NCBI RefSeq assembly: GCF_001025215.1
Contig: NZ_AP012330.1
Coordinates: forward strand, 2,170,001-2,234,000
From: Bifidobacterium pseudocatenulatum DSM 20438 = JCM 1200 = LMG 10505
Lineage (GTDB): Bacteria > Actinomycetota > Actinomycetes > Actinomycetales > Bifidobacteriaceae
Length of the DNA stretch: 64,000 nucleotides
Reading direction: 5' to 3'
Positions 1 to 64,000 of this stretch are shown here, in pieces. A program made the translations under genes and the position numbers. Position 1 is the stretch's first letter. Every line of letters begins with the position of its first letter. The notes under the pieces were generated by a model, which was not told the origin of the DNA, did not search any database, and worked only from the letters and a program-made list of their open reading frames with translations.

Positions 1-1
1 C

Positions 2-142
2 GAAGACAACGAAGACTTGCTTCTTGCCGAAAAAAGACTCGACAACAGTACTGGCACAACTATCAGCAACGAAGAGGTCATGCTCGATCTCGGCATTTCC
101 CCAAGCGACCTCGCCGAGGCACCTGAGCCGGAACTCGCATGA
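2..142 (+). CDS. RelB/DinJ-like antitoxin, 3' end only
   Basis: The window opens inside this reading frame; the last 46 codons are visible and the start lies off the left edge. The visible part is acidic and polar and ends in APEPELA. Its TGA overlaps the ATG of the RelE-like toxin in an ATGA arrangement, the usual order and coupling of type II toxin-antitoxin operons. The antitoxin assignment rests mainly on this context; too little of the N-terminal DNA-binding part is present to name the family. The expected role is to neutralise the toxin and repress the operon. Confidence 0.6.
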   Translation, partial: EDNEDLLLAEKRLDNSTGTTISNEEVMLDLGISPSDLAEAPEPELA

Positions 143-468
143 ACTGGCAAGTTGAATGGCTTGACGAAGCCAAGAAAGACATGCGCAAACTCGGCAAAGC
201 CGAGCAAATCCAAGTACTCAAGGGAATCGAGAAAGTTCGCACAAACCCACTGCCCACCTCGCAAGGCGGGTATGGCAAACCGTTACGCAATGCCGAACGA
301 ACGAAACTTTCCAGGCTTTGCAAAATCAAATTCAGGGATATCGGCATTCGCGTTGTTTACAAACCGTTACTGCGAAATGGAATCATGACCATCATCGTCG
401 TTGGCATTCGTTCCGATAGTGACGCTTACATCAAAGCCAACAAGAGACGCAAAGAATATGGACTATAA
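139..468 (+). CDS. RelE/ParE-family toxin
   Basis: A basic 109-residue protein with the size and layout of RelE/ParE toxins: an N-terminal WLDEAKKDMRKL helix, a central NPLPTSQGGYGKPLRN loop, then strands around KIKFRDIGIRVVYK and IMTIIVVGIRSD, and a basic tail. RelE members cleave mRNA on the ribosome; ParE members poison gyrase. The sequence alone does not tell me which this is. It starts with an ATG inside the antitoxin stop codon, so translation is probably coupled. The operon seems to end here, because the next 110 bases hold no gene. Confidence 0.75.
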   Translation: MNWQVEWLDEAKKDMRKLGKAEQIQVLKGIEKVRTNPLPTSQGGYGKPLRNAERTKLSRLCKIKFRDIGIRVVYKPLLRNGIMTIIVVGIRSDSDAYIKANKRRKEYGL

Positions 469-578
469 GATGCGTCCGCCAATTTTCAGCGAACGTTACT
501 TTTTCTTCAAGATTAGCCGATGATTTTACAAAAGAAGTGACGATCGTCGCATGACATTGTCGACTTGCCCGACGTAAG

Positions 579-704
579 ATGAAGGCACAACAGAAGAACG
601 AAGAAAAGAAAATAGACAACAAACACAGACTTACGGCAGCGGCCAGAGGAATGGACAAGAAAACAGATACGCGCCGCCAAGCCGAACGAAAGGAAACATC
701 ATGA
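579..704 (+). CDS. Basic 41-residue ORF, micro-cassette copy 1
   Basis: A short, strongly basic ORF that begins MKAQQKN and ends [11 protein letters not shown] do not recognise a family. Two things suggest it is real. Its stop codon overlaps the ATG of the 40-residue peptide ORF that follows (TCATGA). A shorter relative (MKPQRKN at the start, TKRRAA at the end) sits at 56590-56658 just ahead of a paralogue of the same peptide. It could be a translational-coupling leader or a functional small protein. The relative has an 11-base gap to its peptide instead of an overlap, so strict coupling is not conserved. Confidence 0.45.
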
Positions 705-823
705 AGAACAACACTTTCAACCAGGTCATCAACGCCAACCTCGCTTCCATCGATCCGGGCTTCGGCCAGTTCGCACTCGCCAAGGCTTCCTCCGACCTCT
801 TCAAGAAGGTCCTCAACAAGTAA
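701..823 (+). CDS. 40-residue peptide, micro-cassette copy 1
   Basis: An ATG ORF of 40 codons behind an AAAGGAAAC ribosome site. The protein begins MKNNTFNQV and ends [13 protein letters not shown]. It has no signal peptide, no cysteine and no membrane segment; its second half could form an amphipathic helix. A paralogue at 56670-56792 matches it at 25 of 40 positions with no gaps, conserving NNTF, QFA, AKASS and LFKKV, which argues that it is translated. Both copies follow a small basic ORF and end in a long terminator-like hairpin. I do not recognise the family. A regulatory, signalling or membrane-active role is possible but not shown. Confidence 0.65.
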
Positions 824-900
824 GACCGCTTCCTAGACGGGAGGCAAGGCGCAGGCGCCACAGCACCTCGCCCCTCTTCTTTCCAATCCTTAAATCACAT

Positions 901-945
901 AGCGGGAGGCCGCGGTTCCAAACGGAATCGCGGCCTCCCGCTTTT
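901..945. terminator. Strong hairpin terminator after peptide cassette 1
   Basis: A near-perfect inverted repeat pairs AGCGGGAGGCCGCG (901-914) with CGCGGCCTCCCGCT (929-942). Its inner GTTCC/GGAAT pairing leaves an AAAC loop, and CTTTT follows on the plus strand. It lies between the peptide gene and the convergent MFS gene and may serve both. Confidence 0.85.
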
Positions 946-957
946 CACGTACGCCGG

Positions 958-2280
958 CTACCCCTCCTCAACAGCGAGATTGCGGGCGGCGGCGCGTTCG
1001 CGTGGGCCGCGCGTCACGTAGAAGCCGATTGCCACGATGACGAACATCACCGTGCAGCAGATCCACAGCACACGGCTGCCGAACGCGTTGAGAATCCAGC
1101 CTCCGACCAACGGCGAGAACGCGTTCGACAGCGACCACACCAGGTTGTATAACCCTTGGTAGGTGCCGCGCACATCCTTTGGCGCGATGTTCGCCACCGT
1201 TGTGGCGGCAATCGGGAACGTGCCCAGCTCGCCAAGCGTCCACAGCACGGTCGCGATTGCGAACGCCACCCACGAATTCGCGCCGATCTGGAACGCGTAT
1301 CCGACCGCCGTGATGGACATGCCGAGCACCAGCACTCGGGTGTTGCTCATCCGCTGGAACAGACCGATCGCGGGAATCTGCAGCAGACACAGCAGGCCGC
1401 CGTTGATGGTCAGCAGACTGGAATATTCATCCGTGCCAAGGCCGATCTGCGTCATGGAAATCGGCAGGCCGCTGACGATCTGGTAATACGCCAGCGTGTA
1501 CAGGAACATCAGCACCACCATCGACATCAGCGCGCCGTCGGCGCATGCGCGACGATAGCTGCGCCATACGGAGAACCGCTGCGGCCGCTGCGATTCGCCG
1601 GTTTGTTTCACAGCATGTTCCACGGCATTTCCCGCAGCTGATTCCGCGGCTTGCGACGCCCGCGCCGGCGCGACCTCGCCCCGCGGGCGCTTGCCCAGCC
1701 CGACTTCCTTGAAGAACACGATCATCAAGATCGTGGCGAACACCAGCACCGCGGCTTCCGCGTAGAACATCAGCGCATAGGAGATCTTCACCAACTGGTT
1801 GGCGATGATCGGGCCGATCGCGAAGCCGAAATTCGCGGCCCACGTCTGCAGCGAATACGCGCGCTTCTGTTTGCGGAACGGCACCACGTCGGACACGTAC
1901 GCCGCGACCGCGGGCGTCGGCATGGATGAGATGGCGCCGTAGGCCAGCAGCGCGATCGCCATGATCCACGGATTGCCGATGAACGCCAGCAGGACCAGCA
2001 TCGCGGCGGAGCCGAGATTGCCGATGACGATCATCGCCGGGCGGCCGAAGCGGTCGGACAGCGCGCCGCCATACAGGCAGCCGAAGATGCCGCCGAAACC
2101 GTACATGGAGACGATGGTGCCGGCCACGCCCGCGCTGACATGCATGTCAGACACCAGATACATGGAAAGGAATGACGTGACGAAGCGGCCCATCCACAGG
2201 ATAAGCAGCGTGACCCACAAGCCCCAGAACATGAGGGGCAATCCGAAAATCTCTTTGTTCTTCTCCATTCTTGCCATCAT
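958..2280 (-). CDS. MFS transporter
   Basis: A 12-helix major facilitator transporter of about 440 residues. The diagnostic loop 2-3 motif is visible as GGALSDRFGRPAMIV, about 70 residues in. A basic, low-complexity central loop (KRPRGEVAPARAS...) separates the two six-helix halves. The frame stays open upstream, but that stretch overlaps the divergent rlmB gene. I chose the ATG at 2280; the ATG at 2268 (MEKNKEIFG) is equally possible, and neither has a clear ribosome site. The substrate cannot be deduced; drug or sugar efflux would be guesses. Confidence 0.8.
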   Translation of the reverse strand: MMARMEKNKEIFGLPLMFWGLWVTLLILWMGRFVTSFLSMYLVSDMHVSAGVAGTIVSMYGFGGIFGCLYGGALSDRFGRPAMIVIGNLGSAAMLVLLAFIGNPWIMAIALLAYGAISSMPTPAVAAYVSDVVPFRKQKRAYSLQTWAANFGFAIGPIIANQLVKISYALMFYAEAAVLVFATILMIVFFKEVGLGKRPRGEVAPARASQAAESAAGNAVEHAVKQTGESQRPQRFSVWRSYRRACADGALMSMVVLMFLYTLAYYQIVSGLPISMTQIGLGTDEYSSLLTINGGLLCLLQIPAIGLFQRMSNTRVLVLGMSITAVGYAFQIGANSWVAFAIATVLWTLGELGTFPIAATTVANIAPKDVRGTYQGLYNLVWSLSNAFSPLVGGWILNAFGSRVLWICCTVMFVIVAIGFYVTRGPRERAAARNLAVEEG

Positions 2281-2347
2281 ATCGAGCAATATCGAGCGGA
2301 CGCGACGCCAGTAGCCTTTTCCCGGGGTGCTGGGAGAATGGACAACT

Positions 2348-3349
2348 ATGGCAATGAAAAAAGGACCGACCAAGGGGTCGGGTGGAAAGCATCGTAACGC
2401 GCTGAGGGGCAAGGGACCGACCCCCAAGGCCGAAGATCGCGTATATCACAAGGCTTACAAGGAAAAGCAGGCTACCAATCGTCGTAAGATGGCTGATCCG
2501 CGACTGGCGGCACGCCGTCGCGCGGCAAAGTTCAGCTCAGAATCCGACGATCTCGTCATCGGTCGCAACGCCGTTCTCGAAGCGTTGCGCTGCGGCGTGC
2601 CCGCGAGCACGCTGTATGTGGCCGCACGCATCGAGCACGACGATCGCACGCGTGAAATCATTCGTCTCGCCGGCATTCACGGACTGAACCTCATGGAAGC
2701 CGACCGACTGGAAATGGACCGTATCGCACGCTCCTCCAACCATCAGGGCGTGGTGATGAAGGCGCAGCCGTTCCAGTATTCCTCGCTCGCCGAGCTGGTG
2801 GAACGCGCGGACAAGAAGTCTCGTGCCATGGAAGCGGCCAACTCCGCAAGCGCACGCATTGCGGCACGTCCGCTGTTCATCGCGCTTGACGGCGTCACCG
2901 ATCCGCAGAATCTGGGCGCGGTCATCCGTTCCGCAGCCGCATTCGGCGCCAACGGCGTGATCCTGCCGGAACGTCGTTCCGCTTCGGTCACCGCAGCCGC
3001 ATGGAAGGTGTCCGCAGGCGCAGCCGCGCACATGCCAGTCGCCCGCGTGGTGAACCTCACCAAAGCCATTGAAAGCCTGAAGGAACGCGGATACTACAGC
3101 GTCGGTCTCGACGGTGGCGGCGACGCCCTCGTTGGCGAAACCGGTTTCGAAACCGATCCGCTGGTTGTGGTGCTCGGTTCCGAAGGCAACGGCCTGAGCC
3201 GTCTCGTACGCGAGACATGCGATTCCATCGCCGGCATCCCAATGTCGAACATGGTCGAATCGCTGAACGCTTCCGTCGCAGCGGGCATCACGCTGTATTC
3301 CGTCGCACGCGCCCGCCGCGAGGCCGGTGCCGCCGCTGACGCGAAGTAA
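2348..3349 (+). CDS. rlmB: 23S rRNA 2'-O-methyltransferase, TrmH/SpoU family
   Basis: About 333 residues: a long basic N-terminal extension typical of actinobacterial members, a SpoU substrate-binding domain, and the knotted SpoU methyltransferase domain. All three SpoU motifs are visible: DPQNLGAVIRSAAAFGANGV, VVLGSEGNGLSR, and IPMSNMVESLNASVA near the end. RlmB methylates the ribose of G2251 in the 23S peptidyl-transferase loop using S-adenosylmethionine. I chose the ATG at 2348 because GGGAG lies 11 bases upstream; a GTG at 2327 is less likely. The gene is divergent from the MFS transporter and is followed by a terminator. Confidence 0.9.
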   Translation: MAMKKGPTKGSGGKHRNALRGKGPTPKAEDRVYHKAYKEKQATNRRKMADPRLAARRRAAKFSSESDDLVIGRNAVLEALRCGVPASTLYVAARIEHDDRTREIIRLAGIHGLNLMEADRLEMDRIARSSNHQGVVMKAQPFQYSSLAELVERADKKSRAMEAANSASARIAARPLFIALDGVTDPQNLGAVIRSAAAFGANGVILPERRSASVTAAAWKVSAGAAAHMPVARVVNLTKAIESLKERGYYSVGLDGGGDALVGETGFETDPLVVVLGSEGNGLSRLVRETCDSIAGIPMSNMVESLNASVAAGITLYSVARARREAGAAADAK

Positions 3350-3426
3350 TCAACACGAAGCGACAGGAAGTAAGCACAGCGAAACTGCAGAAGTAAACAC
3401 AACAAGGCAGCAAGTCCGAAATACAT

Positions 3427-3464
3427 ATGAGCGGATAGTCCATACGGATTATCCGCTCATTTTG
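3427..3464 (+). terminator. rlmB terminator
   Basis: An 11-bp stem, ATGAGCGGATA (3427-3437) with TATCCGCTCAT (3450-3460), followed by TTTTG. Confidence 0.8.
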
Positions 3465-3724
3465 TTGCGCAAATCTGTACTTGGATTGATTTTGCGCTTA
3501 CCGCAGACCCACTCCCCCGCCAACGATCTCTCGCAACACGTTCTCTCACTTTCAAAAGTCAAAATTTTTTTGAGTTTTGAAAGTGAGGGGTGTGAAGGGA
3601 TAACAAAAGCGGAGGATTATTAGTGGTCCTCCGCTTAACGGCTCGGCCCTGAAATTTTTGACTGCGGCTACGCCGCAGACTCAATACTGCCTTCGGCGCG
3701 GCTATCGCCTCGTCTCAGGGCATA
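3465..3724. other. Gene-free stretch with several hairpins
   Basis: No convincing coding region. It holds a 13-bp inverted repeat, CTCACTTTCAAAA (3545-3557) with TTTTGAAAGTGAG (3575-3587), enclosing an A/T run. A 10-bp stem AAGCGGAGGA (3607-3616) with TCCTCCGCTT (3627-3636) is followed on the minus strand by TTTTGTTA, so it could be a back-up terminator for the leftward gene. A short CTGCGGCTACGCCGCAG palindrome lies near 3662. The rest looks like decayed sequence. Confidence 0.5.
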
Positions 3725-3761
3725 TTGATAGAAAAAGCTCCACTGGAGCTTTTTCTATCAA
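3725..3761 (-). terminator. Terminator overlapping the DUF4032 stop codon
   Basis: An 18-bp perfect inverted repeat (3725-3742 with 3744-3761) that includes AAAAAGCTCCA/TGGAGCTTTTT, giving T-runs on both strands. The leftward gene's stop codon (3758-3760) lies within its first arm. Confidence 0.8.
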
Positions 3762-5167
3762 TGTGCCCATACAGCTGCGTCGGGATCGTCGTCGGGGTTG
3801 TAGCCGTCGTCGGGATCGTCGTAGGTGTATTCGTCGTCGATCACACCGGAATCGGCTTCGGCGTTCAACGCGTCCACATCCTTCGTGGTGAGCTTGTACT
3901 GCGGAAGCACCTTCTCCACATAGCTTTGCACCGCCTCGGCCATCGGCACATCATGACCCGCCTTCTCGGCCAGGAACCAACGGTGGTCAAGCACTTCATG
4001 GAAGAACTGAGCCGGTTCGATCTGCGAACGGTATTCACGCGGAATCATGCGCACGGTCGGCTCGAACACTTCGCGCATCCAATCAGTGGCGACAATCTCA
4101 AGATCCTCACCCTCACGCCATGTGGAAGCGCGGTAGGCATCCAAATCGTTCAACAGTCGACGAGCCTGATTCTCCTGCACATCAAGACCAGTCAATCGCA
4201 GCAGCTTACGATTCGCATAGCCGGCATCGACCACACGCGGACGCACCAGCACACGCTTGCCATCTTCGGCGGTCTTCATCTCCAGCTCATCCACATCAAA
4301 ACCAAGCTCATTGAGCTTGTTGACGCGCTTCTCGATCTTCCACATCTCATCCGGACCGAACTTGTCGGTATCAGTCAGCGCGCTCCACAGCGAATGGTAA
4401 CGATCCACCAAACGGTTGCCGATCGCAATTTCGTCAACACCGCTCGGCAGCAGCGAACCGGACGAAAGATCCATCAATTCGCCAATAATGTTCGTACGGG
4501 CCAAATCAACGTCGTACTCGCGCTGGCCCTCCGTCAGATTAATCTGCAGATCACCGGTTTCCGCATCAACCAAAAATGCGGAGAACGCGTAGGCGTCGCG
4601 CAGGAACAACACGTTCGACAGTGACACATCGCCCCAATAGAAGCCAGCCAAATGCAAACGCACCATCAGCACGGCCAACGCGTCGATCAGTCGTTCCGCG
4701 GTATCAGGGCGCAGATTACGCGCGAACAGCGCACGATACGGCAGTGAGAACTTCAAATGCTTGGTGACAAGGATCGCTTCCAGCGGCTCGCCTTCACGGC
4801 TATGACGGCCTGTGACCACGGCGATCGGCTGCACGGTCGGCAGTTCCAGCTTCTGCAGGCGACGCAGCAGCTCGTATTCTCGTTCCGCCACATTGCGCGT
4901 GATTTCCTTCATGGCGTACACTTCGTCGCCTACGTGCACGAAACGCACCACATGCCTGGAAATACCACGCGGAAGATTAGCCAGCAGGTCTTCCGGCCAA
5001 GTAGCCAGCGGCTTTTCCCACGGCAGGGTGAACATCTTTGGATTCGAGCTTGCGGCGGTGATTTTCAGCGCATGCGGCTCCGGAGATGAGGCAGCCGGAT
5101 CTTCGGCCTTCACGGAAGTTGCTTTCAGCACACGGGGATCCATCTGTGGCAATTCAAGAGATTCCAT
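3758..5167 (-). CDS. DUF4032 protein with kinase-like fold
   Basis: A 469-residue protein recognisable as the actinobacterial DUF4032 family. The N-terminal half resembles a lipopolysaccharide-kinase-like fold: EVYAMKEI near residue 85 supplies a candidate ATP-binding lysine, LHLAGFYWGDVSLSNVLF resembles the catalytic loop, and LVDAETGDL is a DFG-like position. The C-terminal half is the DUF4032 domain, followed by a very acidic tail (DDPDDGYNPDDDPD). No signal peptide or membrane helix is present, so it is likely cytoplasmic. Its substrate is unknown. It is a single gene with its own terminator. Confidence 0.8.
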   Translation of the reverse strand: MESLELPQMDPRVLKATSVKAEDPAASSPEPHALKITAASSNPKMFTLPWEKPLATWPEDLLANLPRGISRHVVRFVHVGDEVYAMKEITRNVAEREYELLRRLQKLELPTVQPIAVVTGRHSREGEPLEAILVTKHLKFSLPYRALFARNLRPDTAERLIDALAVLMVRLHLAGFYWGDVSLSNVLFLRDAYAFSAFLVDAETGDLQINLTEGQREYDVDLARTNIIGELMDLSSGSLLPSGVDEIAIGNRLVDRYHSLWSALTDTDKFGPDEMWKIEKRVNKLNELGFDVDELEMKTAEDGKRVLVRPRVVDAGYANRKLLRLTGLDVQENQARRLLNDLDAYRASTWREGEDLEIVATDWMREVFEPTVRMIPREYRSQIEPAQFFHEVLDHRWFLAEKAGHDVPMAEAVQSYVEKVLPQYKLTTKDVDALNAEADSGVIDDEYTYDDPDDGYNPDDDPDAAVWAH

Positions 5168-5340
5168 GAATCAACAATTTACCTGTTGACCTACCCGAAG
5201 AAGCAAGTATGGACGAATCCGTTTCACCTGCCGATATGCGATGATCTCAATACTGGAATCTCACTATCCATCTCATATTACGATCGAATATTGCGATCGA
5301 TGCTACAAACAGACATTACAAGCCGATATCGTGCTTGCGG

Positions 5341-5445
5341 AAAACAAAAGAAGCCCCGCACCGACGCGGGGCTTCTCCAACGAGACGATAAGAGAGGAAG
5401 AGCACGTCTCGTTTAATGGTTGACGGAAGTTCGCGCTTCCGCCAA
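5341..5445 (-). ncRNA. Candidate structured small RNA, copy 1
   Basis: Read on the minus strand this element has three stems. First is a 6-bp hairpin CGGAAG/CTTCCG (5441-5424). After a TCAACCATTA linker comes a 9-bp stem AACGAGACG/CGTCTCGTT (5413-5379) with a 17-nt loop holding CTCTTCCTCTCT. Last is an 11-bp terminator stem AGAAGCCCCGC/GCGGGGCTTCT (5376-5349) followed by TTTGTTTT. A second copy at 24501-24605 keeps the linker and loop while the 9-bp stem changes by compensatory substitution. It lies about 85 nt past the stop of the leftward ATPase gene, so it could be an independent small RNA or a processed 3' UTR. I see no clear promoter and recognise no named family. Confidence 0.65.
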
Positions 5446-5530
5446 GTTTTTATTCAGCCACCCGCCAGCCGATTTCCGTAAAGGATATTCCCCTGAAGAA
5501 ACAGCCAACGGTTGGTTACTCGATATCAGC

Positions 5531-6658
5531 TCAGTTCAGACGCAGCTCGGTCGACGGAGCGAACAGGTGCATCTTGGACGGGTCGATCTTGATCTTGACG
5601 GTATCGCCGACCTTCGGGAGAGCACGCGGGTTCACGCGGATCGTGGTGAGCTTGTTCTGATCGGACATCATGGTGGATGCCTCAGCAGCGGAGCCATCGG
5701 TGATGATGTTGCCGTAGATGTAGCCATCGGAGCCCAGATCCTCAACGTTCATGACCTTGAGGGAGAAGGCGTTGGCGTCATCCGGGGCGGCCAGGGAAGC
5801 GTCTTCCGGACGGAAGCCGACGACGATCTGGTTGTTGTCTTCAGCGGTGAGCTTGTTGACGGCCTCGGCCGGCAGATCCACGGTGTCTTCGCCGATCTTT
5901 GCCTTGCCGTTGACCACCGGGTGGGTGTTGATGTTCATCGACGGGGAGCCGATGAAGCCAGCGACGAAGACGTTGGCCGGGCGATCGTACAGCTCGGTCG
6001 GAGCGCCGACCTGCTGCAGGACACCGAGCTTGATGACGGCGATGCGGTCACCCATGGTCAGAGCTTCGGTCTGATCGTGGGTCACGTACAGGGTGGTGAC
6101 ACCCAGCTGGCGCTGCAGAGCAGCGATCTGGGTACGGGTCTGCACGCGGAGCTTGGCATCAAGGTTGGACAGAGGCTCATCCATGAGGAAGACCTTCGGC
6201 TCACGGACGATTGCACGGCCCATGGCCACGCGCTGACGCTGGCCACCGGACAGAGCCTTCGGCTTACGATCGAGGTACTCGGTCAGGTCGAGGATCTCAG
6301 CGGCCTTCTCGACGCGCTTGCGGATCTCTTCCTTCGGGGTGCCGGCGATCTTCAGAGCGAAGCCCATGTTGTCGGCCACGGTCATGTGCGGGTACAGAGC
6401 GTAGTTCTGGAACACCATTGCGATGTCGCGGTCCTTCGGCTGCATCGTGGTGACGTCCTTGCCACCGATGAGGATGCGGCCCTTGTTGACCTCTTCAAGG
6501 CCAGCGAGCATACGCAGAGTAGTGGACTTGCCGCAGCCAGACGGGCCAACCAGCACCAGGAACTCGCCGTCCTTGATGTCCATATTCAAATCATCCACCG
6601 ACGGCTTATCGTTGCCCGGGTAGATACGAGTAACATGGTCGAATACGACTTCTGCCAT
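5531..6658 (-). CDS. msiK: Shared sugar-ABC importer ATPase (MsiK/UgpC type)
   Basis: A 375-residue ATPase with every ABC motif: Walker [11 protein letters not shown] near residue 38, Q-loop [11 protein letters not shown], signature [14 protein letters not shown], Walker [13 protein letters not shown] and switch histidine YVTHDQTEA. The C-terminal part is the OB-fold regulatory domain of the MalK/MsiK/UgpC group. MsiK-type proteins in actinobacteria power several different sugar importers. That fits this window, where the importers at 44415-47803 and 49931-56270 have no ATPase. The ATG at 6658 has AAAGGATG 7 bases upstream. The choice of msiK over ugpC as symbol is a convention. Confidence 0.9.
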
Positions 6659-6675
6659 GATTTGTCATCCTTTCA

Positions 6676-6693
6676 GAGGCAGGTACGTGCCTC
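6676..6693 (-). promoter_or_regulatory. Hairpin just upstream of the msiK ribosome site
   Basis: A GAGGCA/TGCCTC 6-bp stem with a 6-nt loop directly precedes the AAAGGATG ribosome site in a leader of about 165 nt. It could modulate translation. I cannot show that it is more than a small hairpin. Confidence 0.35.
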
Positions 6694-6822
6694 ACGATCC
6701 GTTGTAAAGGGATTTCTTTTCGGTGCCTCGCCTTGCGGCTTACGACTTCGACAAAGCCACAATTCAAAGCGTTAATTTATTTCTTTGGTTTGGCGAAGGT
6801 TCTCTTCGTTGAGCCACGTTCC

Positions 6823-6850
6823 ATGATACATACAACGCTAAAACTGTCAA
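6823..6850 (-). promoter_or_regulatory. Probable msiK promoter
   Basis: On the minus strand a perfect -35 TTGACA (6850-6845) and a -10 TATCAT (6828-6823) are separated by 16 bases. It would give msiK an untranslated leader of about 155-165 nt. Confidence 0.6.
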
Positions 6851-6977
6851 TGCGTGTCGCGAGTCGCGCTGTTTACCTACGCTGGCAAAAGGGGGTTAAC
6901 GGCGTAGTAAATACACGCCTTTATCGCCATCATGCAAGACAATGGTGCGGAGCGAAAGACAGAACAGGGAGGTTGCA

Positions 6978-7694
6978 GTGCGCAATATTAGAATCGGCGT
7001 GGTCGAGGATGATCCCGCAAGCTGCCAGCTGGTACTTGACTATCTCAACCGATATCAGCAGGAAAATGACGAACAATTCACCGTTTCCGTATTCGACGAC
7101 GGCGCGAGAATCGTAGAGAAATATACCCCTGTTTACGATATTTTACTGCTCGACATCGAAATGAGCGAAATGGACGGCATGGCCGCCGCGAGACGCATTC
7201 GCGAGCGCGACGACAAGGTCGTGATCGTGTTCATCACCGCCGCACCGCAGTATGCGATCAGCGGGTACGAGGTGCGCGCATTGTCGTATCTGCTCAAGCC
7301 CCTGCCGTGGTTCGCGTTTTCACAGGAACTCAAGAAGTCGATCGACATGGTGAGGCGCAATGGCGACGATTCCATGCTTATCGAAACCAGCAACGGGCAG
7401 ATGCGGCTGAATCTTGCCGATATTCTGTATCTCGAATCGATCCGGCATACCATCGTCATCCACACGTTGGAAGGCAAACTGTCGATCAATGGCACGCTCA
7501 AAGACATGGAAGCGAAACTCGCCGACCACCATTTCTTCCGCTCGAATTCCTGCTATCTGGTGAATCTCAAGCATGTGACGGGCGTCGCCGACCAGGATTG
7601 CGTGATGTCGAACGGCGAACAGTTGCGCGTAAGCCGACCACGCAAGAAGGCGTTCCTCGCCGCGTTGACCGACTATATAGGAGGTGGCAGGTGA
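6978..7694 (+). CDS. LytTR response regulator
   Basis: A 238-residue AgrA/LytR-type regulator. The N-terminal receiver domain has the acidic pair VVEDD, the phosphoacceptor aspartate in LLLDIEMSEMDG and the conserved lysine in LLKPL. The C-terminal LytTR DNA-binding domain starts near residue 130, with ADILYLESIRHTIVIHT and FFRSNSCYLVNLKHV. I chose the GTG start because AGGGAGG lies 5 bases upstream. Its TGA overlaps the GTG of the following histidine kinase (GTGA), so the two are translationally coupled. LytTR/GHKL pairs commonly answer peptide signals, but no agrB/agrD-like genes are adjacent. Confidence 0.9.
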   Translation: MRNIRIGVVEDDPASCQLVLDYLNRYQQENDEQFTVSVFDDGARIVEKYTPVYDILLLDIEMSEMDGMAAARRIRERDDKVVIVFITAAPQYAISGYEVRALSYLLKPLPWFAFSQELKKSIDMVRRNGDDSMLIETSNGQMRLNLADILYLESIRHTIVIHTLEGKLSINGTLKDMEAKLADHHFFRSNSCYLVNLKHVTGVADQDCVMSNGEQLRVSRPRKKAFLAALTDYIGGGR

Positions 7695-9142
7695 CCAGCG
7701 TGATATTGCCGAATGCGCTGGCCGGATTGGCAGGAGGACTGGCAGGAGGCTCCCCTTCCATACCTTCCGTTTTGGTGACCGTGCTTTCGGTGCCGCCGAT
7801 GACGCCAATCACCAACGCTCTGCCCGACATCCCCCGTTCTTATACGGCGATCTGCGAATGGGCCGCGTGCATGGTGTATATCGCGGTGTCGTATCGTCGC
7901 GTGCCGCTCCGACGGTCGATCATCGTCAGTGCGGCCGGCTTGGCATCGCTGGTCGCGGTGCAGTATTTCGACGGCAGTATGCCGATCTGGTTCTGGATCA
8001 TCGGTATGCTGCTCGCATTCGCCTGCATGTATGCGACGATTCTGCTCGGCGCGGGCACCGGCAAACGCGAGGGCCTGTATATTACGGCGCGCGCGTTCGT
8101 GTTGGCCGAATTGGTGGCGTCGCTGCATTGGCAGATCGTTACGTTCATTGGCGTGCGCGACGGATTCACCGATTACGATTGGCGCGCGATCGCGCTGCTT
8201 GTCGTTACGTATGCGCTGTGCTTCGGTCTAGCTTGGATGGTTGAACGCGGCAATTTCAGCCAGGCCACACCTACCTTGCCGACCGCTTCCGCCGCGATTG
8301 CGACGATGGCCATCATGATCGTCACGTTCGCCATGAGCAATTTGAGTTTCGTGTCGACGAATACGCCGTTTTCCGGTTCGGTCGGCCAGGAAATCTTCTA
8401 CATTCGCACGCTGGTCGATTTCTGCGGTTTCGCGATCCTATATGCGCAGCAGGAGCAGGCGCGCCGTATTGAGGCGAATACGGAACTCGCGTCGATCAAC
8501 GCGCAGCTGGAAAGCCAGCATCAGGAATACCTGCAATCGAAGGAAAATATCGAATCGCTAGGCCGTCTTGCGCACGATCTGAAGCATCAGCTTGCGGCGT
8601 TGCGTGCCGAAGTCGATCCGAAGCATGCCGCGGCCGGCTTCGAGCAGCTGGAGCAATCGGTGCAGCGCTATAGCGCGCAGCAGCATACCGGCAATCCCGT
8701 GCTTGACGTTATTTTGACCACGAAAGAGCGCACGTGCGCCGATCGAGGCATTACGTTCACGGCGGTCGCGGACGGCTCGCTGCTAAGCGGCATGTCGTCG
8801 ATGGATATCGCATCATTGTTCGGCAACGCGCTTGACAATGCGATCGAAGCGACGTCGAAATTGCCGAAACGTGAGCAGCGTCTGATCAAACTTGCGTTAT
8901 ACGAGCAGAATCGCTTTATTGTTATCCGGGTTGAGAATTATTACGATTCCCGATTGAAGAAGGATGCGGAAGGCAATCTGCGCACCACCAAGCGCGACGA
9001 TCAGCATCGGCATGGTTTCGGCGTGAAGTCGATTCGTCATATCGCGCAGCAGTATGGCGGCGAAGTGACGATTCGCACCGAAGACCACTGGTTTGTGCTG
9101 ACCGCGCTTATTCCGCGGAAAACCGGCCTTATGGCCATGTAG
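7691..9142 (+). CDS. GHKL sensor histidine kinase (AgrC/ComD-like)
   Basis: A 483-residue kinase. About six hydrophobic membrane segments fill residues 30-240, followed by a Q/E-rich coiled coil (ANTELASINAQLESQHQEYL). The H-box is LGRLAHDLKHQLAALRAEV, the N-box SLFGNALDNAIEATSKL and the G-box HGFGVKSI, all of the GHKL type that pairs with LytTR regulators. The start is a GTG overlapping the regulator's stop, with a GGAGG ribosome site at 7680-7684. The extracellular signal is unknown; the many-pass sensor suits a small peptide. A terminator hairpin overlaps the 3' end. Confidence 0.88.
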   Translation: MTSVILPNALAGLAGGLAGGSPSIPSVLVTVLSVPPMTPITNALPDIPRSYTAICEWAACMVYIAVSYRRVPLRRSIIVSAAGLASLVAVQYFDGSMPIWFWIIGMLLAFACMYATILLGAGTGKREGLYITARAFVLAELVASLHWQIVTFIGVRDGFTDYDWRAIALLVVTYALCFGLAWMVERGNFSQATPTLPTASAAIATMAIMIVTFAMSNLSFVSTNTPFSGSVGQEIFYIRTLVDFCGFAILYAQQEQARRIEANTELASINAQLESQHQEYLQSKENIESLGRLAHDLKHQLAALRAEVDPKHAAAGFEQLEQSVQRYSAQQHTGNPVLDVILTTKERTCADRGITFTAVADGSLLSGMSSMDIASLFGNALDNAIEATSKLPKREQRLIKLALYEQNRFIVIRVENYYDSRLKKDAEGNLRTTKRDDQHRHGFGVKSIRHIAQQYGGEVTIRTEDHWFVLTALIPRKTGLMAM

Positions 9143-9157
9143 GACTGGCCATAAGGC
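9126..9157 (+). terminator. Hairpin over the kinase stop codon
   Basis: A 12-bp perfect stem GCCTTATGGCCA (9126-9137) with TGGCCATAAGGC (9146-9157). The TAG stop codon lies in the 8-nt loop. There is no long T-run, but it sits between convergent genes and probably ends both. Confidence 0.65.
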
Positions 9158-9171
9158 TTAAGGCGGCTCCG

Positions 9172-10254
9172 CTAGTTTTCAAGATTCTGCGCAGCGGCAT
9201 CGCCGTCAGACGCATCACCGGCATCACCGCCTGCCGATGCGTCGCCGCCAGCATCGCCGGCATTCGCCGCACCTCCAGCCGCGCCGCCCGCCGCAGCACC
9301 TCCAGCCGTATTGTCCGGACTATTCGCAGCACCACCGTTAGAGCCCCCGTTAGTGCCGATATTGGTGTTGTTCGTCACGGTGTTGGGAGTCGACGACGCC
9401 TCCTGGTATTGGTCCATCGCCTGCTGAACGGCGTCTTTGGCGGCATTCAGCGCGTCAACGGCGGCCGTCACGTCGTTTTCCTTGAGATTGGTGCCATTGG
9501 CAAGGTTTCTGGCCGAGTCAATCGCCTGCTGCAATGCCATGCGCACGCTGTCGTCGGCCACCATGCCGTCGGAATTGTCGAGCACGGACTGCGCCTGCTC
9601 GATCGCGTCATTGAGCTGGCCCTTCAGACGATTCTGCGTGGCCAGCACTTTGGAAGCGTCGACGGCTTCGGCCGCATTTGTAATCTTTTCGGCCTTGTCG
9701 TTCATGCTCCGTGCCTCGGATGCCATGGCTTTCGCGGATTTCTTCAGCTTGCTGATGCCCTGCGACGTGTCGCACGACAGGATTTTCGCTTCCTTCGCGT
9801 TAGATATGGCCGCATTGAGCTTAGTGACGGTGCTGACGTCGGCGACTTGATCGGCAGTGACCTTCGCGCCGGTTTTTCCGATTTCCAAAGCGTCGGAAAG
9901 CGTGTTATTGGCACTTTGCAGCTGGCTTGTGGAATCCTGGCATTGCGCGGCTGCGCTGGTAATGGCTGATTTCTTGGAATTATTCGAAAGCATCCAACAT
10001 GCAATACCGCCAATCAAAGCAATCACGACGATAGCCGCAATCACGATAGCGACGATTTTGCCGGTATTCTTCGGTGGTACCGGAATTTCATTGCTGTAAT
10101 CGCCGTAACCCTCGAAAACACTGAAATCGCTTACACCGTTCACATCGCTTTCTTGCGAAGCGACCGTCGGAGGCTTCGGCGGTTCGGACATGTCAGCCCC
10201 CATCACCTCGGTATCCGTCGGAAATTCCAGCCTGAAATTGTTGTCTTTCGTCAT
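9172..10254 (-). CDS. Membrane-anchored helical protein with Gly/Ala tail
   Basis: A 360-residue protein of no named family. Residues 1-62 are polar and proline-containing, probably cytoplasmic. One membrane segment follows (KIVAIVIAAIVVIALIGGIA). The outer part is mostly helical, with repeated ALN/AK patterns like those in FIVAR-type wall proteins (AVDALNAAKDAVQQAMDQYQ). The last 75 residues are low-complexity Gly/Ala/Asp/Asn. There is no LPXTG motif. The topology suggests a surface-exposed spacer protein anchored by its N-terminal helix. It reads toward the convergent kinase gene. The function is unknown. Confidence 0.7.
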   Translation of the reverse strand: MTKDNNFRLEFPTDTEVMGADMSEPPKPPTVASQESDVNGVSDFSVFEGYGDYSNEIPVPPKNTGKIVAIVIAAIVVIALIGGIACWMLSNNSKKSAITSAAAQCQDSTSQLQSANNTLSDALEIGKTGAKVTADQVADVSTVTKLNAAISNAKEAKILSCDTSQGISKLKKSAKAMASEARSMNDKAEKITNAAEAVDASKVLATQNRLKGQLNDAIEQAQSVLDNSDGMVADDSVRMALQQAIDSARNLANGTNLKENDVTAAVDALNAAKDAVQQAMDQYQEASSTPNTVTNNTNIGTNGGSNGGAANSPDNTAGGAAAGGAAGGAANAGDAGGDASAGGDAGDASDGDAAAQNLEN

Positions 10255-10331
10255 ACGTCCTTCTTCATCATCGGGCGCTCAGCATCGACCATCTATACGC
10301 CGACCCCCTAGTTTACCGCCTAACACACCCT

Positions 10332-11726
10332 TCAACGCGCATTCGCCTTAATTACCTTCTTTTCCGCACTTTTCGATAGGCGCAAAGCGGCAAGCGGCTC
10401 CCCTAAACACGATGCGGTGAACGCACTCACCGCAACCGCGAATCCAATGGGCACAAACAGATTGATCGGAGCATCCGCAAGTTCCATCACCAAGCAAATC
10501 GCCATAAGCGGAGCCTGTTGGGAAGCTGCGAGCAATGCGCACGCACCCAGCAGAGCATACATGCCAATCGAATTCGTGTGAAACACCTGCATCCACAGAA
10601 CACCCAGCACAGCACCCCCCGAAGCGCCGAGCGCAATACCCGGCTGCAGCACACCGCCGGAAGCGCCGGAACGGATCGTCAGCAATGTGACAATCGCCTT
10701 CGCCAGGAACGAAACCAGCAAAATCGGCACCACCGCCAAATCGGCCTTGGACGAGAAACTCAACTGCGCGGTGGCACGGCCATTGCCCATAACCTGCGGC
10801 ACCCAAATCGCCACCACGCCAGTCAGCAGGCCGGCGAGCGGCAACATCCACAGAATGCCCGCGCCCGACGGTTTGGACTTCTCGGCCCACTGCGAGCCGC
10901 GACGGAACAGTGCGCCGGCAGCGCCGAGAATCATGCCGGCAACCAGTGCGAACGCCATGTAATCGGGGGTGAACAGGCCGTCCGCTTTGCCGATCAGGTA
11001 GAACGCGTGCGTGCCCTTGACCAGCGACGCCACCCACGAAGCCAGCGCGGAACAGGCGAAAGCGAGCGTCACCGTTTCGAGGGTTATGTCGGCGAGCAGA
11101 ATCTCGACCGCGAAAAACGTGCCCGCAAGCGGCGCGTTATACACGCCCGCAAGGCCGGCGGCGGCCGTAATGGCCACCAACATACGGGTGTCTTTCGCAT
11201 CGAGACGCACCCAACGTGCGAACCGCTGACCGAACATCGCACCCAACTCGCGCGGCGCCACTTCTCGACCGATCGACATGCCCGTACCGACAATGAAAAT
11301 CTGCAGCAACACATGCACGACGGTCTGCCAAATCGGCATAATATCGCCATTCACCGCCTTTTTGACGGACGGCACCTTCGTACTGCGCGTACGCAACAGC
11401 CACCAAATCACGGCGGCGACGGTCGCGCCAACGGTCACGGAAATCAAGCACCGAATCGCAGGAACGTTGAACGGGCCGGATTCCTGCGAATTCTCAACAT
11501 AACCGAGCGCAAGATGCTCGACGCCGTACAGCATAAGCGTCAGCAGGCCAGCGGCCGCACCAATGGCCACACCCACAATCGCCACCGCCGCAATCAGCGC
11601 CGGAATTCTGCCAATCTTTGGCTGCGTTCCTTGAGGATTCTGCGACTCCTGCGATTCTCGTGTTTTTTGCGATTCCTGCGATTCCCGCATCTGCCGCACT
11701 CCTTGCACACCGTCTCCTTCGTTCAA
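10332..11726 (-). CDS. ClC-family chloride channel/transporter
   Basis: A 464-residue ClC protein with many membrane helices. The selectivity-filter region is recognisable: GMSIGREVAPRELGA corresponds to the GREGP motif, and GASGGVLQPGIALGA to the second filter motif. The N-terminal 35 residues are a low-complexity repeat (RESQESQKTRESQESQ) encoded by a short DNA tandem repeat, so the true start may be further in. The protein moves chloride or another anion across the membrane; exchange with protons cannot be judged here. It is a single gene. Confidence 0.82.
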   Translation of the reverse strand: MNEGDGVQGVRQMRESQESQKTRESQESQNPQGTQPKIGRIPALIAAVAIVGVAIGAAAGLLTLMLYGVEHLALGYVENSQESGPFNVPAIRCLISVTVGATVAAVIWWLLRTRSTKVPSVKKAVNGDIMPIWQTVVHVLLQIFIVGTGMSIGREVAPRELGAMFGQRFARWVRLDAKDTRMLVAITAAAGLAGVYNAPLAGTFFAVEILLADITLETVTLAFACSALASWVASLVKGTHAFYLIGKADGLFTPDYMAFALVAGMILGAAGALFRRGSQWAEKSKPSGAGILWMLPLAGLLTGVVAIWVPQVMGNGRATAQLSFSSKADLAVVPILLVSFLAKAIVTLLTIRSGASGGVLQPGIALGASGGAVLGVLWMQVFHTNSIGMYALLGACALLAASQQAPLMAICLVMELADAPINLFVPIGFAVAVSAFTASCLGEPLAALRLSKSAEKKVIKANAR

Positions 11727-11767
11727 TTCGTTCCCCCAATTGTCCCACCTGCCGCAACGTTCATTTG

Positions 11768-12109
11768 TTACGCCCCGAGCGTGGCGATCGGCAGCACCAG
11801 AATGCCGTCATCACGCCGGTATGCAATATCACCACGCCCGACAATAAATGCCATGAATTCAGGCTCACGAACTTGAGATAGAGGATTTCCGCACACTTTT
11901 TCTTTGAAAGCATGTAGTTTGTCCACATTTTTCTCCATGACTTTCAAGTCGCTCAGCTTAATCCCCACCGCAGCCCAGCGACCATCCACCAATTCAAGAA
12001 TCACATCAACTTCAAGGCCTTTTTCATCCCGATAATATGCGATTCGATTCGTGCCACCCATCGATTCGAGATACACGCGCAAATCACGAATCACCAATGT
12101 TTCAAACAA
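11768..12109 (-). pseudogene. C-terminal remnant of a DUF4143-type AAA ATPase
   Basis: About 113 residues matching the C-terminal end of bacterial AAA ATPases of the DUF4143 type: ETLVIRDLRVYLESMGG, then IAYYRDEKGLEVDVILEL and a K-x-N-V-DKLHAFKEKV helix. The upstream ATPase domain with its Walker motifs (expected at higher coordinates) is absent; other sequence replaces it from about 12110. The fragment is therefore unlikely to be active. It sits beside a transposase-like HTH gene, which suggests truncation by mobile DNA. Confidence 0.6.
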
Positions 12110-12165
12110 ATCTCATACTGAATCAGAGACAATAGTGATGACGCTCTCAGCTTATCCAGCACAAC

Positions 12166-12615
12166 TCATTGCACATCATTTGATAGGGATTGCTGCGAGA
12201 GCTGCATCTTTAGGTCATCGACTTTTAATTCCAAACGTCTGATATAAAGCGCCTGTCGACGGATAATCAAATCACGCATATCATTTCCACCGGTTCCAGG
12301 GTTACCTTCATTCGTGCGACTGGAAGTAACCTCAGCATCGGGGAGATTCACTCTGTCTACCGTGCCTGGATCTTCTATTCGTATTGTCTTCCTCCAACGA
12401 TGCATGCACCGTTCAATACGCTTTTCGCCTATCAACTCAGGACCGAGCCCCGCTTCGCGGAACAGCACAGTGGGAGATTCACCATTTTCAGCACTCGAAA
12501 CGCATTCACGCTTGAACCACTCTGCATATCGGATACGTGAACCAGTAATACTTATGACCGCAGGCAGCGAAGCCAGATACTGTGCTTGTTCCGGAGAGAA
12601 TCGTTCGTCGCTCAT
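12166..12615 (-). CDS. Helix-turn-helix protein, transposase OrfA-like
   Basis: About 149 residues. The N-terminal segment (SPEQAQYLASLP, then RIRYAEWFKRECV, then ELIGEKRIERCMHRWRK) resembles the HTH proteins found near IS3-type transposases. A coiled-coil-like C-terminus (LYIRRLELKVDDLKMQLSQQ) resembles the leucine zipper of OrfA proteins. No OrfB catalytic domain follows. I chose the ATG at 12615; a TTG at 12642 would overlap the pilin-like gene. It may be a leftover of an insertion sequence or a small regulator. Confidence 0.5.
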   Translation of the reverse strand: MSDERFSPEQAQYLASLPAVISITGSRIRYAEWFKRECVSSAENGESPTVLFREAGLGPELIGEKRIERCMHRWRKTIRIEDPGTVDRVNLPDAEVTSSRTNEGNPGTGGNDMRDLIIRRQALYIRRLELKVDDLKMQLSQQSLSNDVQ

Positions 12616-12626
12616 GCTTACTTTTT

Positions 12627-13415
12627 TCACTTCATCGTGCAATCATCTGTATGGGATTTGCCGGCCGAATTGACATCCCGTATGCGGCGTCTCATGCGCA
12701 ATCTGATCAAAATGAACGTAACAAGTAACATGAGCCCCGCTGCCGCGGCAATGCTGCCTACGGCGGCACCCGTACGACCGATAAGGCCAGGATTGCCCGG
12801 CTCCTCGCTCGGGTTATTTTCGGGCGGGACAACAGGAGTTCCAGTGCTAAATTTCGGCTCTACTGTGATGTTGAGATCAGCGGATGTGTCTCCACTGCCA
12901 GGAATCGAGATGAGGAACGGATCACAGTCGTATGCTTTGTTGGCTTTCGCCGAGCTCGTGCGGGAGACCAGATATAGGCCGAGCGGCAGATTCTGGAAAG
13001 TGAGCTGACCAGCTACGTTAGTGGTGCCGGAATGCTGGTACAGCTTGTTTTTCGCCGCGTGCGTAGCGAGCTTCTTGGCAGCATCGTGATATTCACTTGA
13101 TGTCAGGCGTTCCCAATCGGCAGTGAGGCCGGAAAAATCGCCGACGGTTTTATATGAGGAGACGCTACCATCATTGTTCGTTGTGACGGTGGCGACGCGC
13201 ACGATGGAATAGGTATCGCCGGCAAGCAATTTGGGCGAAGCCGTGTCTCGGCCCCATACGGCATTGATGGTGAGAGCGCCGAAAGAATCAGCTTGCGCAT
13301 ACGGCACCATAGAGCCGAAGGCTGCAAGAACAGTGAGGACGATAGTAACGGCGGCGGCAATCATGGCAGCAATGCGCGCCGCACCATATTCGCTTCCGCT
13401 ATGCAGGTCTAACAT
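12627..13415 (-). CDS. Small pilin-like surface protein, last gene of the pilus cluster
   Basis: 262 residues: a signal-peptide-like hydrophobic segment ending AQA near residue 47, a SpaA/FimA-like pilin domain (LAGDTYSIVRVATV; LGLYLVSRTSS followed by PFLISIPG), a proline-rich spacer (PVVPPENNPSEEPGNPG) and a C-terminal membrane helix with a basic tail. A normal LPXTG is missing; LIGRTG stands at the corresponding place. The ATG at 13415 lies inside the 3' end of the sortase gene (17-base overlap), with AAGGA upstream, so it is co-translated with the sortase. It may be a basal or accessory pilin. Confidence 0.7.
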   Translation of the reverse strand: MLDLHSGSEYGAARIAAMIAAAVTIVLTVLAAFGSMVPYAQADSFGALTINAVWGRDTASPKLLAGDTYSIVRVATVTTNNDGSVSSYKTVGDFSGLTADWERLTSSEYHDAAKKLATHAAKNKLYQHSGTTNVAGQLTFQNLPLGLYLVSRTSSAKANKAYDCDPFLISIPGSGDTSADLNITVEPKFSTGTPVVPPENNPSEEPGNPGLIGRTGAAVGSIAAAAGLMLLVTFILIRLRMRRRIRDVNSAGKSHTDDCTMK

Positions 13416-14382
13416 GTCTGCCCGGTCCTTTTCGCCGTGATGAATGTGATTGGTTATTTGTACTGTCTGGCTGAGGAGGCAAGTCACCGTCCGGCTCGAT
13501 ATCCGCAGAGTCAGAATCACCAGATGCGACCTTGGCGCTCCCACTCTGCCGGCGTCGCCGCTCATGACGCTGCCATAAATGCCATGCGATAAGCAAGGCA
13601 ATCAGTGCAAGAGACGGCAACAAGTACTGCAGCGGAATGTCCACGTGGAACGTGGATTTGGCGTCATCCTGCTGCTGCGGCGCGTATGGGATGCGATGGC
13701 CGCGCACCAGCAGCCGATGCGTATTGACCGCATACGGCGTACAAGTGATGAGCGTGACCAAATCCTTGCCGGGCTCAATTGCCAGTTGTTTGGTATTGGT
13801 CGGCAGAACGGTAGTGATCTTATCGACCTGATACGCATACGTGTCTTTAAGTATTGTGATGTAGAACTTGTCGCCTTTTTTCATAAGGTTCAAGTCCGTG
13901 AACAGTTTTGCCGTGGGCAAGCCCCGGTGGCCAGACAGCGCCGCATGAGTGGACGCGCCACCAACTGGTAGTGAGGTCTGTTCGAGATGTCCGATGCCGG
14001 ATTGCAGTACTTTCTCGGAAGTGCCGTGATAAATCGGCAAGGTCTCCTTGAGCTTAGGCACAGTGATGTATCCCATCATGCCGTCGCCGTCAATATTGAG
14101 CAGACTGTTGTATTCCTCGTCCGTGGATGCGGAATTGACGGCACTGGCAAGAGCGTCGGTCTCTCCTGCATCGTTCTGGGCGAGCTTTTCGTTATAGGCG
14201 TGCGCAGCATCCAGCACCTTCTGGTACTGTTCCTGGCTCAATGCTTCAACGCTGGCGTCGTAGTTATTTACGGCGCGGCTGGCGTTGCGCATAATGAGGA
14301 AGTTGCTGATCGTCGGATAGAACAGAATGAGCATTCCACCGAGAATGACCAGTAAGGGCAGGATGTTGCGCAGTCGTTTCAT
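13399..14382 (-). CDS. srtC: Class C pilus sortase
   Basis: 327 residues. An N-terminal membrane helix (ILPLLVILGGMLILFYPTI) and a sortase domain contain the catalytic histidine in ALSGHRGLP, the cysteine in LVTLITCTPYAVNTHR (TLxTC) and the arginine in LLVRGHR. A second helix (YLLPSLALIALLIAW) and a basic tail follow, the two-helix layout of class C sortases. The enzyme joins pilin subunits through LPXTG threonine-lysine bonds. It follows the major pilin gene after a stem-loop and overlaps the next gene by 17 bases. Confidence 0.9.
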   Translation of the reverse strand: MKRLRNILPLLVILGGMLILFYPTISNFLIMRNASRAVNNYDASVEALSQEQYQKVLDAAHAYNEKLAQNDAGETDALASAVNSASTDEEYNSLLNIDGDGMMGYITVPKLKETLPIYHGTSEKVLQSGIGHLEQTSLPVGGASTHAALSGHRGLPTAKLFTDLNLMKKGDKFYITILKDTYAYQVDKITTVLPTNTKQLAIEPGKDLVTLITCTPYAVNTHRLLVRGHRIPYAPQQQDDAKSTFHVDIPLQYLLPSLALIALLIAWHLWQRHERRRRQSGSAKVASGDSDSADIEPDGDLPPQPDSTNNQSHSSRRKGPGRHVRPA

Positions 14383-14407
14383 CGAGCGTTCTTTTCGCGA
14401 GGAAACC

Positions 14408-14455
14408 GTGTTGTGGGCGTAGCGGGTGTGTGCCCTTCACGCCCAAAACACGGCC
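14408..14455 (-). promoter_or_regulatory. Stem-loop between fimA and srtC
   Basis: CCGTGTT-GGGCG arms (14408-14421) pair with CGCCC-AACACGG (14442-14455) around a 2x2 internal mismatch. The loop is about 20 nt and no T-run follows. It may act as a partial terminator or RNA-stability element that keeps pilin mRNA above sortase mRNA. Confidence 0.5.
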
Positions 14456-14462
14456 ATGCTCG

Positions 14463-16067
14463 TCAGGCGTTCTTGCGCTTGAGAGTCCAGGCAACGCCGA
14501 GCGCGATGACCAGCACACCAATCACCGTGAAGGCGATGGTACCCATGCCACCAGTGCCAGGCAGGATAGCACCGGACTTGTTCTGGACCGGGATGACACC
14601 GTTCGATGCGGTCTGGTTGTAGCTGTTGCCATTGTCGTTGTTGTAGGTGATGGCGACGGTGGCATCCGTGGTGTCAGTGCCGTCGTTCTTGCCATCAACC
14701 TTCACGCCGATGGCGCTGGCGAGCTTGTTGTAGCCGGCCGGCGCTTTGGTCTCGGTCAGCGTGTACTCGCCGTTCTCCAGTCCCCGGAAGACAACCTTAC
14801 CGCTTGCAGGAGTGGTGATAGTCGTCGTAGTATCTGTCTCACCAGCCTTAGCTACACGGTATACAGCGTTCGCGGTCGCACTACCGGCATCGACTTGCAC
14901 GAAGCTCATAGCGGTGCCGTTCTTAGGTGCAAGTGTGAACTCAGCACCAGCAAGTCGAGTAGCGTCATCATCATATTTGTCACCAGTGTACTTATCGACG
15001 GTGAAGCCATAAGTGAAGACGCGAACCTTGCTGGGTTCGGACTCACCGGTGCCACCGCTGCTCGGGTTGTTGGAGTACTGAATTGTTGCGGAGTTGGTGT
15101 TACCAACACCGCCCACAACAGCCTTCTCGTTCAGCGTGGCCGTGTAGGTGACGGTAATCTTCTTGCCGGCATTGGCCTGCTGCTTGGCCTTGAAGTCCTT
15201 CATGGCGACAGTAAGCGTATTGTCGGAGACCGTAGGAGTGGTGACGGTGTAGTCAGTGTTCACGGTCAGTGGATCAGTCACACCTTCGACCGTAACGGAA
15301 GTGACTTGTCCAAAGGTGAGGCCCTGAGACAACGTATCCTTGAAGTTGAAGGTGTAGGTGTCATAGGCGGACATGTCTGGAATGGTGGAGGTCAGGGTGA
15401 AGGTCAGGGTATCACCGATCTTCGCGTCAGTGGCGTCCTTACCAGTGCCGCCTACCTGTACCTTCTTGTCGACGGTAGGCAGGTCGCCCTTAATGTTGGC
15501 AGTCACATTGGTGCTATCAACGGAAACTAGCGTGGCGTATTGACCACTGGCGTTGGCCAAGGTCGCACCCGGCACAGCGACCACGTAGTAGCCGTAGTCG
15601 AGACCAGTGAACGTCGCCAAGTACTTACCGTCCGTAGCAGCGGCAGATACCTTAGCGGTCGTGCCAGCCGTGATGTTGTTGGCCTTAGTCTGCGCCCAGT
15701 TCGATGCCTTGGTAGCGAAAGCAACCAAGTCTTCACCCTTCAGCTTGGATACGTAGTCGTTTGCTTTATCGTTGACGTTCTCGTCGGTAGCACCAGTCAG
15801 TCCGGAAGCAGTGGAGTTCTTGAAGAACGGCTTCCACTCGTCAGTCAACGTGTAGGAGACAGCCTTGCTGCCACCGTCACCGCTCACGGTGGCGGAGAAC
15901 ATCTTGTAGGCGTTCACGGTCTTACCGGCGAACTTCGCGTCAGTAGTGCTGACCGTCAGCGTGGCATTATCCGCTGCGTTGGCCGTGGCGACTGTCGTCG
16001 CAGCCAATCCAAATACGGTGGCAATCGCCGCAGCGGCAGCGAAAACCCTTTTCATCAGTGATTTCAT
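14463..16067 (-). CDS. fimA: Major pilin subunit (FimA/SpaA type)
   Basis: 534 residues. The signal peptide is MKSLMKRVFAAAAAIATVFGL..., cleaved near ATANA. An N-terminal pilin domain is followed by VDKKVQVGG, which holds a possible linking lysine. A D2-type isopeptide domain (DAKIGDTLTFTLTSTIPD) precedes a Cna-B domain with the E-box YTLTETKAPAGYN. The sorting signal is LPGTG, then a hydrophobic helix and KRKNA. The ATG at 16067 has GAGGAAGG 7-13 bases upstream; more upstream starts would overlap the adhesin gene. This is the polymerised shaft subunit. Confidence 0.9.
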   Translation of the reverse strand: MKSLMKRVFAAAAAIATVFGLAATTVATANAADNATLTVSTTDAKFAGKTVNAYKMFSATVSGDGGSKAVSYTLTDEWKPFFKNSTASGLTGATDENVNDKANDYVSKLKGEDLVAFATKASNWAQTKANNITAGTTAKVSAAATDGKYLATFTGLDYGYYVVAVPGATLANASGQYATLVSVDSTNVTANIKGDLPTVDKKVQVGGTGKDATDAKIGDTLTFTLTSTIPDMSAYDTYTFNFKDTLSQGLTFGQVTSVTVEGVTDPLTVNTDYTVTTPTVSDNTLTVAMKDFKAKQQANAGKKITVTYTATLNEKAVVGGVGNTNSATIQYSNNPSSGGTGESEPSKVRVFTYGFTVDKYTGDKYDDDATRLAGAEFTLAPKNGTAMSFVQVDAGSATANAVYRVAKAGETDTTTTITTPASGKVVFRGLENGEYTLTETKAPAGYNKLASAIGVKVDGKNDGTDTTDATVAITYNNDNGNSYNQTASNGVIPVQNKSGAILPGTGGMGTIAFTVIGVLVIALGVAWTLKRKNA

Positions 16068-16131
16068 TACTGTTCCTTCCTCTAAATGGAAATCTTTTCT
16101 GTTTGGCAGATACGGTTTGTCTATGTAGTCG

Positions 16132-19100
16132 TCACGCGGCATGGGCACCTCGCTTTCGTATACGGCTGGAGCCCGAGCGGACTGTGCCGGATTGAACGCG
16201 TTGATCACGCACGTACCAGACCACGCCAGCTCCCATAAGCAGCAAGCCGAACATCAGAAACCACATCGTGCCCGCGCCTCCCGTATCCGGAAGCAACGCC
16301 GCATTGGTAACAATGGCCACGCGTTCCTTGGTGTTGTAGGAGACCGATACTTGGTATCCGGCCTCCGCGGGCTTGATGGTCTTGGTGGTATCGCCGTCCT
16401 TATAGGTCACGGCGGTTTCTTCCACGGTGTACGTGTAGTAACGCACGATGTCCTTGCCGTTGGCATCCTGTCCATCCACGAATGCGACCGGCAGTCCTTG
16501 AATCACCTTGCGCCAGGTGTTGCTCCAGGAAGAGGCATCGGAGGAGTCCAACGTCACCGTCCATGGATTCTTCTGCGTCACGGTTGTGCAATCCGCGCCG
16601 AAGCATTGAATCGTCTGCGGCGTCACCGTATTGCCACGGCCATCGGTATAGTGCGCGGCGATCTTCAGTTCGACCGACTGCGGCCGTTCGAGGTTGCCGT
16701 CCTTCCACACCTTCTGCACGGTCAAGTCAACGCTCCGGCAGCCGTCCTTGCCGCACGGGTCCTGGCCGTCGTCCGGTTCGGGGGTGAGTCCGCCGTTGTT
16801 GTCGGTCACGGTCGCGTCGAGCATGAGCACGGCCTTGGCCGGGGACTGGTAGGCATCGAGCTTCGTCTTGGTGCTGCCGTCCGTGGAGTCGACCACGGCA
16901 TCCTTGATGCCAACCCATGTGGTACCAGCGTCGCCGGATGCGGAGCCGTGCACAGCGCTGCTGTCGTATGTGTTGACCACGTCGAACAGCTTCACTTCCC
17001 AACGATCGAGTCCGGTGTTCAGCGCATCGTCTGCCGTGTTCTTCTGCGAGAAGATCTTGTTGCCGTCCTGTGCGGAGGTGCGGGCCTCACTAGCGTTCGC
17101 GGCCGCCTTGCGGTAAATGCGATAGGTGTTGTATGCCTTGTCGCCGTTGCCGTCATCGACCGGTCCGAGGATGTCGCTCATGGTGTTGAAGTCCCATACG
17201 GACTTGAGTTTGGTGTTCGAGAACGGGTCGACCAGTCCGCTGGCACCGCGGATCGTGTCGGCGTAGACCATGTGGTCGTCTGCCAGCACGCCCTCGTCGT
17301 TCAGTCCGGCGAAGCCGCCCGTGTAGCCTGTGGAAAGATCCTTCACACCGTCGGTATCCTGAGTTGCCCCTCCGCCGAACACGTCATAGCCATTGGCGAT
17401 GCCCGTTACGGTGGACTGTTCGACGCGCGTACGGTTGCCCTTGATGAGCTGGACGGTCAGGTTGCTGCCTGACCCATCCATATCAATGCCGTCTTTGCTG
17501 CAAGGCAGTTTGATGACACTATCGCCGATGGTGACAATCGCCACGTCGGTCTGCTGCTGGTTTTCATCATCAGCCTTGGACAGAGCAACACTCACCTTCA
17601 GTCCGAACAGGTTCACGTACAGCACGTCGCCTTCCGAAAGCACCTTGAGATCGAATACCTTGCCGAAGATGGCCGGGAACCACTTGCCTAAATCGATGAC
17701 GCCGACCTGTTCCGCCTTGTCGAGGTACAGGAGCTTGACCAGCGCGTTCACCACTTGCAGCAGCAGTTCCACAAGTACAGAGTTGACCTTCGCGTCAACC
17801 AAATAGGCACGGCTGGTTTCACCGACGAATCCGCCGGCAATCTCACCGCTAGTGACCTTCTTGAGATTGTCAGACGTGCAGCCCTTCACCCTGGCCAAAT
17901 CCACGTATCCAACAAAACCGCCTGCGACCTCACGTCCGGTAGCCTTGTCGGTGGCTTTGCCGTAATTGTCGCCATGGTGTGTGGCGGTGACGGTATAACC
18001 GTCCGGGATGCCGGTGACGCGCGAATCGCCAACGTGCGAGCCCCAGATGTCAAGTACGCCGGCCGTGGCACCAAGCAGATTGAGCGCATCCGTGCCGAGT
18101 TGTGCATTGTCGGCGGCGACCGTGCCGGATTTGCCAAGATGCCCGATGAAGCCGCCCACGTAGTTCACGCCGGTCACACTGTTGAGGTTGGTGACCGCAG
18201 ACTGCTTCACAGAGCCATTGATCAGTCCACCGCCGAAGCCACCGACCGCACCGGTGTAACGCTTCGAGTCAAGCATGCCCTTTGTGGTGGAATCATGGGC
18301 GACAATCTGGATGCCGTCGCTCACACCGTTGACCTGACCGTCATAGATGAAGGTGCGGAATGCTTCGAGCACGCCCACGTTGCCAACCTTGAGCAGTTTG
18401 AGCAGCAGGTTGGTATCCTGCTTATCGCCGGCCTCGCCGCCGCCGACGGAAGCGACGCTGGATACATCAGCAAGGCCAAAGAAGCCACCGGCGTATTGCC
18501 CGCCTTCGACAGCGCGCAGCCCGTTAACAGTAAGAGAAGCCGGGTCATTGTTCGGATCCGCTTCACTGCCGGTGCCTTTGGCGGAATCCTTGTCACCGAG
18601 GATCGCGGCTTGCAACGAACCAGCGAAACCGCCGGCGTTCAGGGCATACTTGGCTGTGGTATTACCCTTATCGTCCTTGCTCTCATATGCGCCATTGACC
18701 GTGTATCCCCATGCCGGGTCATCCGAGCTCACATGTGCACCGCGAATCGTCGTAACCGTGGCCTGCAATACGCTGACCAGACTTGCCGGGTTCGATACCA
18801 GCGAGTCGAGGATTCCTTGCAGGAATCCCTCGGACGCATTGGTGTCCACATCCGCAACCGCACCGGCAGTGGCCACGCCGATAAATCCGCCGACATTGTT
18901 GCGCCCTTCCACCTTGCGCAGGTTGGAAACGTTGGCGCCGGCAGCGGTGACACCCTCGGCAAGCTTCTGGCCGTTCTGGTCGAGATCGCCCCAGATCTGG
19001 CCACCGACCGCGAGACCGGCATAGCCTCCGGCATTACCGGTACCGTGCGTGATGTCTTCACCGGTGGCCACGACCTTCATACCCTTGCGGTAGCCGGCCA

Positions 19101-22100
19101 CGCTCGAAGATTTGACGACGGGCACAAATACCTGTGCCACGTCGAGCATCTGTCCCAAATCAAGTTTGATGCCTTTGTCGCCGAATAGTTGGATAGAGCC
19201 GAACGAGGATGCCGAGCCGGATTCCATCGTGCCCGCATAACCGCCTGCCGCACGCATGGCAGAGACGGTCTTGACATCCATCGACTGGCCATCGGTGATC
19301 GTGCCGGTGCACATCAGACCGACGTGTCCGCCGGCGACGCCGGAATCATGCAAGTTCGCGCCAGTCTGATACTCCGCACGACCGGCGACGACGTTGAATC
19401 CGAAGATGTAGGATTCGAGGAACTTGTCCAGGGAATCCTGATCAGTAACAGAGCCCGCACCATCGCCCGTAGCTACCTCGGTAAATTCCTTGCCATACGC
19501 ACCGTACTTGCCGATGTTGTCGGCCCACGTCTTCCATTGGTCGTAGCTCATATTGCGCAAAGGACCAGTGACCTTCGAGTGCTCCTCGGTCGGGTAGACC
19601 ACAGACAGCACGCCAGCGAGATTGCCGGCCTTGATGAGACCGCCAAGCAAGGAGAGCGAACCGCCTTGAGCGGTATCGGCCGCCTCCATGAAGCCGGTGT
19701 AACCGCCGGCGATTTCGGCACCGTATACGCTGCGGATGCGCGCGGCGTAGGCTACGCGCTGCGGCCCGTTGTATTTGCCGTCGGTATTCTCCTGCTTCCA
19801 CGCTGCTGTGTTGTTGCCCCAGATATGACCGCCACGATTACGACCTGCATAGCCGCCGGCCATGCCGCGGCGTGTGGTCGTATCCGATGCCGCCTGGGCA
19901 CGCACCGCGCCGCCGCACACTGCGGCATCGGTCGAGCTGTTGCGAATCGTCGGCACGAAGTCCTGCACGAGCGAGAGCAGGTTGTCGAGGTTGACAAGCT
20001 TCTTGAGCACGCTGCCGTCACCAAGCACGTTCGCCACGGCTCCCGGCTGCATGGCGCCCACGTAACCGCCGGCCGAAACCTGGCCGATGATGTATACGAA
20101 CTCATGAGAGCTCGAGTCCTGAATATAGCCGCCTTCAATGTCTCCGGCGAAACCACCAGCCATACCCAGTGGATCGGGCTCATTGTTGGCATTCCTATGA
20201 TTTGCGGTGCTGGCCAGAACGGAATATCCGCCGATGCCGCCAGTCACATCGGAGTGTTCAATCGACGAGACGACGACATCCAGCACACTGAGTACATCGT
20301 TGAGATTGACGTTCTGGCCGAGCAGGCTCAGGCCACCGCCCACAGCTGCCGCCGAGCCGATGTCCATTTTGCCGATGTAACCGCCGGCGTATCGCGCAGC
20401 GGTGACTGCATATGTGCTGTCTTTGCTCAGATAGGTGCCATCGATTGATCCGGCGGTTTCCAGATTCTTCGGTGCCTTGACATCAGTACGGCGCAGTTGG
20501 GTCACACTGGAATGGGACACCTGCACACCGGAACCGTATCCGATGTAGCCGCCGGCGGAACCGGATTGCGTATCGGACTGATCAAATCGGGTGGCGGAAA
20601 CGGTGAAGCCGGGATCATCCGGGTCGGAAATCTTGTTACCGCTAGTTGCCTCCACGGTGGTGGCATCGGAATGCACACCCGCGTAGGAGATGAATGGCAC
20701 ATAGCCCTGCACCACCTGCAACAGGTTGGCGAGATCCACCGTACCGAATTTGCCGAGCAAACTCAGGCCGCCGTTGCCAGCCGAAGCGAGCGCACCGGAG
20801 ACAACCTTGCCGCCGAAACCACCTGCGTATGCGCCGCCAGTCACATGGTCAAGGTTGACAACGGCCACGGGGTTGGTTTGCACGCGGGACTGTACACCGG
20901 CCAGCGTTGAGTCGTTCTTGAGATCGGTTTCGGAGAACTGGTTGACCTTGCCGCTTTGGAAGTTTCCCGCATAGCCGCCCGCGATATCGCCTTCGACATA
21001 ACCGCCGTTGACGTACGTCACGGTGGTATACGTATAGCTTGGAATCAGATACGGTACGGCACCGAGCAGGTCGTTCACGGACAGCAGGCCGCCTTTGATC
21101 AGGTCATCCAATATGCTGGAATCTTCTGCGTTGCTGAGCGCGTCGGCGAGGCCACCGGTGGTGGAGAAGCCCACGAAACCGCCTGCCACACCATCGGACG
21201 TGCTGGTATCGGCTGTGACCGATTTGAGGTTTGTCACATGGCTTTCCCGGGTCTTGGTGCTGTTGGCCTGACCATAGAAACCGCCTGCAGCGTAATCGGT
21301 CGTTTCGTTGTTCTCGTTCTTGCCGGTTGCCGCAACCGTGAATCCGCCAGAGATGCCGTTCACGTTCGATGCAGTGACTGCAACCGAAGAATATTGGGCA
21401 ACCGATAGCAGACCGGAAAGCTTGATAAGCCCAAGCACATTGAGACCGCCAGCGCCGATGGCGTCGCCTGGTCCAGAGAAGCCAATAAAACCGCCGGCTT
21501 CTCCCCTGGCCGAGACCGTGGCCAGATTGGTAAGGTTCGTGTTGGCCACGTCGCCGCCGGTGGCGCATCCGATGGCACCGCCTGCATAATATGAACCAGC
21601 CGTCACTGTCAAGCCGGATGCCGGAGCGGTGACAGACATGTTCTCCACGGTGAACGCGGCAAACTGGTCGAACTTCTTGAGCGTGGCAATATCGCCAATT
21701 TTCACCACACTGTTGAGCAACCCAGCTACCGTTGTCGGTTGCAGATCGCCGGCGATGCCACCCGCGTAGGAGCCCGTGGCCGTGACCGATTCAAGACCTT
21801 CTATGGTGGTGGAACGCTGCTGTGGGAAGTCACGAAGATTGTTGTACTTCCAGAATGTGAGATTTTGAAGGCGGTTCCGCGAGGAATCACCGATCACCGT
21901 ACCCGAACCTTCGCCCACAAGGCCGCCCGCGTAATCACCGCCGGCAGCAACTGTGAGGGAACCCTTCATTTGTGTACCGAGAATCACAGAAGGATTCACA
22001 CCGACGATGGATAGCAGTTCTCCTGCACCGTTATCGCTGCCGCTCAGCAATTTAGTCACAGCCTTGGTGAGCTGTTTCAACAGCGATGCATTCGTGGTAT

Positions 22101-24375
22101 CGTCCGTACCGAGTTCCAGGCCCCATCCCACGGAGGCGAATCCGGTGAATCCTCCGGCGTGGGATCTGTCGGCAGTCACGGCGACCGAAGCCGTAATCGA
22201 ATTATTGACAGCATAGGCATTGGCCATGGCACCGTTGAAGCCGCCGGCGTAGTCTTCGGCCTGCACGGTGATCTTATCGTCACCGTTTACCGTCAGGCCA
22301 CTGTTTTCGATGAGGCTCTGCGGACGCAGCGCAGACAGCAAGTCGACGCCAAGCGAGTTAATCAGACCGCCCACGTTGCCGTTGCGACTTACTCCGGCAA
22401 AACCACCGGCATATTGCGTTGCCCGCACGGTGAAACCATTCGTGCTCGTCACCGAAGAGTTCTCAATGATTGCACCAATCTGTGCACCGACAAAACCGCC
22501 GGCCTGCGAGTTGTCCTTGTTGCCGATCACCACGTTCTCTTTGAACCCGTTCACCGAACTATTCGAGATAACCGGGTTGTAGTAGCCAACCGGAATCAAG
22601 GCATTCAGCCCGAGCGTGCCGGACAGCAACCAGTCCACCAAATCGCCCAGCCCGAGGAACGGGATGACACCCAAGATCTTCGAGAGTACATTGGTGAGCG
22701 CTCCTACGATGCCGGAGACTGCATCGTATCGGGTTGCGCCCTCAACATATCCCACGAAACCACCGGTCATACGGCTTACGCTAGATACCGAAACATCTGC
22801 TACCTCGCAGTCCGTAACCTTGGTGTCCCCGTAGATACGGCCGGCAAATGCACCCGTGGCGAGGTTGGAAGGATTGTCTTTGTGCAGGGTGAGCAGACCT
22901 TGAAGATTGAGGTCAAGATCTACTTGTCCGAATGTCAATAGTTTTAACGCCTTCAACAGTGTGTCGAGCAGTAATCCCACTGCCGAAGTGAGCATACCGA
23001 GCAAGGTCGGCGGAATATACGATTCACTCGTATGATTCGTCACCGACACATCCTGCAGCTTGAGGTTCGACACCACGGCCGTACCGGCGCTGCCCAGACT
23101 GTTGCTGTTCATCACGGTCTTGTTCGTGATCGAGGCGAAGAAGCCGATGCCCTGCTGCTTGCTGACATCCAGCTGGTCGCCTTTGACATTAGAGACCATA
23201 TCTTTCTGATTGACGACCACATGGCTGATGACCGGACGAGCTGCGGTAGCGTGAACCACGCTTGCGCCATCGGCACCAACAGCCTTCCACAGGCTGGCTT
23301 CGGTGTCGCCGTCATTGGAGACCGCACCGAGCATAGTGCCGGAGAACATGAGCGGAGTCCACTCGGTGTTGTTGGTATCTGCCGCGTTCTTGGACAGGTC
23401 GATGTCACGGAAGATCAGGTAGTTGGCGTCTGCGGAATAGGTCAGGCCGGTGTTGGCAGCGGAGTAGTCCGTTTGCGTGCCATCAGCACCCACGCCGTAA
23501 TACTTGGTGCGGGTCCTGTTGACGCTTAACGCCGTGCATGCCAGCAGTGGACTGTCGTGGTCGGAGGCATCAGTATCGCGCAAAATATCTGAATCGGAGA
23601 GATCGGCGTCACCGGCGTATTCGGAAGACGGCGTGCCGTCCACCCACTGATAATTGAGGGCTCCTTGCTGCATGCAAGTCTGCGTGACCTTGTTGATGCG
23701 GCCAATAACCTTCTTGCCAGAACCAATCGCACGCAGCTGCTGCTCGTTACCAATCAGGATGTAGGTCTTGCCGTTGATCTCCTTCGTGGCCTGACCCTCA
23801 AAGTCACGGCCGCCAAGCGCCGTCGCGGCGACCTGCACATCGGCCTTCGCCGGCGATTGATCCGTCGCATTTGAGGAATCGTTCTTGGCATCTTGAGAAG
23901 AAGCATCGTTTGGAGCCTGCGTTTGGGCTCCATCATTAGTGGAATTGCCAGCGGTAGCTTCTGCTGAGTCGTCCGCCTTATTGTCTGTCGCACCATTTGA
24001 GGATTCGGAAGAATCACCAGTAGTAGAAGATGAAGGAGATGAATCCTGCTGTGCGTCTTGATTCGTTTCGGAAGGTGTTGGCGCACCGTTTGATGTATTG
24101 GCCTCTTCTGACGTCTTATCGTCAACGTTGACATTGCGGGCAGAAGGAGCAGCTACGACAGTATTACCCCCCCCCCCTCCAGAAATTACGGCGTTAGGAG
24201 AGCTACTCACATCGTCTATATTCTGAGCATATGCTGCAGGCACCATGCACACGATGGACAAGGAAACAGCAATAACCGAAGCAAGGCAACGCTTCAAAGA
24301 CAGGCACTGCCGTCCAGATTCCCGTTCTGTTCCTCCGTTAAACCCGCAACGGACGAACTTCAATTCCGAGCTCAT
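16132..24375 (-). CDS. fimB: Giant LPXTG adhesin, probable pilus tip subunit
   Basis: 2747 residues, far larger than most bifidobacterial tip pilins. A long-leader signal peptide (hydrophobic core ASVIAVSLSIVCMVPAAYA) precedes a Ser/Thr/Asn/Asp-rich spacer (residues 55-190). Then come about 30 modules each bearing an AGG(Y/F)xG motif, like GLUG-type adhesin repeats. Near the C-terminus there is a Cna-B-like domain (VDLTVQKVWKDGN), LPDTGG, a membrane helix and a basic tail. GGGGAG lies just before the ATG. A run of 11 G bases at codons 67-71 makes expression switchable by slippage; the frame is intact as sequenced. It heads the pilus operon. The symbol is by position and role, not close identity. 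Confidence 0.82.
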   Translation of the reverse strand: MSSELKFVRCGFNGGTERESGRQCLSLKRCLASVIAVSLSIVCMVPAAYAQNIDDVSSSPNAVISGGGGGNTVVAAPSARNVNVDDKTSEEANTSNGAPTPSETNQDAQQDSSPSSSTTGDSSESSNGATDNKADDSAEATAGNSTNDGAQTQAPNDASSQDAKNDSSNATDQSPAKADVQVAATALGGRDFEGQATKEINGKTYILIGNEQQLRAIGSGKKVIGRINKVTQTCMQQGALNYQWVDGTPSSEYAGDADLSDSDILRDTDASDHDSPLLACTALSVNRTRTKYYGVGADGTQTDYSAANTGLTYSADANYLIFRDIDLSKNAADTNNTEWTPLMFSGTMLGAVSNDGDTEASLWKAVGADGASVVHATAARPVISHVVVNQKDMVSNVKGDQLDVSKQQGIGFFASITNKTVMNSNSLGSAGTAVVSNLKLQDVSVTNHTSESYIPPTLLGMLTSAVGLLLDTLLKALKLLTFGQVDLDLNLQGLLTLHKDNPSNLATGAFAGRIYGDTKVTDCEVADVSVSSVSRMTGGFVGYVEGATRYDAVSGIVGALTNVLSKILGVIPFLGLGDLVDWLLSGTLGLNALIPVGYYNPVISNSSVNGFKENVVIGNKDNSQAGGFVGAQIGAIIENSSVTSTNGFTVRATQYAGGFAGVSRNGNVGGLINSLGVDLLSALRPQSLIENSGLTVNGDDKITVQAEDYAGGFNGAMANAYAVNNSITASVAVTADRSHAGGFTGFASVGWGLELGTDDTTNASLLKQLTKAVTKLLSGSDNGAGELLSIVGVNPSVILGTQMKGSLTVAAGGDYAGGLVGEGSGTVIGDSSRNRLQNLTFWKYNNLRDFPQQRSTTIEGLESVTATGSYAGGIAGDLQPTTVAGLLNSVVKIGDIATLKKFDQFAAFTVENMSVTAPASGLTVTAGSYYAGGAIGCATGGDVANTNLTNLATVSARGEAGGFIGFSGPGDAIGAGGLNVLGLIKLSGLLSVAQYSSVAVTASNVNGISGGFTVAATGKNENNETTDYAAGGFYGQANSTKTRESHVTNLKSVTADTSTSDGVAGGFVGFSTTGGLADALSNAEDSSILDDLIKGGLLSVNDLLGAVPYLIPSYTYTTVTYVNGGYVEGDIAGGYAGNFQSGKVNQFSETDLKNDSTLAGVQSRVQTNPVAVVNLDHVTGGAYAGGFGGKVVSGALASAGNGGLSLLGKFGTVDLANLLQVVQGYVPFISYAGVHSDATTVEATSGNKISDPDDPGFTVSATRFDQSDTQSGSAGGYIGYGSGVQVSHSSVTQLRRTDVKAPKNLETAGSIDGTYLSKDSTYAVTAARYAGGYIGKMDIGSAAAVGGGLSLLGQNVNLNDVLSVLDVVVSSIEHSDVTGGIGGYSVLASTANHRNANNEPDPLGMAGGFAGDIEGGYIQDSSSHEFVYIIGQVSAGGYVGAMQPGAVANVLGDGSVLKKLVNLDNLLSLVQDFVPTIRNSSTDAAVCGGAVRAQAASDTTTRRGMAGGYAGRNRGGHIWGNNTAAWKQENTDGKYNGPQRVAYAARIRSVYGAEIAGGYTGFMEAADTAQGGSLSLLGGLIKAGNLAGVLSVVYPTEEHSKVTGPLRNMSYDQWKTWADNIGKYGAYGKEFTEVATGDGAGSVTDQDSLDKFLESYIFGFNVVAGRAEYQTGANLHDSGVAGGHVGLMCTGTITDGQSMDVKTVSAMRAAGGYAGTMESGSASSFGSIQLFGDKGIKLDLGQMLDVAQVFVPVVKSSSVAGYRKGMKVVATGEDITHGTGNAGGYAGLAVGGQIWGDLDQNGQKLAEGVTAAGANVSNLRKVEGRNNVGGFIGVATAGAVADVDTNASEGFLQGILDSLVSNPASLVSVLQATVTTIRGAHVSSDDPAWGYTVNGAYESKDDKGNTTAKYALNAGGFAGSLQAAILGDKDSAKGTGSEADPNNDPASLTVNGLRAVEGGQYAGGFFGLADVSSVASVGGGEAGDKQDTNLLLKLLKVGNVGVLEAFRTFIYDGQVNGVSDGIQIVAHDSTTKGMLDSKRYTGAVGGFGGGLINGSVKQSAVTNLNSVTGVNYVGGFIGHLGKSGTVAADNAQLGTDALNLLGATAGVLDIWGSHVGDSRVTGIPDGYTVTATHHGDNYGKATDKATGREVAGGFVGYVDLARVKGCTSDNLKKVTSGEIAGGFVGETSRAYLVDAKVNSVLVELLLQVVNALVKLLYLDKAEQVGVIDLGKWFPAIFGKVFDLKVLSEGDVLYVNLFGLKVSVALSKADDENQQQTDVAIVTIGDSVIKLPCSKDGIDMDGSGSNLTVQLIKGNRTRVEQSTVTGIANGYDVFGGGATQDTDGVKDLSTGYTGGFAGLNDEGVLADDHMVYADTIRGASGLVDPFSNTKLKSVWDFNTMSDILGPVDDGNGDKAYNTYRIYRKAAANASEARTSAQDGNKIFSQKNTADDALNTGLDRWEVKLFDVVNTYDSSAVHGSASGDAGTTWVGIKDAVVDSTDGSTKTKLDAYQSPAKAVLMLDATVTDNNGGLTPEPDDGQDPCGKDGCRSVDLTVQKVWKDGNLERPQSVELKIAAHYTDGRGNTVTPQTIQCFGADCTTVTQKNPWTVTLDSSDASSWSNTWRKVIQGLPVAFVDGQDANGKDIVRYYTYTVEETAVTYKDGDTTKTIKPAEAGYQVSVSYNTKERVAIVTNAALLPDTGGAGTMWFLMFGLLLMGAGVVWYVRDQRVQSGTVRSGSSRIRKRGAHAA
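24167..24177 (-). repeat. Homopolymeric G11 tract in the adhesin gene
   Basis: Eleven consecutive C on the plus strand (G on the coding strand) encode part of a five-glycine run about 70 codons into the adhesin. Gain or loss of one base shifts the frame and stops translation early, so this is a contingency-type tract. Confidence 0.9.
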
Positions 24376-24417
24376 TGTCTCCCCTCATAGATTCGCAATC
24401 CCCTTTCGGGAGATTAC

Positions 24418-24447
24418 TGCATACAACTATACGGAAGAGGTTGACAA
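24418..24447 (-). promoter_or_regulatory. Probable pilus operon promoter
   Basis: On the minus strand, -35 TTGTCA (24447-24442) and -10 TATGCA (24423-24418) are 18 bases apart, about 43 bases before the adhesin ATG. TATAGT at 24432-24427 is an alternative -10 with worse spacing. Confidence 0.45.
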
Positions 24448-24500
24448 AAGAACAAAAAACGTTCATTTGCTGGGGCCGGTTAGCGTATGTCTTTCTGAGC

Positions 24501-24605
24501 AAAAAGAAAAGCCCCGCAGCTATGCAGGGCTTTTCCAACGAGGTCATGAGAGAGGAAGAGAACGACCCCGTTTAATGGTTGACGAAGCTTTAGGACCTCG
24601 CCAAA
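24501..24605 (-). ncRNA. Candidate structured small RNA, copy 2
   Basis: The second copy of the element at 5341-5445, on the same strand. Stem 1 is CGAGG/CTTCG (24600-24583, one G-U pair). The linker TCAACCATTA is identical. Stem 2 is AACGGGGTC/GACCTCGTT (24572-24537), with an 18-nt loop again containing CTCTTCCTCTCT. The terminator stem is AAAAGCCC.GC/GC.GGGCTTTT (24534-24507), then TTTCTTTTT. G-U pairs form only in the minus-strand transcript, which fixes the orientation. The upstream gtrA gene has its own terminator, so this copy is likely transcribed separately. It ends about 60 bases before the pilus promoter. Confidence 0.65.
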
Positions 24606-24635
24606 TCACTCATCATTCCGCACTTTCAAGTTTAT

Positions 24636-24704
24636 GCCAATCCCGTTTTCGATTTTACGCTGTTTTGACTTTCGATTTTACGCCAATCTCGTTTTCGATT
24701 TTAC
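24636..24704. repeat. Three tandem 23-bp repeats
   Basis: Units at 24636-24658, 24659-24681 and 24682-24704. Units 1 and 3 differ at one base; unit 2 shares the TTTCGATTTTAC half. A degenerate partial unit (CACTTTCAAGTTTAT) flanks them on the left. They lie upstream of small-RNA copy 2 on its strand and could be protein-binding sites or the remains of a decayed gene. Confidence 0.75.
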
Positions 24705-24785
24705 GCCGGCAACACTGCTGACGATTGCATTTCGATATTCAGAAATCATAAGAAACTACAGGAAAGCAGCAAAAAGGGCATAAGA

Positions 24786-24821
24786 AAGCCCGCCCGGAAA
24801 AAGGGGGAAGACCGGGCGGGT
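24786..24821 (-). terminator. gtrA terminator
   Basis: A GC-rich stem GCCCGCCCGG (24788-24797) pairs with CCGGGCGGG (24812-24820), with T-rich sequence on the minus-strand 3' side. Confidence 0.75.
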
Positions 24822-24857
24822 TGAGGAAGGGAAGAAAAAGAAGTCAGCTATGAAGGG

Positions 24858-25412
24858 TTACTTGGCCGTCTCCTTGGACTTGCTCTTCGGCATAACCCAG
24901 AACTTGAGCAGCGGGTAGCTCACGATCACGGCGAGCAGGGTGTTGACCACGGAAGCGATGGTGCCAGCAATGCCAGCGCCCATGCCCCAACCCTGGCACA
25001 GACCGGTCACATAGCCCGGCAGCACAAGGTTCACAACCACGATGATCACAGCGAGGATCACGTACTTCCAAGCGGCATCCTTGAAGCTGGAGTCAGACTT
25101 GAACACCCACTTCATCTGCACGAAGAAGTTCACCACCTGGGCGAGCGCCTCGGCAAGCAGGAAGGTGAGGAAGCCGCCCAGACCGTTGCCCTGAGTGTCG
25201 TAGTTGAAGATCAGGAAGTGGAACGGCTGCGTCAGGCCCATGCCACTGATGAAGATGGCGGTGCCGATCCACGTCACCACGAAACGGGTGATGGTGGAGA
25301 TGTTCGACAGCACGTTGAACAGGATGAACTCCCAGATGTTCGGGTGGTCCTTGATCCACTGGCGGATCGGACCGACCTTCTCAGCCGGCTGCGTTGCGTT
25401 GTTATCAGTCAT
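24858..25412 (-). CDS. GtrA-family membrane protein
   Basis: 184 residues with four hydrophobic helices, recognisable as GtrA-like (FILFNVLSNISTITRFVVTW; LGGFLTFLLAEALAQVVNFF; VQMKWVFKSDSSFKDAAWKY). GtrA proteins are small membrane proteins thought to help move lipid-linked or activated sugars across the membrane. The start overlaps the end of the GH3 gene by 8 bases, so the two are co-translated. That links this membrane protein to beta-glucoside use, in an unknown way. Confidence 0.8.
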   Translation of the reverse strand: MTDNNATQPAEKVGPIRQWIKDHPNIWEFILFNVLSNISTITRFVVTWIGTAIFISGMGLTQPFHFLIFNYDTQGNGLGGFLTFLLAEALAQVVNFFVQMKWVFKSDSSFKDAAWKYVILAVIIVVVNLVLPGYVTGLCQGWGMGAGIAGTIASVVNTLLAVIVSYPLLKFWVMPKSKSKETAK

Positions 25413-27834
25413 TGTTCAGCTCCTTTGCAGTGCGCTTGTTTGCGGATTGGTTGCGGAAGAAGCCGGCGATGACGCCGCCCAATCCGCGGAAGGTGTGTCC
25501 GTTGGCGATTTTGACGATGGCGTCGACCATCGCGGAATCGACCATGCCTTGGGTCATCTTGCTCATGGCTCGCGGAGGCATGTTCAGGATGAACAGGGTG
25601 TTGAGGTCCGGAGCGCCGGTCTTCTGACGAATCTTGGCCTCCTGCTTGGTGAGCGTCTTGGCGACGGTACGCGCCACGAAGCCCTTGGAATCCACCCACG
25701 ACATGATCGGATCGTTCACGCCGAACGTCACCGGCTTGCCCGGTGCCACAACCTCATGGCCGAACAGCACGGCCATTTCGGCGTCGGTCACTTCCTTGAC
25801 GTGGCCGCTGAGATAATGGCCGAGCGCAGTATCCGCGGCAACCGGATTGACATCGCCTGCGACGGTGTGCGGAATCGTAAGCGGCAGGTGTTCGGCGTTG
25901 TCGCCCACCATCAGCGTCCACTCGCCGGTTTCCGTCTTCCATTCGTTGCTGGCAACGTCGAAGTGACGGAAGGTGTAACGGTCGAAATCGATGTGCACGC
26001 TCTTGCTTTCGTGTGCGGCAAGCGAAACCTTGGCGAAGCCCTTGAGCTCGCGATCCGGACGCAACACACCACCCTGCGGACCGCGCACGTACAGCTGTAC
26101 AACGGTCGAACCGGCAACATCGGAATCGTTGCTGACCATCACGTCAATGCCGTTCTCACCAGCAGTGGCGGCACTGTAGGTGAACGTGGAGTAGCTCAAG
26201 CCGTAACCGAACGGGAAGCGCACGGGCACACCGGCGGTCTCGTAATAACGGTAGCCAACGAACGGGCCTTCGCGATAGATCGCATCGCGACCAATCGCCG
26301 GATACCAACTGGAGCTCGGGCAATCCTCGTAATGCATCGGCCAGGTTTCAGCCAAGTGGCCGGACGGATTGATCTCACCGGTCAGCGCGCGCACGGTCGC
26401 GGAAGCGCCGGCCTGACCCGACAGACCCACGTAAAGCACTGCGGCAACGTCGTCAATCCACGGCAGTTCCACCGGAGAGCCGGCGACAAGCACGACCACG
26501 ATCGGCTTGCCCGCGCCCTTCAGCGCTTCGACCAGATCGTTCTGCACCTGCGGAATCGCCATGGTGGAACGGTCAAGGCCTTCGGATTCGCTGCGTTCGT
26601 CAAGACCGACGACTGCAAGCACCACATCAACGCTTTCCTTGCCAGCCAGCGCGACTGCGTCTTCCACGAGCACGCGGTCAGCCTTGCCCTGGCGGTCATA
26701 GCCCTGCTCATAGCCGGCAAGCACGAGGCCTTCGGCGTTCTTGACCTCTTCAAGAATGTTCTCTTCCTTGGTGGCGTTCACCTTGGAGGAGCCGGAACCC
26801 TGATAACGTGCGGTTGCGGCCATATCGCCGATCACCGCCACGCGGGTGCCGGCCTTGAATGGCAGGGTCGCGTTATCGTTCTTCAACAGCACACTGGAGC
26901 CTTCGGCCACCTTGCGTGCCACGTCGTGATGCGCTGCTGCGATATCGTCTTTGAGCAGATCGTTACGTCCAACACCGACCAGCTTGGTCGCTGCCGCGAT
27001 TTTTGCGACTTCTGCGGCACGCGCGTTGATATCGGCTTCAGACAGAGTTCCAGCCTTGACCGCGCCTTCCAGCTCACGCGCGGAAGTGAAGCCCGGAGAC
27101 GGCATTTCCAGCGATCCGCCTGCCTTGACTGCTGCGACCGCGGAGTTGGATCCGCCCCAGTCGGAGACGACCATGCCGTCGAAGCCCCATTCGTCGCGCA
27201 GAATCTCCTGGAGCAAATGTTTGTTTTCGTGCGCGTAGACGCCGTTGATCTCGTTGTAGGAGGTCATGATGGTCAGCGGCTTGGCTTCACGCACTGCGAT
27301 TTCGAAACCGGTCAGATACAATTCGCGCATGGTACGCTCGTCGACCACGGAGTTGCTGGCCTGGCGGCGCAGTTCCTGGCTGTTAACCGCGAAATGCTTC
27401 GGGCATGCGGAGATGCCGTTGCTCTGGATGCCGCGGATCAGGCCTGCCGCCATACGTCCGGCGACGATCGGATCTTCGGAATAGTATTCGAAGTTACGTC
27501 CGCACAGCGGGTTGCGCTTGATGTTCAGACCCGGGCCGAGCAGCACGTTCACGTCAAGATCGTGCGCTTCGCTGCCGAGGGCCTCGCCCATTTCTTCGGC
27601 GAGCGCCGGATCCCAAGAATTGGCCACGGTTCCTGCGGTCGGGAAGCAGGTGGCCGGCTTGGATACGCCGATGCCGAGATGATCGCCTTCGCCGAGCTGG
27701 CGGCGCACGCCGTGGGGGCCGTCGCTCATCACGAAGCTGGGGATGTCTGCGCGGTCGTTGCCTCGCGAATCCCATTCGGATCCACCGGAAAGCATTGCGG
27801 CCTTTTCAACGACCGAAAGTTCTTCGAGTTCCAT
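25405..27834 (-). CDS. GH3 beta-glucosidase
   Basis: 809 residues with the three-part GH3 architecture: a TIM barrel containing the KHFAVNSQE motif near residue 142 and the nucleophile aspartate in MVVSDWGGSNS; an alpha/beta sandwich (VAVIGDMAATARYQGSGSSKV) with the acid/base region; and a fibronectin-III-like domain (YVRGPQGGVLRPDRELKGFA). No signal peptide is present, so it acts in the cytoplasm on imported beta-glucosides. The C-terminal 90 residues extend past the FnIII domain. GGGAG precedes the ATG. Substrate preference cannot be read from the sequence. Confidence 0.9.
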   Translation of the reverse strand: MELEELSVVEKAAMLSGGSEWDSRGNDRADIPSFVMSDGPHGVRRQLGEGDHLGIGVSKPATCFPTAGTVANSWDPALAEEMGEALGSEAHDLDVNVLLGPGLNIKRNPLCGRNFEYYSEDPIVAGRMAAGLIRGIQSNGISACPKHFAVNSQELRRQASNSVVDERTMRELYLTGFEIAVREAKPLTIMTSYNEINGVYAHENKHLLQEILRDEWGFDGMVVSDWGGSNSAVAAVKAGGSLEMPSPGFTSARELEGAVKAGTLSEADINARAAEVAKIAAATKLVGVGRNDLLKDDIAAAHHDVARKVAEGSSVLLKNDNATLPFKAGTRVAVIGDMAATARYQGSGSSKVNATKEENILEEVKNAEGLVLAGYEQGYDRQGKADRVLVEDAVALAGKESVDVVLAVVGLDERSESEGLDRSTMAIPQVQNDLVEALKGAGKPIVVVLVAGSPVELPWIDDVAAVLYVGLSGQAGASATVRALTGEINPSGHLAETWPMHYEDCPSSSWYPAIGRDAIYREGPFVGYRYYETAGVPVRFPFGYGLSYSTFTYSAATAGENGIDVMVSNDSDVAGSTVVQLYVRGPQGGVLRPDRELKGFAKVSLAAHESKSVHIDFDRYTFRHFDVASNEWKTETGEWTLMVGDNAEHLPLTIPHTVAGDVNPVAADTALGHYLSGHVKEVTDAEMAVLFGHEVVAPGKPVTFGVNDPIMSWVDSKGFVARTVAKTLTKQEAKIRQKTGAPDLNTLFILNMPPRAMSKMTQGMVDSAMVDAIVKIANGHTFRGLGGVIAGFFRNQSANKRTAKELNND

Positions 27835-28066
27835 TGGTTCTCCCTTGCACTAACTCCTCGAACCCGCTTGGCCCTCCCTGAGCCTGCGCTGTTCTTGTTG
27901 CGGATGTTCTTGGCTGCATCGCATGTGAGCATCCGCCGCTAGTTTGATTGAACCAGCCTTTCGCCGCCAATCTGCGCCCCATTACACAACCTGTCGTTTT
28001 GCCCGCACAATCGGACATTCCTTAACTGATTTCGGAATCAAAGGAACTCACATGGCAGATACGTTT

Positions 28067-28768
28067 TTACCGCTCCGCCGCGCTTTCGTATGCGTTCCAT
28101 ACACACCATACGGCGTAGGAAATGAGTGGACAGATGGTGGCGGAAATAATCACGTCGGTCGGATAGTGCAAGCCGAGCAGCAATCGAGAACAGGCGACCG
28201 CCACGACAAGCGCGACAGCGCCGATGACCGCCCTGCGGAGGAACACCCGTCTTCCGTTTGCACGCCCGTCATCTTCTCCGTCGGGGAAGCGTTTGCGCGC
28301 GAAATTACGCACGGTAAGAATCATCATGACCGATACGATCACCGCGGCTGCCGTGTGACCACTCGGAAAACTTGGATCGCCTGGCAATAGATCACTGCCG
28401 ACGGACGTGATCGGACGGGGGCGTTCGACCAGCCATTTGACACCGGTCACGTACAGTATCGGCGCCGCCGACACGACGACATCGCGGATGACGACGCGCC
28501 TGCTGCCGGTAATACGCAAATCGACAGCGGCAAGCGCGGCGACGATTGCGATGCAGCCTACCGTTGAAAACAAATACGCAAGTACCGTAGAGCAGTCGCG
28601 CAACCCTTCTGGCAGCGCCGCTAAAGCCTGCAAAATATTGGTCTCACGCATTGTCGCGATTGCCGAATTGCGCAGTGCGACGCCAATCATAGGCACAATG
28701 CCGCACAATATGGCGGTTGCGATTACCACAGCCGCCGCTCTCGCGATGCTTCCGTTCTTCATATGCAT
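28067..28768 (-). CDS. PAP2-family membrane phosphatase
   Basis: About 233 residues with several membrane helices and the three acid-phosphatase motifs: KWLVERPRP, PSFPSGHTAAA and SRLLLGLHYPTDV. Members dephosphorylate undecaprenyl pyrophosphate or phosphatidic acid at the membrane surface. I took the ATG at 28768 (MHMKNGS); 28762 is also possible and neither has a strong ribosome site. It is divergent from the GNAT gene. Confidence 0.85.
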   Translation of the reverse strand: MHMKNGSIARAAAVVIATAILCGIVPMIGVALRNSAIATMRETNILQALAALPEGLRDCSTVLAYLFSTVGCIAIVAALAAVDLRITGSRRVVIRDVVVSAAPILYVTGVKWLVERPRPITSVGSDLLPGDPSFPSGHTAAAVIVSVMMILTVRNFARKRFPDGEDDGRANGRRVFLRRAVIGAVALVVAVACSRLLLGLHYPTDVIISATICPLISYAVWCVWNAYESAAER

Positions 28769-28972
28769 GATTTCAGTTAAGCACAGTTCACCATACCGTT
28801 GCCGTATGTTCACATCCGGGGTATCCCCGAAAATCGAAGATTATCCTTCAGGGGGCTTCCCCGACACGCGCGCTGCAGACGGCCGCGCAACACAAATATG
28901 GCATACCCACACGGGAAGTACCGCGAACGATGCGAGAATCGGAATTGGCGTTTAAGAAGGAAAGAAGGAAAT

Positions 28973-29413
28973 ATGACCGAACCAATCGCAATGACCATAC
29001 GCCATATGAAAATCGAGGATTATCCGCTGGTATACGGACTGTGGACACGATGCACAGGTTTCACTATGAGGGATATAGACGATTGCGAGGATGCGATAAA
29101 GACGTTTCTCAAACGCAATCCCGACACCTGTTTCGTAACTGAGGACGATGACGGAAGGATCATTGGCGCGATTCTTGCCGGTCACGACGGAAGACGGTCA
29201 CGCATCTACCACACGGCGGTCGACCCCGACGCACGCGGTAGGGGCATTGGCTCGATGTTGGTGGGCCGTGTGGTTGAAACGCTTCGTGCAATCGGTCTGC
29301 CGAAAGTCGCTGTCGGAGTGCCCACGGACAACGACGCCGGCAACGATTTCTGGGAACGGCAGGGCTTTGCAGTCCGTGACGATTTGGTTTATCGAGAACT
29401 GCCGTTGGAATAA
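28973..29413 (+). CDS. GNAT acetyltransferase
   Basis: 146 residues of the GNAT fold. The acetyl-CoA loop is visible as VDPDARGRGIGSMLVGRVVE (R/Q-x-x-G-x-G/A motif), preceded by the strand GRIIGAILAGHDG and followed by VGVPTDNDAGNDFWERQGF. The ATG at 28973 has AAGAAGGAA upstream. The substrate is unknown; the small single-domain form resembles RimI-like and drug or small-molecule acetylases. Confidence 0.85.
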   Translation: MTEPIAMTIRHMKIEDYPLVYGLWTRCTGFTMRDIDDCEDAIKTFLKRNPDTCFVTEDDDGRIIGAILAGHDGRRSRIYHTAVDPDARGRGIGSMLVGRVVETLRAIGLPKVAVGVPTDNDAGNDFWERQGFAVRDDLVYRELPLE

Positions 29414-29640
29414 CGAACCATCCACGATGCCGTGCACGTCGCCCAGCCCACGTTGTTCGCGGACAGCAAGTAGAAGCCGGCCAGCATGCCGCCCCACCCA
29501 TGGACACGTAGGCAGCGGAGGCGATGCCGCGGCCCAACGCGTTCATTACGTGGCGCAGCAGCCACGTGTCAAGAGGCCCCTGCCGTAACGGAAGTCCGAG
29601 AGGCCACCGATGGTGGATCGCTGTTCGGACGGAAGACACG
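29414..29640 (-). pseudogene. Decayed membrane-protein fragment
   Basis: On the minus strand one frame reads MNALGRGIASAAYVSMGG and another continues GMLAGFYLLSANNVGW, with the change of frame in a GGGTGGGG run. Together they look like a frameshifted piece of a multi-helix membrane protein with no intact start or end. The parent family is not recognised. Confidence 0.3.
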
Positions 29641-29655
29641 GTTTAGGCGAGCGAG

Positions 29656-30291
29656 CTATGCCTTGGCTAGCTTCTTGTGCCTGAGAGTGTAAACGGCATC
29701 GGCGGAATCGGCGACACGCTTGGAATGCGTCACCACAATGACACATTTACCGAGTTGATGAGCGGCATGCCGCAAAAGATCAATCACCTCATCAGTCATT
29801 TCCGGATCCAGGCTGCCAGTCGGTTCATCCGCCAGAATCGCGCGGCCGGGCGCCACTAGGGCACGGCCGACCGCCACTCGCTGACGTTGACCGCCCGACA
29901 GGTGCATGATGTTGCGCTTCGATTCCTCACGGCTCAGTCCCAAATCCTCGAGGATCTTCATATCGGCCTTGGGATTGACCAAACGCAGATTCTCTTCGGG
30001 AGTGAGATAGTCGATCAGATTATGGTCCTGGAACACCAAGGACACGTGCTCGCGACGGTGCTTTGAATAACCCGTCGTAGCTATATCCTCACCCTCGAAA
30101 CGGACCACTCCATCAGAGGGGGCATCCAGACCGGCCAACAGGGACAGCAGTGTGCTCTTTCCCGCTCCCGATGGACCGGTGATCGCATACATCTTTCCGG
30201 ATTCGAAATCAGCGTTCACGTCCGAAAGAACGCGGATCTTCGCCGCGCCATATGAGTAATTGACATGGTCCAATTGCAGACAGATAGTCAT
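29656..30291 (-). CDS. ABC exporter ATPase (MacB/LolD type)
   Basis: 211 residues with Walker A GPSGAGKSTLL, Q-loop VFQDHNLIDYLTPEENL, signature [16 protein letters not shown], Walker B AILADEPTGSLD and the switch histidine in VVTHSKRVA. The EPTGSLD wording is typical of the MacB/LolD/FtsE group that works with FtsX-like permeases. It lies 12 bases past the second permease gene in the same operon. Likely substrates are peptides, lipopeptides or antimicrobials. Confidence 0.88.
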   Translation of the reverse strand: MTICLQLDHVNYSYGAAKIRVLSDVNADFESGKMYAITGPSGAGKSTLLSLLAGLDAPSDGVVRFEGEDIATTGYSKHRREHVSLVFQDHNLIDYLTPEENLRLVNPKADMKILEDLGLSREESKRNIMHLSGGQRQRVAVGRALVAPGRAILADEPTGSLDPEMTDEVIDLLRHAAHQLGKCVIVVTHSKRVADSADAVYTLRHKKLAKA

Positions 30292-30303
30292 GATTAATAT
30301 CTC

Positions 30304-31527
30304 CTAACGCATAGAGGAAAGAATGGATTTCGGGGATTTGGCCAGCACTGCGGCGCACGACACGGCAAGCGCAATCGCGATGACCGCGCATCCGAGCAGC
30401 AGGATGAGCAGCGTCTGTTCTGGCGGCAGAGCCTCCACCTGCAATGATTCAAGAGGCGCGACTCCAGAATCGTGCAGCAGAAGCGAGGACACGTATCCAG
30501 ACAATAGGGAGCCCGTGCCCAGCGAGCACAGGGCTGCGACCACAGCCATGAGACCGGTTTCGATTGCGAACTGGGCGATAATCTGCATCTTGCCGATGCC
30601 GAGAGCCAGAAGGGTGCCTATCTCATGAATACGTGAGCGGATCCAGAAGACAAGCGCCATGCCCAGTACCAACACATCAGCCAAGCAAACGGACAACAGC
30701 ACCATACGAACCAGATCGCGCACCGTTTCCACCGACTGCAGCACGCCGGAAAGCCGCGCCGAGTCATCGGTGACGCCATACTTGCTTCCAGCGATTTTTT
30801 TCGCTTGGGCCACTGCGGCGGAGAGAGCCTGCGGATTATCCGAAAGACACCGGATCGTGCCGACCCGTTCCTCTCCAGTCAGCGCGGAAACCACTTGGGC
30901 ACCCGCATAGATAAGATTCTCCGATGCGTCCGATGGCATAGGGCTCTGTGCCTGCACATTGCCAGAGAAGATTCCGGCCACGCGAACGGTGGAATCGCGG
31001 TCTTCCTGACTGAGCCGGAGTGTTGATCCCACCGATAGCCCATTCTCACGTGCGAAATCCCGGTGAATCAGTACGTTCCGGCCATTACCTGAAATGTGGT
31101 GTCCTTGTTCCAACCGGTACAGACCGCTTTGGAACTCTTCGGACAACGAGGAGTCAGTGGTGCCCAGCACGCTGACCTGCGTGGATAGACCGGAATCCAG
31201 CCGAGGACCATGTTCGGGGACAACCGGATGCGCTCCATCCACCCCTGCCAAGGTCTTACGCTCGTAAACGGTTTTTCCTACGCCGGGGATGCGCGAGAAC
31301 CGGCTCGCTTCCTTTAGACTTGCAGGATTCTCGCCTGTGTCGACAGTAAAACCTATTCCCATGCTTCTGCCGATATCGTCGGACATTTTCTGAAGTGCCG
31401 TTGACACTCCAACCTGAGCCACAAGACTGGTGAAAACCATCAGCATCAGCAGTCCGATGATTCCGCTGCGTACCGGTTTACGCACGATTGCCAGCGTGGC
31501 ACGATTCCACACGTTCATGCCCGTCAT
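30304..31527 (-). CDS. FtsX/MacB-like ABC permease 2
   Basis: 407 residues. An N-terminal membrane helix (SGIIGLLMLMVFTSLVAQVG) is followed by a large extracellular domain and three C-terminal helices, the last near LLILLLGCAVIAIALAVSCA, with the FtsX signature RSRIHEIGTLLALGIGKMQI. I chose the ATG at 31527, which overlaps the upstream permease stop as ATGA. Longer frames upstream only mirror the first permease gene. It probably forms a heterodimer with the first permease. Confidence 0.85.
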   Translation of the reverse strand: MTGMNVWNRATLAIVRKPVRSGIIGLLMLMVFTSLVAQVGVSTALQKMSDDIGRSMGIGFTVDTGENPASLKEASRFSRIPGVGKTVYERKTLAGVDGAHPVVPEHGPRLDSGLSTQVSVLGTTDSSLSEEFQSGLYRLEQGHHISGNGRNVLIHRDFARENGLSVGSTLRLSQEDRDSTVRVAGIFSGNVQAQSPMPSDASENLIYAGAQVVSALTGEERVGTIRCLSDNPQALSAAVAQAKKIAGSKYGVTDDSARLSGVLQSVETVRDLVRMVLLSVCLADVLVLGMALVFWIRSRIHEIGTLLALGIGKMQIIAQFAIETGLMAVVAALCSLGTGSLLSGYVSSLLLHDSGVAPLESLQVEALPPEQTLLILLLGCAVIAIALAVSCAAVLAKSPKSILSSMR

Positions 31528-32891
31528 CGGAGCTCCGACAGGCTTCGCGGCGACTTGCGCAGCATCGGTATGCACGATATGGCGACGCATACCAGCATCA
31601 CCGCCAGCAGGCCGAGCGACACATACAGTACGGCAGTCGTGTCGATCGATACCGTGAGCGAATCCAAGGTACGAACCGACATATTGGATTCGAGATCGCC
31701 GCCAACCTGCCCCATGCTGCTCAGCTCCTTCGCCGCGGAGGCGTTCACGGAACGGAGGGCCGAAGTGCCAAGCCATTGGGCCACTCCTCGTGCGCACAAC
31801 CATCCGAGGGCCAGGGACGGCAGACCGATCAGAATCATCTCGGTTAGATATTGGGCGATCAGGGATGGCTTGCCGATGCCAAGGGACACCAGTACGCCCA
31901 TCTCCTGACGTCGGTCGTTCATCCACAGTAAGAGCATGAGACTGAGAACTATCACGGCCGAAATGGTCACGCCGATCAAAGCGCCGAGCATCATGGAACG
32001 CACACCTCGGGCGGCATTCAGCATGCTCGACGTATATTGGTCATTGCGCGTGATCTGGTAGTTGTTCCAATCCACTGGAAGCTTCTTCGCCGCTTCCATG
32101 GTTTTCTCCACGTCGACACCCTTGTCCAGAACGAAAGTGGCATCCTGATATATTTCCTTGCCGGCCTTGTACTGGTACAGAGTACTTGTAGTGTCCAAAT
32201 CGGTGTACACAGTGTTGGAGGTGAGTTCCGCGCGGCTGGATACCTTTCTGTCGCTGTCTCCTTTGAATATTCCAACGATGGTGGTTTTGACGGTTGCCGT
32301 CGAATGCGACTCATTGTCGGCATCATATGGATTGGCCTTGAGCGTGAGGGTATCGCCGACTTTAAGTCCATTGGTTTTGGCGAGATCCTCATGGACCATC
32401 GACATATGCTTATCGGATGTCTTGAGATGACGTCCGTCGACCATGCCGAGCGTGTGCGACGTGAACACATTGAGTTTTGACGAATCGTTTGTGCCTATGA
32501 CGTTGGCCGTATTGCCGAACTGCTGTTCTTTCTCCGCATCGTAATCATCGCCGCCGGGGACCTTCACCACGCTGGCTCCCACGAGATCGGCGGTGGCGTT
32601 CTGCCTGACCATGTACGAGTCAACACCGGACAGCTTCGAGATTCGTTGCACATCAGCGGGACGAACCATTCCGCCTCCGCGAGGTGTCAGCATGCTGCCT
32701 TGCAGGTTACTGGCCAGCACGAATCCGCCGACCGCCTGTTTCTCAATCTGTCCGGCCTCATGTTGCGCTGCCCGAGAAACTGCGGTTGCGGACAGCATAC
32801 TCGCCGTTATGATGGTCAGCACAATGAACAGCACTGCGGTGCGCACTCGCTTTCTGAGCACATAGCGCGCCGCCCGTGAGATAAATGTCAT
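31524..32891 (-). CDS. FtsX/MacB-like ABC permease 1
   Basis: 455 residues with the same layout as its partner: a first helix (TAVLFIVLTIITASMLSA), a large extracellular MacB-PCD-like domain (residues 40-290), and three helices with the cytoplasmic signature NDRRQEMGVLVSLGIGKPSL. The ATG at 32891 has AGGGGG 6-11 bases upstream. It heads a three-gene exporter operon preceded by a hairpin and, further upstream, a 62-residue ORF on the same strand. Confidence 0.85.
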   Translation of the reverse strand: MTFISRAARYVLRKRVRTAVLFIVLTIITASMLSATAVSRAAQHEAGQIEKQAVGGFVLASNLQGSMLTPRGGGMVRPADVQRISKLSGVDSYMVRQNATADLVGASVVKVPGGDDYDAEKEQQFGNTANVIGTNDSSKLNVFTSHTLGMVDGRHLKTSDKHMSMVHEDLAKTNGLKVGDTLTLKANPYDADNESHSTATVKTTIVGIFKGDSDRKVSSRAELTSNTVYTDLDTTSTLYQYKAGKEIYQDATFVLDKGVDVEKTMEAAKKLPVDWNNYQITRNDQYTSSMLNAARGVRSMMLGALIGVTISAVIVLSLMLLLWMNDRRQEMGVLVSLGIGKPSLIAQYLTEMILIGLPSLALGWLCARGVAQWLGTSALRSVNASAAKELSSMGQVGGDLESNMSVRTLDSLTVSIDTTAVLYVSLGLLAVMLVCVAISCIPMLRKSPRSLSELR

Positions 32892-33112
32892 TAATACCCC
32901 CTGTGAAGCTGGGACCTTCTCATCCGAAACAATGAAATCTAATTCGATTCTTCGATTGGTCATTCGCCAAAATACATGGTTCACCTCGGAACATGGCAAG
33001 ATATGCCTTGAGCGAAAAAACGAAACAACATTGGTTGCATTATGCTCCGGGACATCGGTCGTTTTGTTCATTTGACAAACTTTGAACGGCTATAAAACAG
33101 TGCATATACCAA

Positions 33113-33142
33113 TGGAGGCCCCAATCGAAATTGGGGCCTCCA
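33113..33142. terminator. Perfect hairpin between the 62-residue ORF and the ABC exporter
   Basis: A 13-bp stem TGGAGGCCCCAAT/ATTGGGGCCTCCA with a 4-nt loop (TTCG on the minus strand). No long T-run follows, so it may be a partial terminator that allows some read-through into the exporter genes. Confidence 0.6.
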
Positions 33143-33186
33143 TCAGAGAGAAAGGAAGGAGTGGCAAGTATTGGTTATTTATTCGG

Positions 33187-33375
33187 TCAGAATCTTGGCC
33201 TTCTCGTTGACGCTTCAACCGTCTCGACCGTCTTGACTTCCTCGTCGGGGATCTCACCGGCCGCGAGCTTGGCTTCGAGCTGCTCGACGATTTCGGCGTG
33301 TATCTTCTCGTTGATCTTCACCTTGAAGGCGAACATCAGGCGGACTCCACCGTCCGCGGCTGTTGCGTTGCTCAT
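33187..33375 (-). CDS. 62-residue ORF upstream of the ABC exporter
   Basis: A strong ribosome site (GAGGAGAAG) precedes ATG at 33375. The protein begins MSNATAADGG, has a hydrophobic/basic patch (LMFAFKVKINEKI), a predicted acidic helix (AEIVEQLEAKLAAGEIPDEE) and a basic end (STRRPRF). It has no signal peptide and no cysteine. It is on the same strand as the exporter and separated from it by a hairpin. I do not recognise it. It could be a small cytoplasmic regulator or an exported peptide precursor; location is the only support for the latter. Confidence 0.55.
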   Translation of the reverse strand: MSNATAADGGVRLMFAFKVKINEKIHAEIVEQLEAKLAAGEIPDEEVKTVETVEASTRRPRF

Positions 33376-33424
33376 TTTTTCTTCTCCTCTAAGAGAGTTG
33401 GAGCCGAAATCACCCATTGATCTT

Positions 33425-33436
33425 GTATTGCAATAC
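33425..33436. promoter_or_regulatory. Perfect 12-bp palindrome
   Basis: GTATTGCAATAC lies 50 bases upstream of the 62-residue ORF, next to a TATAAA box on the minus strand (33446-33441). This placement suits an operator for that ORF. Confidence 0.4.
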
Positions 33437-33532
33437 GCCGTTTTATAAACAGAAGTAAAAAACATTAGTAATCAAAGCTTTTGCCGACGTGTTGCAACAA
33501 TTCCCATGATGCAAAGCCTATCCGTCACCGAC

Positions 33533-33546
33533 TTAAACATGTTTAA
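33533..33546. promoter_or_regulatory. LacI-type operator upstream of lacZ
   Basis: TTAAACATGTTTAA is a perfect 14-bp palindrome with the central symmetry typical of LacI-family operators, about 140 bases before the lacZ start. A related TAAAAAACATTTATC lies near 33603, and similar sites lie by the lacI gene (37984) and upstream of the fuconate dehydratase gene (44343). Confidence 0.55.
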
Positions 33547-33683
33547 TGGGAGTACTTGAAAAACAGAGGGAACTGTGGCGGTAAATACGATTTGCTTTTC
33601 GGTAAAAAACATTTATCATTACTGGTAAAGGAAGTTTAGCTTCCTCATCATTCACAACGAAGTAATGAAAGAAAGCAGAAAAC

Positions 33684-36600
33684 ATGACAAACAGCAATCG
33701 TGTTGAGCACGCATCCGAGACATGGCTGACCGACGCGACTGTGTTCGAGGTCAACCGCACGCCGGCCCATTCCAACCACAAGTGTTTCACGCATGATCCG
33801 CAGAGCGGTGAGTACTCCGATCTCACGCAAAGCCTTGACGGAGAGTGGCGCGTCGAGATCGTACAGGCTTCTGACATCGATTTCAACGAAGAGCCATTCG
33901 TTGCCGAAAACTTCGATGATTCCGCTTTCTACCGCACCCAGGTTCCGGGCCATCTGCAGATGGCAGGCCTGCTGAAGAACAAGTACGTGAATATCCAGTA
34001 TCCGTGGGATGGCCACGAGAATCCGCTGGAGCCGAATGTTCCGGAAAACAATCACGTGGCGCTCTACCGCAAGAAGTTCGTCGTGTCCAAGCGTCTTGCG
34101 GACACCAAGGAGTCCAGAGGAAGCGTCTCCATCGTCTTCCATGGAATGGCAACCGCAATCTACGTGTGGGTCAACGGCCTGTTCGCAGGTTACGGCGAGG
34201 ACGGATTCACTCCCAACGAGTTTGACATCACCGATCTGCTGCATGACGGAGAGAACGTTGTGGCGGTCGCTTGCTACGAGTATTCCAGCGCATCCTGGCT
34301 TGAAGACCAGGACTTCTGGCGTCTGCACGGGCTGTTCCGCTCCGTCGAACTGACGGCACAGCCCCACGTCCATGTCGAGAACATGCAGCTCGAAGCCGAT
34401 TGGGACGCCGAGTCCGGCACCGCCTCTCTTGACGCCGCATTGTCCGTGCGCAACGCCTCCGATGCCGCCACCATCTCAGCCACGTTGAAGGATTCCGAAG
34501 GCAACGTGGTATGGGAGACCTCGACCAACGCCGACGCCAACACCACGTTCGCGAGCGGTTCCTTGCAGGGCCTCGAGCCGTGGAGCGCCGAGAGCCCATC
34601 TCTGTACGAACTTGAAGTCAATGTCATCGATCAGGCCGGCGACATTGTCGAAGCCGTCGTTCAGAAGGTCGGCTTCCGTCGCTTCCACATCGAAAACGGC
34701 ATCATGACCCTTAACGGCAAGCGCGTCGTGTTCAAGGGCGCGGACCGTCACGAGTTCGACGCCAAGCGCGGCCGTTCCATCACTGAGCAGGACATGATCG
34801 ATGATGTGATTTTCTGCAAGCGCCACAACATCAACGCCATCCGCACCTCGCACTATCCGAACCAGGAGCGTTGGTACGATCTGTGCGATGAGTACGGCAT
34901 CTACCTGATCGATGAGACCAATCTCGAAACCCATGGCAGCTGGTGCCTGCCCGGCGACGTAGTCACCGCCGAGACCGCGGTTCCAGGAAGCAAGGCGCGT
35001 TGGGAAGGCGCCTGCGTCGACCGCGTCAACAGCATGATGCGCCGCGACTACAACCACCCGAGCGTGGTCATTTGGTCCCTTGGCAACGAATCCTACACCG
35101 GCGATGTGTTCCGTGCCATGTACAAGCACGTGCACGACATCGATCCGAACCGCCCCGTGCACTACGAGGGTGTGACAAAGAACCGCGACTATGACGACGT
35201 GACCGATATCGAAACCCGCATGTACGAGCATGCCGATGTGGTTGAGGAATACCTCAAGAACGATCCGCAGAAACCGTACATCTCCTGCGAGTACATGCAC
35301 GCAATGGGCAATTCGGTCGGCAATCTGGACGAATACACGGCACTGGAACGCTACCCGCACTATCAGGGCGGCTTCATCTGGGACTTCATCGATCAGGCGA
35401 TTTATGCCAGCCAGCCGGACGGCTCCACCCGTCTGTGCTATGGCGGAGACTTCGGCGATCGCCCGAGTGATTACGAGTTCTCCGGCAACGGACTGGTCTT
35501 CGCTGACCGTACTCCCGCGCCGAAGGCCCAGGAGGTCAAGCAGCTGTACTCCAACGTCCATATCGACGTGACCGATCGTTCGGTGTCCATCAAGAACGAC
35601 AATCTGTTCATCTCGACCGGCGGATACCAGTTCGTGCTGCGCATCCTCGCTGACGGGGAGCCGGTATGGCAGTCCGAGCGTCGCTTCGACGTGCCCGCTG
35701 ATTCGGCATGCACGTTCGATGTCGAATGGCCGGTGGATCTCTATCGCGCCAATGCCAATGAGCTGTTGCTTGAAGTGTCCCAGCGCCTCGCCGAGGCGAC
35801 CGATTGGGCTCCTGCCGGGTACGAACTCGCCTTCGGCCAGACTGTTGTGGCCGGAACGAAGGCAGCCGAAGACGCGGCCCTGCCTGCGGACGGCATCGTC
35901 ACTGTTGGCCGTTGGAATGCGGGTGTTCAGGGTTCCGGACGAGAGATTCTTCTTTCTCGCACCCAGGGCGGCTTGGTCTCCTACACGTTCGACGGTCACG
36001 AATTCGTGCTGCGTCGCCCGGCGATCACCACATTCCGCGCGTTGACGGACAACGACCGTGGCGCCGGCCATGGATTCGAGCGAGCCCAGTGGATGGCGGC
36101 CGGCCGTTATGCCCGTTGCGTGGACAATGTCATCGAACAGGTCGATGAAGACACGCTCAAGGCCGTATACACGTATGAGCTGGCCACGCCGCAACGCACC
36201 AAGGTCACCGTCGAATACACCGCCGATACCACTGGCCGTCTGAACCTGCATGTGGAATATCCGGGCGAATCCGGCGATCTGCCCACCATTCCTGCGTTTG
36301 GCATCGAATGGACTCTGCCGGTCCAGTATTCGAATCTGAGGTTCTTCGGCGCTGGTCCCGAGGAAACGTACCAGGATCGCAAGCACGCCAAGCTGGGCGT
36401 GTGGAGCACCGATGCGTTCAAGGATCATGCTCCGTATCTCATGCCGCAGGAGACGGGCAACCACGAGGAAGTCCGTTGGGCGGAGATCACCGATGAAAAT
36501 GGACACGGCCTGCGAGTCAGCCGCGCGAACGGTGCCGCACCGTTCGCTGTGAGCCTGCAGCCATATTCCAGCTTCATGATCGAAGAAGCTCAGCACCAGG

Positions 36601-36755
36601 ACGAGTTGCCGGCTCCGAAGCACATGTTCCTCCGTGTGCTCGCCGCGCAGATGGGTGTCGGAGGCGACGATTCCTGGATGTCTCCGGTCCACTCCCAGTA
36701 TCACATCCCCGCCGATCAGCCGATCAGCCTCGATGTCAATCTCGAACTGATCTGA
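33684..36755 (+). CDS. lacZ: GH2 beta-galactosidase
   Basis: 1023 residues, the length of E. coli LacZ, with the full five-domain GH2 architecture: sugar-binding jelly roll (HVALYRKKFVV), immunoglobulin-like domain, TIM barrel (GADRHEFDAKRG), and C-terminal small-chain domain (LTDNDRGAGHGF). The acid/base glutamate is in VIWSLGNES and the nucleophile in ISCEYMHAMGNS. No signal peptide is present, so it hydrolyses lactose in the cytoplasm. Next to the fucosyl-oligosaccharide operon it would process lactose left after defucosylation of fucosyllactose. It is probably controlled by the LacI at 36937-37953. Confidence 0.93.
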   Translation: MTNSNRVEHASETWLTDATVFEVNRTPAHSNHKCFTHDPQSGEYSDLTQSLDGEWRVEIVQASDIDFNEEPFVAENFDDSAFYRTQVPGHLQMAGLLKNKYVNIQYPWDGHENPLEPNVPENNHVALYRKKFVVSKRLADTKESRGSVSIVFHGMATAIYVWVNGLFAGYGEDGFTPNEFDITDLLHDGENVVAVACYEYSSASWLEDQDFWRLHGLFRSVELTAQPHVHVENMQLEADWDAESGTASLDAALSVRNASDAATISATLKDSEGNVVWETSTNADANTTFASGSLQGLEPWSAESPSLYELEVNVIDQAGDIVEAVVQKVGFRRFHIENGIMTLNGKRVVFKGADRHEFDAKRGRSITEQDMIDDVIFCKRHNINAIRTSHYPNQERWYDLCDEYGIYLIDETNLETHGSWCLPGDVVTAETAVPGSKARWEGACVDRVNSMMRRDYNHPSVVIWSLGNESYTGDVFRAMYKHVHDIDPNRPVHYEGVTKNRDYDDVTDIETRMYEHADVVEEYLKNDPQKPYISCEYMHAMGNSVGNLDEYTALERYPHYQGGFIWDFIDQAIYASQPDGSTRLCYGGDFGDRPSDYEFSGNGLVFADRTPAPKAQEVKQLYSNVHIDVTDRSVSIKNDNLFISTGGYQFVLRILADGEPVWQSERRFDVPADSACTFDVEWPVDLYRANANELLLEVSQRLAEATDWAPAGYELAFGQTVVAGTKAAEDAALPADGIVTVGRWNAGVQGSGREILLSRTQGGLVSYTFDGHEFVLRRPAITTFRALTDNDRGAGHGFERAQWMAAGRYARCVDNVIEQVDEDTLKAVYTYELATPQRTKVTVEYTADTTGRLNLHVEYPGESGDLPTIPAFGIEWTLPVQYSNLRFFGAGPEETYQDRKHAKLGVWSTDAFKDHAPYLMPQETGNHEEVRWAEITDENGHGLRVSRANGAAPFAVSLQPYSSFMIEEAQHQDELPAPKHMFLRVLAAQMGVGGDDSWMSPVHSQYHIPADQPISLDVNLELI

Positions 36756-36769
36756 CGATCGGATAGCGT

Positions 36770-36803
36770 GTCCCTCCTCTGCGCCTTCCTGTGGAGGAGG
36801 GAC
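36770..36803 (+). terminator. lacZ terminator
   Basis: A 10-bp perfect stem GTCCCTCCTC (36770-36779) with GAGGAGGGAC (36794-36803). It lacks a T-run but lies directly after lacZ. Confidence 0.6.
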
Positions 36804-36860
36804 GACATCGTCTTGCAAGGTTCCTTCACCTTGGTGTAACAGGTGACGATGCTTCATAAC

Positions 36861-36909
36861 GCAGAAGATGCGGCATAGATTCATGTTTTCCATATGCCGC
36901 GTCTTCTGC
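36861..36909 (-). terminator. Terminator of the leftward lacI gene
   Basis: A 17-bp stem GCAGAAGATGCGGCATA (36861-36877) with TATGCCGCGTCTTCTGC (36893-36909), with a single T-G position. Confidence 0.65.
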
Positions 36910-36936
36910 TCACATCAGGCCTCTTTCGTATGGTTT

Positions 36937-37953
36937 TCATAAAGATGGCACGAAACTGTCCCTGACCACCAATTTTGCGGAAATCCTCACGTGCTGGTTT
37001 ACGGATCGTCTGGTGGACAGCGCTTCCGACAGCATAAACACCGCGGCCTTAGCTAATTCGTCTTTGTTGATGTCGTACGATGACAACGCGGGCGAGGTAT
37101 ACTCCGCTATCTCTTGGTTGTTGATGCTGACCATGCGTATATCTCTCGGCACTAGGATTCCAACGGACGCAAATGCTTGAAGTACGCCGACTGCAATCGG
37201 ATCGGCAGCAATGATGACGGCATCCGGAAGGTCGTTACTGTGCATTTGTATGAGTTTTTCACCGAGAGCGCGTCCGTTCTCTATGGTGAACGGTCCTTCT
37301 TCCAAGACGAGACCGTTGATGTCAAGTCCGAGACGTACTGACCAATTCCGGAACGCGAACGCACGGGAATCTTCCGGATACTCATGATCGCCCATAATGT
37401 TTCCGACTCCGCCGACGAAAGCTATGCGTCGGCTCCCGGAGGCGGTCAGCGTATCCAACGCGTCCAAAACGGTTTGTTCCAAATCTGGTTGCACCGAATC
37501 AAACAAGTCTGGTGCCGGATTAATATCGATGAATACTCCATGCTGAAAAGCATTATGCAATCGTAGGAGCACATCCTTCCCAAACGGTGCCGGACCGATC
37601 GAAATAAAACCAGCATGCTTGCCCTTATTCTTGATGAGATCGTTCACATTACGATACTCAGTTATATGCATGCGCTCATCTTCCGCATGCTGGTAGAGGA
37701 ACGCCTTGAGCTCGTTGGAGTACATGTCTTGCAAACCTTTGTCCGGAACGGCATTGTCCAACAAGGCGATGTCCTGAGGAATGGTGACACGCTGGTATCG
37801 CGGCACATTCTCATATCCCAATTCAAGGCTGGCGTTCAGAACTTTTTGACGGGTGGCCTCTTTGACCGACAGCGAGGAATCGTCATTGAGTATCCTCGAT
37901 ACGGTTGCAGGGGAGAATCCAGCCCTTTCTGCAATCTCCCTGATTGTAGCCAT
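36937..37953 (-). CDS. LacI-family regulator of the lacZ/fucosyl region
   Basis: 338 residues. The N-terminal HTH is canonical (MATIREIAERAGFSPATVSRILN), and the periplasmic-binding-like effector domain contains RIAFVGGVGNIMG and a C-terminal dimer part. The ATG at 37953 has GAGGAGGT 8 bases upstream. It sits between lacZ and the fucosyl operon. A palindromic site (CTAAACAAATTTAG) in its own promoter region resembles the lacZ operator, suggesting autorepression and local control. The effector is probably a galactoside or fucoside, by inference from the neighbours. Confidence 0.88.
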   Translation of the reverse strand: MATIREIAERAGFSPATVSRILNDDSSLSVKEATRQKVLNASLELGYENVPRYQRVTIPQDIALLDNAVPDKGLQDMYSNELKAFLYQHAEDERMHITEYRNVNDLIKNKGKHAGFISIGPAPFGKDVLLRLHNAFQHGVFIDINPAPDLFDSVQPDLEQTVLDALDTLTASGSRRIAFVGGVGNIMGDHEYPEDSRAFAFRNWSVRLGLDINGLVLEEGPFTIENGRALGEKLIQMHSNDLPDAVIIAADPIAVGVLQAFASVGILVPRDIRMVSINNQEIAEYTSPALSSYDINKDELAKAAVFMLSEALSTRRSVNQHVRISAKLVVRDSFVPSL

Positions 37954-37983
37954 GACAATCTACCTCCTCTTGGTAGACGAAAG

Positions 37984-37997
37984 CTAAACAAATTTAG
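37984..37997. promoter_or_regulatory. Operator-like site upstream of lacI
   Basis: CTAAACAAATTTAG is an imperfect palindrome 30 bases upstream of the lacI start and related to the lacZ operator TTAAACATGTTTAA. Confidence 0.4.
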
Positions 37998-38070
37998 TAA
38001 CAAGTTTATCATGTTTCGCTTTAGAGATTCACTGGAAAATGGCGGGAATCTCTTTTTCCGTCAAAAAAGA

Positions 38071-38110
38071 TTGCGGACCGTCCTCCCCTATTAGGAAAGA
38101 CGGTCCGCAA
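38071..38110 (-). terminator. End of the fucosyl-oligosaccharide operon
   Basis: A 12-bp stem TTGCGGACCGTC (38071-38082) with GACGGTCCGCAA (38099-38110), followed on the minus strand by TCTTTTTTG: a textbook intrinsic terminator after the GH95 gene. Confidence 0.9.
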
Positions 38111-38138
38111 CATTTCGTAACGGATATAACGCAATACG

Positions 38139-40490
38139 TTAACGCCGGATGGATCCCTTGAATGGCTTATCCGGAGATAGCGCGACACGTCCCATATCAG
38201 TCCCCAGAACGTTCAGCGTAATCTCCGTGGGCTTCGAACAGCGCAACGTATATTCCACTGTCTGATCCGTCCATGTCGCATCCACTTGGATTCCGCCTCT
38301 TGCGCGGAGCGCATGGAAGGTTCCCTCATGCCAATCCTCCGGCAGGGCCGGAAGAATGCGAATCCAGCCATCGTGGCTTTGGACAAGCATCTCCGACAAG
38401 GCCGCTGGGAATCCAAGGTTCCCGTCGATCTGGAACGGCGGGTGAGCGCATAATCCGCTGTCGTACACGCCTCCGCCCAACAGATTGGTTTCAGCGTTCG
38501 CATCCACCGGCCGCAGGAACATGCCTATGATTCGTTTGGCATGCTCCGCATCACGCAGACGCGCCCACATGATCATGCGCCATACGATGCTCCAGCCGGA
38601 GCCATCATCGCCACGCACTTCGAGGGATTTCCTAGCGGCTTCCTCCAGGTGCGGAGTCTTAGACGTGATGCCTGCACCAGGATGCAGTTCGTAAAGGTGG
38701 GACAGATGACGGTGCTGTGGATCGGATTCGATGAATTCGTCGTTCCATTCGAGGATTCTTCCATCAGCTCCCAATCGCGTTTCAGCCAGTTGGGAACGGA
38801 CGGCTTCCGCTTCACGGACCAGATCTCTGTCCTCTTCGTCAAGGTTTTCCAAATCGTGAGAAGCCTGAATTAAATCATCAAGCAGATTACGCACGATGGC
38901 CGTGGCATTCTCACTGCTTTGTGCAACGGACACCGGTTCTCCGTTCACCAAGAAACAGTTCTCCGGTGATGTTGCAGGGGACGGGGCCAGTCCATGCTCT
39001 GTCTCCGATAGGAAATCCATGCAGAATCGCGCGTTGTCCCGCATGATCGGCCAGATGCGGGCCAGGTACGATGCATCCTGGTTGAACAGATATTCATCGA
39101 ACAGGTTCCGGCACATCCATGCCTGACCGAACGGCCAGAACGACCACATCGGGTCGCCGTTCGCAGGAAGGGCTCTGCGCCAGAGATCGACATTATGGAA
39201 GACCGCCGATCCTCGGCAGCCAAGAATCCTGTCAGCAGCGTCGTGCCCCGGCGCTAGCAGCTCCTCATTCATGGAGACGAGCGGCTCGATGAGTTCTTGG
39301 AGGGCGCATGGGCCTGTCATCCAATAGTTCATCTCGACGTTGATGTTCGTCGTGTAGGCGCTGTACCAGTTCGGGAAATCCTTATGGTTCCAAATCCCCT
39401 GCAGATTCGCCGGCTGGGTGTGTGGCCTGGATGAGGAGATAAGCAGATACCGGCCGAAATCGAACATTGCCTCTGCCAGCATCTCCAGACGATGCGATTC
39501 TTTGTTCTCATCCGAGCGAAGGATCGCCGAGAACAGTAGTTCCGCATCATCAGCATGGGCTGAACCGAGATGGATGGCCACCCTGTCGAAATATCTGCGG
39601 TAGTCCGCGATGTGGCGGTCGAGCATGGTCTGCAGGTCAGTCGACCACTCGTCAATGGTTTTCTCCAGATGGTCGGCGATAACCGTCATGCTTCGTTCCG
39701 GCTGCTGGTCGCTTCCCTTGAATCCGCTCATACTGCGGAAGCGGAGCGATAACCCGGTGATGTTCGAACATTGCAGACTGTTGTCGCCCACGTTGATGTC
39801 GCCACCTGTTACGGTAAGGGAGAACGCACCGGCGTACGCCATTCCGGTTCCGTCCTGCTCATCTTCCCAAGGATTTTCGGAAGGGTGAGGCAGAAGTCCG
39901 ATGTTGAGTCCAGGCATCCGACCCATGACGATGAGGGTAGCCCGATGGCCGTCGGATACCGTTTCCAACGAAGCGCGTGATTGCTTGAGGAAAGTGCCGG
40001 AGACACTGATATTCACATCAATCGGCGCATCCGATGACATCCTGTAGACCAACAGGTCATCAGGCTCGCTGCACCATGCGTCGACATGAACGTTGGCATC
40101 ACCCATCTGGAACGTTTCACCGGCGAGCGCCCTTGCAAGATCCAGCTGGCGTTTCATGCTCTCACGGCCGTCTGCAGAGGTCGAGTACTGAATACGGGCC
40201 GTTCCGAATGGCTCGTAAATCTGCTCGTCTTTTTCCTGCAGTGTGGCTTCCTTGATGATTCGCGTGGCGGTGGCGTAATCGTCATGCAACGACGCCTGGC
40301 GCGCCTTGGCCACAATCTCCGGCGTCACCGGCGAGGTTTCCGCGTGTGGATATCCTGACCAAAGGGTGTCGTCGTTGAGATACAGCACGTCGGTTTCCGG
40401 TTCGGAGCACAGGACCGCTCCCATGCGTCCATTGCCGAGAGGAATGCCTTCTTCCCAGCACGAAGAGATTCCATCGAATGTAAGTTTCAT
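38139..40490 (-). CDS. GH95 alpha-L-fucosidase (1,2-alpha type)
   Basis: 783 residues with the GH95 layout: N-terminal beta region ([16 protein letters not shown]), (alpha/alpha)6 barrel and C-terminal beta domain. The catalytic centre of the family is visible as the asparagines in [11 protein letters not shown], the glutamate in PATSPENCF and the aspartate in QIDGNLGFP. There is no signal peptide or sorting signal, unlike the secreted AfcA of B. bifidum, so it removes fucose inside the cell from imported oligosaccharides such as 2'-fucosyllactose. It is the last gene of an eight-gene leftward operon. Confidence 0.92.
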
Positions 40491-40516
40491 GCGTAAAGTC
40501 TCCTTGGCAGATTTGC

Positions 40517-41410
40517 TTATTTGAGAATGCTCTGGATATTGCGGTACTGTTCGTCGGTCAGCTGCACGGCGGGTTCATGGATGGACGTGTCGATTGGCAG
40601 TCCCTTCGCCTTGACCGCGCCCTTGATGGCGCTGATGAACAGGTCGGCAGTGTCGTACAGGCGCATCAGATAGGAAATGCGTTCAGCCGATTTGATGGCC
40701 ATGGCGTAATCACCGGACTGCCATGCATGATGCAGGCTGACGAAAGTCTCCGGCTCCACATTGGTCAATCCGCACAGCACGCCATTGCCGCCGCTGATTC
40801 GGTTGACGGTGTAGTATTCGTCGAATCCGGACAGCACGCTGAACGATGGATTCACCTTACGAACGGCAGCGATGACCTTCCTGGTGTGGCTGATGGTGTC
40901 GACGGTGTCTTTGACGCCGATGATGTTCTGGTTCTCCGCTGCGAGATCCGCCACCAGCTCGGGTGTGAGGTCGTTGCCCGTCCTGGCTGGGAAGTTGTAC
41001 AGAATGACCGGCAGCGTCGTTGCCTTGGCCACCGCAGAGAAGTAGCGCTTCGCGCAATCCGGGGATGGTCCGAAATAGTACGGGGATACTGCAACCAATG
41101 CATCGGCTCCGGCTACTTCGCTTTCCGCCGCCAATGTTCTCACATTGTCTAGGTTGGTGTCTCCCACTCCGACGAGCACCTTCATGCGTCCGGCGACTTT
41201 CGAAACTGCGAAGCGCACTGCTTCTGCCTTCGTCTTGACGTCGATGGCGTAGAATTCTCCGATGCTACCGAACAGCAGCACACCGTCGATGCCCGCATCG
41301 ATGAGATGATCAAGGTGCTTGCCCCAATTGTCGTAGTCAATGGTCCCATCCGCGTTCGTGATGGTGATGGAGGGGCAGAACACGCCTTCGAACTGGGCGT
41401 TGCAAGTCAT
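40517..41410 (-). CDS. DapA-family aldolase, probable 2-keto-3-deoxy-L-fuconate aldolase
   Basis: 297 residues of the dihydrodipicolinate synthase/N-acetylneuraminate lyase family. The GSIGE substrate loop, the tyrosine in [12 protein letters not shown] and the Schiff-base lysine in IIGVKDTVD are all present. In bifidobacterial L-fucose clusters this enzyme splits 2-keto-3-deoxy-L-fuconate to pyruvate and L-lactaldehyde. The neighbours (lactonase, dehydrogenase, dehydratase, fucosidase) support this over lysine synthesis. Its ATG overlaps the stop of the lactonase gene (ATGA). Confidence 0.85.
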
Positions 41411-42228
41411 GATATTTTCCTTTCGACGATATGGTAGGCGTTTCGCGCGTTATTGAGGAAGAAGTCGTCATTCCCTGCGAAACGGTTAAGCAGGATTGAC
41501 AGATGACTGTCGAAATCGGCGTATAGACCGACGACAGGCCAATTCGACGCATACAGCAACCGCTTGTTAGAGAACGCGGCTTGTGCGAGATCGAGCAGGG
41601 TTGAGACGAATCGTGGGTCATCGGTTGGATACCCCGATACCTTGACGTATACGTTTGGCAGCTCTCCGAGCCTATGCAAGGCATCGGATGAGGATTCGAG
41701 ATTGTGAAGATCGGATATGTTGCCCATATGGTCAACGATGACGATTGCTTCGGGCACCTGCTCACAAGCCTGAGCGAGATCGCCAAGTTCATCCACCCTT
41801 ACGCATGCGTCGAATGGCATGTTCTTATCGGCCATAAGCTGCAAACCGCGGATGAAGTCATCTTGCAGGCACCGTCCCCGCGGCGATGCCGGCGTATGCA
41901 ATGGCTCACGAACGCCATGCGCGTACAGCGGCACGCGCATGGCCGGCCCGACGGTGGACCGCATAGATGTTGCCAACAGCAGAGGATCATGGTTTTCGGA
42001 CAGCAGCCGATCTTCCAATGACGTATCGTCCGTGTCGACTTCCACATACACACCGCCGATGAAATTGACCGCAGCGTCTGGGTGGTGCTCATTGTATGAG
42101 GCATAGGCGTGTTTGAGGCAGTCCATGTCGTAACGGCGGGTGATGGACCCATCCGTACCGTCGAGCCATGAAAGCGGTTGGACGGATGGATCCCAGATAT
42201 GGAAATGCGAATCGATGATCCTCTGCAT
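41407..42228 (-). CDS. Amidohydrolase-family L-fuconolactonase
   Basis: 273 residues of the amidohydrolase-2 superfamily. It begins MQRIIDSHFHIWDP, the metal-binding HxH motif, with further conserved histidine and aspartate in AIVIVDHMGN and LLYASNWPV. Family members in sugar clusters hydrolyse the lactone made by sugar dehydrogenases; here the likely reaction is L-fucono-lactone to L-fuconate. It lies 10 bases past the dehydrogenase gene and overlaps the aldolase gene. Confidence 0.85.
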   Translation of the reverse strand: MQRIIDSHFHIWDPSVQPLSWLDGTDGSITRRYDMDCLKHAYASYNEHHPDAAVNFIGGVYVEVDTDDTSLEDRLLSENHDPLLLATSMRSTVGPAMRVPLYAHGVREPLHTPASPRGRCLQDDFIRGLQLMADKNMPFDACVRVDELGDLAQACEQVPEAIVIVDHMGNISDLHNLESSSDALHRLGELPNVYVKVSGYPTDDPRFVSTLLDLAQAAFSNKRLLYASNWPVVGLYADFDSHLSILLNRFAGNDDFFLNNARNAYHIVERKIS

Positions 42229-42238
42229 GTCGCACGTC

Positions 42239-43030
42239 CTAGTCGAGTGCCCTATCGAGGTGGACGTATCCGCCGTCGGGGAAGACCCATTGTCCGGTGG
42301 TGTGCGAAGACCTGTCGGACAGAAGGAAAGCCACGGTGTCCGCGATTTCCGAAGTCTCGGTCATGCGGTGGCCGAGAGGAATCCTGTCGGTGATCTTCGC
42401 CAACTGCTCACGCTGCGCCTGCTCGTCGCCGAACGTCTTGATCCATTGCGCGTACAGCGGCGTCCATGCTTCGGCCACGACGACGGCATTGACCCGAACC
42501 TCGGCCGGGGCGAGGGCGGCGGCCCACTCGCGGGTCAGGCCCAGAATCGCACCTTTCGCTGCGGCGTAGGCGCTAGTCTTGCCCTGACCGGTCAATGCGG
42601 TCTTGGAACCGATATTGACCACCGAGCCCTTGCTGGCCTTGAGTGCTGGCACGCACTGATGAACCAGCTCGTAATAGTGGGTCAGATTGCCGTGAAGAGA
42701 CTCCTCGAACTGACGCCATGACGTGGTCTCGAGCGCGAGGTTGTCGTTTCTGCCGGCATTGTTGACCACACCATCGATATGGCCGTATTTCTTCATGACC
42801 GATTCAACAATGGGGGCGATCTCATCGGTGTTGTTCAGGTCAATCAGATAGGTGTCATACGAATCGGTGATCTGTTCGATATCCTGTCGGAATTCGTCGT
42901 CGGCACCATCCGAACGATTCAGCACCACCGGAATGGCACCTTCTTCGGCCAGTCGCAGCGTTATGCCCTTGCCGATGCCTTTGAATCCTCCGGTGACAAT
43001 AATCACCTTGTTCTTAAGATGCAGGTCCAT
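42239..43030 (-). CDS. SDR-family L-fucose dehydrogenase
   Basis: 263 residues of the short-chain dehydrogenase family. The cofactor motif is IIVTGGFKGIGKGI, NNAG is in GVVNNAGRND, the catalytic serine is in VVNIGSKTAL, and Tyr/Lys are in AYAAAKGAILG. In this operon it would oxidise L-fucose to the lactone with NAD(P)+. No separate fucose mutarotase gene is present in the operon. Spacing to the dehydratase gene is 15 bases. Confidence 0.87.
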   Translation of the reverse strand: MDLHLKNKVIIVTGGFKGIGKGITLRLAEEGAIPVVLNRSDGADDEFRQDIEQITDSYDTYLIDLNNTDEIAPIVESVMKKYGHIDGVVNNAGRNDNLALETTSWRQFEESLHGNLTHYYELVHQCVPALKASKGSVVNIGSKTALTGQGKTSAYAAAKGAILGLTREWAAALAPAEVRVNAVVVAEAWTPLYAQWIKTFGDEQAQREQLAKITDRIPLGHRMTETSEIADTVAFLLSDRSSHTTGQWVFPDGGYVHLDRALD

Positions 43031-43045
43031 CTCAGGTCCTTCCGA

Positions 43046-44323
43046 CTAGTCCTTGTGCAGGTACTTCATGCATTCGTCGAGCTTCATCTCCGTGCCGTTG
43101 CCCGGAGCGAGCGGCGCGACGTATCGTCCGTTCTTGATGACGGTCGGATGTACGAAATACTCATGCTGGTTGTCCACGTATTCGACGACGCGGTCCTCCA
43201 TCTCGCCAGAGACGGACACGTAATCGAACATCGCAAGCTGGCTGATGGCTTCGCACAGGCCGACACCACCCGCGTGAGGGCAGACCTTGACGCCGAACTT
43301 CTTGGCGAGCAGGTATTCGAGGACGATTTCCTGGGGGCCGGCGACTCGGGTCGCGTCAATCTGCATGACCTTGAAGCTGCCAGCCTGCAGGTACTGCTTG
43401 TACATGACTCGGTTCTGCATCTGTTCGCCGGTGGCCACCGGAATCGGATCGATGGCCTTCTGGATTGCGGCATGGCCAAGAACATCATCCGGGCAGGTCG
43501 GTTCCTCAACCCACGCGAGATCGTAGTCCTTGAATTTGCCGATCCATTCAATGGCCTGCGGCACATCCCAGACCTGGTTGGCGTCTACGGCGATGGCGAT
43601 GTCCGGGCCGACCGCTTCACGGGCGAGCTTGAGCCTGCGCAGATCGTCTTCGAGGTTTTGACCGACCTTAAGCTTGATCTGCTTGAAGCCCATGACCTCG
43701 GTCTCTTGCTTGGCCAAACGGACCATCTTCTCGTCGGAATAGCCGAGCCATCCAGCTGCGGTTGAATATCCCGGATAGCCGACTTCCTTGAGGTGGGCGA
43801 TGCGTTCCGCCTTGCCTTCCTGGGCGGCACGCAGAATCTCGATGGCTTCCTGCGGAGTGAGGGCATCGGTCAGGTAGCGGAAGTCGAGAGTCGCAACGAG
43901 CTCTTCGGGCTCCATCTCGGAAAGGAGCAGCCAGAGCGGCTTGCCGGCGCGCTTGGCTTTGAGGTCCCACAGAGCCGAAAGCACGGCACCGATTGCCATA
44001 TGCTCGACACCCTTCTCAGGGCCAAGCCAGCGTAGCTGCGAATCGCGCACGAACATATCCCATGCGAGACGCATGTTGTCGAGCAGTTCCTCGACGTTGC
44101 GTCCGATGAGGGTTTCGGACATGGAGTCGATGGCTCGGACGACGACATCATTGCCGCGGCCGATGGTGAAGACGAATCCGTTGCCGGAATCACCGGCATC
44201 CGTGGCGATGACAACATAGGCAGAGGAATAATCCGGATCGGGGTTCATGGCGTCGGAGCCGGAGAAGGTGGCCGATGTCGGGAATCGGAAATCATAGGTG
44301 GTGACTTTGGTAATAACGCTCAC
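43046..44323 (-). CDS. Enolase-superfamily L-fuconate dehydratase
   Basis: 425 residues. The catalytic lysine motif is IKLKVG, the metal ligands are in AVDANQVWD, WVEEP and ATGEQMQNR, and the catalytic histidine is in KVCPHAGGVG. This is the mandelate-racemase-like pattern of L-fuconate dehydratases, which turn L-fuconate into 2-keto-3-deoxy-L-fuconate. It is the first catabolic gene after the importer genes. A terminator hairpin and a LacI-type half site lie just upstream, so it may also have its own promoter. Confidence 0.9.
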   Translation of the reverse strand: MSVITKVTTYDFRFPTSATFSGSDAMNPDPDYSSAYVVIATDAGDSGNGFVFTIGRGNDVVVRAIDSMSETLIGRNVEELLDNMRLAWDMFVRDSQLRWLGPEKGVEHMAIGAVLSALWDLKAKRAGKPLWLLLSEMEPEELVATLDFRYLTDALTPQEAIEILRAAQEGKAERIAHLKEVGYPGYSTAAGWLGYSDEKMVRLAKQETEVMGFKQIKLKVGQNLEDDLRRLKLAREAVGPDIAIAVDANQVWDVPQAIEWIGKFKDYDLAWVEEPTCPDDVLGHAAIQKAIDPIPVATGEQMQNRVMYKQYLQAGSFKVMQIDATRVAGPQEIVLEYLLAKKFGVKVCPHAGGVGLCEAISQLAMFDYVSVSGEMEDRVVEYVDNQHEYFVHPTVIKNGRYVAPLAPGNGTEMKLDECMKYLHKD

Positions 44324-44342
44324 GATGCGCTTCCTTCTTTGG

Positions 44343-44354
44343 AAAAATGTTTAA
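44343..44354. promoter_or_regulatory. Operator-like half site before the fucose catabolic genes
   Basis: ATGTTTAA (44347-44354) within AAAAATGTTTAA matches half of the lacZ operator exactly. It lies between the internal terminator and the dehydratase start. Confidence 0.35.
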
Positions 44355-44362
44355 TCTCAAAA

Positions 44363-44392
44363 AGGGAGGGCGGCCATTCGGCCGCCCTCCCT
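44363..44392 (-). terminator. Internal terminator after the binding-protein gene
   Basis: A 13-bp perfect stem AGGGAGGGCGGCC (44363-44375) with GGCCGCCCTCCCT (44380-44392), a 4-nt loop, then TTTTTGAG on the minus strand. It divides the importer genes from the catabolic genes. Confidence 0.85.
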
Positions 44393-44414
44393 AGCGGTGG
44401 CGGGCAACCGGATG

Positions 44415-45824
<1,410 letters not shown>

Positions 45825-45914
45825 TTACTATTTTGTTGTTTTTTCAAAAGGACGGATGCCGCACGGTCACCAAGGCAACGAATGGGTGATCGTAGGGACC
45901 GTGCGGCCGAGGGT

Positions 45915-46892
45915 TCACTGCTTGACAGAACCGGCCGCGAGGCCAGACTGCCAGTACTTCTGCAGGAACATGAATGCGATGATCAACGGAACAACTGCGA
46001 TAAGCGAGCCCGTGATGATGAGGTTGTTCGGAACCTGACCGTTGGCAGTTCCCTGGGCACCCATCTTCAGCCACATGTTCAGACCGACTGTCAACGGGTA
46101 GTCGTTGGTGTCCGAGAGCATGATCAGCGGCAGGAAGTAATTGTTCCAGACGCCAACCAGCGTGAACAGCAGTACAGTGACGAAACCTGGAGACAGCAGC
46201 AGGAAACCGACCTTCCAGAAGATGGTCCAAGTGCTTGCACCGTCCAGTTTCGCGGCTTCAATCAGCGAGACCGGAATCGAGGTCTGCGCATAGATGATCA
46301 TCAAATACAAGCCGAACGGCGTAGCCAGCTGCGGAATAATCACGGCCCATGGAGTGCCGACCAGACCGATCTTCGAGTACATGAGGAACAGCGGCACGGT
46401 GATTACCGTAGAAGGAATTGACATGAATGCCAAAGTGACGGCCAGCAGGGCGTTACGTCCGGGGAATCGCATGGTGGCGATGGCATACCCAGCGAAAGTG
46501 GCAATGATGGTTGCACCAACACCTGCGACCGCTGCGTACATGATCGTATTAAACAGCCAGCGGGTATAGGCGCCATTCTGGTAGGCGAATGTGTCTTGCA
46601 CGTTCTGCCAGAACACATTCTTGTCATCGAACCACAGACCAAAAGAGCTGAAGATGCCCTCACTGGTCTTTGTGGAGGAGAAGATGACCCACAGTAGCGG
46701 CACGAGGCAGTAGATGACCATCAAAACCATAATGATGTGCAGCAGCCAGTTGAGCACACGCTGCTTGCCGGTCAGCTTCGGAGCCGGCTCACGTTGCTGC
46801 ATGCGCTTGTAACGCTTGCTTGCCTTAAGCGCCAGTTTGGCGTCTCTGCGCTGCAGCGACTTGGAACGTGGTTTTGCGATTGCTTCACTCAT
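45915..46892 (-). CDS. ABC sugar permease, MalG type
   Basis: 325 residues with six membrane helices after a basic N-terminus, and the ATPase-contact EAA loop EAAKLDGASTWTIFWKVGFL. It pairs with the MalF-type permease whose stop overlaps its start (TGATG), so the two are made in equal amounts. No ATPase is encoded in the operon, and the EAA loop probably docks with MsiK. Confidence 0.9.
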   Translation of the reverse strand: MSEAIAKPRSKSLQRRDAKLALKASKRYKRMQQREPAPKLTGKQRVLNWLLHIIMVLMVIYCLVPLLWVIFSSTKTSEGIFSSFGLWFDDKNVFWQNVQDTFAYQNGAYTRWLFNTIMYAAVAGVGATIIATFAGYAIATMRFPGRNALLAVTLAFMSIPSTVITVPLFLMYSKIGLVGTPWAVIIPQLATPFGLYLMIIYAQTSIPVSLIEAAKLDGASTWTIFWKVGFLLLSPGFVTVLLFTLVGVWNNYFLPLIMLSDTNDYPLTVGLNMWLKMGAQGTANGQVPNNLIITGSLIAVVPLIIAFMFLQKYWQSGLAAGSVKQ

Positions 46893-47803
46893 CACTTGTT
46901 CTCCCACTTGTTGCCGATAATCTTAACGACGGCGACCAAGGCCATGACGATGATGCCGACGACCAGAGAGACGGCAGCAGCATAGTTGACGTTCTGACCA
47001 TTGAATGCGAGGTTGTAGGTGTAGATGTTCGGCGTATAGCTGCTGTTGATCACGTCCGGGGCAGAAGTACGCAAGATGTTCGGTTCGTTGAACAGCTGGA
47101 GCGTGCCGATTACAGAGAAGAGGACTGTCATCACGATGGTGCTCTTAATCTGAGGAATCTTCACGGACCAAGCGATGCGCAGCTCCGAAGCGCCGTCAAT
47201 ACGGGCAGATTCGTACAGGTCGTTCGGAATGCCGATCAGTGCAGAATAATAAATCAGCATGTTATAGCCAAGGAAGCACCAAGTGCAGATGTTTGCGATG
47301 GCGAATAGCATGAGCTGCTTCGACAGCATATTAGGAGCCGTTACGTCAAGCATGCCGGCGATTTGTCCAAAAAGACCATACTTATCGCCGTAAATGTATC
47401 CCCACATCAGCGCTGCAATGACGCCTGGGACGGCATAAGGCAGGAACAGCAGAATTCGCAGCACTGCGATATGGCGGATTCTCTGGGAGTCCAAGATAAG
47501 CGCCGCTACGAGGGACAGAATCAGATTCATCGGAATCTGAATCGCCGCGTAAATCAGCACATTCTTAAAGCCGCCCCACAAAGCCTCATCCTTGAACGCT
47601 CGGATGAAATTGTCGAAGCCCGCGAAGGTGGTGCCACCGAGAAGGGACTGCTTGAAGAAGCTGAGATAAAGCGCGTAGAACATTGGGATGATCATGCCGA
47701 ACAGGAAGACCACCACGTATGGAAGACAATACAATATGCCTATGTACTCGCGCTTCGGCTTGCGCATCCCGGAAGTATCCGGTTTCGCCGTTGCATTTGT
47801 CAT
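46892..47803 (-). CDS. ABC sugar permease, MalF type
   Basis: 303 residues, six helices (IGILYCLPYVVVFLFGMIIP at the start) and the EAA-like loop ESARIDGASELRIAWSVKIP. It is the first gene of the fucosyl-oligosaccharide operon. I placed the start at the ATG at 47803, preceded by AAGAAAGAG; more upstream starts lack homology-like sequence. The promoter lies in the 350-base divergent region shared with the LacI gene at 48160. Confidence 0.88.
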   Translation of the reverse strand: MTNATAKPDTSGMRKPKREYIGILYCLPYVVVFLFGMIIPMFYALYLSFFKQSLLGGTTFAGFDNFIRAFKDEALWGGFKNVLIYAAIQIPMNLILSLVAALILDSQRIRHIAVLRILLFLPYAVPGVIAALMWGYIYGDKYGLFGQIAGMLDVTAPNMLSKQLMLFAIANICTWCFLGYNMLIYYSALIGIPNDLYESARIDGASELRIAWSVKIPQIKSTIVMTVLFSVIGTLQLFNEPNILRTSAPDVINSSYTPNIYTYNLAFNGQNVNYAAAVSLVVGIIVMALVAVVKIIGNKWENK

Positions 47804-47934
47804 AGTTTTTCTCTTTCTTCTTAACCCGTCTGAATGAGCCTGCCAACAACATCGTTGCCATTGCCGTTTCATCCATCGGTACGTTCAATATACAAGGTTC
47901 TGCAAAAAAGAGCAAATAAAACTTCGTTATGCGT

Positions 47935-47946
47935 GGCGAAATTTTC
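47935..47946. promoter_or_regulatory. Operator-like site A in the divergent region
   Basis: GGCGAAATTTTC shares 11 bases with the inverted site B at 48095-48109. The two lie about 160 bases apart between the importer operon and its LacI gene. Confidence 0.45.
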
Positions 47947-48094
47947 TTTATCTTATTTTTTGGCCTTGGAAAGGCTTTATTGCAACGATATATGCACATT
48001 ACATCCATCAGGCAAGCAGCAGAAGATCAACGTCCACGGCACACATTTCCGCTATATAGACAGCAACACGCCGATAAAATATCTATTTCAAGGT

Positions 48095-48109
48095 AACGAA
48101 AATTTCGCT
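48095..48109. promoter_or_regulatory. Operator-like site B in the divergent region
   Basis: AACGAAAATTTCGCT is the reverse complement of AGCGAAATTTTCGTT and so repeats the site A core. It lies 50 bases before the LacI start, fitting autoregulation. Confidence 0.45.
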
Positions 48110-48159
48110 ATCCTGTAGGTAACGCTTTTTTACAGCGTGCATACGAAAAGAGAAGAGTC

Positions 48160-49203
48160 ATGACCACAATCAAAACAACAAGCAGACCGAAGGTCTCCGA
48201 TATCGCCCAAGCGGCGGGAGTATCCCCCGCCACCGTATCCAAGGTCATCAATGGCCGCAATGGAGTCTCCGACGAGACACGCGATCGGGTGGAACTGCTC
48301 CTCGAAGAAGCCGGATTCCGCAAAAAACTTCCCACAACCAAAACCATGCGGTCAATCGAACTGGTCGTCAACGAAATGACCAACAACGGCTCCGTGGAGA
48401 TGGTCAAGGAGGCAACTTCATACGCCAGAGATTTTGGCATCGGCATCACTGTAAGCTGCGCCGGACCGGATTCCGAAGAACACGCGACAAGAAACGAGGC
48501 CAGCAGCTGCCTCCGCAGCGCCATCGAACGCAACCCACTGGGCGTCATACTTCTCTTATCAAATATTTCATCGGCCGAGGAATCGCTACTGCAGACGAGG
48601 AACATCCCATATGTAATTGTCGATCCGGTCGGGCAGGTCTCCGCTGACGCATTGGGGGTGGGCATTGATAACTGGACCGGAGGAATGCTCGCCACGCAAT
48701 ATCTCATATCATTGGGTCACCGACGGATCGCCGTCATCACCGGCCCCACCAATTCACAATCCTCGCAAGCGCGACTGAGCGGATACATGGCGGCGCTGCA
48801 GAAAAACGGCATCAGCGCGGATCCGCATCTCATCAAGGTTGGCGACTACGTATCCGATAAGGCATACAAAGCGGCATGCGATCTCCTGGAAATGAGGGAA
48901 CAGGACCGACCAACCGCCATCTTCGCGTTCAACGATCTCGGCGCAATCAATGTCTATCGCGCCGCCCGACAGCACGGCATCAGTCTGCCCGAACAGCTAT
49001 CGATCATCGGCTTCGACGATGTCTATCCTGCGGCAAGCATGTGTCCGTCCCTGACGACCATCAGGCAACCATTCAACCTCATCGCCAGGCAATGCATCGA
49101 CCTGATTCTCGAAGCGCGGGAAGGGAAGGTGGAACAGAATTACTTCATTCTTCCCACGCAACTCGTCGAACGCGAAAGCTGCACATCGCCAGCACTGCCG
49201 TAA
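48160..49203 (+). CDS. LacI-family regulator of the fucosyl importer operon
   Basis: 347 residues. The HTH is VSDIAQAAGVSPATVSKVIN, and the effector domain contains GVDNWTGG-like IDNWTGGMLATQYLISLGHRR and FAFNDLGAINVYRAARQHG. It is divergent from the importer operon, the usual place for its regulator. The shared GCGAAATTTTC sites upstream are candidate operators. The effector is likely the imported sugar or fucose, by inference. Confidence 0.9.
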   Translation: MTTIKTTSRPKVSDIAQAAGVSPATVSKVINGRNGVSDETRDRVELLLEEAGFRKKLPTTKTMRSIELVVNEMTNNGSVEMVKEATSYARDFGIGITVSCAGPDSEEHATRNEASSCLRSAIERNPLGVILLLSNISSAEESLLQTRNIPYVIVDPVGQVSADALGVGIDNWTGGMLATQYLISLGHRRIAVITGPTNSQSSQARLSGYMAALQKNGISADPHLIKVGDYVSDKAYKAACDLLEMREQDRPTAIFAFNDLGAINVYRAARQHGISLPEQLSIIGFDDVYPAASMCPSLTTIRQPFNLIARQCIDLILEAREGKVEQNYFILPTQLVERESCTSPALP

Positions 49204-49218
49204 CATGCAACGGCACTG

Positions 49219-49566
49219 TTGCCATCCTCCGGAAGCAACATCGCATTCGTGAGATCACTTCCAGAGGAGACCGTCTATCATCCGCTTACCCCCGCCGATG
49301 TCGTTCCGGTTAGTCCAATCGGGAACGATGCGGAGGCGCTCGCATCGTTCAAGGATGATCCGTGGACCGGCATGGACGGACGTCCCGCGATCGTGTCCAA
49401 CGCGTACGGCGATGAGCGCAACGTGTACGGCGGAGCACGTCTGGGCCACAATGGCATCACCAAGAGCCTGCCGGCCGACGGGGAGCCGATCGTCATGTCG
49501 TCGGTCGAGCGCGATGGAACGATTGCTACCATCAACCTCAATGGCGTGCTGATCATCAAGAACTAA
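49219..49566 (+). pseudogene. C-terminal gene fragment, unrecognised
   Basis: About 115 residues, including LTPADVVPVSPIGNDAEAL and later IATINLNGVLIIKN. Only weak starts (TTG, GTG) are available and no ribosome site is present. The G+C is higher than the flanking sequence, and a strong terminator follows directly. This looks like the 3' end of a larger gene whose front was lost when the LacI region formed. I do not recognise the parent family. Confidence 0.4.
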
Positions 49567-49578
49567 ACGCCATCATCC

Positions 49579-49620
49579 AATCGGTGGCTTCCAGCTTGTT
49601 GCGGGAAGCCACCGATTTTT
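49579..49620 (+). terminator. Terminator after the gene fragment
   Basis: A 14-bp perfect stem AATCGGTGGCTTCC (49579-49592) with GGAAGCCACCGATT (49604-49617), followed by TTT. Confidence 0.85.
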
Positions 49621-49788
49621 CCTTTCCCCATCGAAAAACACCGCAAAACAGAGCCTTCCTGTGATTAAAAAACGCAGAGTTCCTGAGGACTGGGTTTACC
49701 CGGCCTTCCATGTATCGCGCACCAAAGACCATTTGCCAATAAGCTTTTGCCCCCCATGACGTAACCGTACAGTCCCGCTCGAACAAGC

Positions 49789-49827
49789 ATTTCGATAAAA
49801 TCTAAAAACTATCGAAATCATCGAAAT
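49789..49827. promoter_or_regulatory. Operator cluster upstream of the alpha-glucoside operon
   Basis: ATTTCGATA (49789-49797) and TATCGAAAT (49810-49818) are perfect inverted repeats 12 bases apart, followed at once by a third half site ATCGAAAT (49820-49827). A -35-like TTGACC starts at 49834. The stretch 49621-49788 shows nothing else I can identify. Confidence 0.5.
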
Positions 49828-49930
49828 TATTTGTTGACCAAAATTCGCCCGCCTTAGGATATCGACTACCGGCCAAGACGCCCAGACCTGCACTCCGCGT
49901 CGATGCCGCTTAACAGAAAGAAGGAAAACG

Positions 49931-51274
49931 ATGAAGTTTTTTATGAAGAAGAAAATGATTGCGCTTTGTGGCGCAGCGGCGATGATTCTCCCATTGGCAG
50001 CATGCGGAACGACTCAGGCGGGGACCACCGATGAACAGGGTAAGACAGTTGTCAACGTTTGGGCTTGGGACAACAACCTCAAAGCCAACGCCAAAGTATT
50101 CATGAAGAAAAATCCTAACATCGTCATCAAATTCACGAACGCCGGCAGCGGTAAAGATGAATATCAGGCGCTGAATAATGCTTTGGAAGCCGGCAGTGGA
50201 GTGCCGGACATAGCTATGATTGAATACTATGCAATTCCTGAATACGCAATTAAGGGATCACTCAAAAATCTGAATGATTACGGGACTGCCAAATATAAGG
50301 ATTTCTACACTCCTGGCACTTGGAACGCAGTGAACTTTAATGGCGGCATGTACGGCATGCCAGTCGATTCAGGCCCAATGGCTTTTTATTATAACAAGGA
50401 AGTGTTTGACAAAGCCGGCATATCCGAAGCTCCAAAAACTTGGGACGAATTCTACCAAGATGCAAAAAAGATCAAACAAACTGGCTCATATATCACCAAC
50501 GACCCAGGAAATGCCGGATTCTTCAACGCGATGGTTTGGCAGGCCGGCGGCCATCCATATTCCACGTCTAAGGATGGTACCAAAGTCACCATCAAGCTCA
50601 CTACCGATAAAGGGGTACAGAAATTCTGCGATTTCTGGCAGAAGATGATTGACGAAGGACTCATCGAAACGAAAACTAAAGATAGTTCCGACGACTGGTA
50701 CCGCTCCATCGGTTCTGGAGAATTCGCGAGCGTGATTTCCGCAGCATGGGCTCCGGGAATGTTCCTGAACAATGCTCCGGAAGGCGCCGGAAAGTGGAGA
50801 ATCGCTCAAATGCCAACATGGAATGCCGGGGAGAACGTTAGCTCCGAATACGGCGGCTCCTCACTCGCATTGATGTCATCTTCGAAGAACGCCGATGCCG
50901 CGTACAAGTTCATGGAATTCGCCAGCACTAATTCTGATGCCATCATGTCCCGAGTGAATCAGGGTGGTTTCCCTGCTGATTTAAAGACCATGTCTAACGA
51001 TGAATTCCTCAATCAGACCACTATGGTGAATTCCGATGGAGACACAGTGGACTACTTCGGTGGAGAAAAATTCAACGCTGAATTTGCCGAAGCGGCGAAG
51101 CATGTCACTTCCAAGTTCGAGTTCCTCCCCTACGACGTTTACGCACGAAGCGTTTTCACCGATACTGTAGGAGCCGCTTACATGGGGCAAACAACAATGA
51201 AGGAAGGCGTGAAGGCTTGGCAGGACAAGCTTGTCGAGCAAGGTAAGAGCCAAGGCTTCACGGTGAACGAATAA
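49931..51274 (+). CDS. ABC substrate-binding lipoprotein, alpha-glucoside importer
   Basis: 447 residues. The signal peptide has a lipobox LAAC near residue 25, then a family 1 solute-binding fold (VNVWAWDNNLKANAKVF; NFNGGMYGMPVDSGPMAFYY). GAAAGAAGGAAAACG precedes the ATG. The operon continues with a LacI gene, a GH13 alpha-glucosidase and two permeases, so the substrate is likely an alpha-glucosidic oligosaccharide. The DNA is more A+T-rich than the permease genes downstream. Confidence 0.88.
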   Translation: MKFFMKKKMIALCGAAAMILPLAACGTTQAGTTDEQGKTVVNVWAWDNNLKANAKVFMKKNPNIVIKFTNAGSGKDEYQALNNALEAGSGVPDIAMIEYYAIPEYAIKGSLKNLNDYGTAKYKDFYTPGTWNAVNFNGGMYGMPVDSGPMAFYYNKEVFDKAGISEAPKTWDEFYQDAKKIKQTGSYITNDPGNAGFFNAMVWQAGGHPYSTSKDGTKVTIKLTTDKGVQKFCDFWQKMIDEGLIETKTKDSSDDWYRSIGSGEFASVISAAWAPGMFLNNAPEGAGKWRIAQMPTWNAGENVSSEYGGSSLALMSSSKNADAAYKFMEFASTNSDAIMSRVNQGGFPADLKTMSNDEFLNQTTMVNSDGDTVDYFGGEKFNAEFAEAAKHVTSKFEFLPYDVYARSVFTDTVGAAYMGQTTMKEGVKAWQDKLVEQGKSQGFTVNE

Positions 51275-51277
51275 AGG

Positions 51278-52299
51278 ATGGTAATGGTTGGAATCAAGGA
51301 CGTGGCAGCCCTCGCAGGAGTTTCCATCAGCACAGTCTCCTATGTGATGACAGGAAAACGTCCAATAGGAGCAAAAACTCGTCAACGGGTATTACAGGCC
51401 GCACGTGATCTTGGATACCTAGCGAAAAACGGCAGTCCAGCTCCATTGAATGGAGAGACTCATTTCGTTGCGTTGAGCTCGCCCGTCCATGATTCCACCA
51501 GCTACACCAATTATTGCGCATATTTTCTCAATTTCCTCAAAGCAGCGAGACAACTTGGCTATGAAACATTGCTGCTAACCGAAGAAACAGGGGATGAGCA
51601 GCTGCGTTCCATCATTGACACCGGAATGGTAGATGGCGTCGCACTTATGGATGTGACCATGAATGATCCCCGGATAGAGTTAGCTCAGTTTTCGACCATC
51701 CCTTTCATTTCCATCGGACATCCCATGGATGAAATAAACGTACCTTGCATTGATACCGATTTCATCGAAATGGGCGAAATGATTATGCAGACGCTTCACC
51801 GCAATGGACATGACAGAATACTGTTTATAGGAGGGAAAAAGATTGATTATGAACGCGCTGGAGGCGCGAATTACCTTATTCGACTGAGAACATCAATGCA
51901 TGCCGCAGCCGCGCGTTACGGAATCCATATAGATGAAGAATTTACCGACAATGATGATTTCGATGCTGCAGAGAACCTACTTGAACGGTTCATTTCAGAT
52001 AAAAAAATACAGCGATCGTAACACAAGGCGGGCCGTTGTTCTTGAATAACCTTGTTGCGGCAACGAGACAGCGTGGAATAAGAATTCCTCAGGATCTTTC
52101 GTTGGTCTCAGCAGGAACATACACGGATTCTATGGGTAAACGTCTGCGAATAGATGAATTCCCACTTATGCCAGCCGAATTGTGCCAACTAGGCATGAAT
52201 ATGCTGGTTCATCTCATGGACGGGACCATAAAGCGAAAGGAAAACGCCACACTAATTCATCCCATATATAAGCAACGCGGATCTATAACATCGCTTTGA
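51278..52299 (+). pseudogene. LacI-family regulator with a frameshift in an A7 run
   Basis: The first 247 codons encode the HTH (IKDVAALAGVSISTVSYVMT) and most of the effector domain, then stop at 52019. The remaining part (TQGGPLFLNNLVAATRQRGI, then RIPQDLSLVSAG) continues in another frame to 52299. The break is a run of seven A at 52001-52007; eight A would give one continuous LacI protein of about 340 residues. The gene may be inactive, phase-variable, rescued by slippage, or show a sequencing error. AAAGGATGG precedes ATG codons at 51278 and 51284. It lies 3 bases after the binding-protein gene. Confidence 0.75.
52001..52007 (+). repeat. A7 tract at the LacI frameshift
   Basis: Seven consecutive A in the coding strand at the exact point where the LacI frame changes. 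One more A, or a -1 slip, restores the frame. Confidence 0.8.
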
Positions 52300-52330
52300 T
52301 GAAGAACTTGATTTACTAAGGAAACAAAAT

Positions 52331-54139
52331 ATGACTGATTTCAATCGTTCCACCCTTCCCGACACCGTGCGTTCCAACGGCGCGACCCCGAACCCGTGGT
52401 GGGCCAACGCGGTGGTCTACCAGATCTACCCGCGTTCCTTCCAGGATTCCAACGGCGACGGCGTCGGCGACCTGAAGGGCATCACCAGCCGTCTCGACTA
52501 CCTCGCCGACCTCGGCGTGGACGTGGTGTGGCTCTCCCCGGTCTACAAGTCGCCCCAGGACGACAACGGTTACGACATTTCCGACTATCAGGACATCGAT
52601 CCGCTGTTCGGCACCTTGGAGGATATGGACGAGCTGCTTGCCGAAGCGCACAAGCGCGGTCTGAAGATCGTGATGGATTTGGTGGTCAACCACACGTCCG
52701 ACGAGCATGCTTGGTTCCAGGCTTCCCGCGACAAGGACGATCCGCATGCCGACTGGTATTGGTGGCGTCCAGCCAGGCCGGGGCATGAGCCGGGCACTCC
52801 GGGTGCCGAGCCGAACCAGTGGGGTTCCTATTTCGGCGGTTCCGCCTGGCAGTACGATCCGAAGCGCGGCGAATACTACCTCCACCAGTTCTCTAGGAAG
52901 CAGCCGGATTTGAATTGGGAGAATCCGGAAGTGCGCAAGGCCGTCTACAAGATGATGAATTGGTGGATGGATCGCGGCATTGACGGCTTCCGCATGGACG
53001 TCATCACCCTGATCTCAAAACGTCTCGATGGCCACGGACGGCTGCCCGGAGAAATCGACTCGGAACTATCCGAGGGCGAGATGGGCGAAGAGGGATACAC
53101 GGACGCAAGCCCGTTCTGCTCCGATGGTCCGCGGCTCGACGAGTTCCTTGCCGAAATGCGCCGCGAAGTGTTCGAGGGGCGCGAAGGCTACATGAACGTC
53201 GGCGAGGCGCCGGGCATCACTCCGGCACGCAACGAGTTCATCACCGATCCGGCCCACAAGGAGCTTGACATGCTGTTCCTCTTCGACCACGTGGGCATCG
53301 ACCAGGAAGGTTCCAAGTGGAACACCGTGCCGTTCGAAGTCAAGAATCTGCGCGCCCGCCTCGCCGACCAGCAGGAGGCTGTGAAGAACGCCGGCTGGGC
53401 CAGCCTGTTCTTCTGCAACCATGATCAGCCGCGCGTCGTCTCCCGTTGGGGCGACGACGCTGATCGCGAGTCGCGCGAGCTGAGCGCCAAGGCGTTCGGC
53501 ATGCTGCTGCACATGCACCGCGGCACCCCTTACATTTACGAGGGCGAAGAGCTGGGCATGACCAACGCCCACTTCACCACGCTCGAGCAGTATCGCGACC
53601 TGGAATCCATCAACGGCTACCGCCAGCGCGTGGAAGAAGCAAAATGCCAGTCCGCAGAATCGATGATGGCGGCGCTCGCGCTCATCGGCCGCGACAATTC
53701 GCGCACGCCGATGCAGTGGGATGCCTCCAGGTATGCAGGTTTCACCGCGCCGGACGCGGCGACGGAACCGTGGATCGGCGTCAATCCGAATCATGTCGAG
53801 ATCAACGCAGCCGAGGAATTCGACGATCCCGAATCCGTGTACACGTTCTACAAGAAGCTCATCGCCATGCGCCACAACATGCCGATAATCGCTGTCGGCG
53901 ATTTTTCTCCAATGGATGCGGGAAACGATGATGTCATTGCTTTTCAACGGCATCTGGAAGATACAACCATCATGGTGATCTGCAATTTGTCTTCAAAAAA
54001 GGCAACCATATCGGAATCACTCAGAATTAATGACAACAAACAACAAGTACTGCTTTCCAATTACTCGACAGCTCACGCTTTCAAATCTATGCATGATGGC
54101 GTACTTGATCCGTGGGAGGCGATAACAGTCCAGTTGTGA
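52331..54139 (+). CDS. GH13 alpha-glucosidase (oligo-1,6-glucosidase type)
   Basis: 602 residues. Conserved GH13 regions are visible: DLVVNHTSDEH, the nucleophile aspartate in GIDGFRMDVI, the acid/base glutamate in MNVGEAPG, and FFCNHDQPR with the third acidic residue. The start NPWWANAVVYQIYPRSFQDS is typical of subfamily 31. No signal peptide is present, so it cuts imported alpha-glucosides in the cytoplasm. AAGGAAAC precedes the ATG. The DNA up to about 53890 is G+C-rich, while the last 250 bases are clearly more A+T-rich, suggesting a recombinant gene. Confidence 0.9.
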   Translation: MTDFNRSTLPDTVRSNGATPNPWWANAVVYQIYPRSFQDSNGDGVGDLKGITSRLDYLADLGVDVVWLSPVYKSPQDDNGYDISDYQDIDPLFGTLEDMDELLAEAHKRGLKIVMDLVVNHTSDEHAWFQASRDKDDPHADWYWWRPARPGHEPGTPGAEPNQWGSYFGGSAWQYDPKRGEYYLHQFSRKQPDLNWENPEVRKAVYKMMNWWMDRGIDGFRMDVITLISKRLDGHGRLPGEIDSELSEGEMGEEGYTDASPFCSDGPRLDEFLAEMRREVFEGREGYMNVGEAPGITPARNEFITDPAHKELDMLFLFDHVGIDQEGSKWNTVPFEVKNLRARLADQQEAVKNAGWASLFFCNHDQPRVVSRWGDDADRESRELSAKAFGMLLHMHRGTPYIYEGEELGMTNAHFTTLEQYRDLESINGYRQRVEEAKCQSAESMMAALALIGRDNSRTPMQWDASRYAGFTAPDAATEPWIGVNPNHVEINAAEEFDDPESVYTFYKKLIAMRHNMPIIAVGDFSPMDAGNDDVIAFQRHLEDTTIMVICNLSSKKATISESLRINDNKQQVLLSNYSTAHAFKSMHDGVLDPWEAITVQL

Positions 54140-54266
54140 AACACAACTTTTACGACACGCATACCAAGAAAATACTTAATGCCGGACCGATGATGTCCGG
54201 AATGATTCGCACGTAACTATATGCAACTACTCGGATTGAGATATCGATAACAAAGGAAGAAGATTG

Positions 54267-55199
54267 ATGATAAAGCAGCGAAGCGTGAATCAGATTACGG
54301 GAATAAAGAGTTCGTCGGTGCGTGTGAACAGGCATCGGGCGGATTGGCGTGGTTGGAAGTTCATGTGGCCGTTCGCGTTGGTGTTCACTTTTGTGTTCAT
54401 CATTCCGATTCTGTACGCGATCTACATCAGCTTCTTCCAGAAGCAGATGGTCGGGGGTACCCAGTTCGTGGGAATCAACAATTACATTCGCCTGTTCCAC
54501 GACCAGCAGTTCTGGAGCTCGGTCGGCAGGGTCGCGCTGTTCACCTGCGTGCAGGTGCCAATCATGCTGTTCCTGTCGGCGGCGATGGCCCTGGCGTTGG
54601 ATTCCATGAAGCTGCACGGCGCGAAGTTCTTCCGCATCTCCACGTTCCTGCCGTACGCGGTGCCGGCCGTGGTGTCGACTTTGGTGTGGGGCTTCATGTA
54701 CGGCGCGAAGTACGGTCTGGTCGGCTCCCTGAACGACTGGCTGGGCACGAACCTCGACGTGCTGAGCCCAAGCGTGCTGCTCGCTTCGATCGGCAACATC
54801 GTGACGTGGGAGTTCACCGGCTACAACATGCTGATCTTCTACAGCTCGCTGTCCACGATCCCGCATTCGCTGTACGAGGCCGCCTCGATCGACGGGGCGT
54901 CCGAGTGGCAGATCATCAAGTCCATCAAGCTGCCCGAACTGAAAGGCTCGCTCGCGATCACGGTGATCTTCTCGATCATCGGCTCGTTCCAGCTGTTCAA
55001 CGAGCCGAGCATCCTGCAGAACATGGTGCCGGGCAACGCGATCACCACGTACTACACGCCGAACATGTACGCGTACAACCTGAGCTTCGCGGGCAACCAG
55101 TCGAACTACGCCGCCGCCCTGGCGATCACGATGGCCGTGATCACGATGGCGATCGCGTACGCGGTACAGCTCAACAGCATGAAGGAGCAGATGAAGTAA
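54267..55199 (+). CDS. ABC sugar permease, MalF type
   Basis: 310 residues with six helices (FMWPFALVFTFVFIIPILYA first) and the EAA loop EAASIDGASEWQIIKSIKLP. The ATG at 54267 has AAAGGAAGAAG upstream, so the TTG at 54264 is less likely. It follows the GH13 gene after 127 bases that hold a small CCGGAC/GTCCGG hairpin (54182-54200). From about codon 25 on the gene is markedly G+C-rich. Confidence 0.9.
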   Translation: MIKQRSVNQITGIKSSSVRVNRHRADWRGWKFMWPFALVFTFVFIIPILYAIYISFFQKQMVGGTQFVGINNYIRLFHDQQFWSSVGRVALFTCVQVPIMLFLSAAMALALDSMKLHGAKFFRISTFLPYAVPAVVSTLVWGFMYGAKYGLVGSLNDWLGTNLDVLSPSVLLASIGNIVTWEFTGYNMLIFYSSLSTIPHSLYEAASIDGASEWQIIKSIKLPELKGSLAITVIFSIIGSFQLFNEPSILQNMVPGNAITTYYTPNMYAYNLSFAGNQSNYAAALAITMAVITMAIAYAVQLNSMKEQMK

Positions 55200-55256
55200 C
55201 GCCCGGTGGCGCGAACCATCCGCATATAGGGGAAGAAACGCTAAGGAGCATCGAAA

Positions 55257-56270
55257 ATGAGTGACGCAACAATCGCCGCGGGCACGGAGCAGAGGCTCAC
55301 CGCTCAGGAGCTCAAAGCCCAGGAGAAGGCCGCGAAAAAGACCGAGAAGGAACGCCTCAAGAGGGTCGCGCGCGACGAGAAGGCCGAGCGCAAGAGGGCT
55401 GCGAAGTCCGGCTTCGCGAACGTGGCGAACCCGCGCAGGAGCACGCTGCTGACCATCGTGTGCGCGCTGTTCGCGGTGTACTGCCTGTTCCCGTTCGTGT
55501 ACCTGCTGATCAACGCCACGAAGACGCAGGCGGACTTCACGTCCACGTTCGGTCTGGGCTTCGGCCGCACGTTCGCTTTGTGGGACAACATCAAGACCGT
55601 GTTCACCTACCAGGACGGCATCTTCGGACGCTGGTTCCTGAACACGATCCTGTACGTGGTCGTGGGCGCCGGCGGCGCGACCCTGCTCGCCATCATGGGC
55701 GGGTACGGCCTGGCGAAGTTCCGTTTCCCGGGACGCAAGGCCGTGTTCGCGGTGATCATCGGCGCCATCTCGGTGCCGGGCATCGCCCTGGCCGTGCCGC
55801 AGTTCCTGCTGTTCGCCAAGCTGAACCTGACGAACACCCCGTGGGCCATGATCATCCCGAGCCTGGTGTCGACGTTCGGCCTGTACCTGATGTGGATCTT
55901 CTCCGAGCAGGCGGTTCCGACGGAATTGCTTGAAGCCGCGCGAGTTGATGGAGCTTCAGAGTTCCGCACGTTCTTTCAGGTGTCCCTGCCGCTGTTGGCT
56001 CCGGGCATCGTGACGACGGCCCTGTTCACGATCGTGGCGACGTGGAACAACTACTTCCTGCCGTTGATCATGCTGAAGGATTCGAACTGGTATCCGCTGA
56101 CGATCGGTCTGAACCAGTGGAAGGACCAGGCGAGCACCGCTGGCGGTCAGGCGATCCAGAACCTGGTGATCACGGGCTCGTTGATCACGATCGTCCCGCT
56201 GGTCATCGCGTTCCTGTGCCTGCAAAAGTACTGGCAGTCCGGTCTCTCGGCCGGCGCCGTCAAAGAATAA
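55257..56270 (+). CDS. ABC sugar permease, MalG type
   Basis: 337 residues. A long basic N-terminus (EKAAKKTEKERLKRVARDEK) precedes six helices and the EAA loop EAARVDGASEFRTFFQVSLP. It completes the alpha-glucoside importer with the MalF-type permease; the ATPase must come from elsewhere, most likely msiK. It is the last gene of the operon. Confidence 0.9.
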   Translation: MSDATIAAGTEQRLTAQELKAQEKAAKKTEKERLKRVARDEKAERKRAAKSGFANVANPRRSTLLTIVCALFAVYCLFPFVYLLINATKTQADFTSTFGLGFGRTFALWDNIKTVFTYQDGIFGRWFLNTILYVVVGAGGATLLAIMGGYGLAKFRFPGRKAVFAVIIGAISVPGIALAVPQFLLFAKLNLTNTPWAMIIPSLVSTFGLYLMWIFSEQAVPTELLEAARVDGASEFRTFFQVSLPLLAPGIVTTALFTIVATWNNYFLPLIMLKDSNWYPLTIGLNQWKDQASTAGGQAIQNLVITGSLITIVPLVIAFLCLQKYWQSGLSAGAVKE

Positions 56271-56369
56271 CGGAGCCACAGTCCCACCGACTGCCCCGCA
56301 CCACGATTGTTGACGAAAAACGGTAATCGAAGGCGCATTATGTGCATAAGGAGGACAGAATAAAACAAG

Positions 56370-56412
56370 ATGAAGAGGTGTGTGCATCTAATACTTGCAC
56401 ACACCTCTTCAT
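56370..56412. terminator. Long perfect hairpin after the alpha-glucoside operon
   Basis: A 17-bp perfect inverted repeat (56370-56386 with 56396-56412, core GAGGTGTGTGCA/TGCACACACCTC) and a 9-nt loop. There is no T-run on the plus strand. It lies 100 bases past the permease stop. The remainder of 56271-56589 shows no gene. Confidence 0.6.
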
Positions 56413-56589
56413 GTATTGCGGCAACCGAGATATGCGGATAGCATCCGAGCTTCACACAGAATCAGCCTCCATGAAGCACCCCTGTATATGCAACATGTCT
56501 CCATCACAAGCATTTATTTCTGTTTACTAGATGAAGATACAAAAGAAGCGATGAAACTGACGAGATTTCACATCAGAGGTATGCCTACA

Positions 56590-56658
56590 ATGAAGCCACA
56601 ACGGAAAAACGGCTCCGCACGAAGCATGAACCAACAAACGAAACGACGAGCCGCGTGA
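56590..56658 (+). CDS. Basic 22-residue ORF, micro-cassette copy 2
   Basis: A short basic ORF beginning MKPQRKN and ending TKRRAA; an in-frame ATG at 56581 could add three residues. It resembles the 41-residue ORF at 579-704 at both ends (MKxQxKN, then ARxM near the middle and RR with alanine near the end) but lacks about 19 central residues. It ends 11 bases before the second 40-residue peptide gene. Confidence 0.4.
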   Translation: MKPQRKNGSARSMNQQTKRRAA

Positions 56659-56669
56659 AAGGAAGAAAA

Positions 56670-56792
56670 ATGCAGAACAATACCTTCGACCAGATCGCCA
56701 GCGCCAACACCGTTTCCATGGATGCCGGCCTCAGCCAGTTCGCCTTCGCCAAAGCCTCCTCCACCTTGTTCAAGAAGGTTTTCAGCAAGTAA
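56670..56792 (+). CDS. 40-residue peptide, micro-cassette copy 2
   Basis: An ATG ORF behind GAAAGGAAG. The protein begins MQNNTFDQI and ends KASSTLFKKVFSK, matching the first copy at 25 of 40 positions with no gaps. Changes are mostly conservative (V/I, N/D, I/M, L/F), as expected of a functional protein under selection. It has no signal peptide and no cysteine. A long hairpin follows. The family is not recognised. Confidence 0.65.
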   Translation: MQNNTFDQIASANTVSMDAGLSQFAFAKASSTLFKKVFSK

Positions 56793-56813
56793 GATTCCTA
56801 AAAGTCTTTATCA

Positions 56814-56858
56814 AACGCCTCGGCTGCTGTGATGAACCGGTTCAGCAGCCGAGGCGTT
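56814..56858 (+). terminator. Terminator after peptide cassette 2
   Basis: A 16-bp perfect stem AACGCCTCGGCTGCTG (56814-56829) with CAGCAGCCGAGGCGTT (56843-56858). It matches the position of the hairpin after cassette 1. Confidence 0.75.
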
Positions 56859-56871
56859 CTCATATATGCTC

Positions 56872-56905
56872 CTGTAACGGGCGGAGACCTCCCCGCCCGT
56901 TACAG
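56872..56905 (-). terminator. Terminator of the thioredoxin-reductase-like gene
   Basis: A 13-bp perfect stem CTGTAACGGGCGG (56872-56884) with CCGCCCGTTACAG (56893-56905), 33 bases past the leftward gene's stop. Confidence 0.75.
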
Positions 56906-56937
56906 ACCGTCCGGCGGCCAGTCGAAACAAATCGCGG

Positions 56938-58707
56938 TTACGCGCCGACCAATTCGAGCATCTGCGGAATGCTCTTCTTGCCGAACTCGACCCGCTGCGT
57001 GCCGTCGGCCCGTGTGATGACGATGCAGGGCACGCTCATTGCGCCGTATTGGTCCTTAAGCTCAGGAAAATGCGAAACGTCGTAGGCCTCGGCGCGCACG
57101 GCAGGGTTTAGCGAGGCGAGGCGTTGGGAGGCGAGCACTGTCTCCGGGCACATCGTGCAGGTGAGCGAGACGAGAATCATGATATTCAGCGGGCTTGCAA
57201 TGGACTTTGCCCGTTCGATCAGATCATCGCCCAACGGCTGACCAGGACCAGCCACGTTGTACAGGCCCAGCACGAACGAATTAAATTCATGACCGGAGGG
57301 CACGCCATGGAAGGCGAGACCAGTCGGCTCGCCATCCACCACCATGCGCACGCATGGACGCGCTGCCGGCAGCACGCTGTCGACGTCGAATACCGCACGA
57401 CCCGTATCATCCTTCTCGTACTCACCATCATCCACCGTCGATTTCAGCTTGCCACCGGACAGCGCGACCAACGCATCGATGAATCCCCGCAGTTCCGTGG
57501 ACAGCGGCGTATCGTCCAGTTCCAGAGCAAGCGTGACCGGCCGAGACATGCGGCCAAAGACCACGTTGAGCTGCTGTCTGGTGGCGTCGGAGAACAATTC
57601 GCCGGGCTTCCTAACGGCGTTCGCCGCGGCATCGGCGTTGCGTTTGGTGGCGGGCGCAGGCGTAGGTGTAGGCGCTGTAGCGTCCAACGAGGCAGCATCT
57701 GTCTTCGTTGTGGACTGCTCGTAGGCGCAAGAGACCGGGCGCTGTGGCGTCAAACCGGTTTTCTCGCTCATCCGCTTGGCGTACCGTTCCAACTCCACTG
57801 CGGCAATAGCGCCATCGGCGGTGGCAGTAACCACTTGCCGCAGGTTCTTGGCCCGCAGATCACCGGCTGCATACACGCCCGGCACCGAGGTTTCGAGATA
57901 GCCGTGCGTGACCACGTAACCATAATCGTCCAGCTCCACCACGCCGCGCACCAGATTCGTGGCGGGCACATATCCGGCGAACACGAACACGCCGAACGTG
58001 CCGCCATCAACAGGTTTCCACGTTTCGGTCTGGCCAGTGGCCCGGTTTAGGATCGAAGCTTCACGTAAACCACCTTGCCCGGCAGTGACACCTTGCAGCT
58101 CGACCTGGTAACGCACGTCGATCTTCGGATTGTTTTTTGCTGCGGCGGCCACCGCAGCGTCGCAAGTGAAGTCCTGTTCCCGTACGAGAACGGTAACTTT
58201 GGAGGCGTATGTGGTCAGAAACACGGATTCCTCGGCTGCTGCGAACCCTCCGCCGACCACCAGTACTTCCTTGCCGGCAAAGAACTCGCCATCGCAGGTG
58301 GCGCAGTAGGCCACACCGCGGCCAGCATATTCGGACTCCCCTTCGAACCCTAGTTTGCGTGGGCTGGCACCGGTGGCGATGAGAATACCAAAAGCTTTCA
58401 AGTCGCCGCGCGAAGTATGCACGGTTTTGACATCGCCATGCACGTCGAGGCCGATGGCTTCGGCGGAAAGGAATTCAGCGCCGAAATCCTGCGCCTGTTG
58501 ACGCATGGTCTGGGTAAGCGCACGGCCAGTGGTGCGGCCAACGCCCGGATAGTTGACCACCTCATTGGTGATGGTGATCTGTCCGCCAAAATCATCTTTC
58601 TCGAGAATCAGTACGCGATATCGGGCACGGGCCAAATACAATCCCGCCGTCAGACCAGCGGGACCGCCGCCGATGACTATGACATCGTACAAATCATTTC
58701 GAGACAT
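56938..58707 (-). CDS. Thioredoxin-reductase-like flavoprotein fused to a thioredoxin-fold domain
   Basis: 589 residues. The N-terminal 310 residues are a thioredoxin reductase: FAD motif VIGGGPAGL, redox pair CATC near residue 136, NAD(P)H motif VVGGGFAAAEES, and C-terminal FAD motif VYAAGDLR. After an Ala/Pro/Thr-rich linker (about 330-370) comes a tandem thioredoxin-fold part like the AhpF N-terminal domain, with the redox pair CTMC near residue 517. AhpF has these parts in the opposite order. It follows ahpC on the same strand and probably recharges AhpC with electrons from NAD(P)H. Confidence 0.85.
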   Translation of the reverse strand: MSRNDLYDVIVIGGGPAGLTAGLYLARARYRVLILEKDDFGGQITITNEVVNYPGVGRTTGRALTQTMRQQAQDFGAEFLSAEAIGLDVHGDVKTVHTSRGDLKAFGILIATGASPRKLGFEGESEYAGRGVAYCATCDGEFFAGKEVLVVGGGFAAAEESVFLTTYASKVTVLVREQDFTCDAAVAAAAKNNPKIDVRYQVELQGVTAGQGGLREASILNRATGQTETWKPVDGGTFGVFVFAGYVPATNLVRGVVELDDYGYVVTHGYLETSVPGVYAAGDLRAKNLRQVVTATADGAIAAVELERYAKRMSEKTGLTPQRPVSCAYEQSTTKTDAASLDATAPTPTPAPATKRNADAAANAVRKPGELFSDATRQQLNVVFGRMSRPVTLALELDDTPLSTELRGFIDALVALSGGKLKSTVDDGEYEKDDTGRAVFDVDSVLPAARPCVRMVVDGEPTGLAFHGVPSGHEFNSFVLGLYNVAGPGQPLGDDLIERAKSIASPLNIMILVSLTCTMCPETVLASQRLASLNPAVRAEAYDVSHFPELKDQYGAMSVPCIVITRADGTQRVEFGKKSIPQMLELVGA

Positions 58708-58744
58708 AACGACTCCCTTCGTGCCTTGATCTGGCTATTCAGGA

Positions 58745-58771
58745 GGTGCCCGGAGGATTCTCCTGGGCACC
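58745..58771 (-). promoter_or_regulatory. Hairpin between ahpC and the reductase gene
   Basis: GGTGCCC/GGGCACC arms enclose a smaller GGAG/CTCC pairing. No T-run follows, so it may lower read-through or stabilise the ahpC message. Confidence 0.4.
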
Positions 58772-58810
58772 CCGTCGGATTAGCTTGACAAGCCGTCCGT
58801 CAAGCGACGA

Positions 58811-59374
58811 TCACAGTTGACCAACAAGATCAAGGCTAGGTTCAATAGTGTCCTCGCCTGGAGTCCAGTTGGCAGGGCAAACCTGATCGCCATGTTCGTG
58901 GACGAACTGAGAAGCTTGCACACGGCGTAGCAGTTCTTCGGCATTGCGGCCCACATTGGAAGAGATGACTTCATAAGCCACGACCTTGCCTTCGGGGCTC
59001 ACAATGAAGTCACCGCGTTCGGCCATGCCATCGACTTCGTTGTAGGTGTCGAGATCCTTGGCCAATAGAGCGGTCGGGTCGGCAAGCATCGGATATTGAA
59101 TCTTGGCGATCCTTTCATTGGCGTCATGCCATGCCTTGTGCACGAAGTGGGTGTCGCAGGAGACAGAGTAGACCTCGCATCCAATTTCCTTGAACTTGGC
59201 GTAGTTGCGGGCCAGATCCTCAAGTTCAGTGGGGCACACGAAGGTGAAATCAGCCGGGTAGAAGAAGAACAGGGACCAGTGGCCGAGCACATCAGCCTTG
59301 GTCACCTCATGGAACTCGTTGTTCTGGAACGCGTTCACCTTAAAATCGGTCAGTTCATGCTGCAGGAGAGTCAT
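58811..59374 (-). CDS. ahpC: Alkyl hydroperoxide reductase C (2-Cys peroxiredoxin)
   Basis: 187 residues of the AhpC/Prx1 family. The peroxidatic cysteine is in ADFTFVCPTELED near residue 46 and the resolving cysteine in GDQVCPANWTPGE near residue 165. It reduces hydrogen peroxide and organic peroxides in the cytoplasm. Two ATG codons stand side by side; I took 59374 because GAAAGGA lies 6 bases ahead of it. It is followed by the reductase that should regenerate it, giving this anaerobe a two-gene peroxide defence. Confidence 0.93.
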   Translation of the reverse strand: MTLLQHELTDFKVNAFQNNEFHEVTKADVLGHWSLFFFYPADFTFVCPTELEDLARNYAKFKEIGCEVYSVSCDTHFVHKAWHDANERIAKIQYPMLADPTALLAKDLDTYNEVDGMAERGDFIVSPEGKVVAYEVISSNVGRNAEELLRRVQASQFVHEHGDQVCPANWTPGEDTIEPSLDLVGQL

Positions 59375-59571
59375 CATCGGTCCTTTCGCTGATTGTCAAT
59401 TATCGGGCTTCTGCCGTTTTCCATCGTAACGTGATTCTCTGGAATCCGCGCGGGCGTAACGCGTGAGCCTCATCACATCATTACTAACAGTCACGCTGAC
59501 GGACCATGCGATGCAAGGGTGTTGTGGATTGGGAGCCTCCCGCGCGCCGCGGGAAACAAGAACCAAAAGAC

Positions 59572-59613
59572 AAAAAAAGGGGTTCCCGGAGCGTCACGCT
59601 CGACGGGAACCCC
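59572..59613 (-). terminator. rRNA operon terminator
   Basis: GGGGTTCCCG (59579-59588) pairs with CGGGAACCCC (59604-59613), followed on the minus strand by CCTTTTTTTG: a strong terminator after 5S rRNA. Confidence 0.85.
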
Positions 59614-59621
59614 GACGTTGA

Positions 59622-59740
59622 ATGCGGCGGCGTGCTACTCTCCCACACCCTCTCGAGTGCAGTACCATCGCCGCGACCAGGCCTTAGCTTCCGGGTTCGG
59701 AAAGGGACCGGGCGTCTCACCTGGGCCATGACCACCGCAA
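59622..59740 (-). rRNA. rrf: 5S ribosomal RNA
   Basis: On the minus strand the sequence runs from TTGCGGTGGTCATGGCCC to AGTAGCACGCCGCCGCA. The ends pair (GCGGTGG with CCGCCGC), and the typical 5S segments CCGAACCCGGAAGCTAAG and GGGAGAGTAG are present. The ends are accurate to a few bases. Confidence 0.9.
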
Positions 59741-59952
59741 AACCAATATAACGGCCAACCACAAGGATCGGCCGGCAGAACCGGAACCACGCCACGATTC
59801 CGATCGTGGCGGTCCGGGAACCGGACAACGGACGCGAGCAACCAAACGCTTCACCGGTATCGTTTCCGTGACCACAAGAAACAATGCTCCTTGCCATCCA
59901 ACGAAAGAAACCACCACAGGACGAGACCCGACCCAACAAGCGGGTCGGAAAA

Positions 59953-64000
<4,048 letters not shown>

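Follow-up and report, generated by a model that had tools for sequence, protein, structure and literature searches.

A conserved RNA element with a CU-rich loop at the 3' end of the msiK mRNA of bifidobacteria, a candidate base-pairing regulator of transporter genes

The 6C RNA (RF01066) is an actinobacterial RNA with pyrimidine loops that hold a run of C. In terms of mode of action and of origin, two base-pairing RNAs of other bacteria are like the element presented below. In the LhrC small RNAs of Listeria, CU-rich loop motifs meet a G-rich site before the start codon; the UCCC motif is found at three sites of the small RNA, Hfq is reported to be dispensable for the control of lapB, and there are several copies per genome (PMC4132741). 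MalH of E. coli, ~104 nt long, comes from the 3'-terminal part of a sugar ABC-transporter transcript and regulates other surface and uptake functions (PMC9438474). As for bifidobacteria, housekeeping RNAs and riboswitches are described in B. breve (PMC5746004) and intergenic small RNA candidates in B. animalis (PMC4338058). A stand-alone bifidobacterial ATPase, BL0673, was proposed to serve sugar ABC transporters without an ATPase of their own (PMC4746261), and the sugar preference of these bacteria, e.g. for lactose over glucose, is described as having no settled mechanism (PMC10688810).

In this work, we are presenting the analysis of a 64,000-nucleotide stretch of the Bifidobacterium pseudocatenulatum genome (positions 2170001-2234000 of 2,313,752 bases), hereafter the window, which carries two related RNA elements on its minus strand. 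As an earlier note on this DNA had claimed, both are built of three stems and share an identical linker, TCAACCATTA, and an identical loop, CTCTTCCTCTCT; they are located at 5447-5340 (copy 1) and 24606-24498 (copy 2). Copy 1 as a whole (5340..5447, minus strand) consists of stem 1 (TTGGCGGAAG/CTTCCGTCAA, 5420..5445), the linker, stem 2 together with its loop (arms AACGAGACG/CGTCTCGTT, 5379..5413) and an intrinsic terminator (5347..5378), stems 1 and 2 being assigned from folding and covariation; the CU-rich loop, which is the proposed pairing seed, occupies 5391..5402. Copy 2 (24498..24606, minus strand) has the same loop at 24549..24560 and its terminator at 24505..24536, and the arms of its stem 2 are AACGGGGTC/GACCTCGTT. 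Between the copies, pairs 7, 8 and 9 of this stem are altered on both sides and pair 5 passes from A-U to G-U, and an intrinsic-terminator-like hairpin forms the 3' end of each copy, both in agreement with the note. The CU loop is unpaired in the predicted folds of both copies, the folding z-scores are -5.0 for copy 1 and -6.5 for copy 2, and equally stable shuffles were not met in 200 trials for either of them. By BLAST, these two copies are the only strong matches in the window genome.

Further copies were found by BLAST across 112 genomes of the genus, and a covariance model (R1) built from 31 sequences (alignment A2) gave matches at E<=5e-5 in 74 of the 112 (counted by hand, with stricter search filters), so that the covariance-model check proposed in the earlier note returned many covarying homologues. 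Pairing was evaluated in alignment A4, made by MAFFT from sequence only, in which each of 50 genomes is represented by one element; it excludes near-identical copies as well as the loci that diverge most (L173, L175-L190). There, 96.2% of cells pair and two-sided changes occur in 20 of 31 pairs. None of 500 shuffles reached any of five covariation measures, and sliding the partners by 1-3 columns lowered pairing to 37-51%; the excess over the slid versions is partly due to the structure having been drawn from such sequences, while the two-sided changes are not so explained. Against the shuffled and the slid controls alike, the elements behave as one covarying family of structured RNA. Helices 1 and 2 covary strongly, helix 3 (the terminator) covaries too, and conservation is higher in the loop than in the stems, the exact 12-mer of the loop being present in 64 of 80 homologous loci and its CU run in most variants. 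The comparison of 50 homologues, with covariation in all three stems, supports a structured RNA under selection, and in this respect the functional RNA that had been proposed from conserved loops and covarying stems holds.

In a pattern scan of genome contigs, 41 of 42 matching stretches belonged to Bifidobacterium, L081 of B. catenulatum subsp. kashiwanohense being among the named matches, and the remaining one, in a Cloacimonadota MAG (L083), is probably a chance match; the exact-pattern scan of viral contigs gave no match. At the gathering cut-off of Rfam 15 only rRNAs and the msiK leader were matched in the window, and a scan of both loci at E<=5 gave only sub-threshold matches over the elements. 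The 6C covariance model (RF01066) matched neither at gathering nor at E<=5; both RNAs have pyrimidine loops in actinobacteria, but that of the element is CU-mixed and not a C run. With no Rfam family matched, the RNA appears to be uncharacterised, as had been supposed.

The position of the element in the genome is highly regular. In the window, msiK encodes a MalK/UgpC-like ATP-binding protein of 375 aa (5531..6658, minus strand; Pfam ABC_tran, OB_MalK and TOBE_2, NCBIfam UgpC subfamily), of which BL0673 is presumably the orthologue; the gene has its stop at 5531, its 3'UTR carries copy 1, and no promoter-like site of copy 1's own is found within 5300-5600. Of the 80 fetched homologous loci (L111-L190), 76 have msiK immediately 5' of the element and in the same orientation. 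The gap between its stop and the element amounts to 0-141 nt in 72 of these and 224 nt in one, and is negative in three because, with stem 1 missing, the model extends into the gene; the CU loop is kept in L183, L186 and L188 despite the missing stem 1, and L190 is a weak hit after msiK without the CU loop. Four loci are not after msiK: L158, which is a second copy in G019 with the layout of window copy 2, and the weak hits L185, L187 and L189. Weak hits of the model in two further genera of the family are likewise located directly 3' of msiK (L246, L253, L254 and L257; genomes G149, G152, G159 and G160). Judged from this adjacency in 76 of 80 loci and from the weak hits after msiK in other genera, copy 1 forms the 3'UTR of the msiK mRNA together with its terminator. 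Thus placed at an mRNA 3' end and sharing the terminator helix with it, the element has the location of a 3'UTR-derived small RNA and would be like MalH in its length, in its origin and in the proposed control of other uptake functions; MalH, as described in PMC9438474, differs in its release by RNase E, its porin targets, its phylum, its sequence and its seed. As a side observation, contig 10 of G047 carries two msiK-plus-element units (L154, L155) in opposite orientation, ~30 kb apart, and their MsiK proteins are 93 and 96% identical to that of the window.

We also inspected 29 msiK loci from 30 genomes of the genus that were picked for weak or no R1 hits. The loop was at its usual place in none of them; in L241 a CU hairpin follows further downstream, other runs of pyrimidines occur in L230 and L234, and many of the loci have a terminator-like hairpin. 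These relatives bear on the idea that the element is a mere terminator with incidental hairpins upstream of it, to which the terminator nature of helix 3 would correspond. Where the CU hairpin is lacking, terminator-like hairpins are still found 3' of msiK, and the CU hairpin is therefore dispensable for termination; together with the strong covariation of helices 1 and 2 and a loop that is better conserved than the stems, this makes the idea very improbable. A weightier alternative is a purely cis-acting 3'UTR of msiK, whose stems would shield the 3' end or make it recognisable to a protein that binds the CU loop and whose terminator would end transcription, with no targets in trans. It accords with an element that always stands at the msiK 3' end except for transferred copies and weak hits, and two g5 genomes (L249, L250) keep a CU stretch after msiK which in the predicted fold is unpaired without a hairpin of its own, as would suit a sequence-binding protein. 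We consider this alternative unlikely though a serious one, on account of the sites described further on.

The same mRNA contains another conserved structured RNA, the known msiK leader RF01747 (PMC2864571), which differs in being a 5' leader and is a separate element at 6720-6661 of the window (6661..6720, minus strand; 60.4 bits, gathering 33). Just after the -10 box, at 6799..6815 on the minus strand, lies a conserved motif of the mRNA 5' end, GGCTCAACGAAGAGAAC. This motif, GGCUCAACGAAGAGAAC..., is outside the Rfam leader and is seen in several genera. In five of seven genomes searched, msiK is its only match with <=1 mismatch; in G011 two mismatches separate the msiK copy from it and a further site is also matched, and in G006 the msiK copy is unmatched. 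The motif UUCUCUUC is complementary to the loop in many species (8-nt complement), hence the loop might pair with the conserved 5' end GAAGAGAA, close the mRNA 5' to 3' and control msiK itself, which the sole match at msiK in five of seven genomes would favour. Against such closure, the 5' motif is retained in the loop-less relatives L217, L218, L220, L222-L226 and L229, and the loop is retained where the 5' motif is lost (L135, L151, L162, L173 and L175). The reading is weakened because the two motifs are lost independently, and we set pairing within the msiK mRNA aside as improbable.

Copy 2 has another history. It is identical to the element of G015 (L122) at 106 of 109 positions and to copy 1 at 85 of 112, hence the copies are xenologues and not the duplicates for which they had been taken. 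The giant gene next to copy 2 (16132..24375, minus strand) encodes a protein of 2747 aa with an LPXTG anchor, for which Gram_pos_anchor is the only Pfam match at E<=0.001. In G015, G044 and G011 the giant gene is found downstream of msiK and the element. When the window is compared with L119 and L122, similarity sets in with the first base pair of stem 1 and continues into the giant gene, the identity of the block being 91.6% (3160 nt) and 95.5% (842 nt). From this we conclude that copy 2 was most likely acquired by transfer with the giant gene, from a species that has this gene downstream of msiK. The edge of the probably transferred block coincides with the start of the RNA element. Directly before copy 2, at 24607-24706 on the minus strand, there are three copies of GCGTAAAATCGAAA ~23 nt apart and a fourth degenerate one, which look like the end of a mobile element or a repeat at the junction of the transferred block. 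A promoter-like sequence, TTGGCA-17-AATGAT (24612..24640, minus strand), stands just upstream of copy 2 and ends 5 nt before the first position of the model; it is a consensus match only (1 found, 0.2 expected in shuffles). In L158, the sister copy in G019, one loop base is changed and stem 2 has an extra base, which suggests relaxed selection in that genome. Instead of a free-standing, duplicated small-RNA gene, as read from the letters before, there would be a 3'UTR without its own promoter-like site and a passenger of a transferred surface-protein gene, which may or may not be expressed.

Sequences complementary to the loop (<=1 mismatch) were searched for in 18 other genomes, with the reversed pattern as a control. 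They are not in excess, 149 sites, the elements' own included, standing against 139 for the reversed control in the 18 genomes, and this lack of a genome-wide excess again agrees with a purely cis-acting 3'UTR. The positions relative to start codons were then considered in 111 site loci: 4 of the window genome, 60 that comprise all off-element hits of six genomes and three others, 40 more, and 7 chosen by site variant. A site was counted if it lay 1-13 nt before a plausible start of a frame of >=60 aa outside longer frames, as judged by eye, and starts inside or antisense to a longer frame, as well as frames of <60 aa, were set aside (e.g. L354, L387, L398). Gene families were collapsed by eye, with some checked by BLASTP and the FTR1 rows merged on full-length evidence; the proteins without a Pfam match, L376 (test) and L431 (control), are known from their N-terminal parts only.

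Start-adjacent sites were found in 23 gene families, 16 of which are transport-related by Pfam name: two Xan_ur_permease, Sugar_tr, two SBP_bac_3, SSF, Peripla_BP_6, Peripla_BP_5, two NlpA lipoproteins, AA_permease, MIP, SBF, MFS_2, ABC_membrane and FTR1. The other seven are the ATP synthase beta subunit, CN_hydrolase, MazG, a pseudouridine synthase, a zinc-ribbon protein, DUF5692 and one family without a Pfam match. In the reversed control, which covers 43 of the 44 sites in six genomes (without G006:C1:1920904), 2 of 12 families are transport-related, both also present in the test set. The difference between 16/23 and 2/12 gives a Fisher p of 0.0045, and the same six genomes alone give 10/13 against 2/12 (p 0.0048), both values being indicative, as the families were sorted after the hits had been seen. 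This bias towards transporters is left unexplained by a 3'UTR that acts in cis only. FTR1 starts have a one-mismatch site in four genomes (L360, L482, L383, L463), and the other candidate targets have theirs in one to a few genomes. The first NCS2 frame of G015 stops at residue 54, and the site may be under no selection there. Sugar-ABC solute-binding genes were tried as a target class and rejected: the 20 window-genome starts gave a mean of -9.1 kcal/mol, the control starts -7.6 kcal/mol (n=19), and no systematic site was seen. Apart from this, the window genome has two apparently identical sugar ABC transporter loci (L203 and L204, at G000:C1:2243538 and 2267926), whose permease start, GTGAGAGGAGGAACGGACATG, is the most complementary to the loop (-17.4) of 89 window-genome starts.

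The best-supported site belongs to a sugar porter, which is named by Pfam Sugar_tr only. Orthologues of the porter L331 were sought in 44 genomes and matched at E<=1e-40 in 14; the full-length orthologues in seven of those, together with G044, G015, G024 and G031 known before, make up 11 species. All 11 carry the RNA element, and in all 11 the complementary site is kept 2-5 nt before the ATG, as GAGAGGAAG[AG]G in 10 species and as GAGAGGAAGGC in G021; four of them (G016, G017, G042, G071) lay outside the site search. The porter frame of G015 breaks off at residue 132, and there too selection on the site may be absent. A conserved complementary site at the ribosome-binding site of a putative target, as is characteristic of an antisense RNA, is thus present in 11 of 11 species, including the one whose frame is broken, and its conservation is not accounted for by a cis-only role. 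The predicted loop-porter duplexes of the 11 orthologues range from -16.5 to -22.3 kcal/mol, and none of 300 shuffled loops reached their mean. By comparison, the 89 starts of the window genome (window and 20 SBP loci) have a mean duplex of -7.2, with 3 at or below -16, two of these being identical copies of an ABC sugar permease start and one probably no gene, and the 106 starts of other loci have a mean of -6.8, with none at or below -16.

The site is absent from the 10 readable of 13 porter paralogue loci, which gave -4.2 to -12.9 kcal/mol; their starts were picked by a simple SD score, and in the other 3 loci no start was found. The purine-rich site before the ATG is also an ordinary ribosome-binding site, the anti-SD energy of the porter sites being -9.7 to -12.4. 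Full-length porter orthologues were missing from the 15 loop-less genomes of the genus that were searched, as well as from most of the loop-bearing genomes searched, the window species included. The flanking frames are unlike ptsG or licT by eye, which gives no indication that the porter is GlcP. The small RNA pairing with ribosome-binding sites that the earlier note had suggested therefore stands in part: complementary sites exist and one, that of the sugar porter, is conserved, while a gene of its own is not supported.

Taking all this together, we favour a 3'UTR-derived regulatory RNA whose CU loop would block the ribosome-binding sites of transporter mRNAs, and we estimate the probability of this at about 0.55. 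When the msiK mRNA is made, its ~105-nt 3' end, either processed off or staying on, would regulate other mRNAs by base pairing. Its open loop, CUCUUCCUCUCU, would pair with GAGAGGAAGAG-type ribosome-binding sites of transporter mRNAs, with the sugar-porter MFS gene as the best-supported target and the FTR1 iron permease, xanthine/uracil permeases, SSF, MIP, amino-acid permease, MFS_2 and ABC solute-binding lipoproteins as candidates. Pairing would lower translation of the targets, in this way coupling synthesis of the sugar-ABC ATPase to fewer other uptake systems; this action in trans, the translation block and the coupling we infer from loop complementarity, by which the element may act as a small RNA tuning nutrient uptake. 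Copy 2 would be a horizontally acquired one, carried with the giant surface-protein gene. More tentative, and in our opinion somewhat short of an even chance, is the full version, in which a genus-wide RNA within the mRNA of the sugar-ABC ATPase represses the MFS sugar porter, FTR1, NCS2, SSF, MIP and amino-acid systems, and copy 2 is a horizontally spread extra with its own promoter.

The regulator so proposed would be like the LhrC RNAs of PMC4132741 in directing a CU-rich loop at a G-rich site before a start codon and in occurring in several copies per genome; it differs in having one UCUUCCUCUC loop, located in an mRNA 3'UTR, where LhrC has three motif sites, and the comparison extends to the mode of action alone. 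Base-pairing RNAs that derive from mRNA 3' ends are of a known kind, and this family appears to be new, no such RNA having been found in the open-access literature searched or in Rfam. An RNA that is made together with the presumably shared sugar ATPase, and whose proposed seed complements the ribosome-binding site of a sugar porter, offers a concrete post-transcriptional candidate for sugar preference. If the proposed reading is true, Bifidobacterium would possess a family of base-pairing RNAs with predicted targets, and with it a post-transcriptional layer of nutrient preference.
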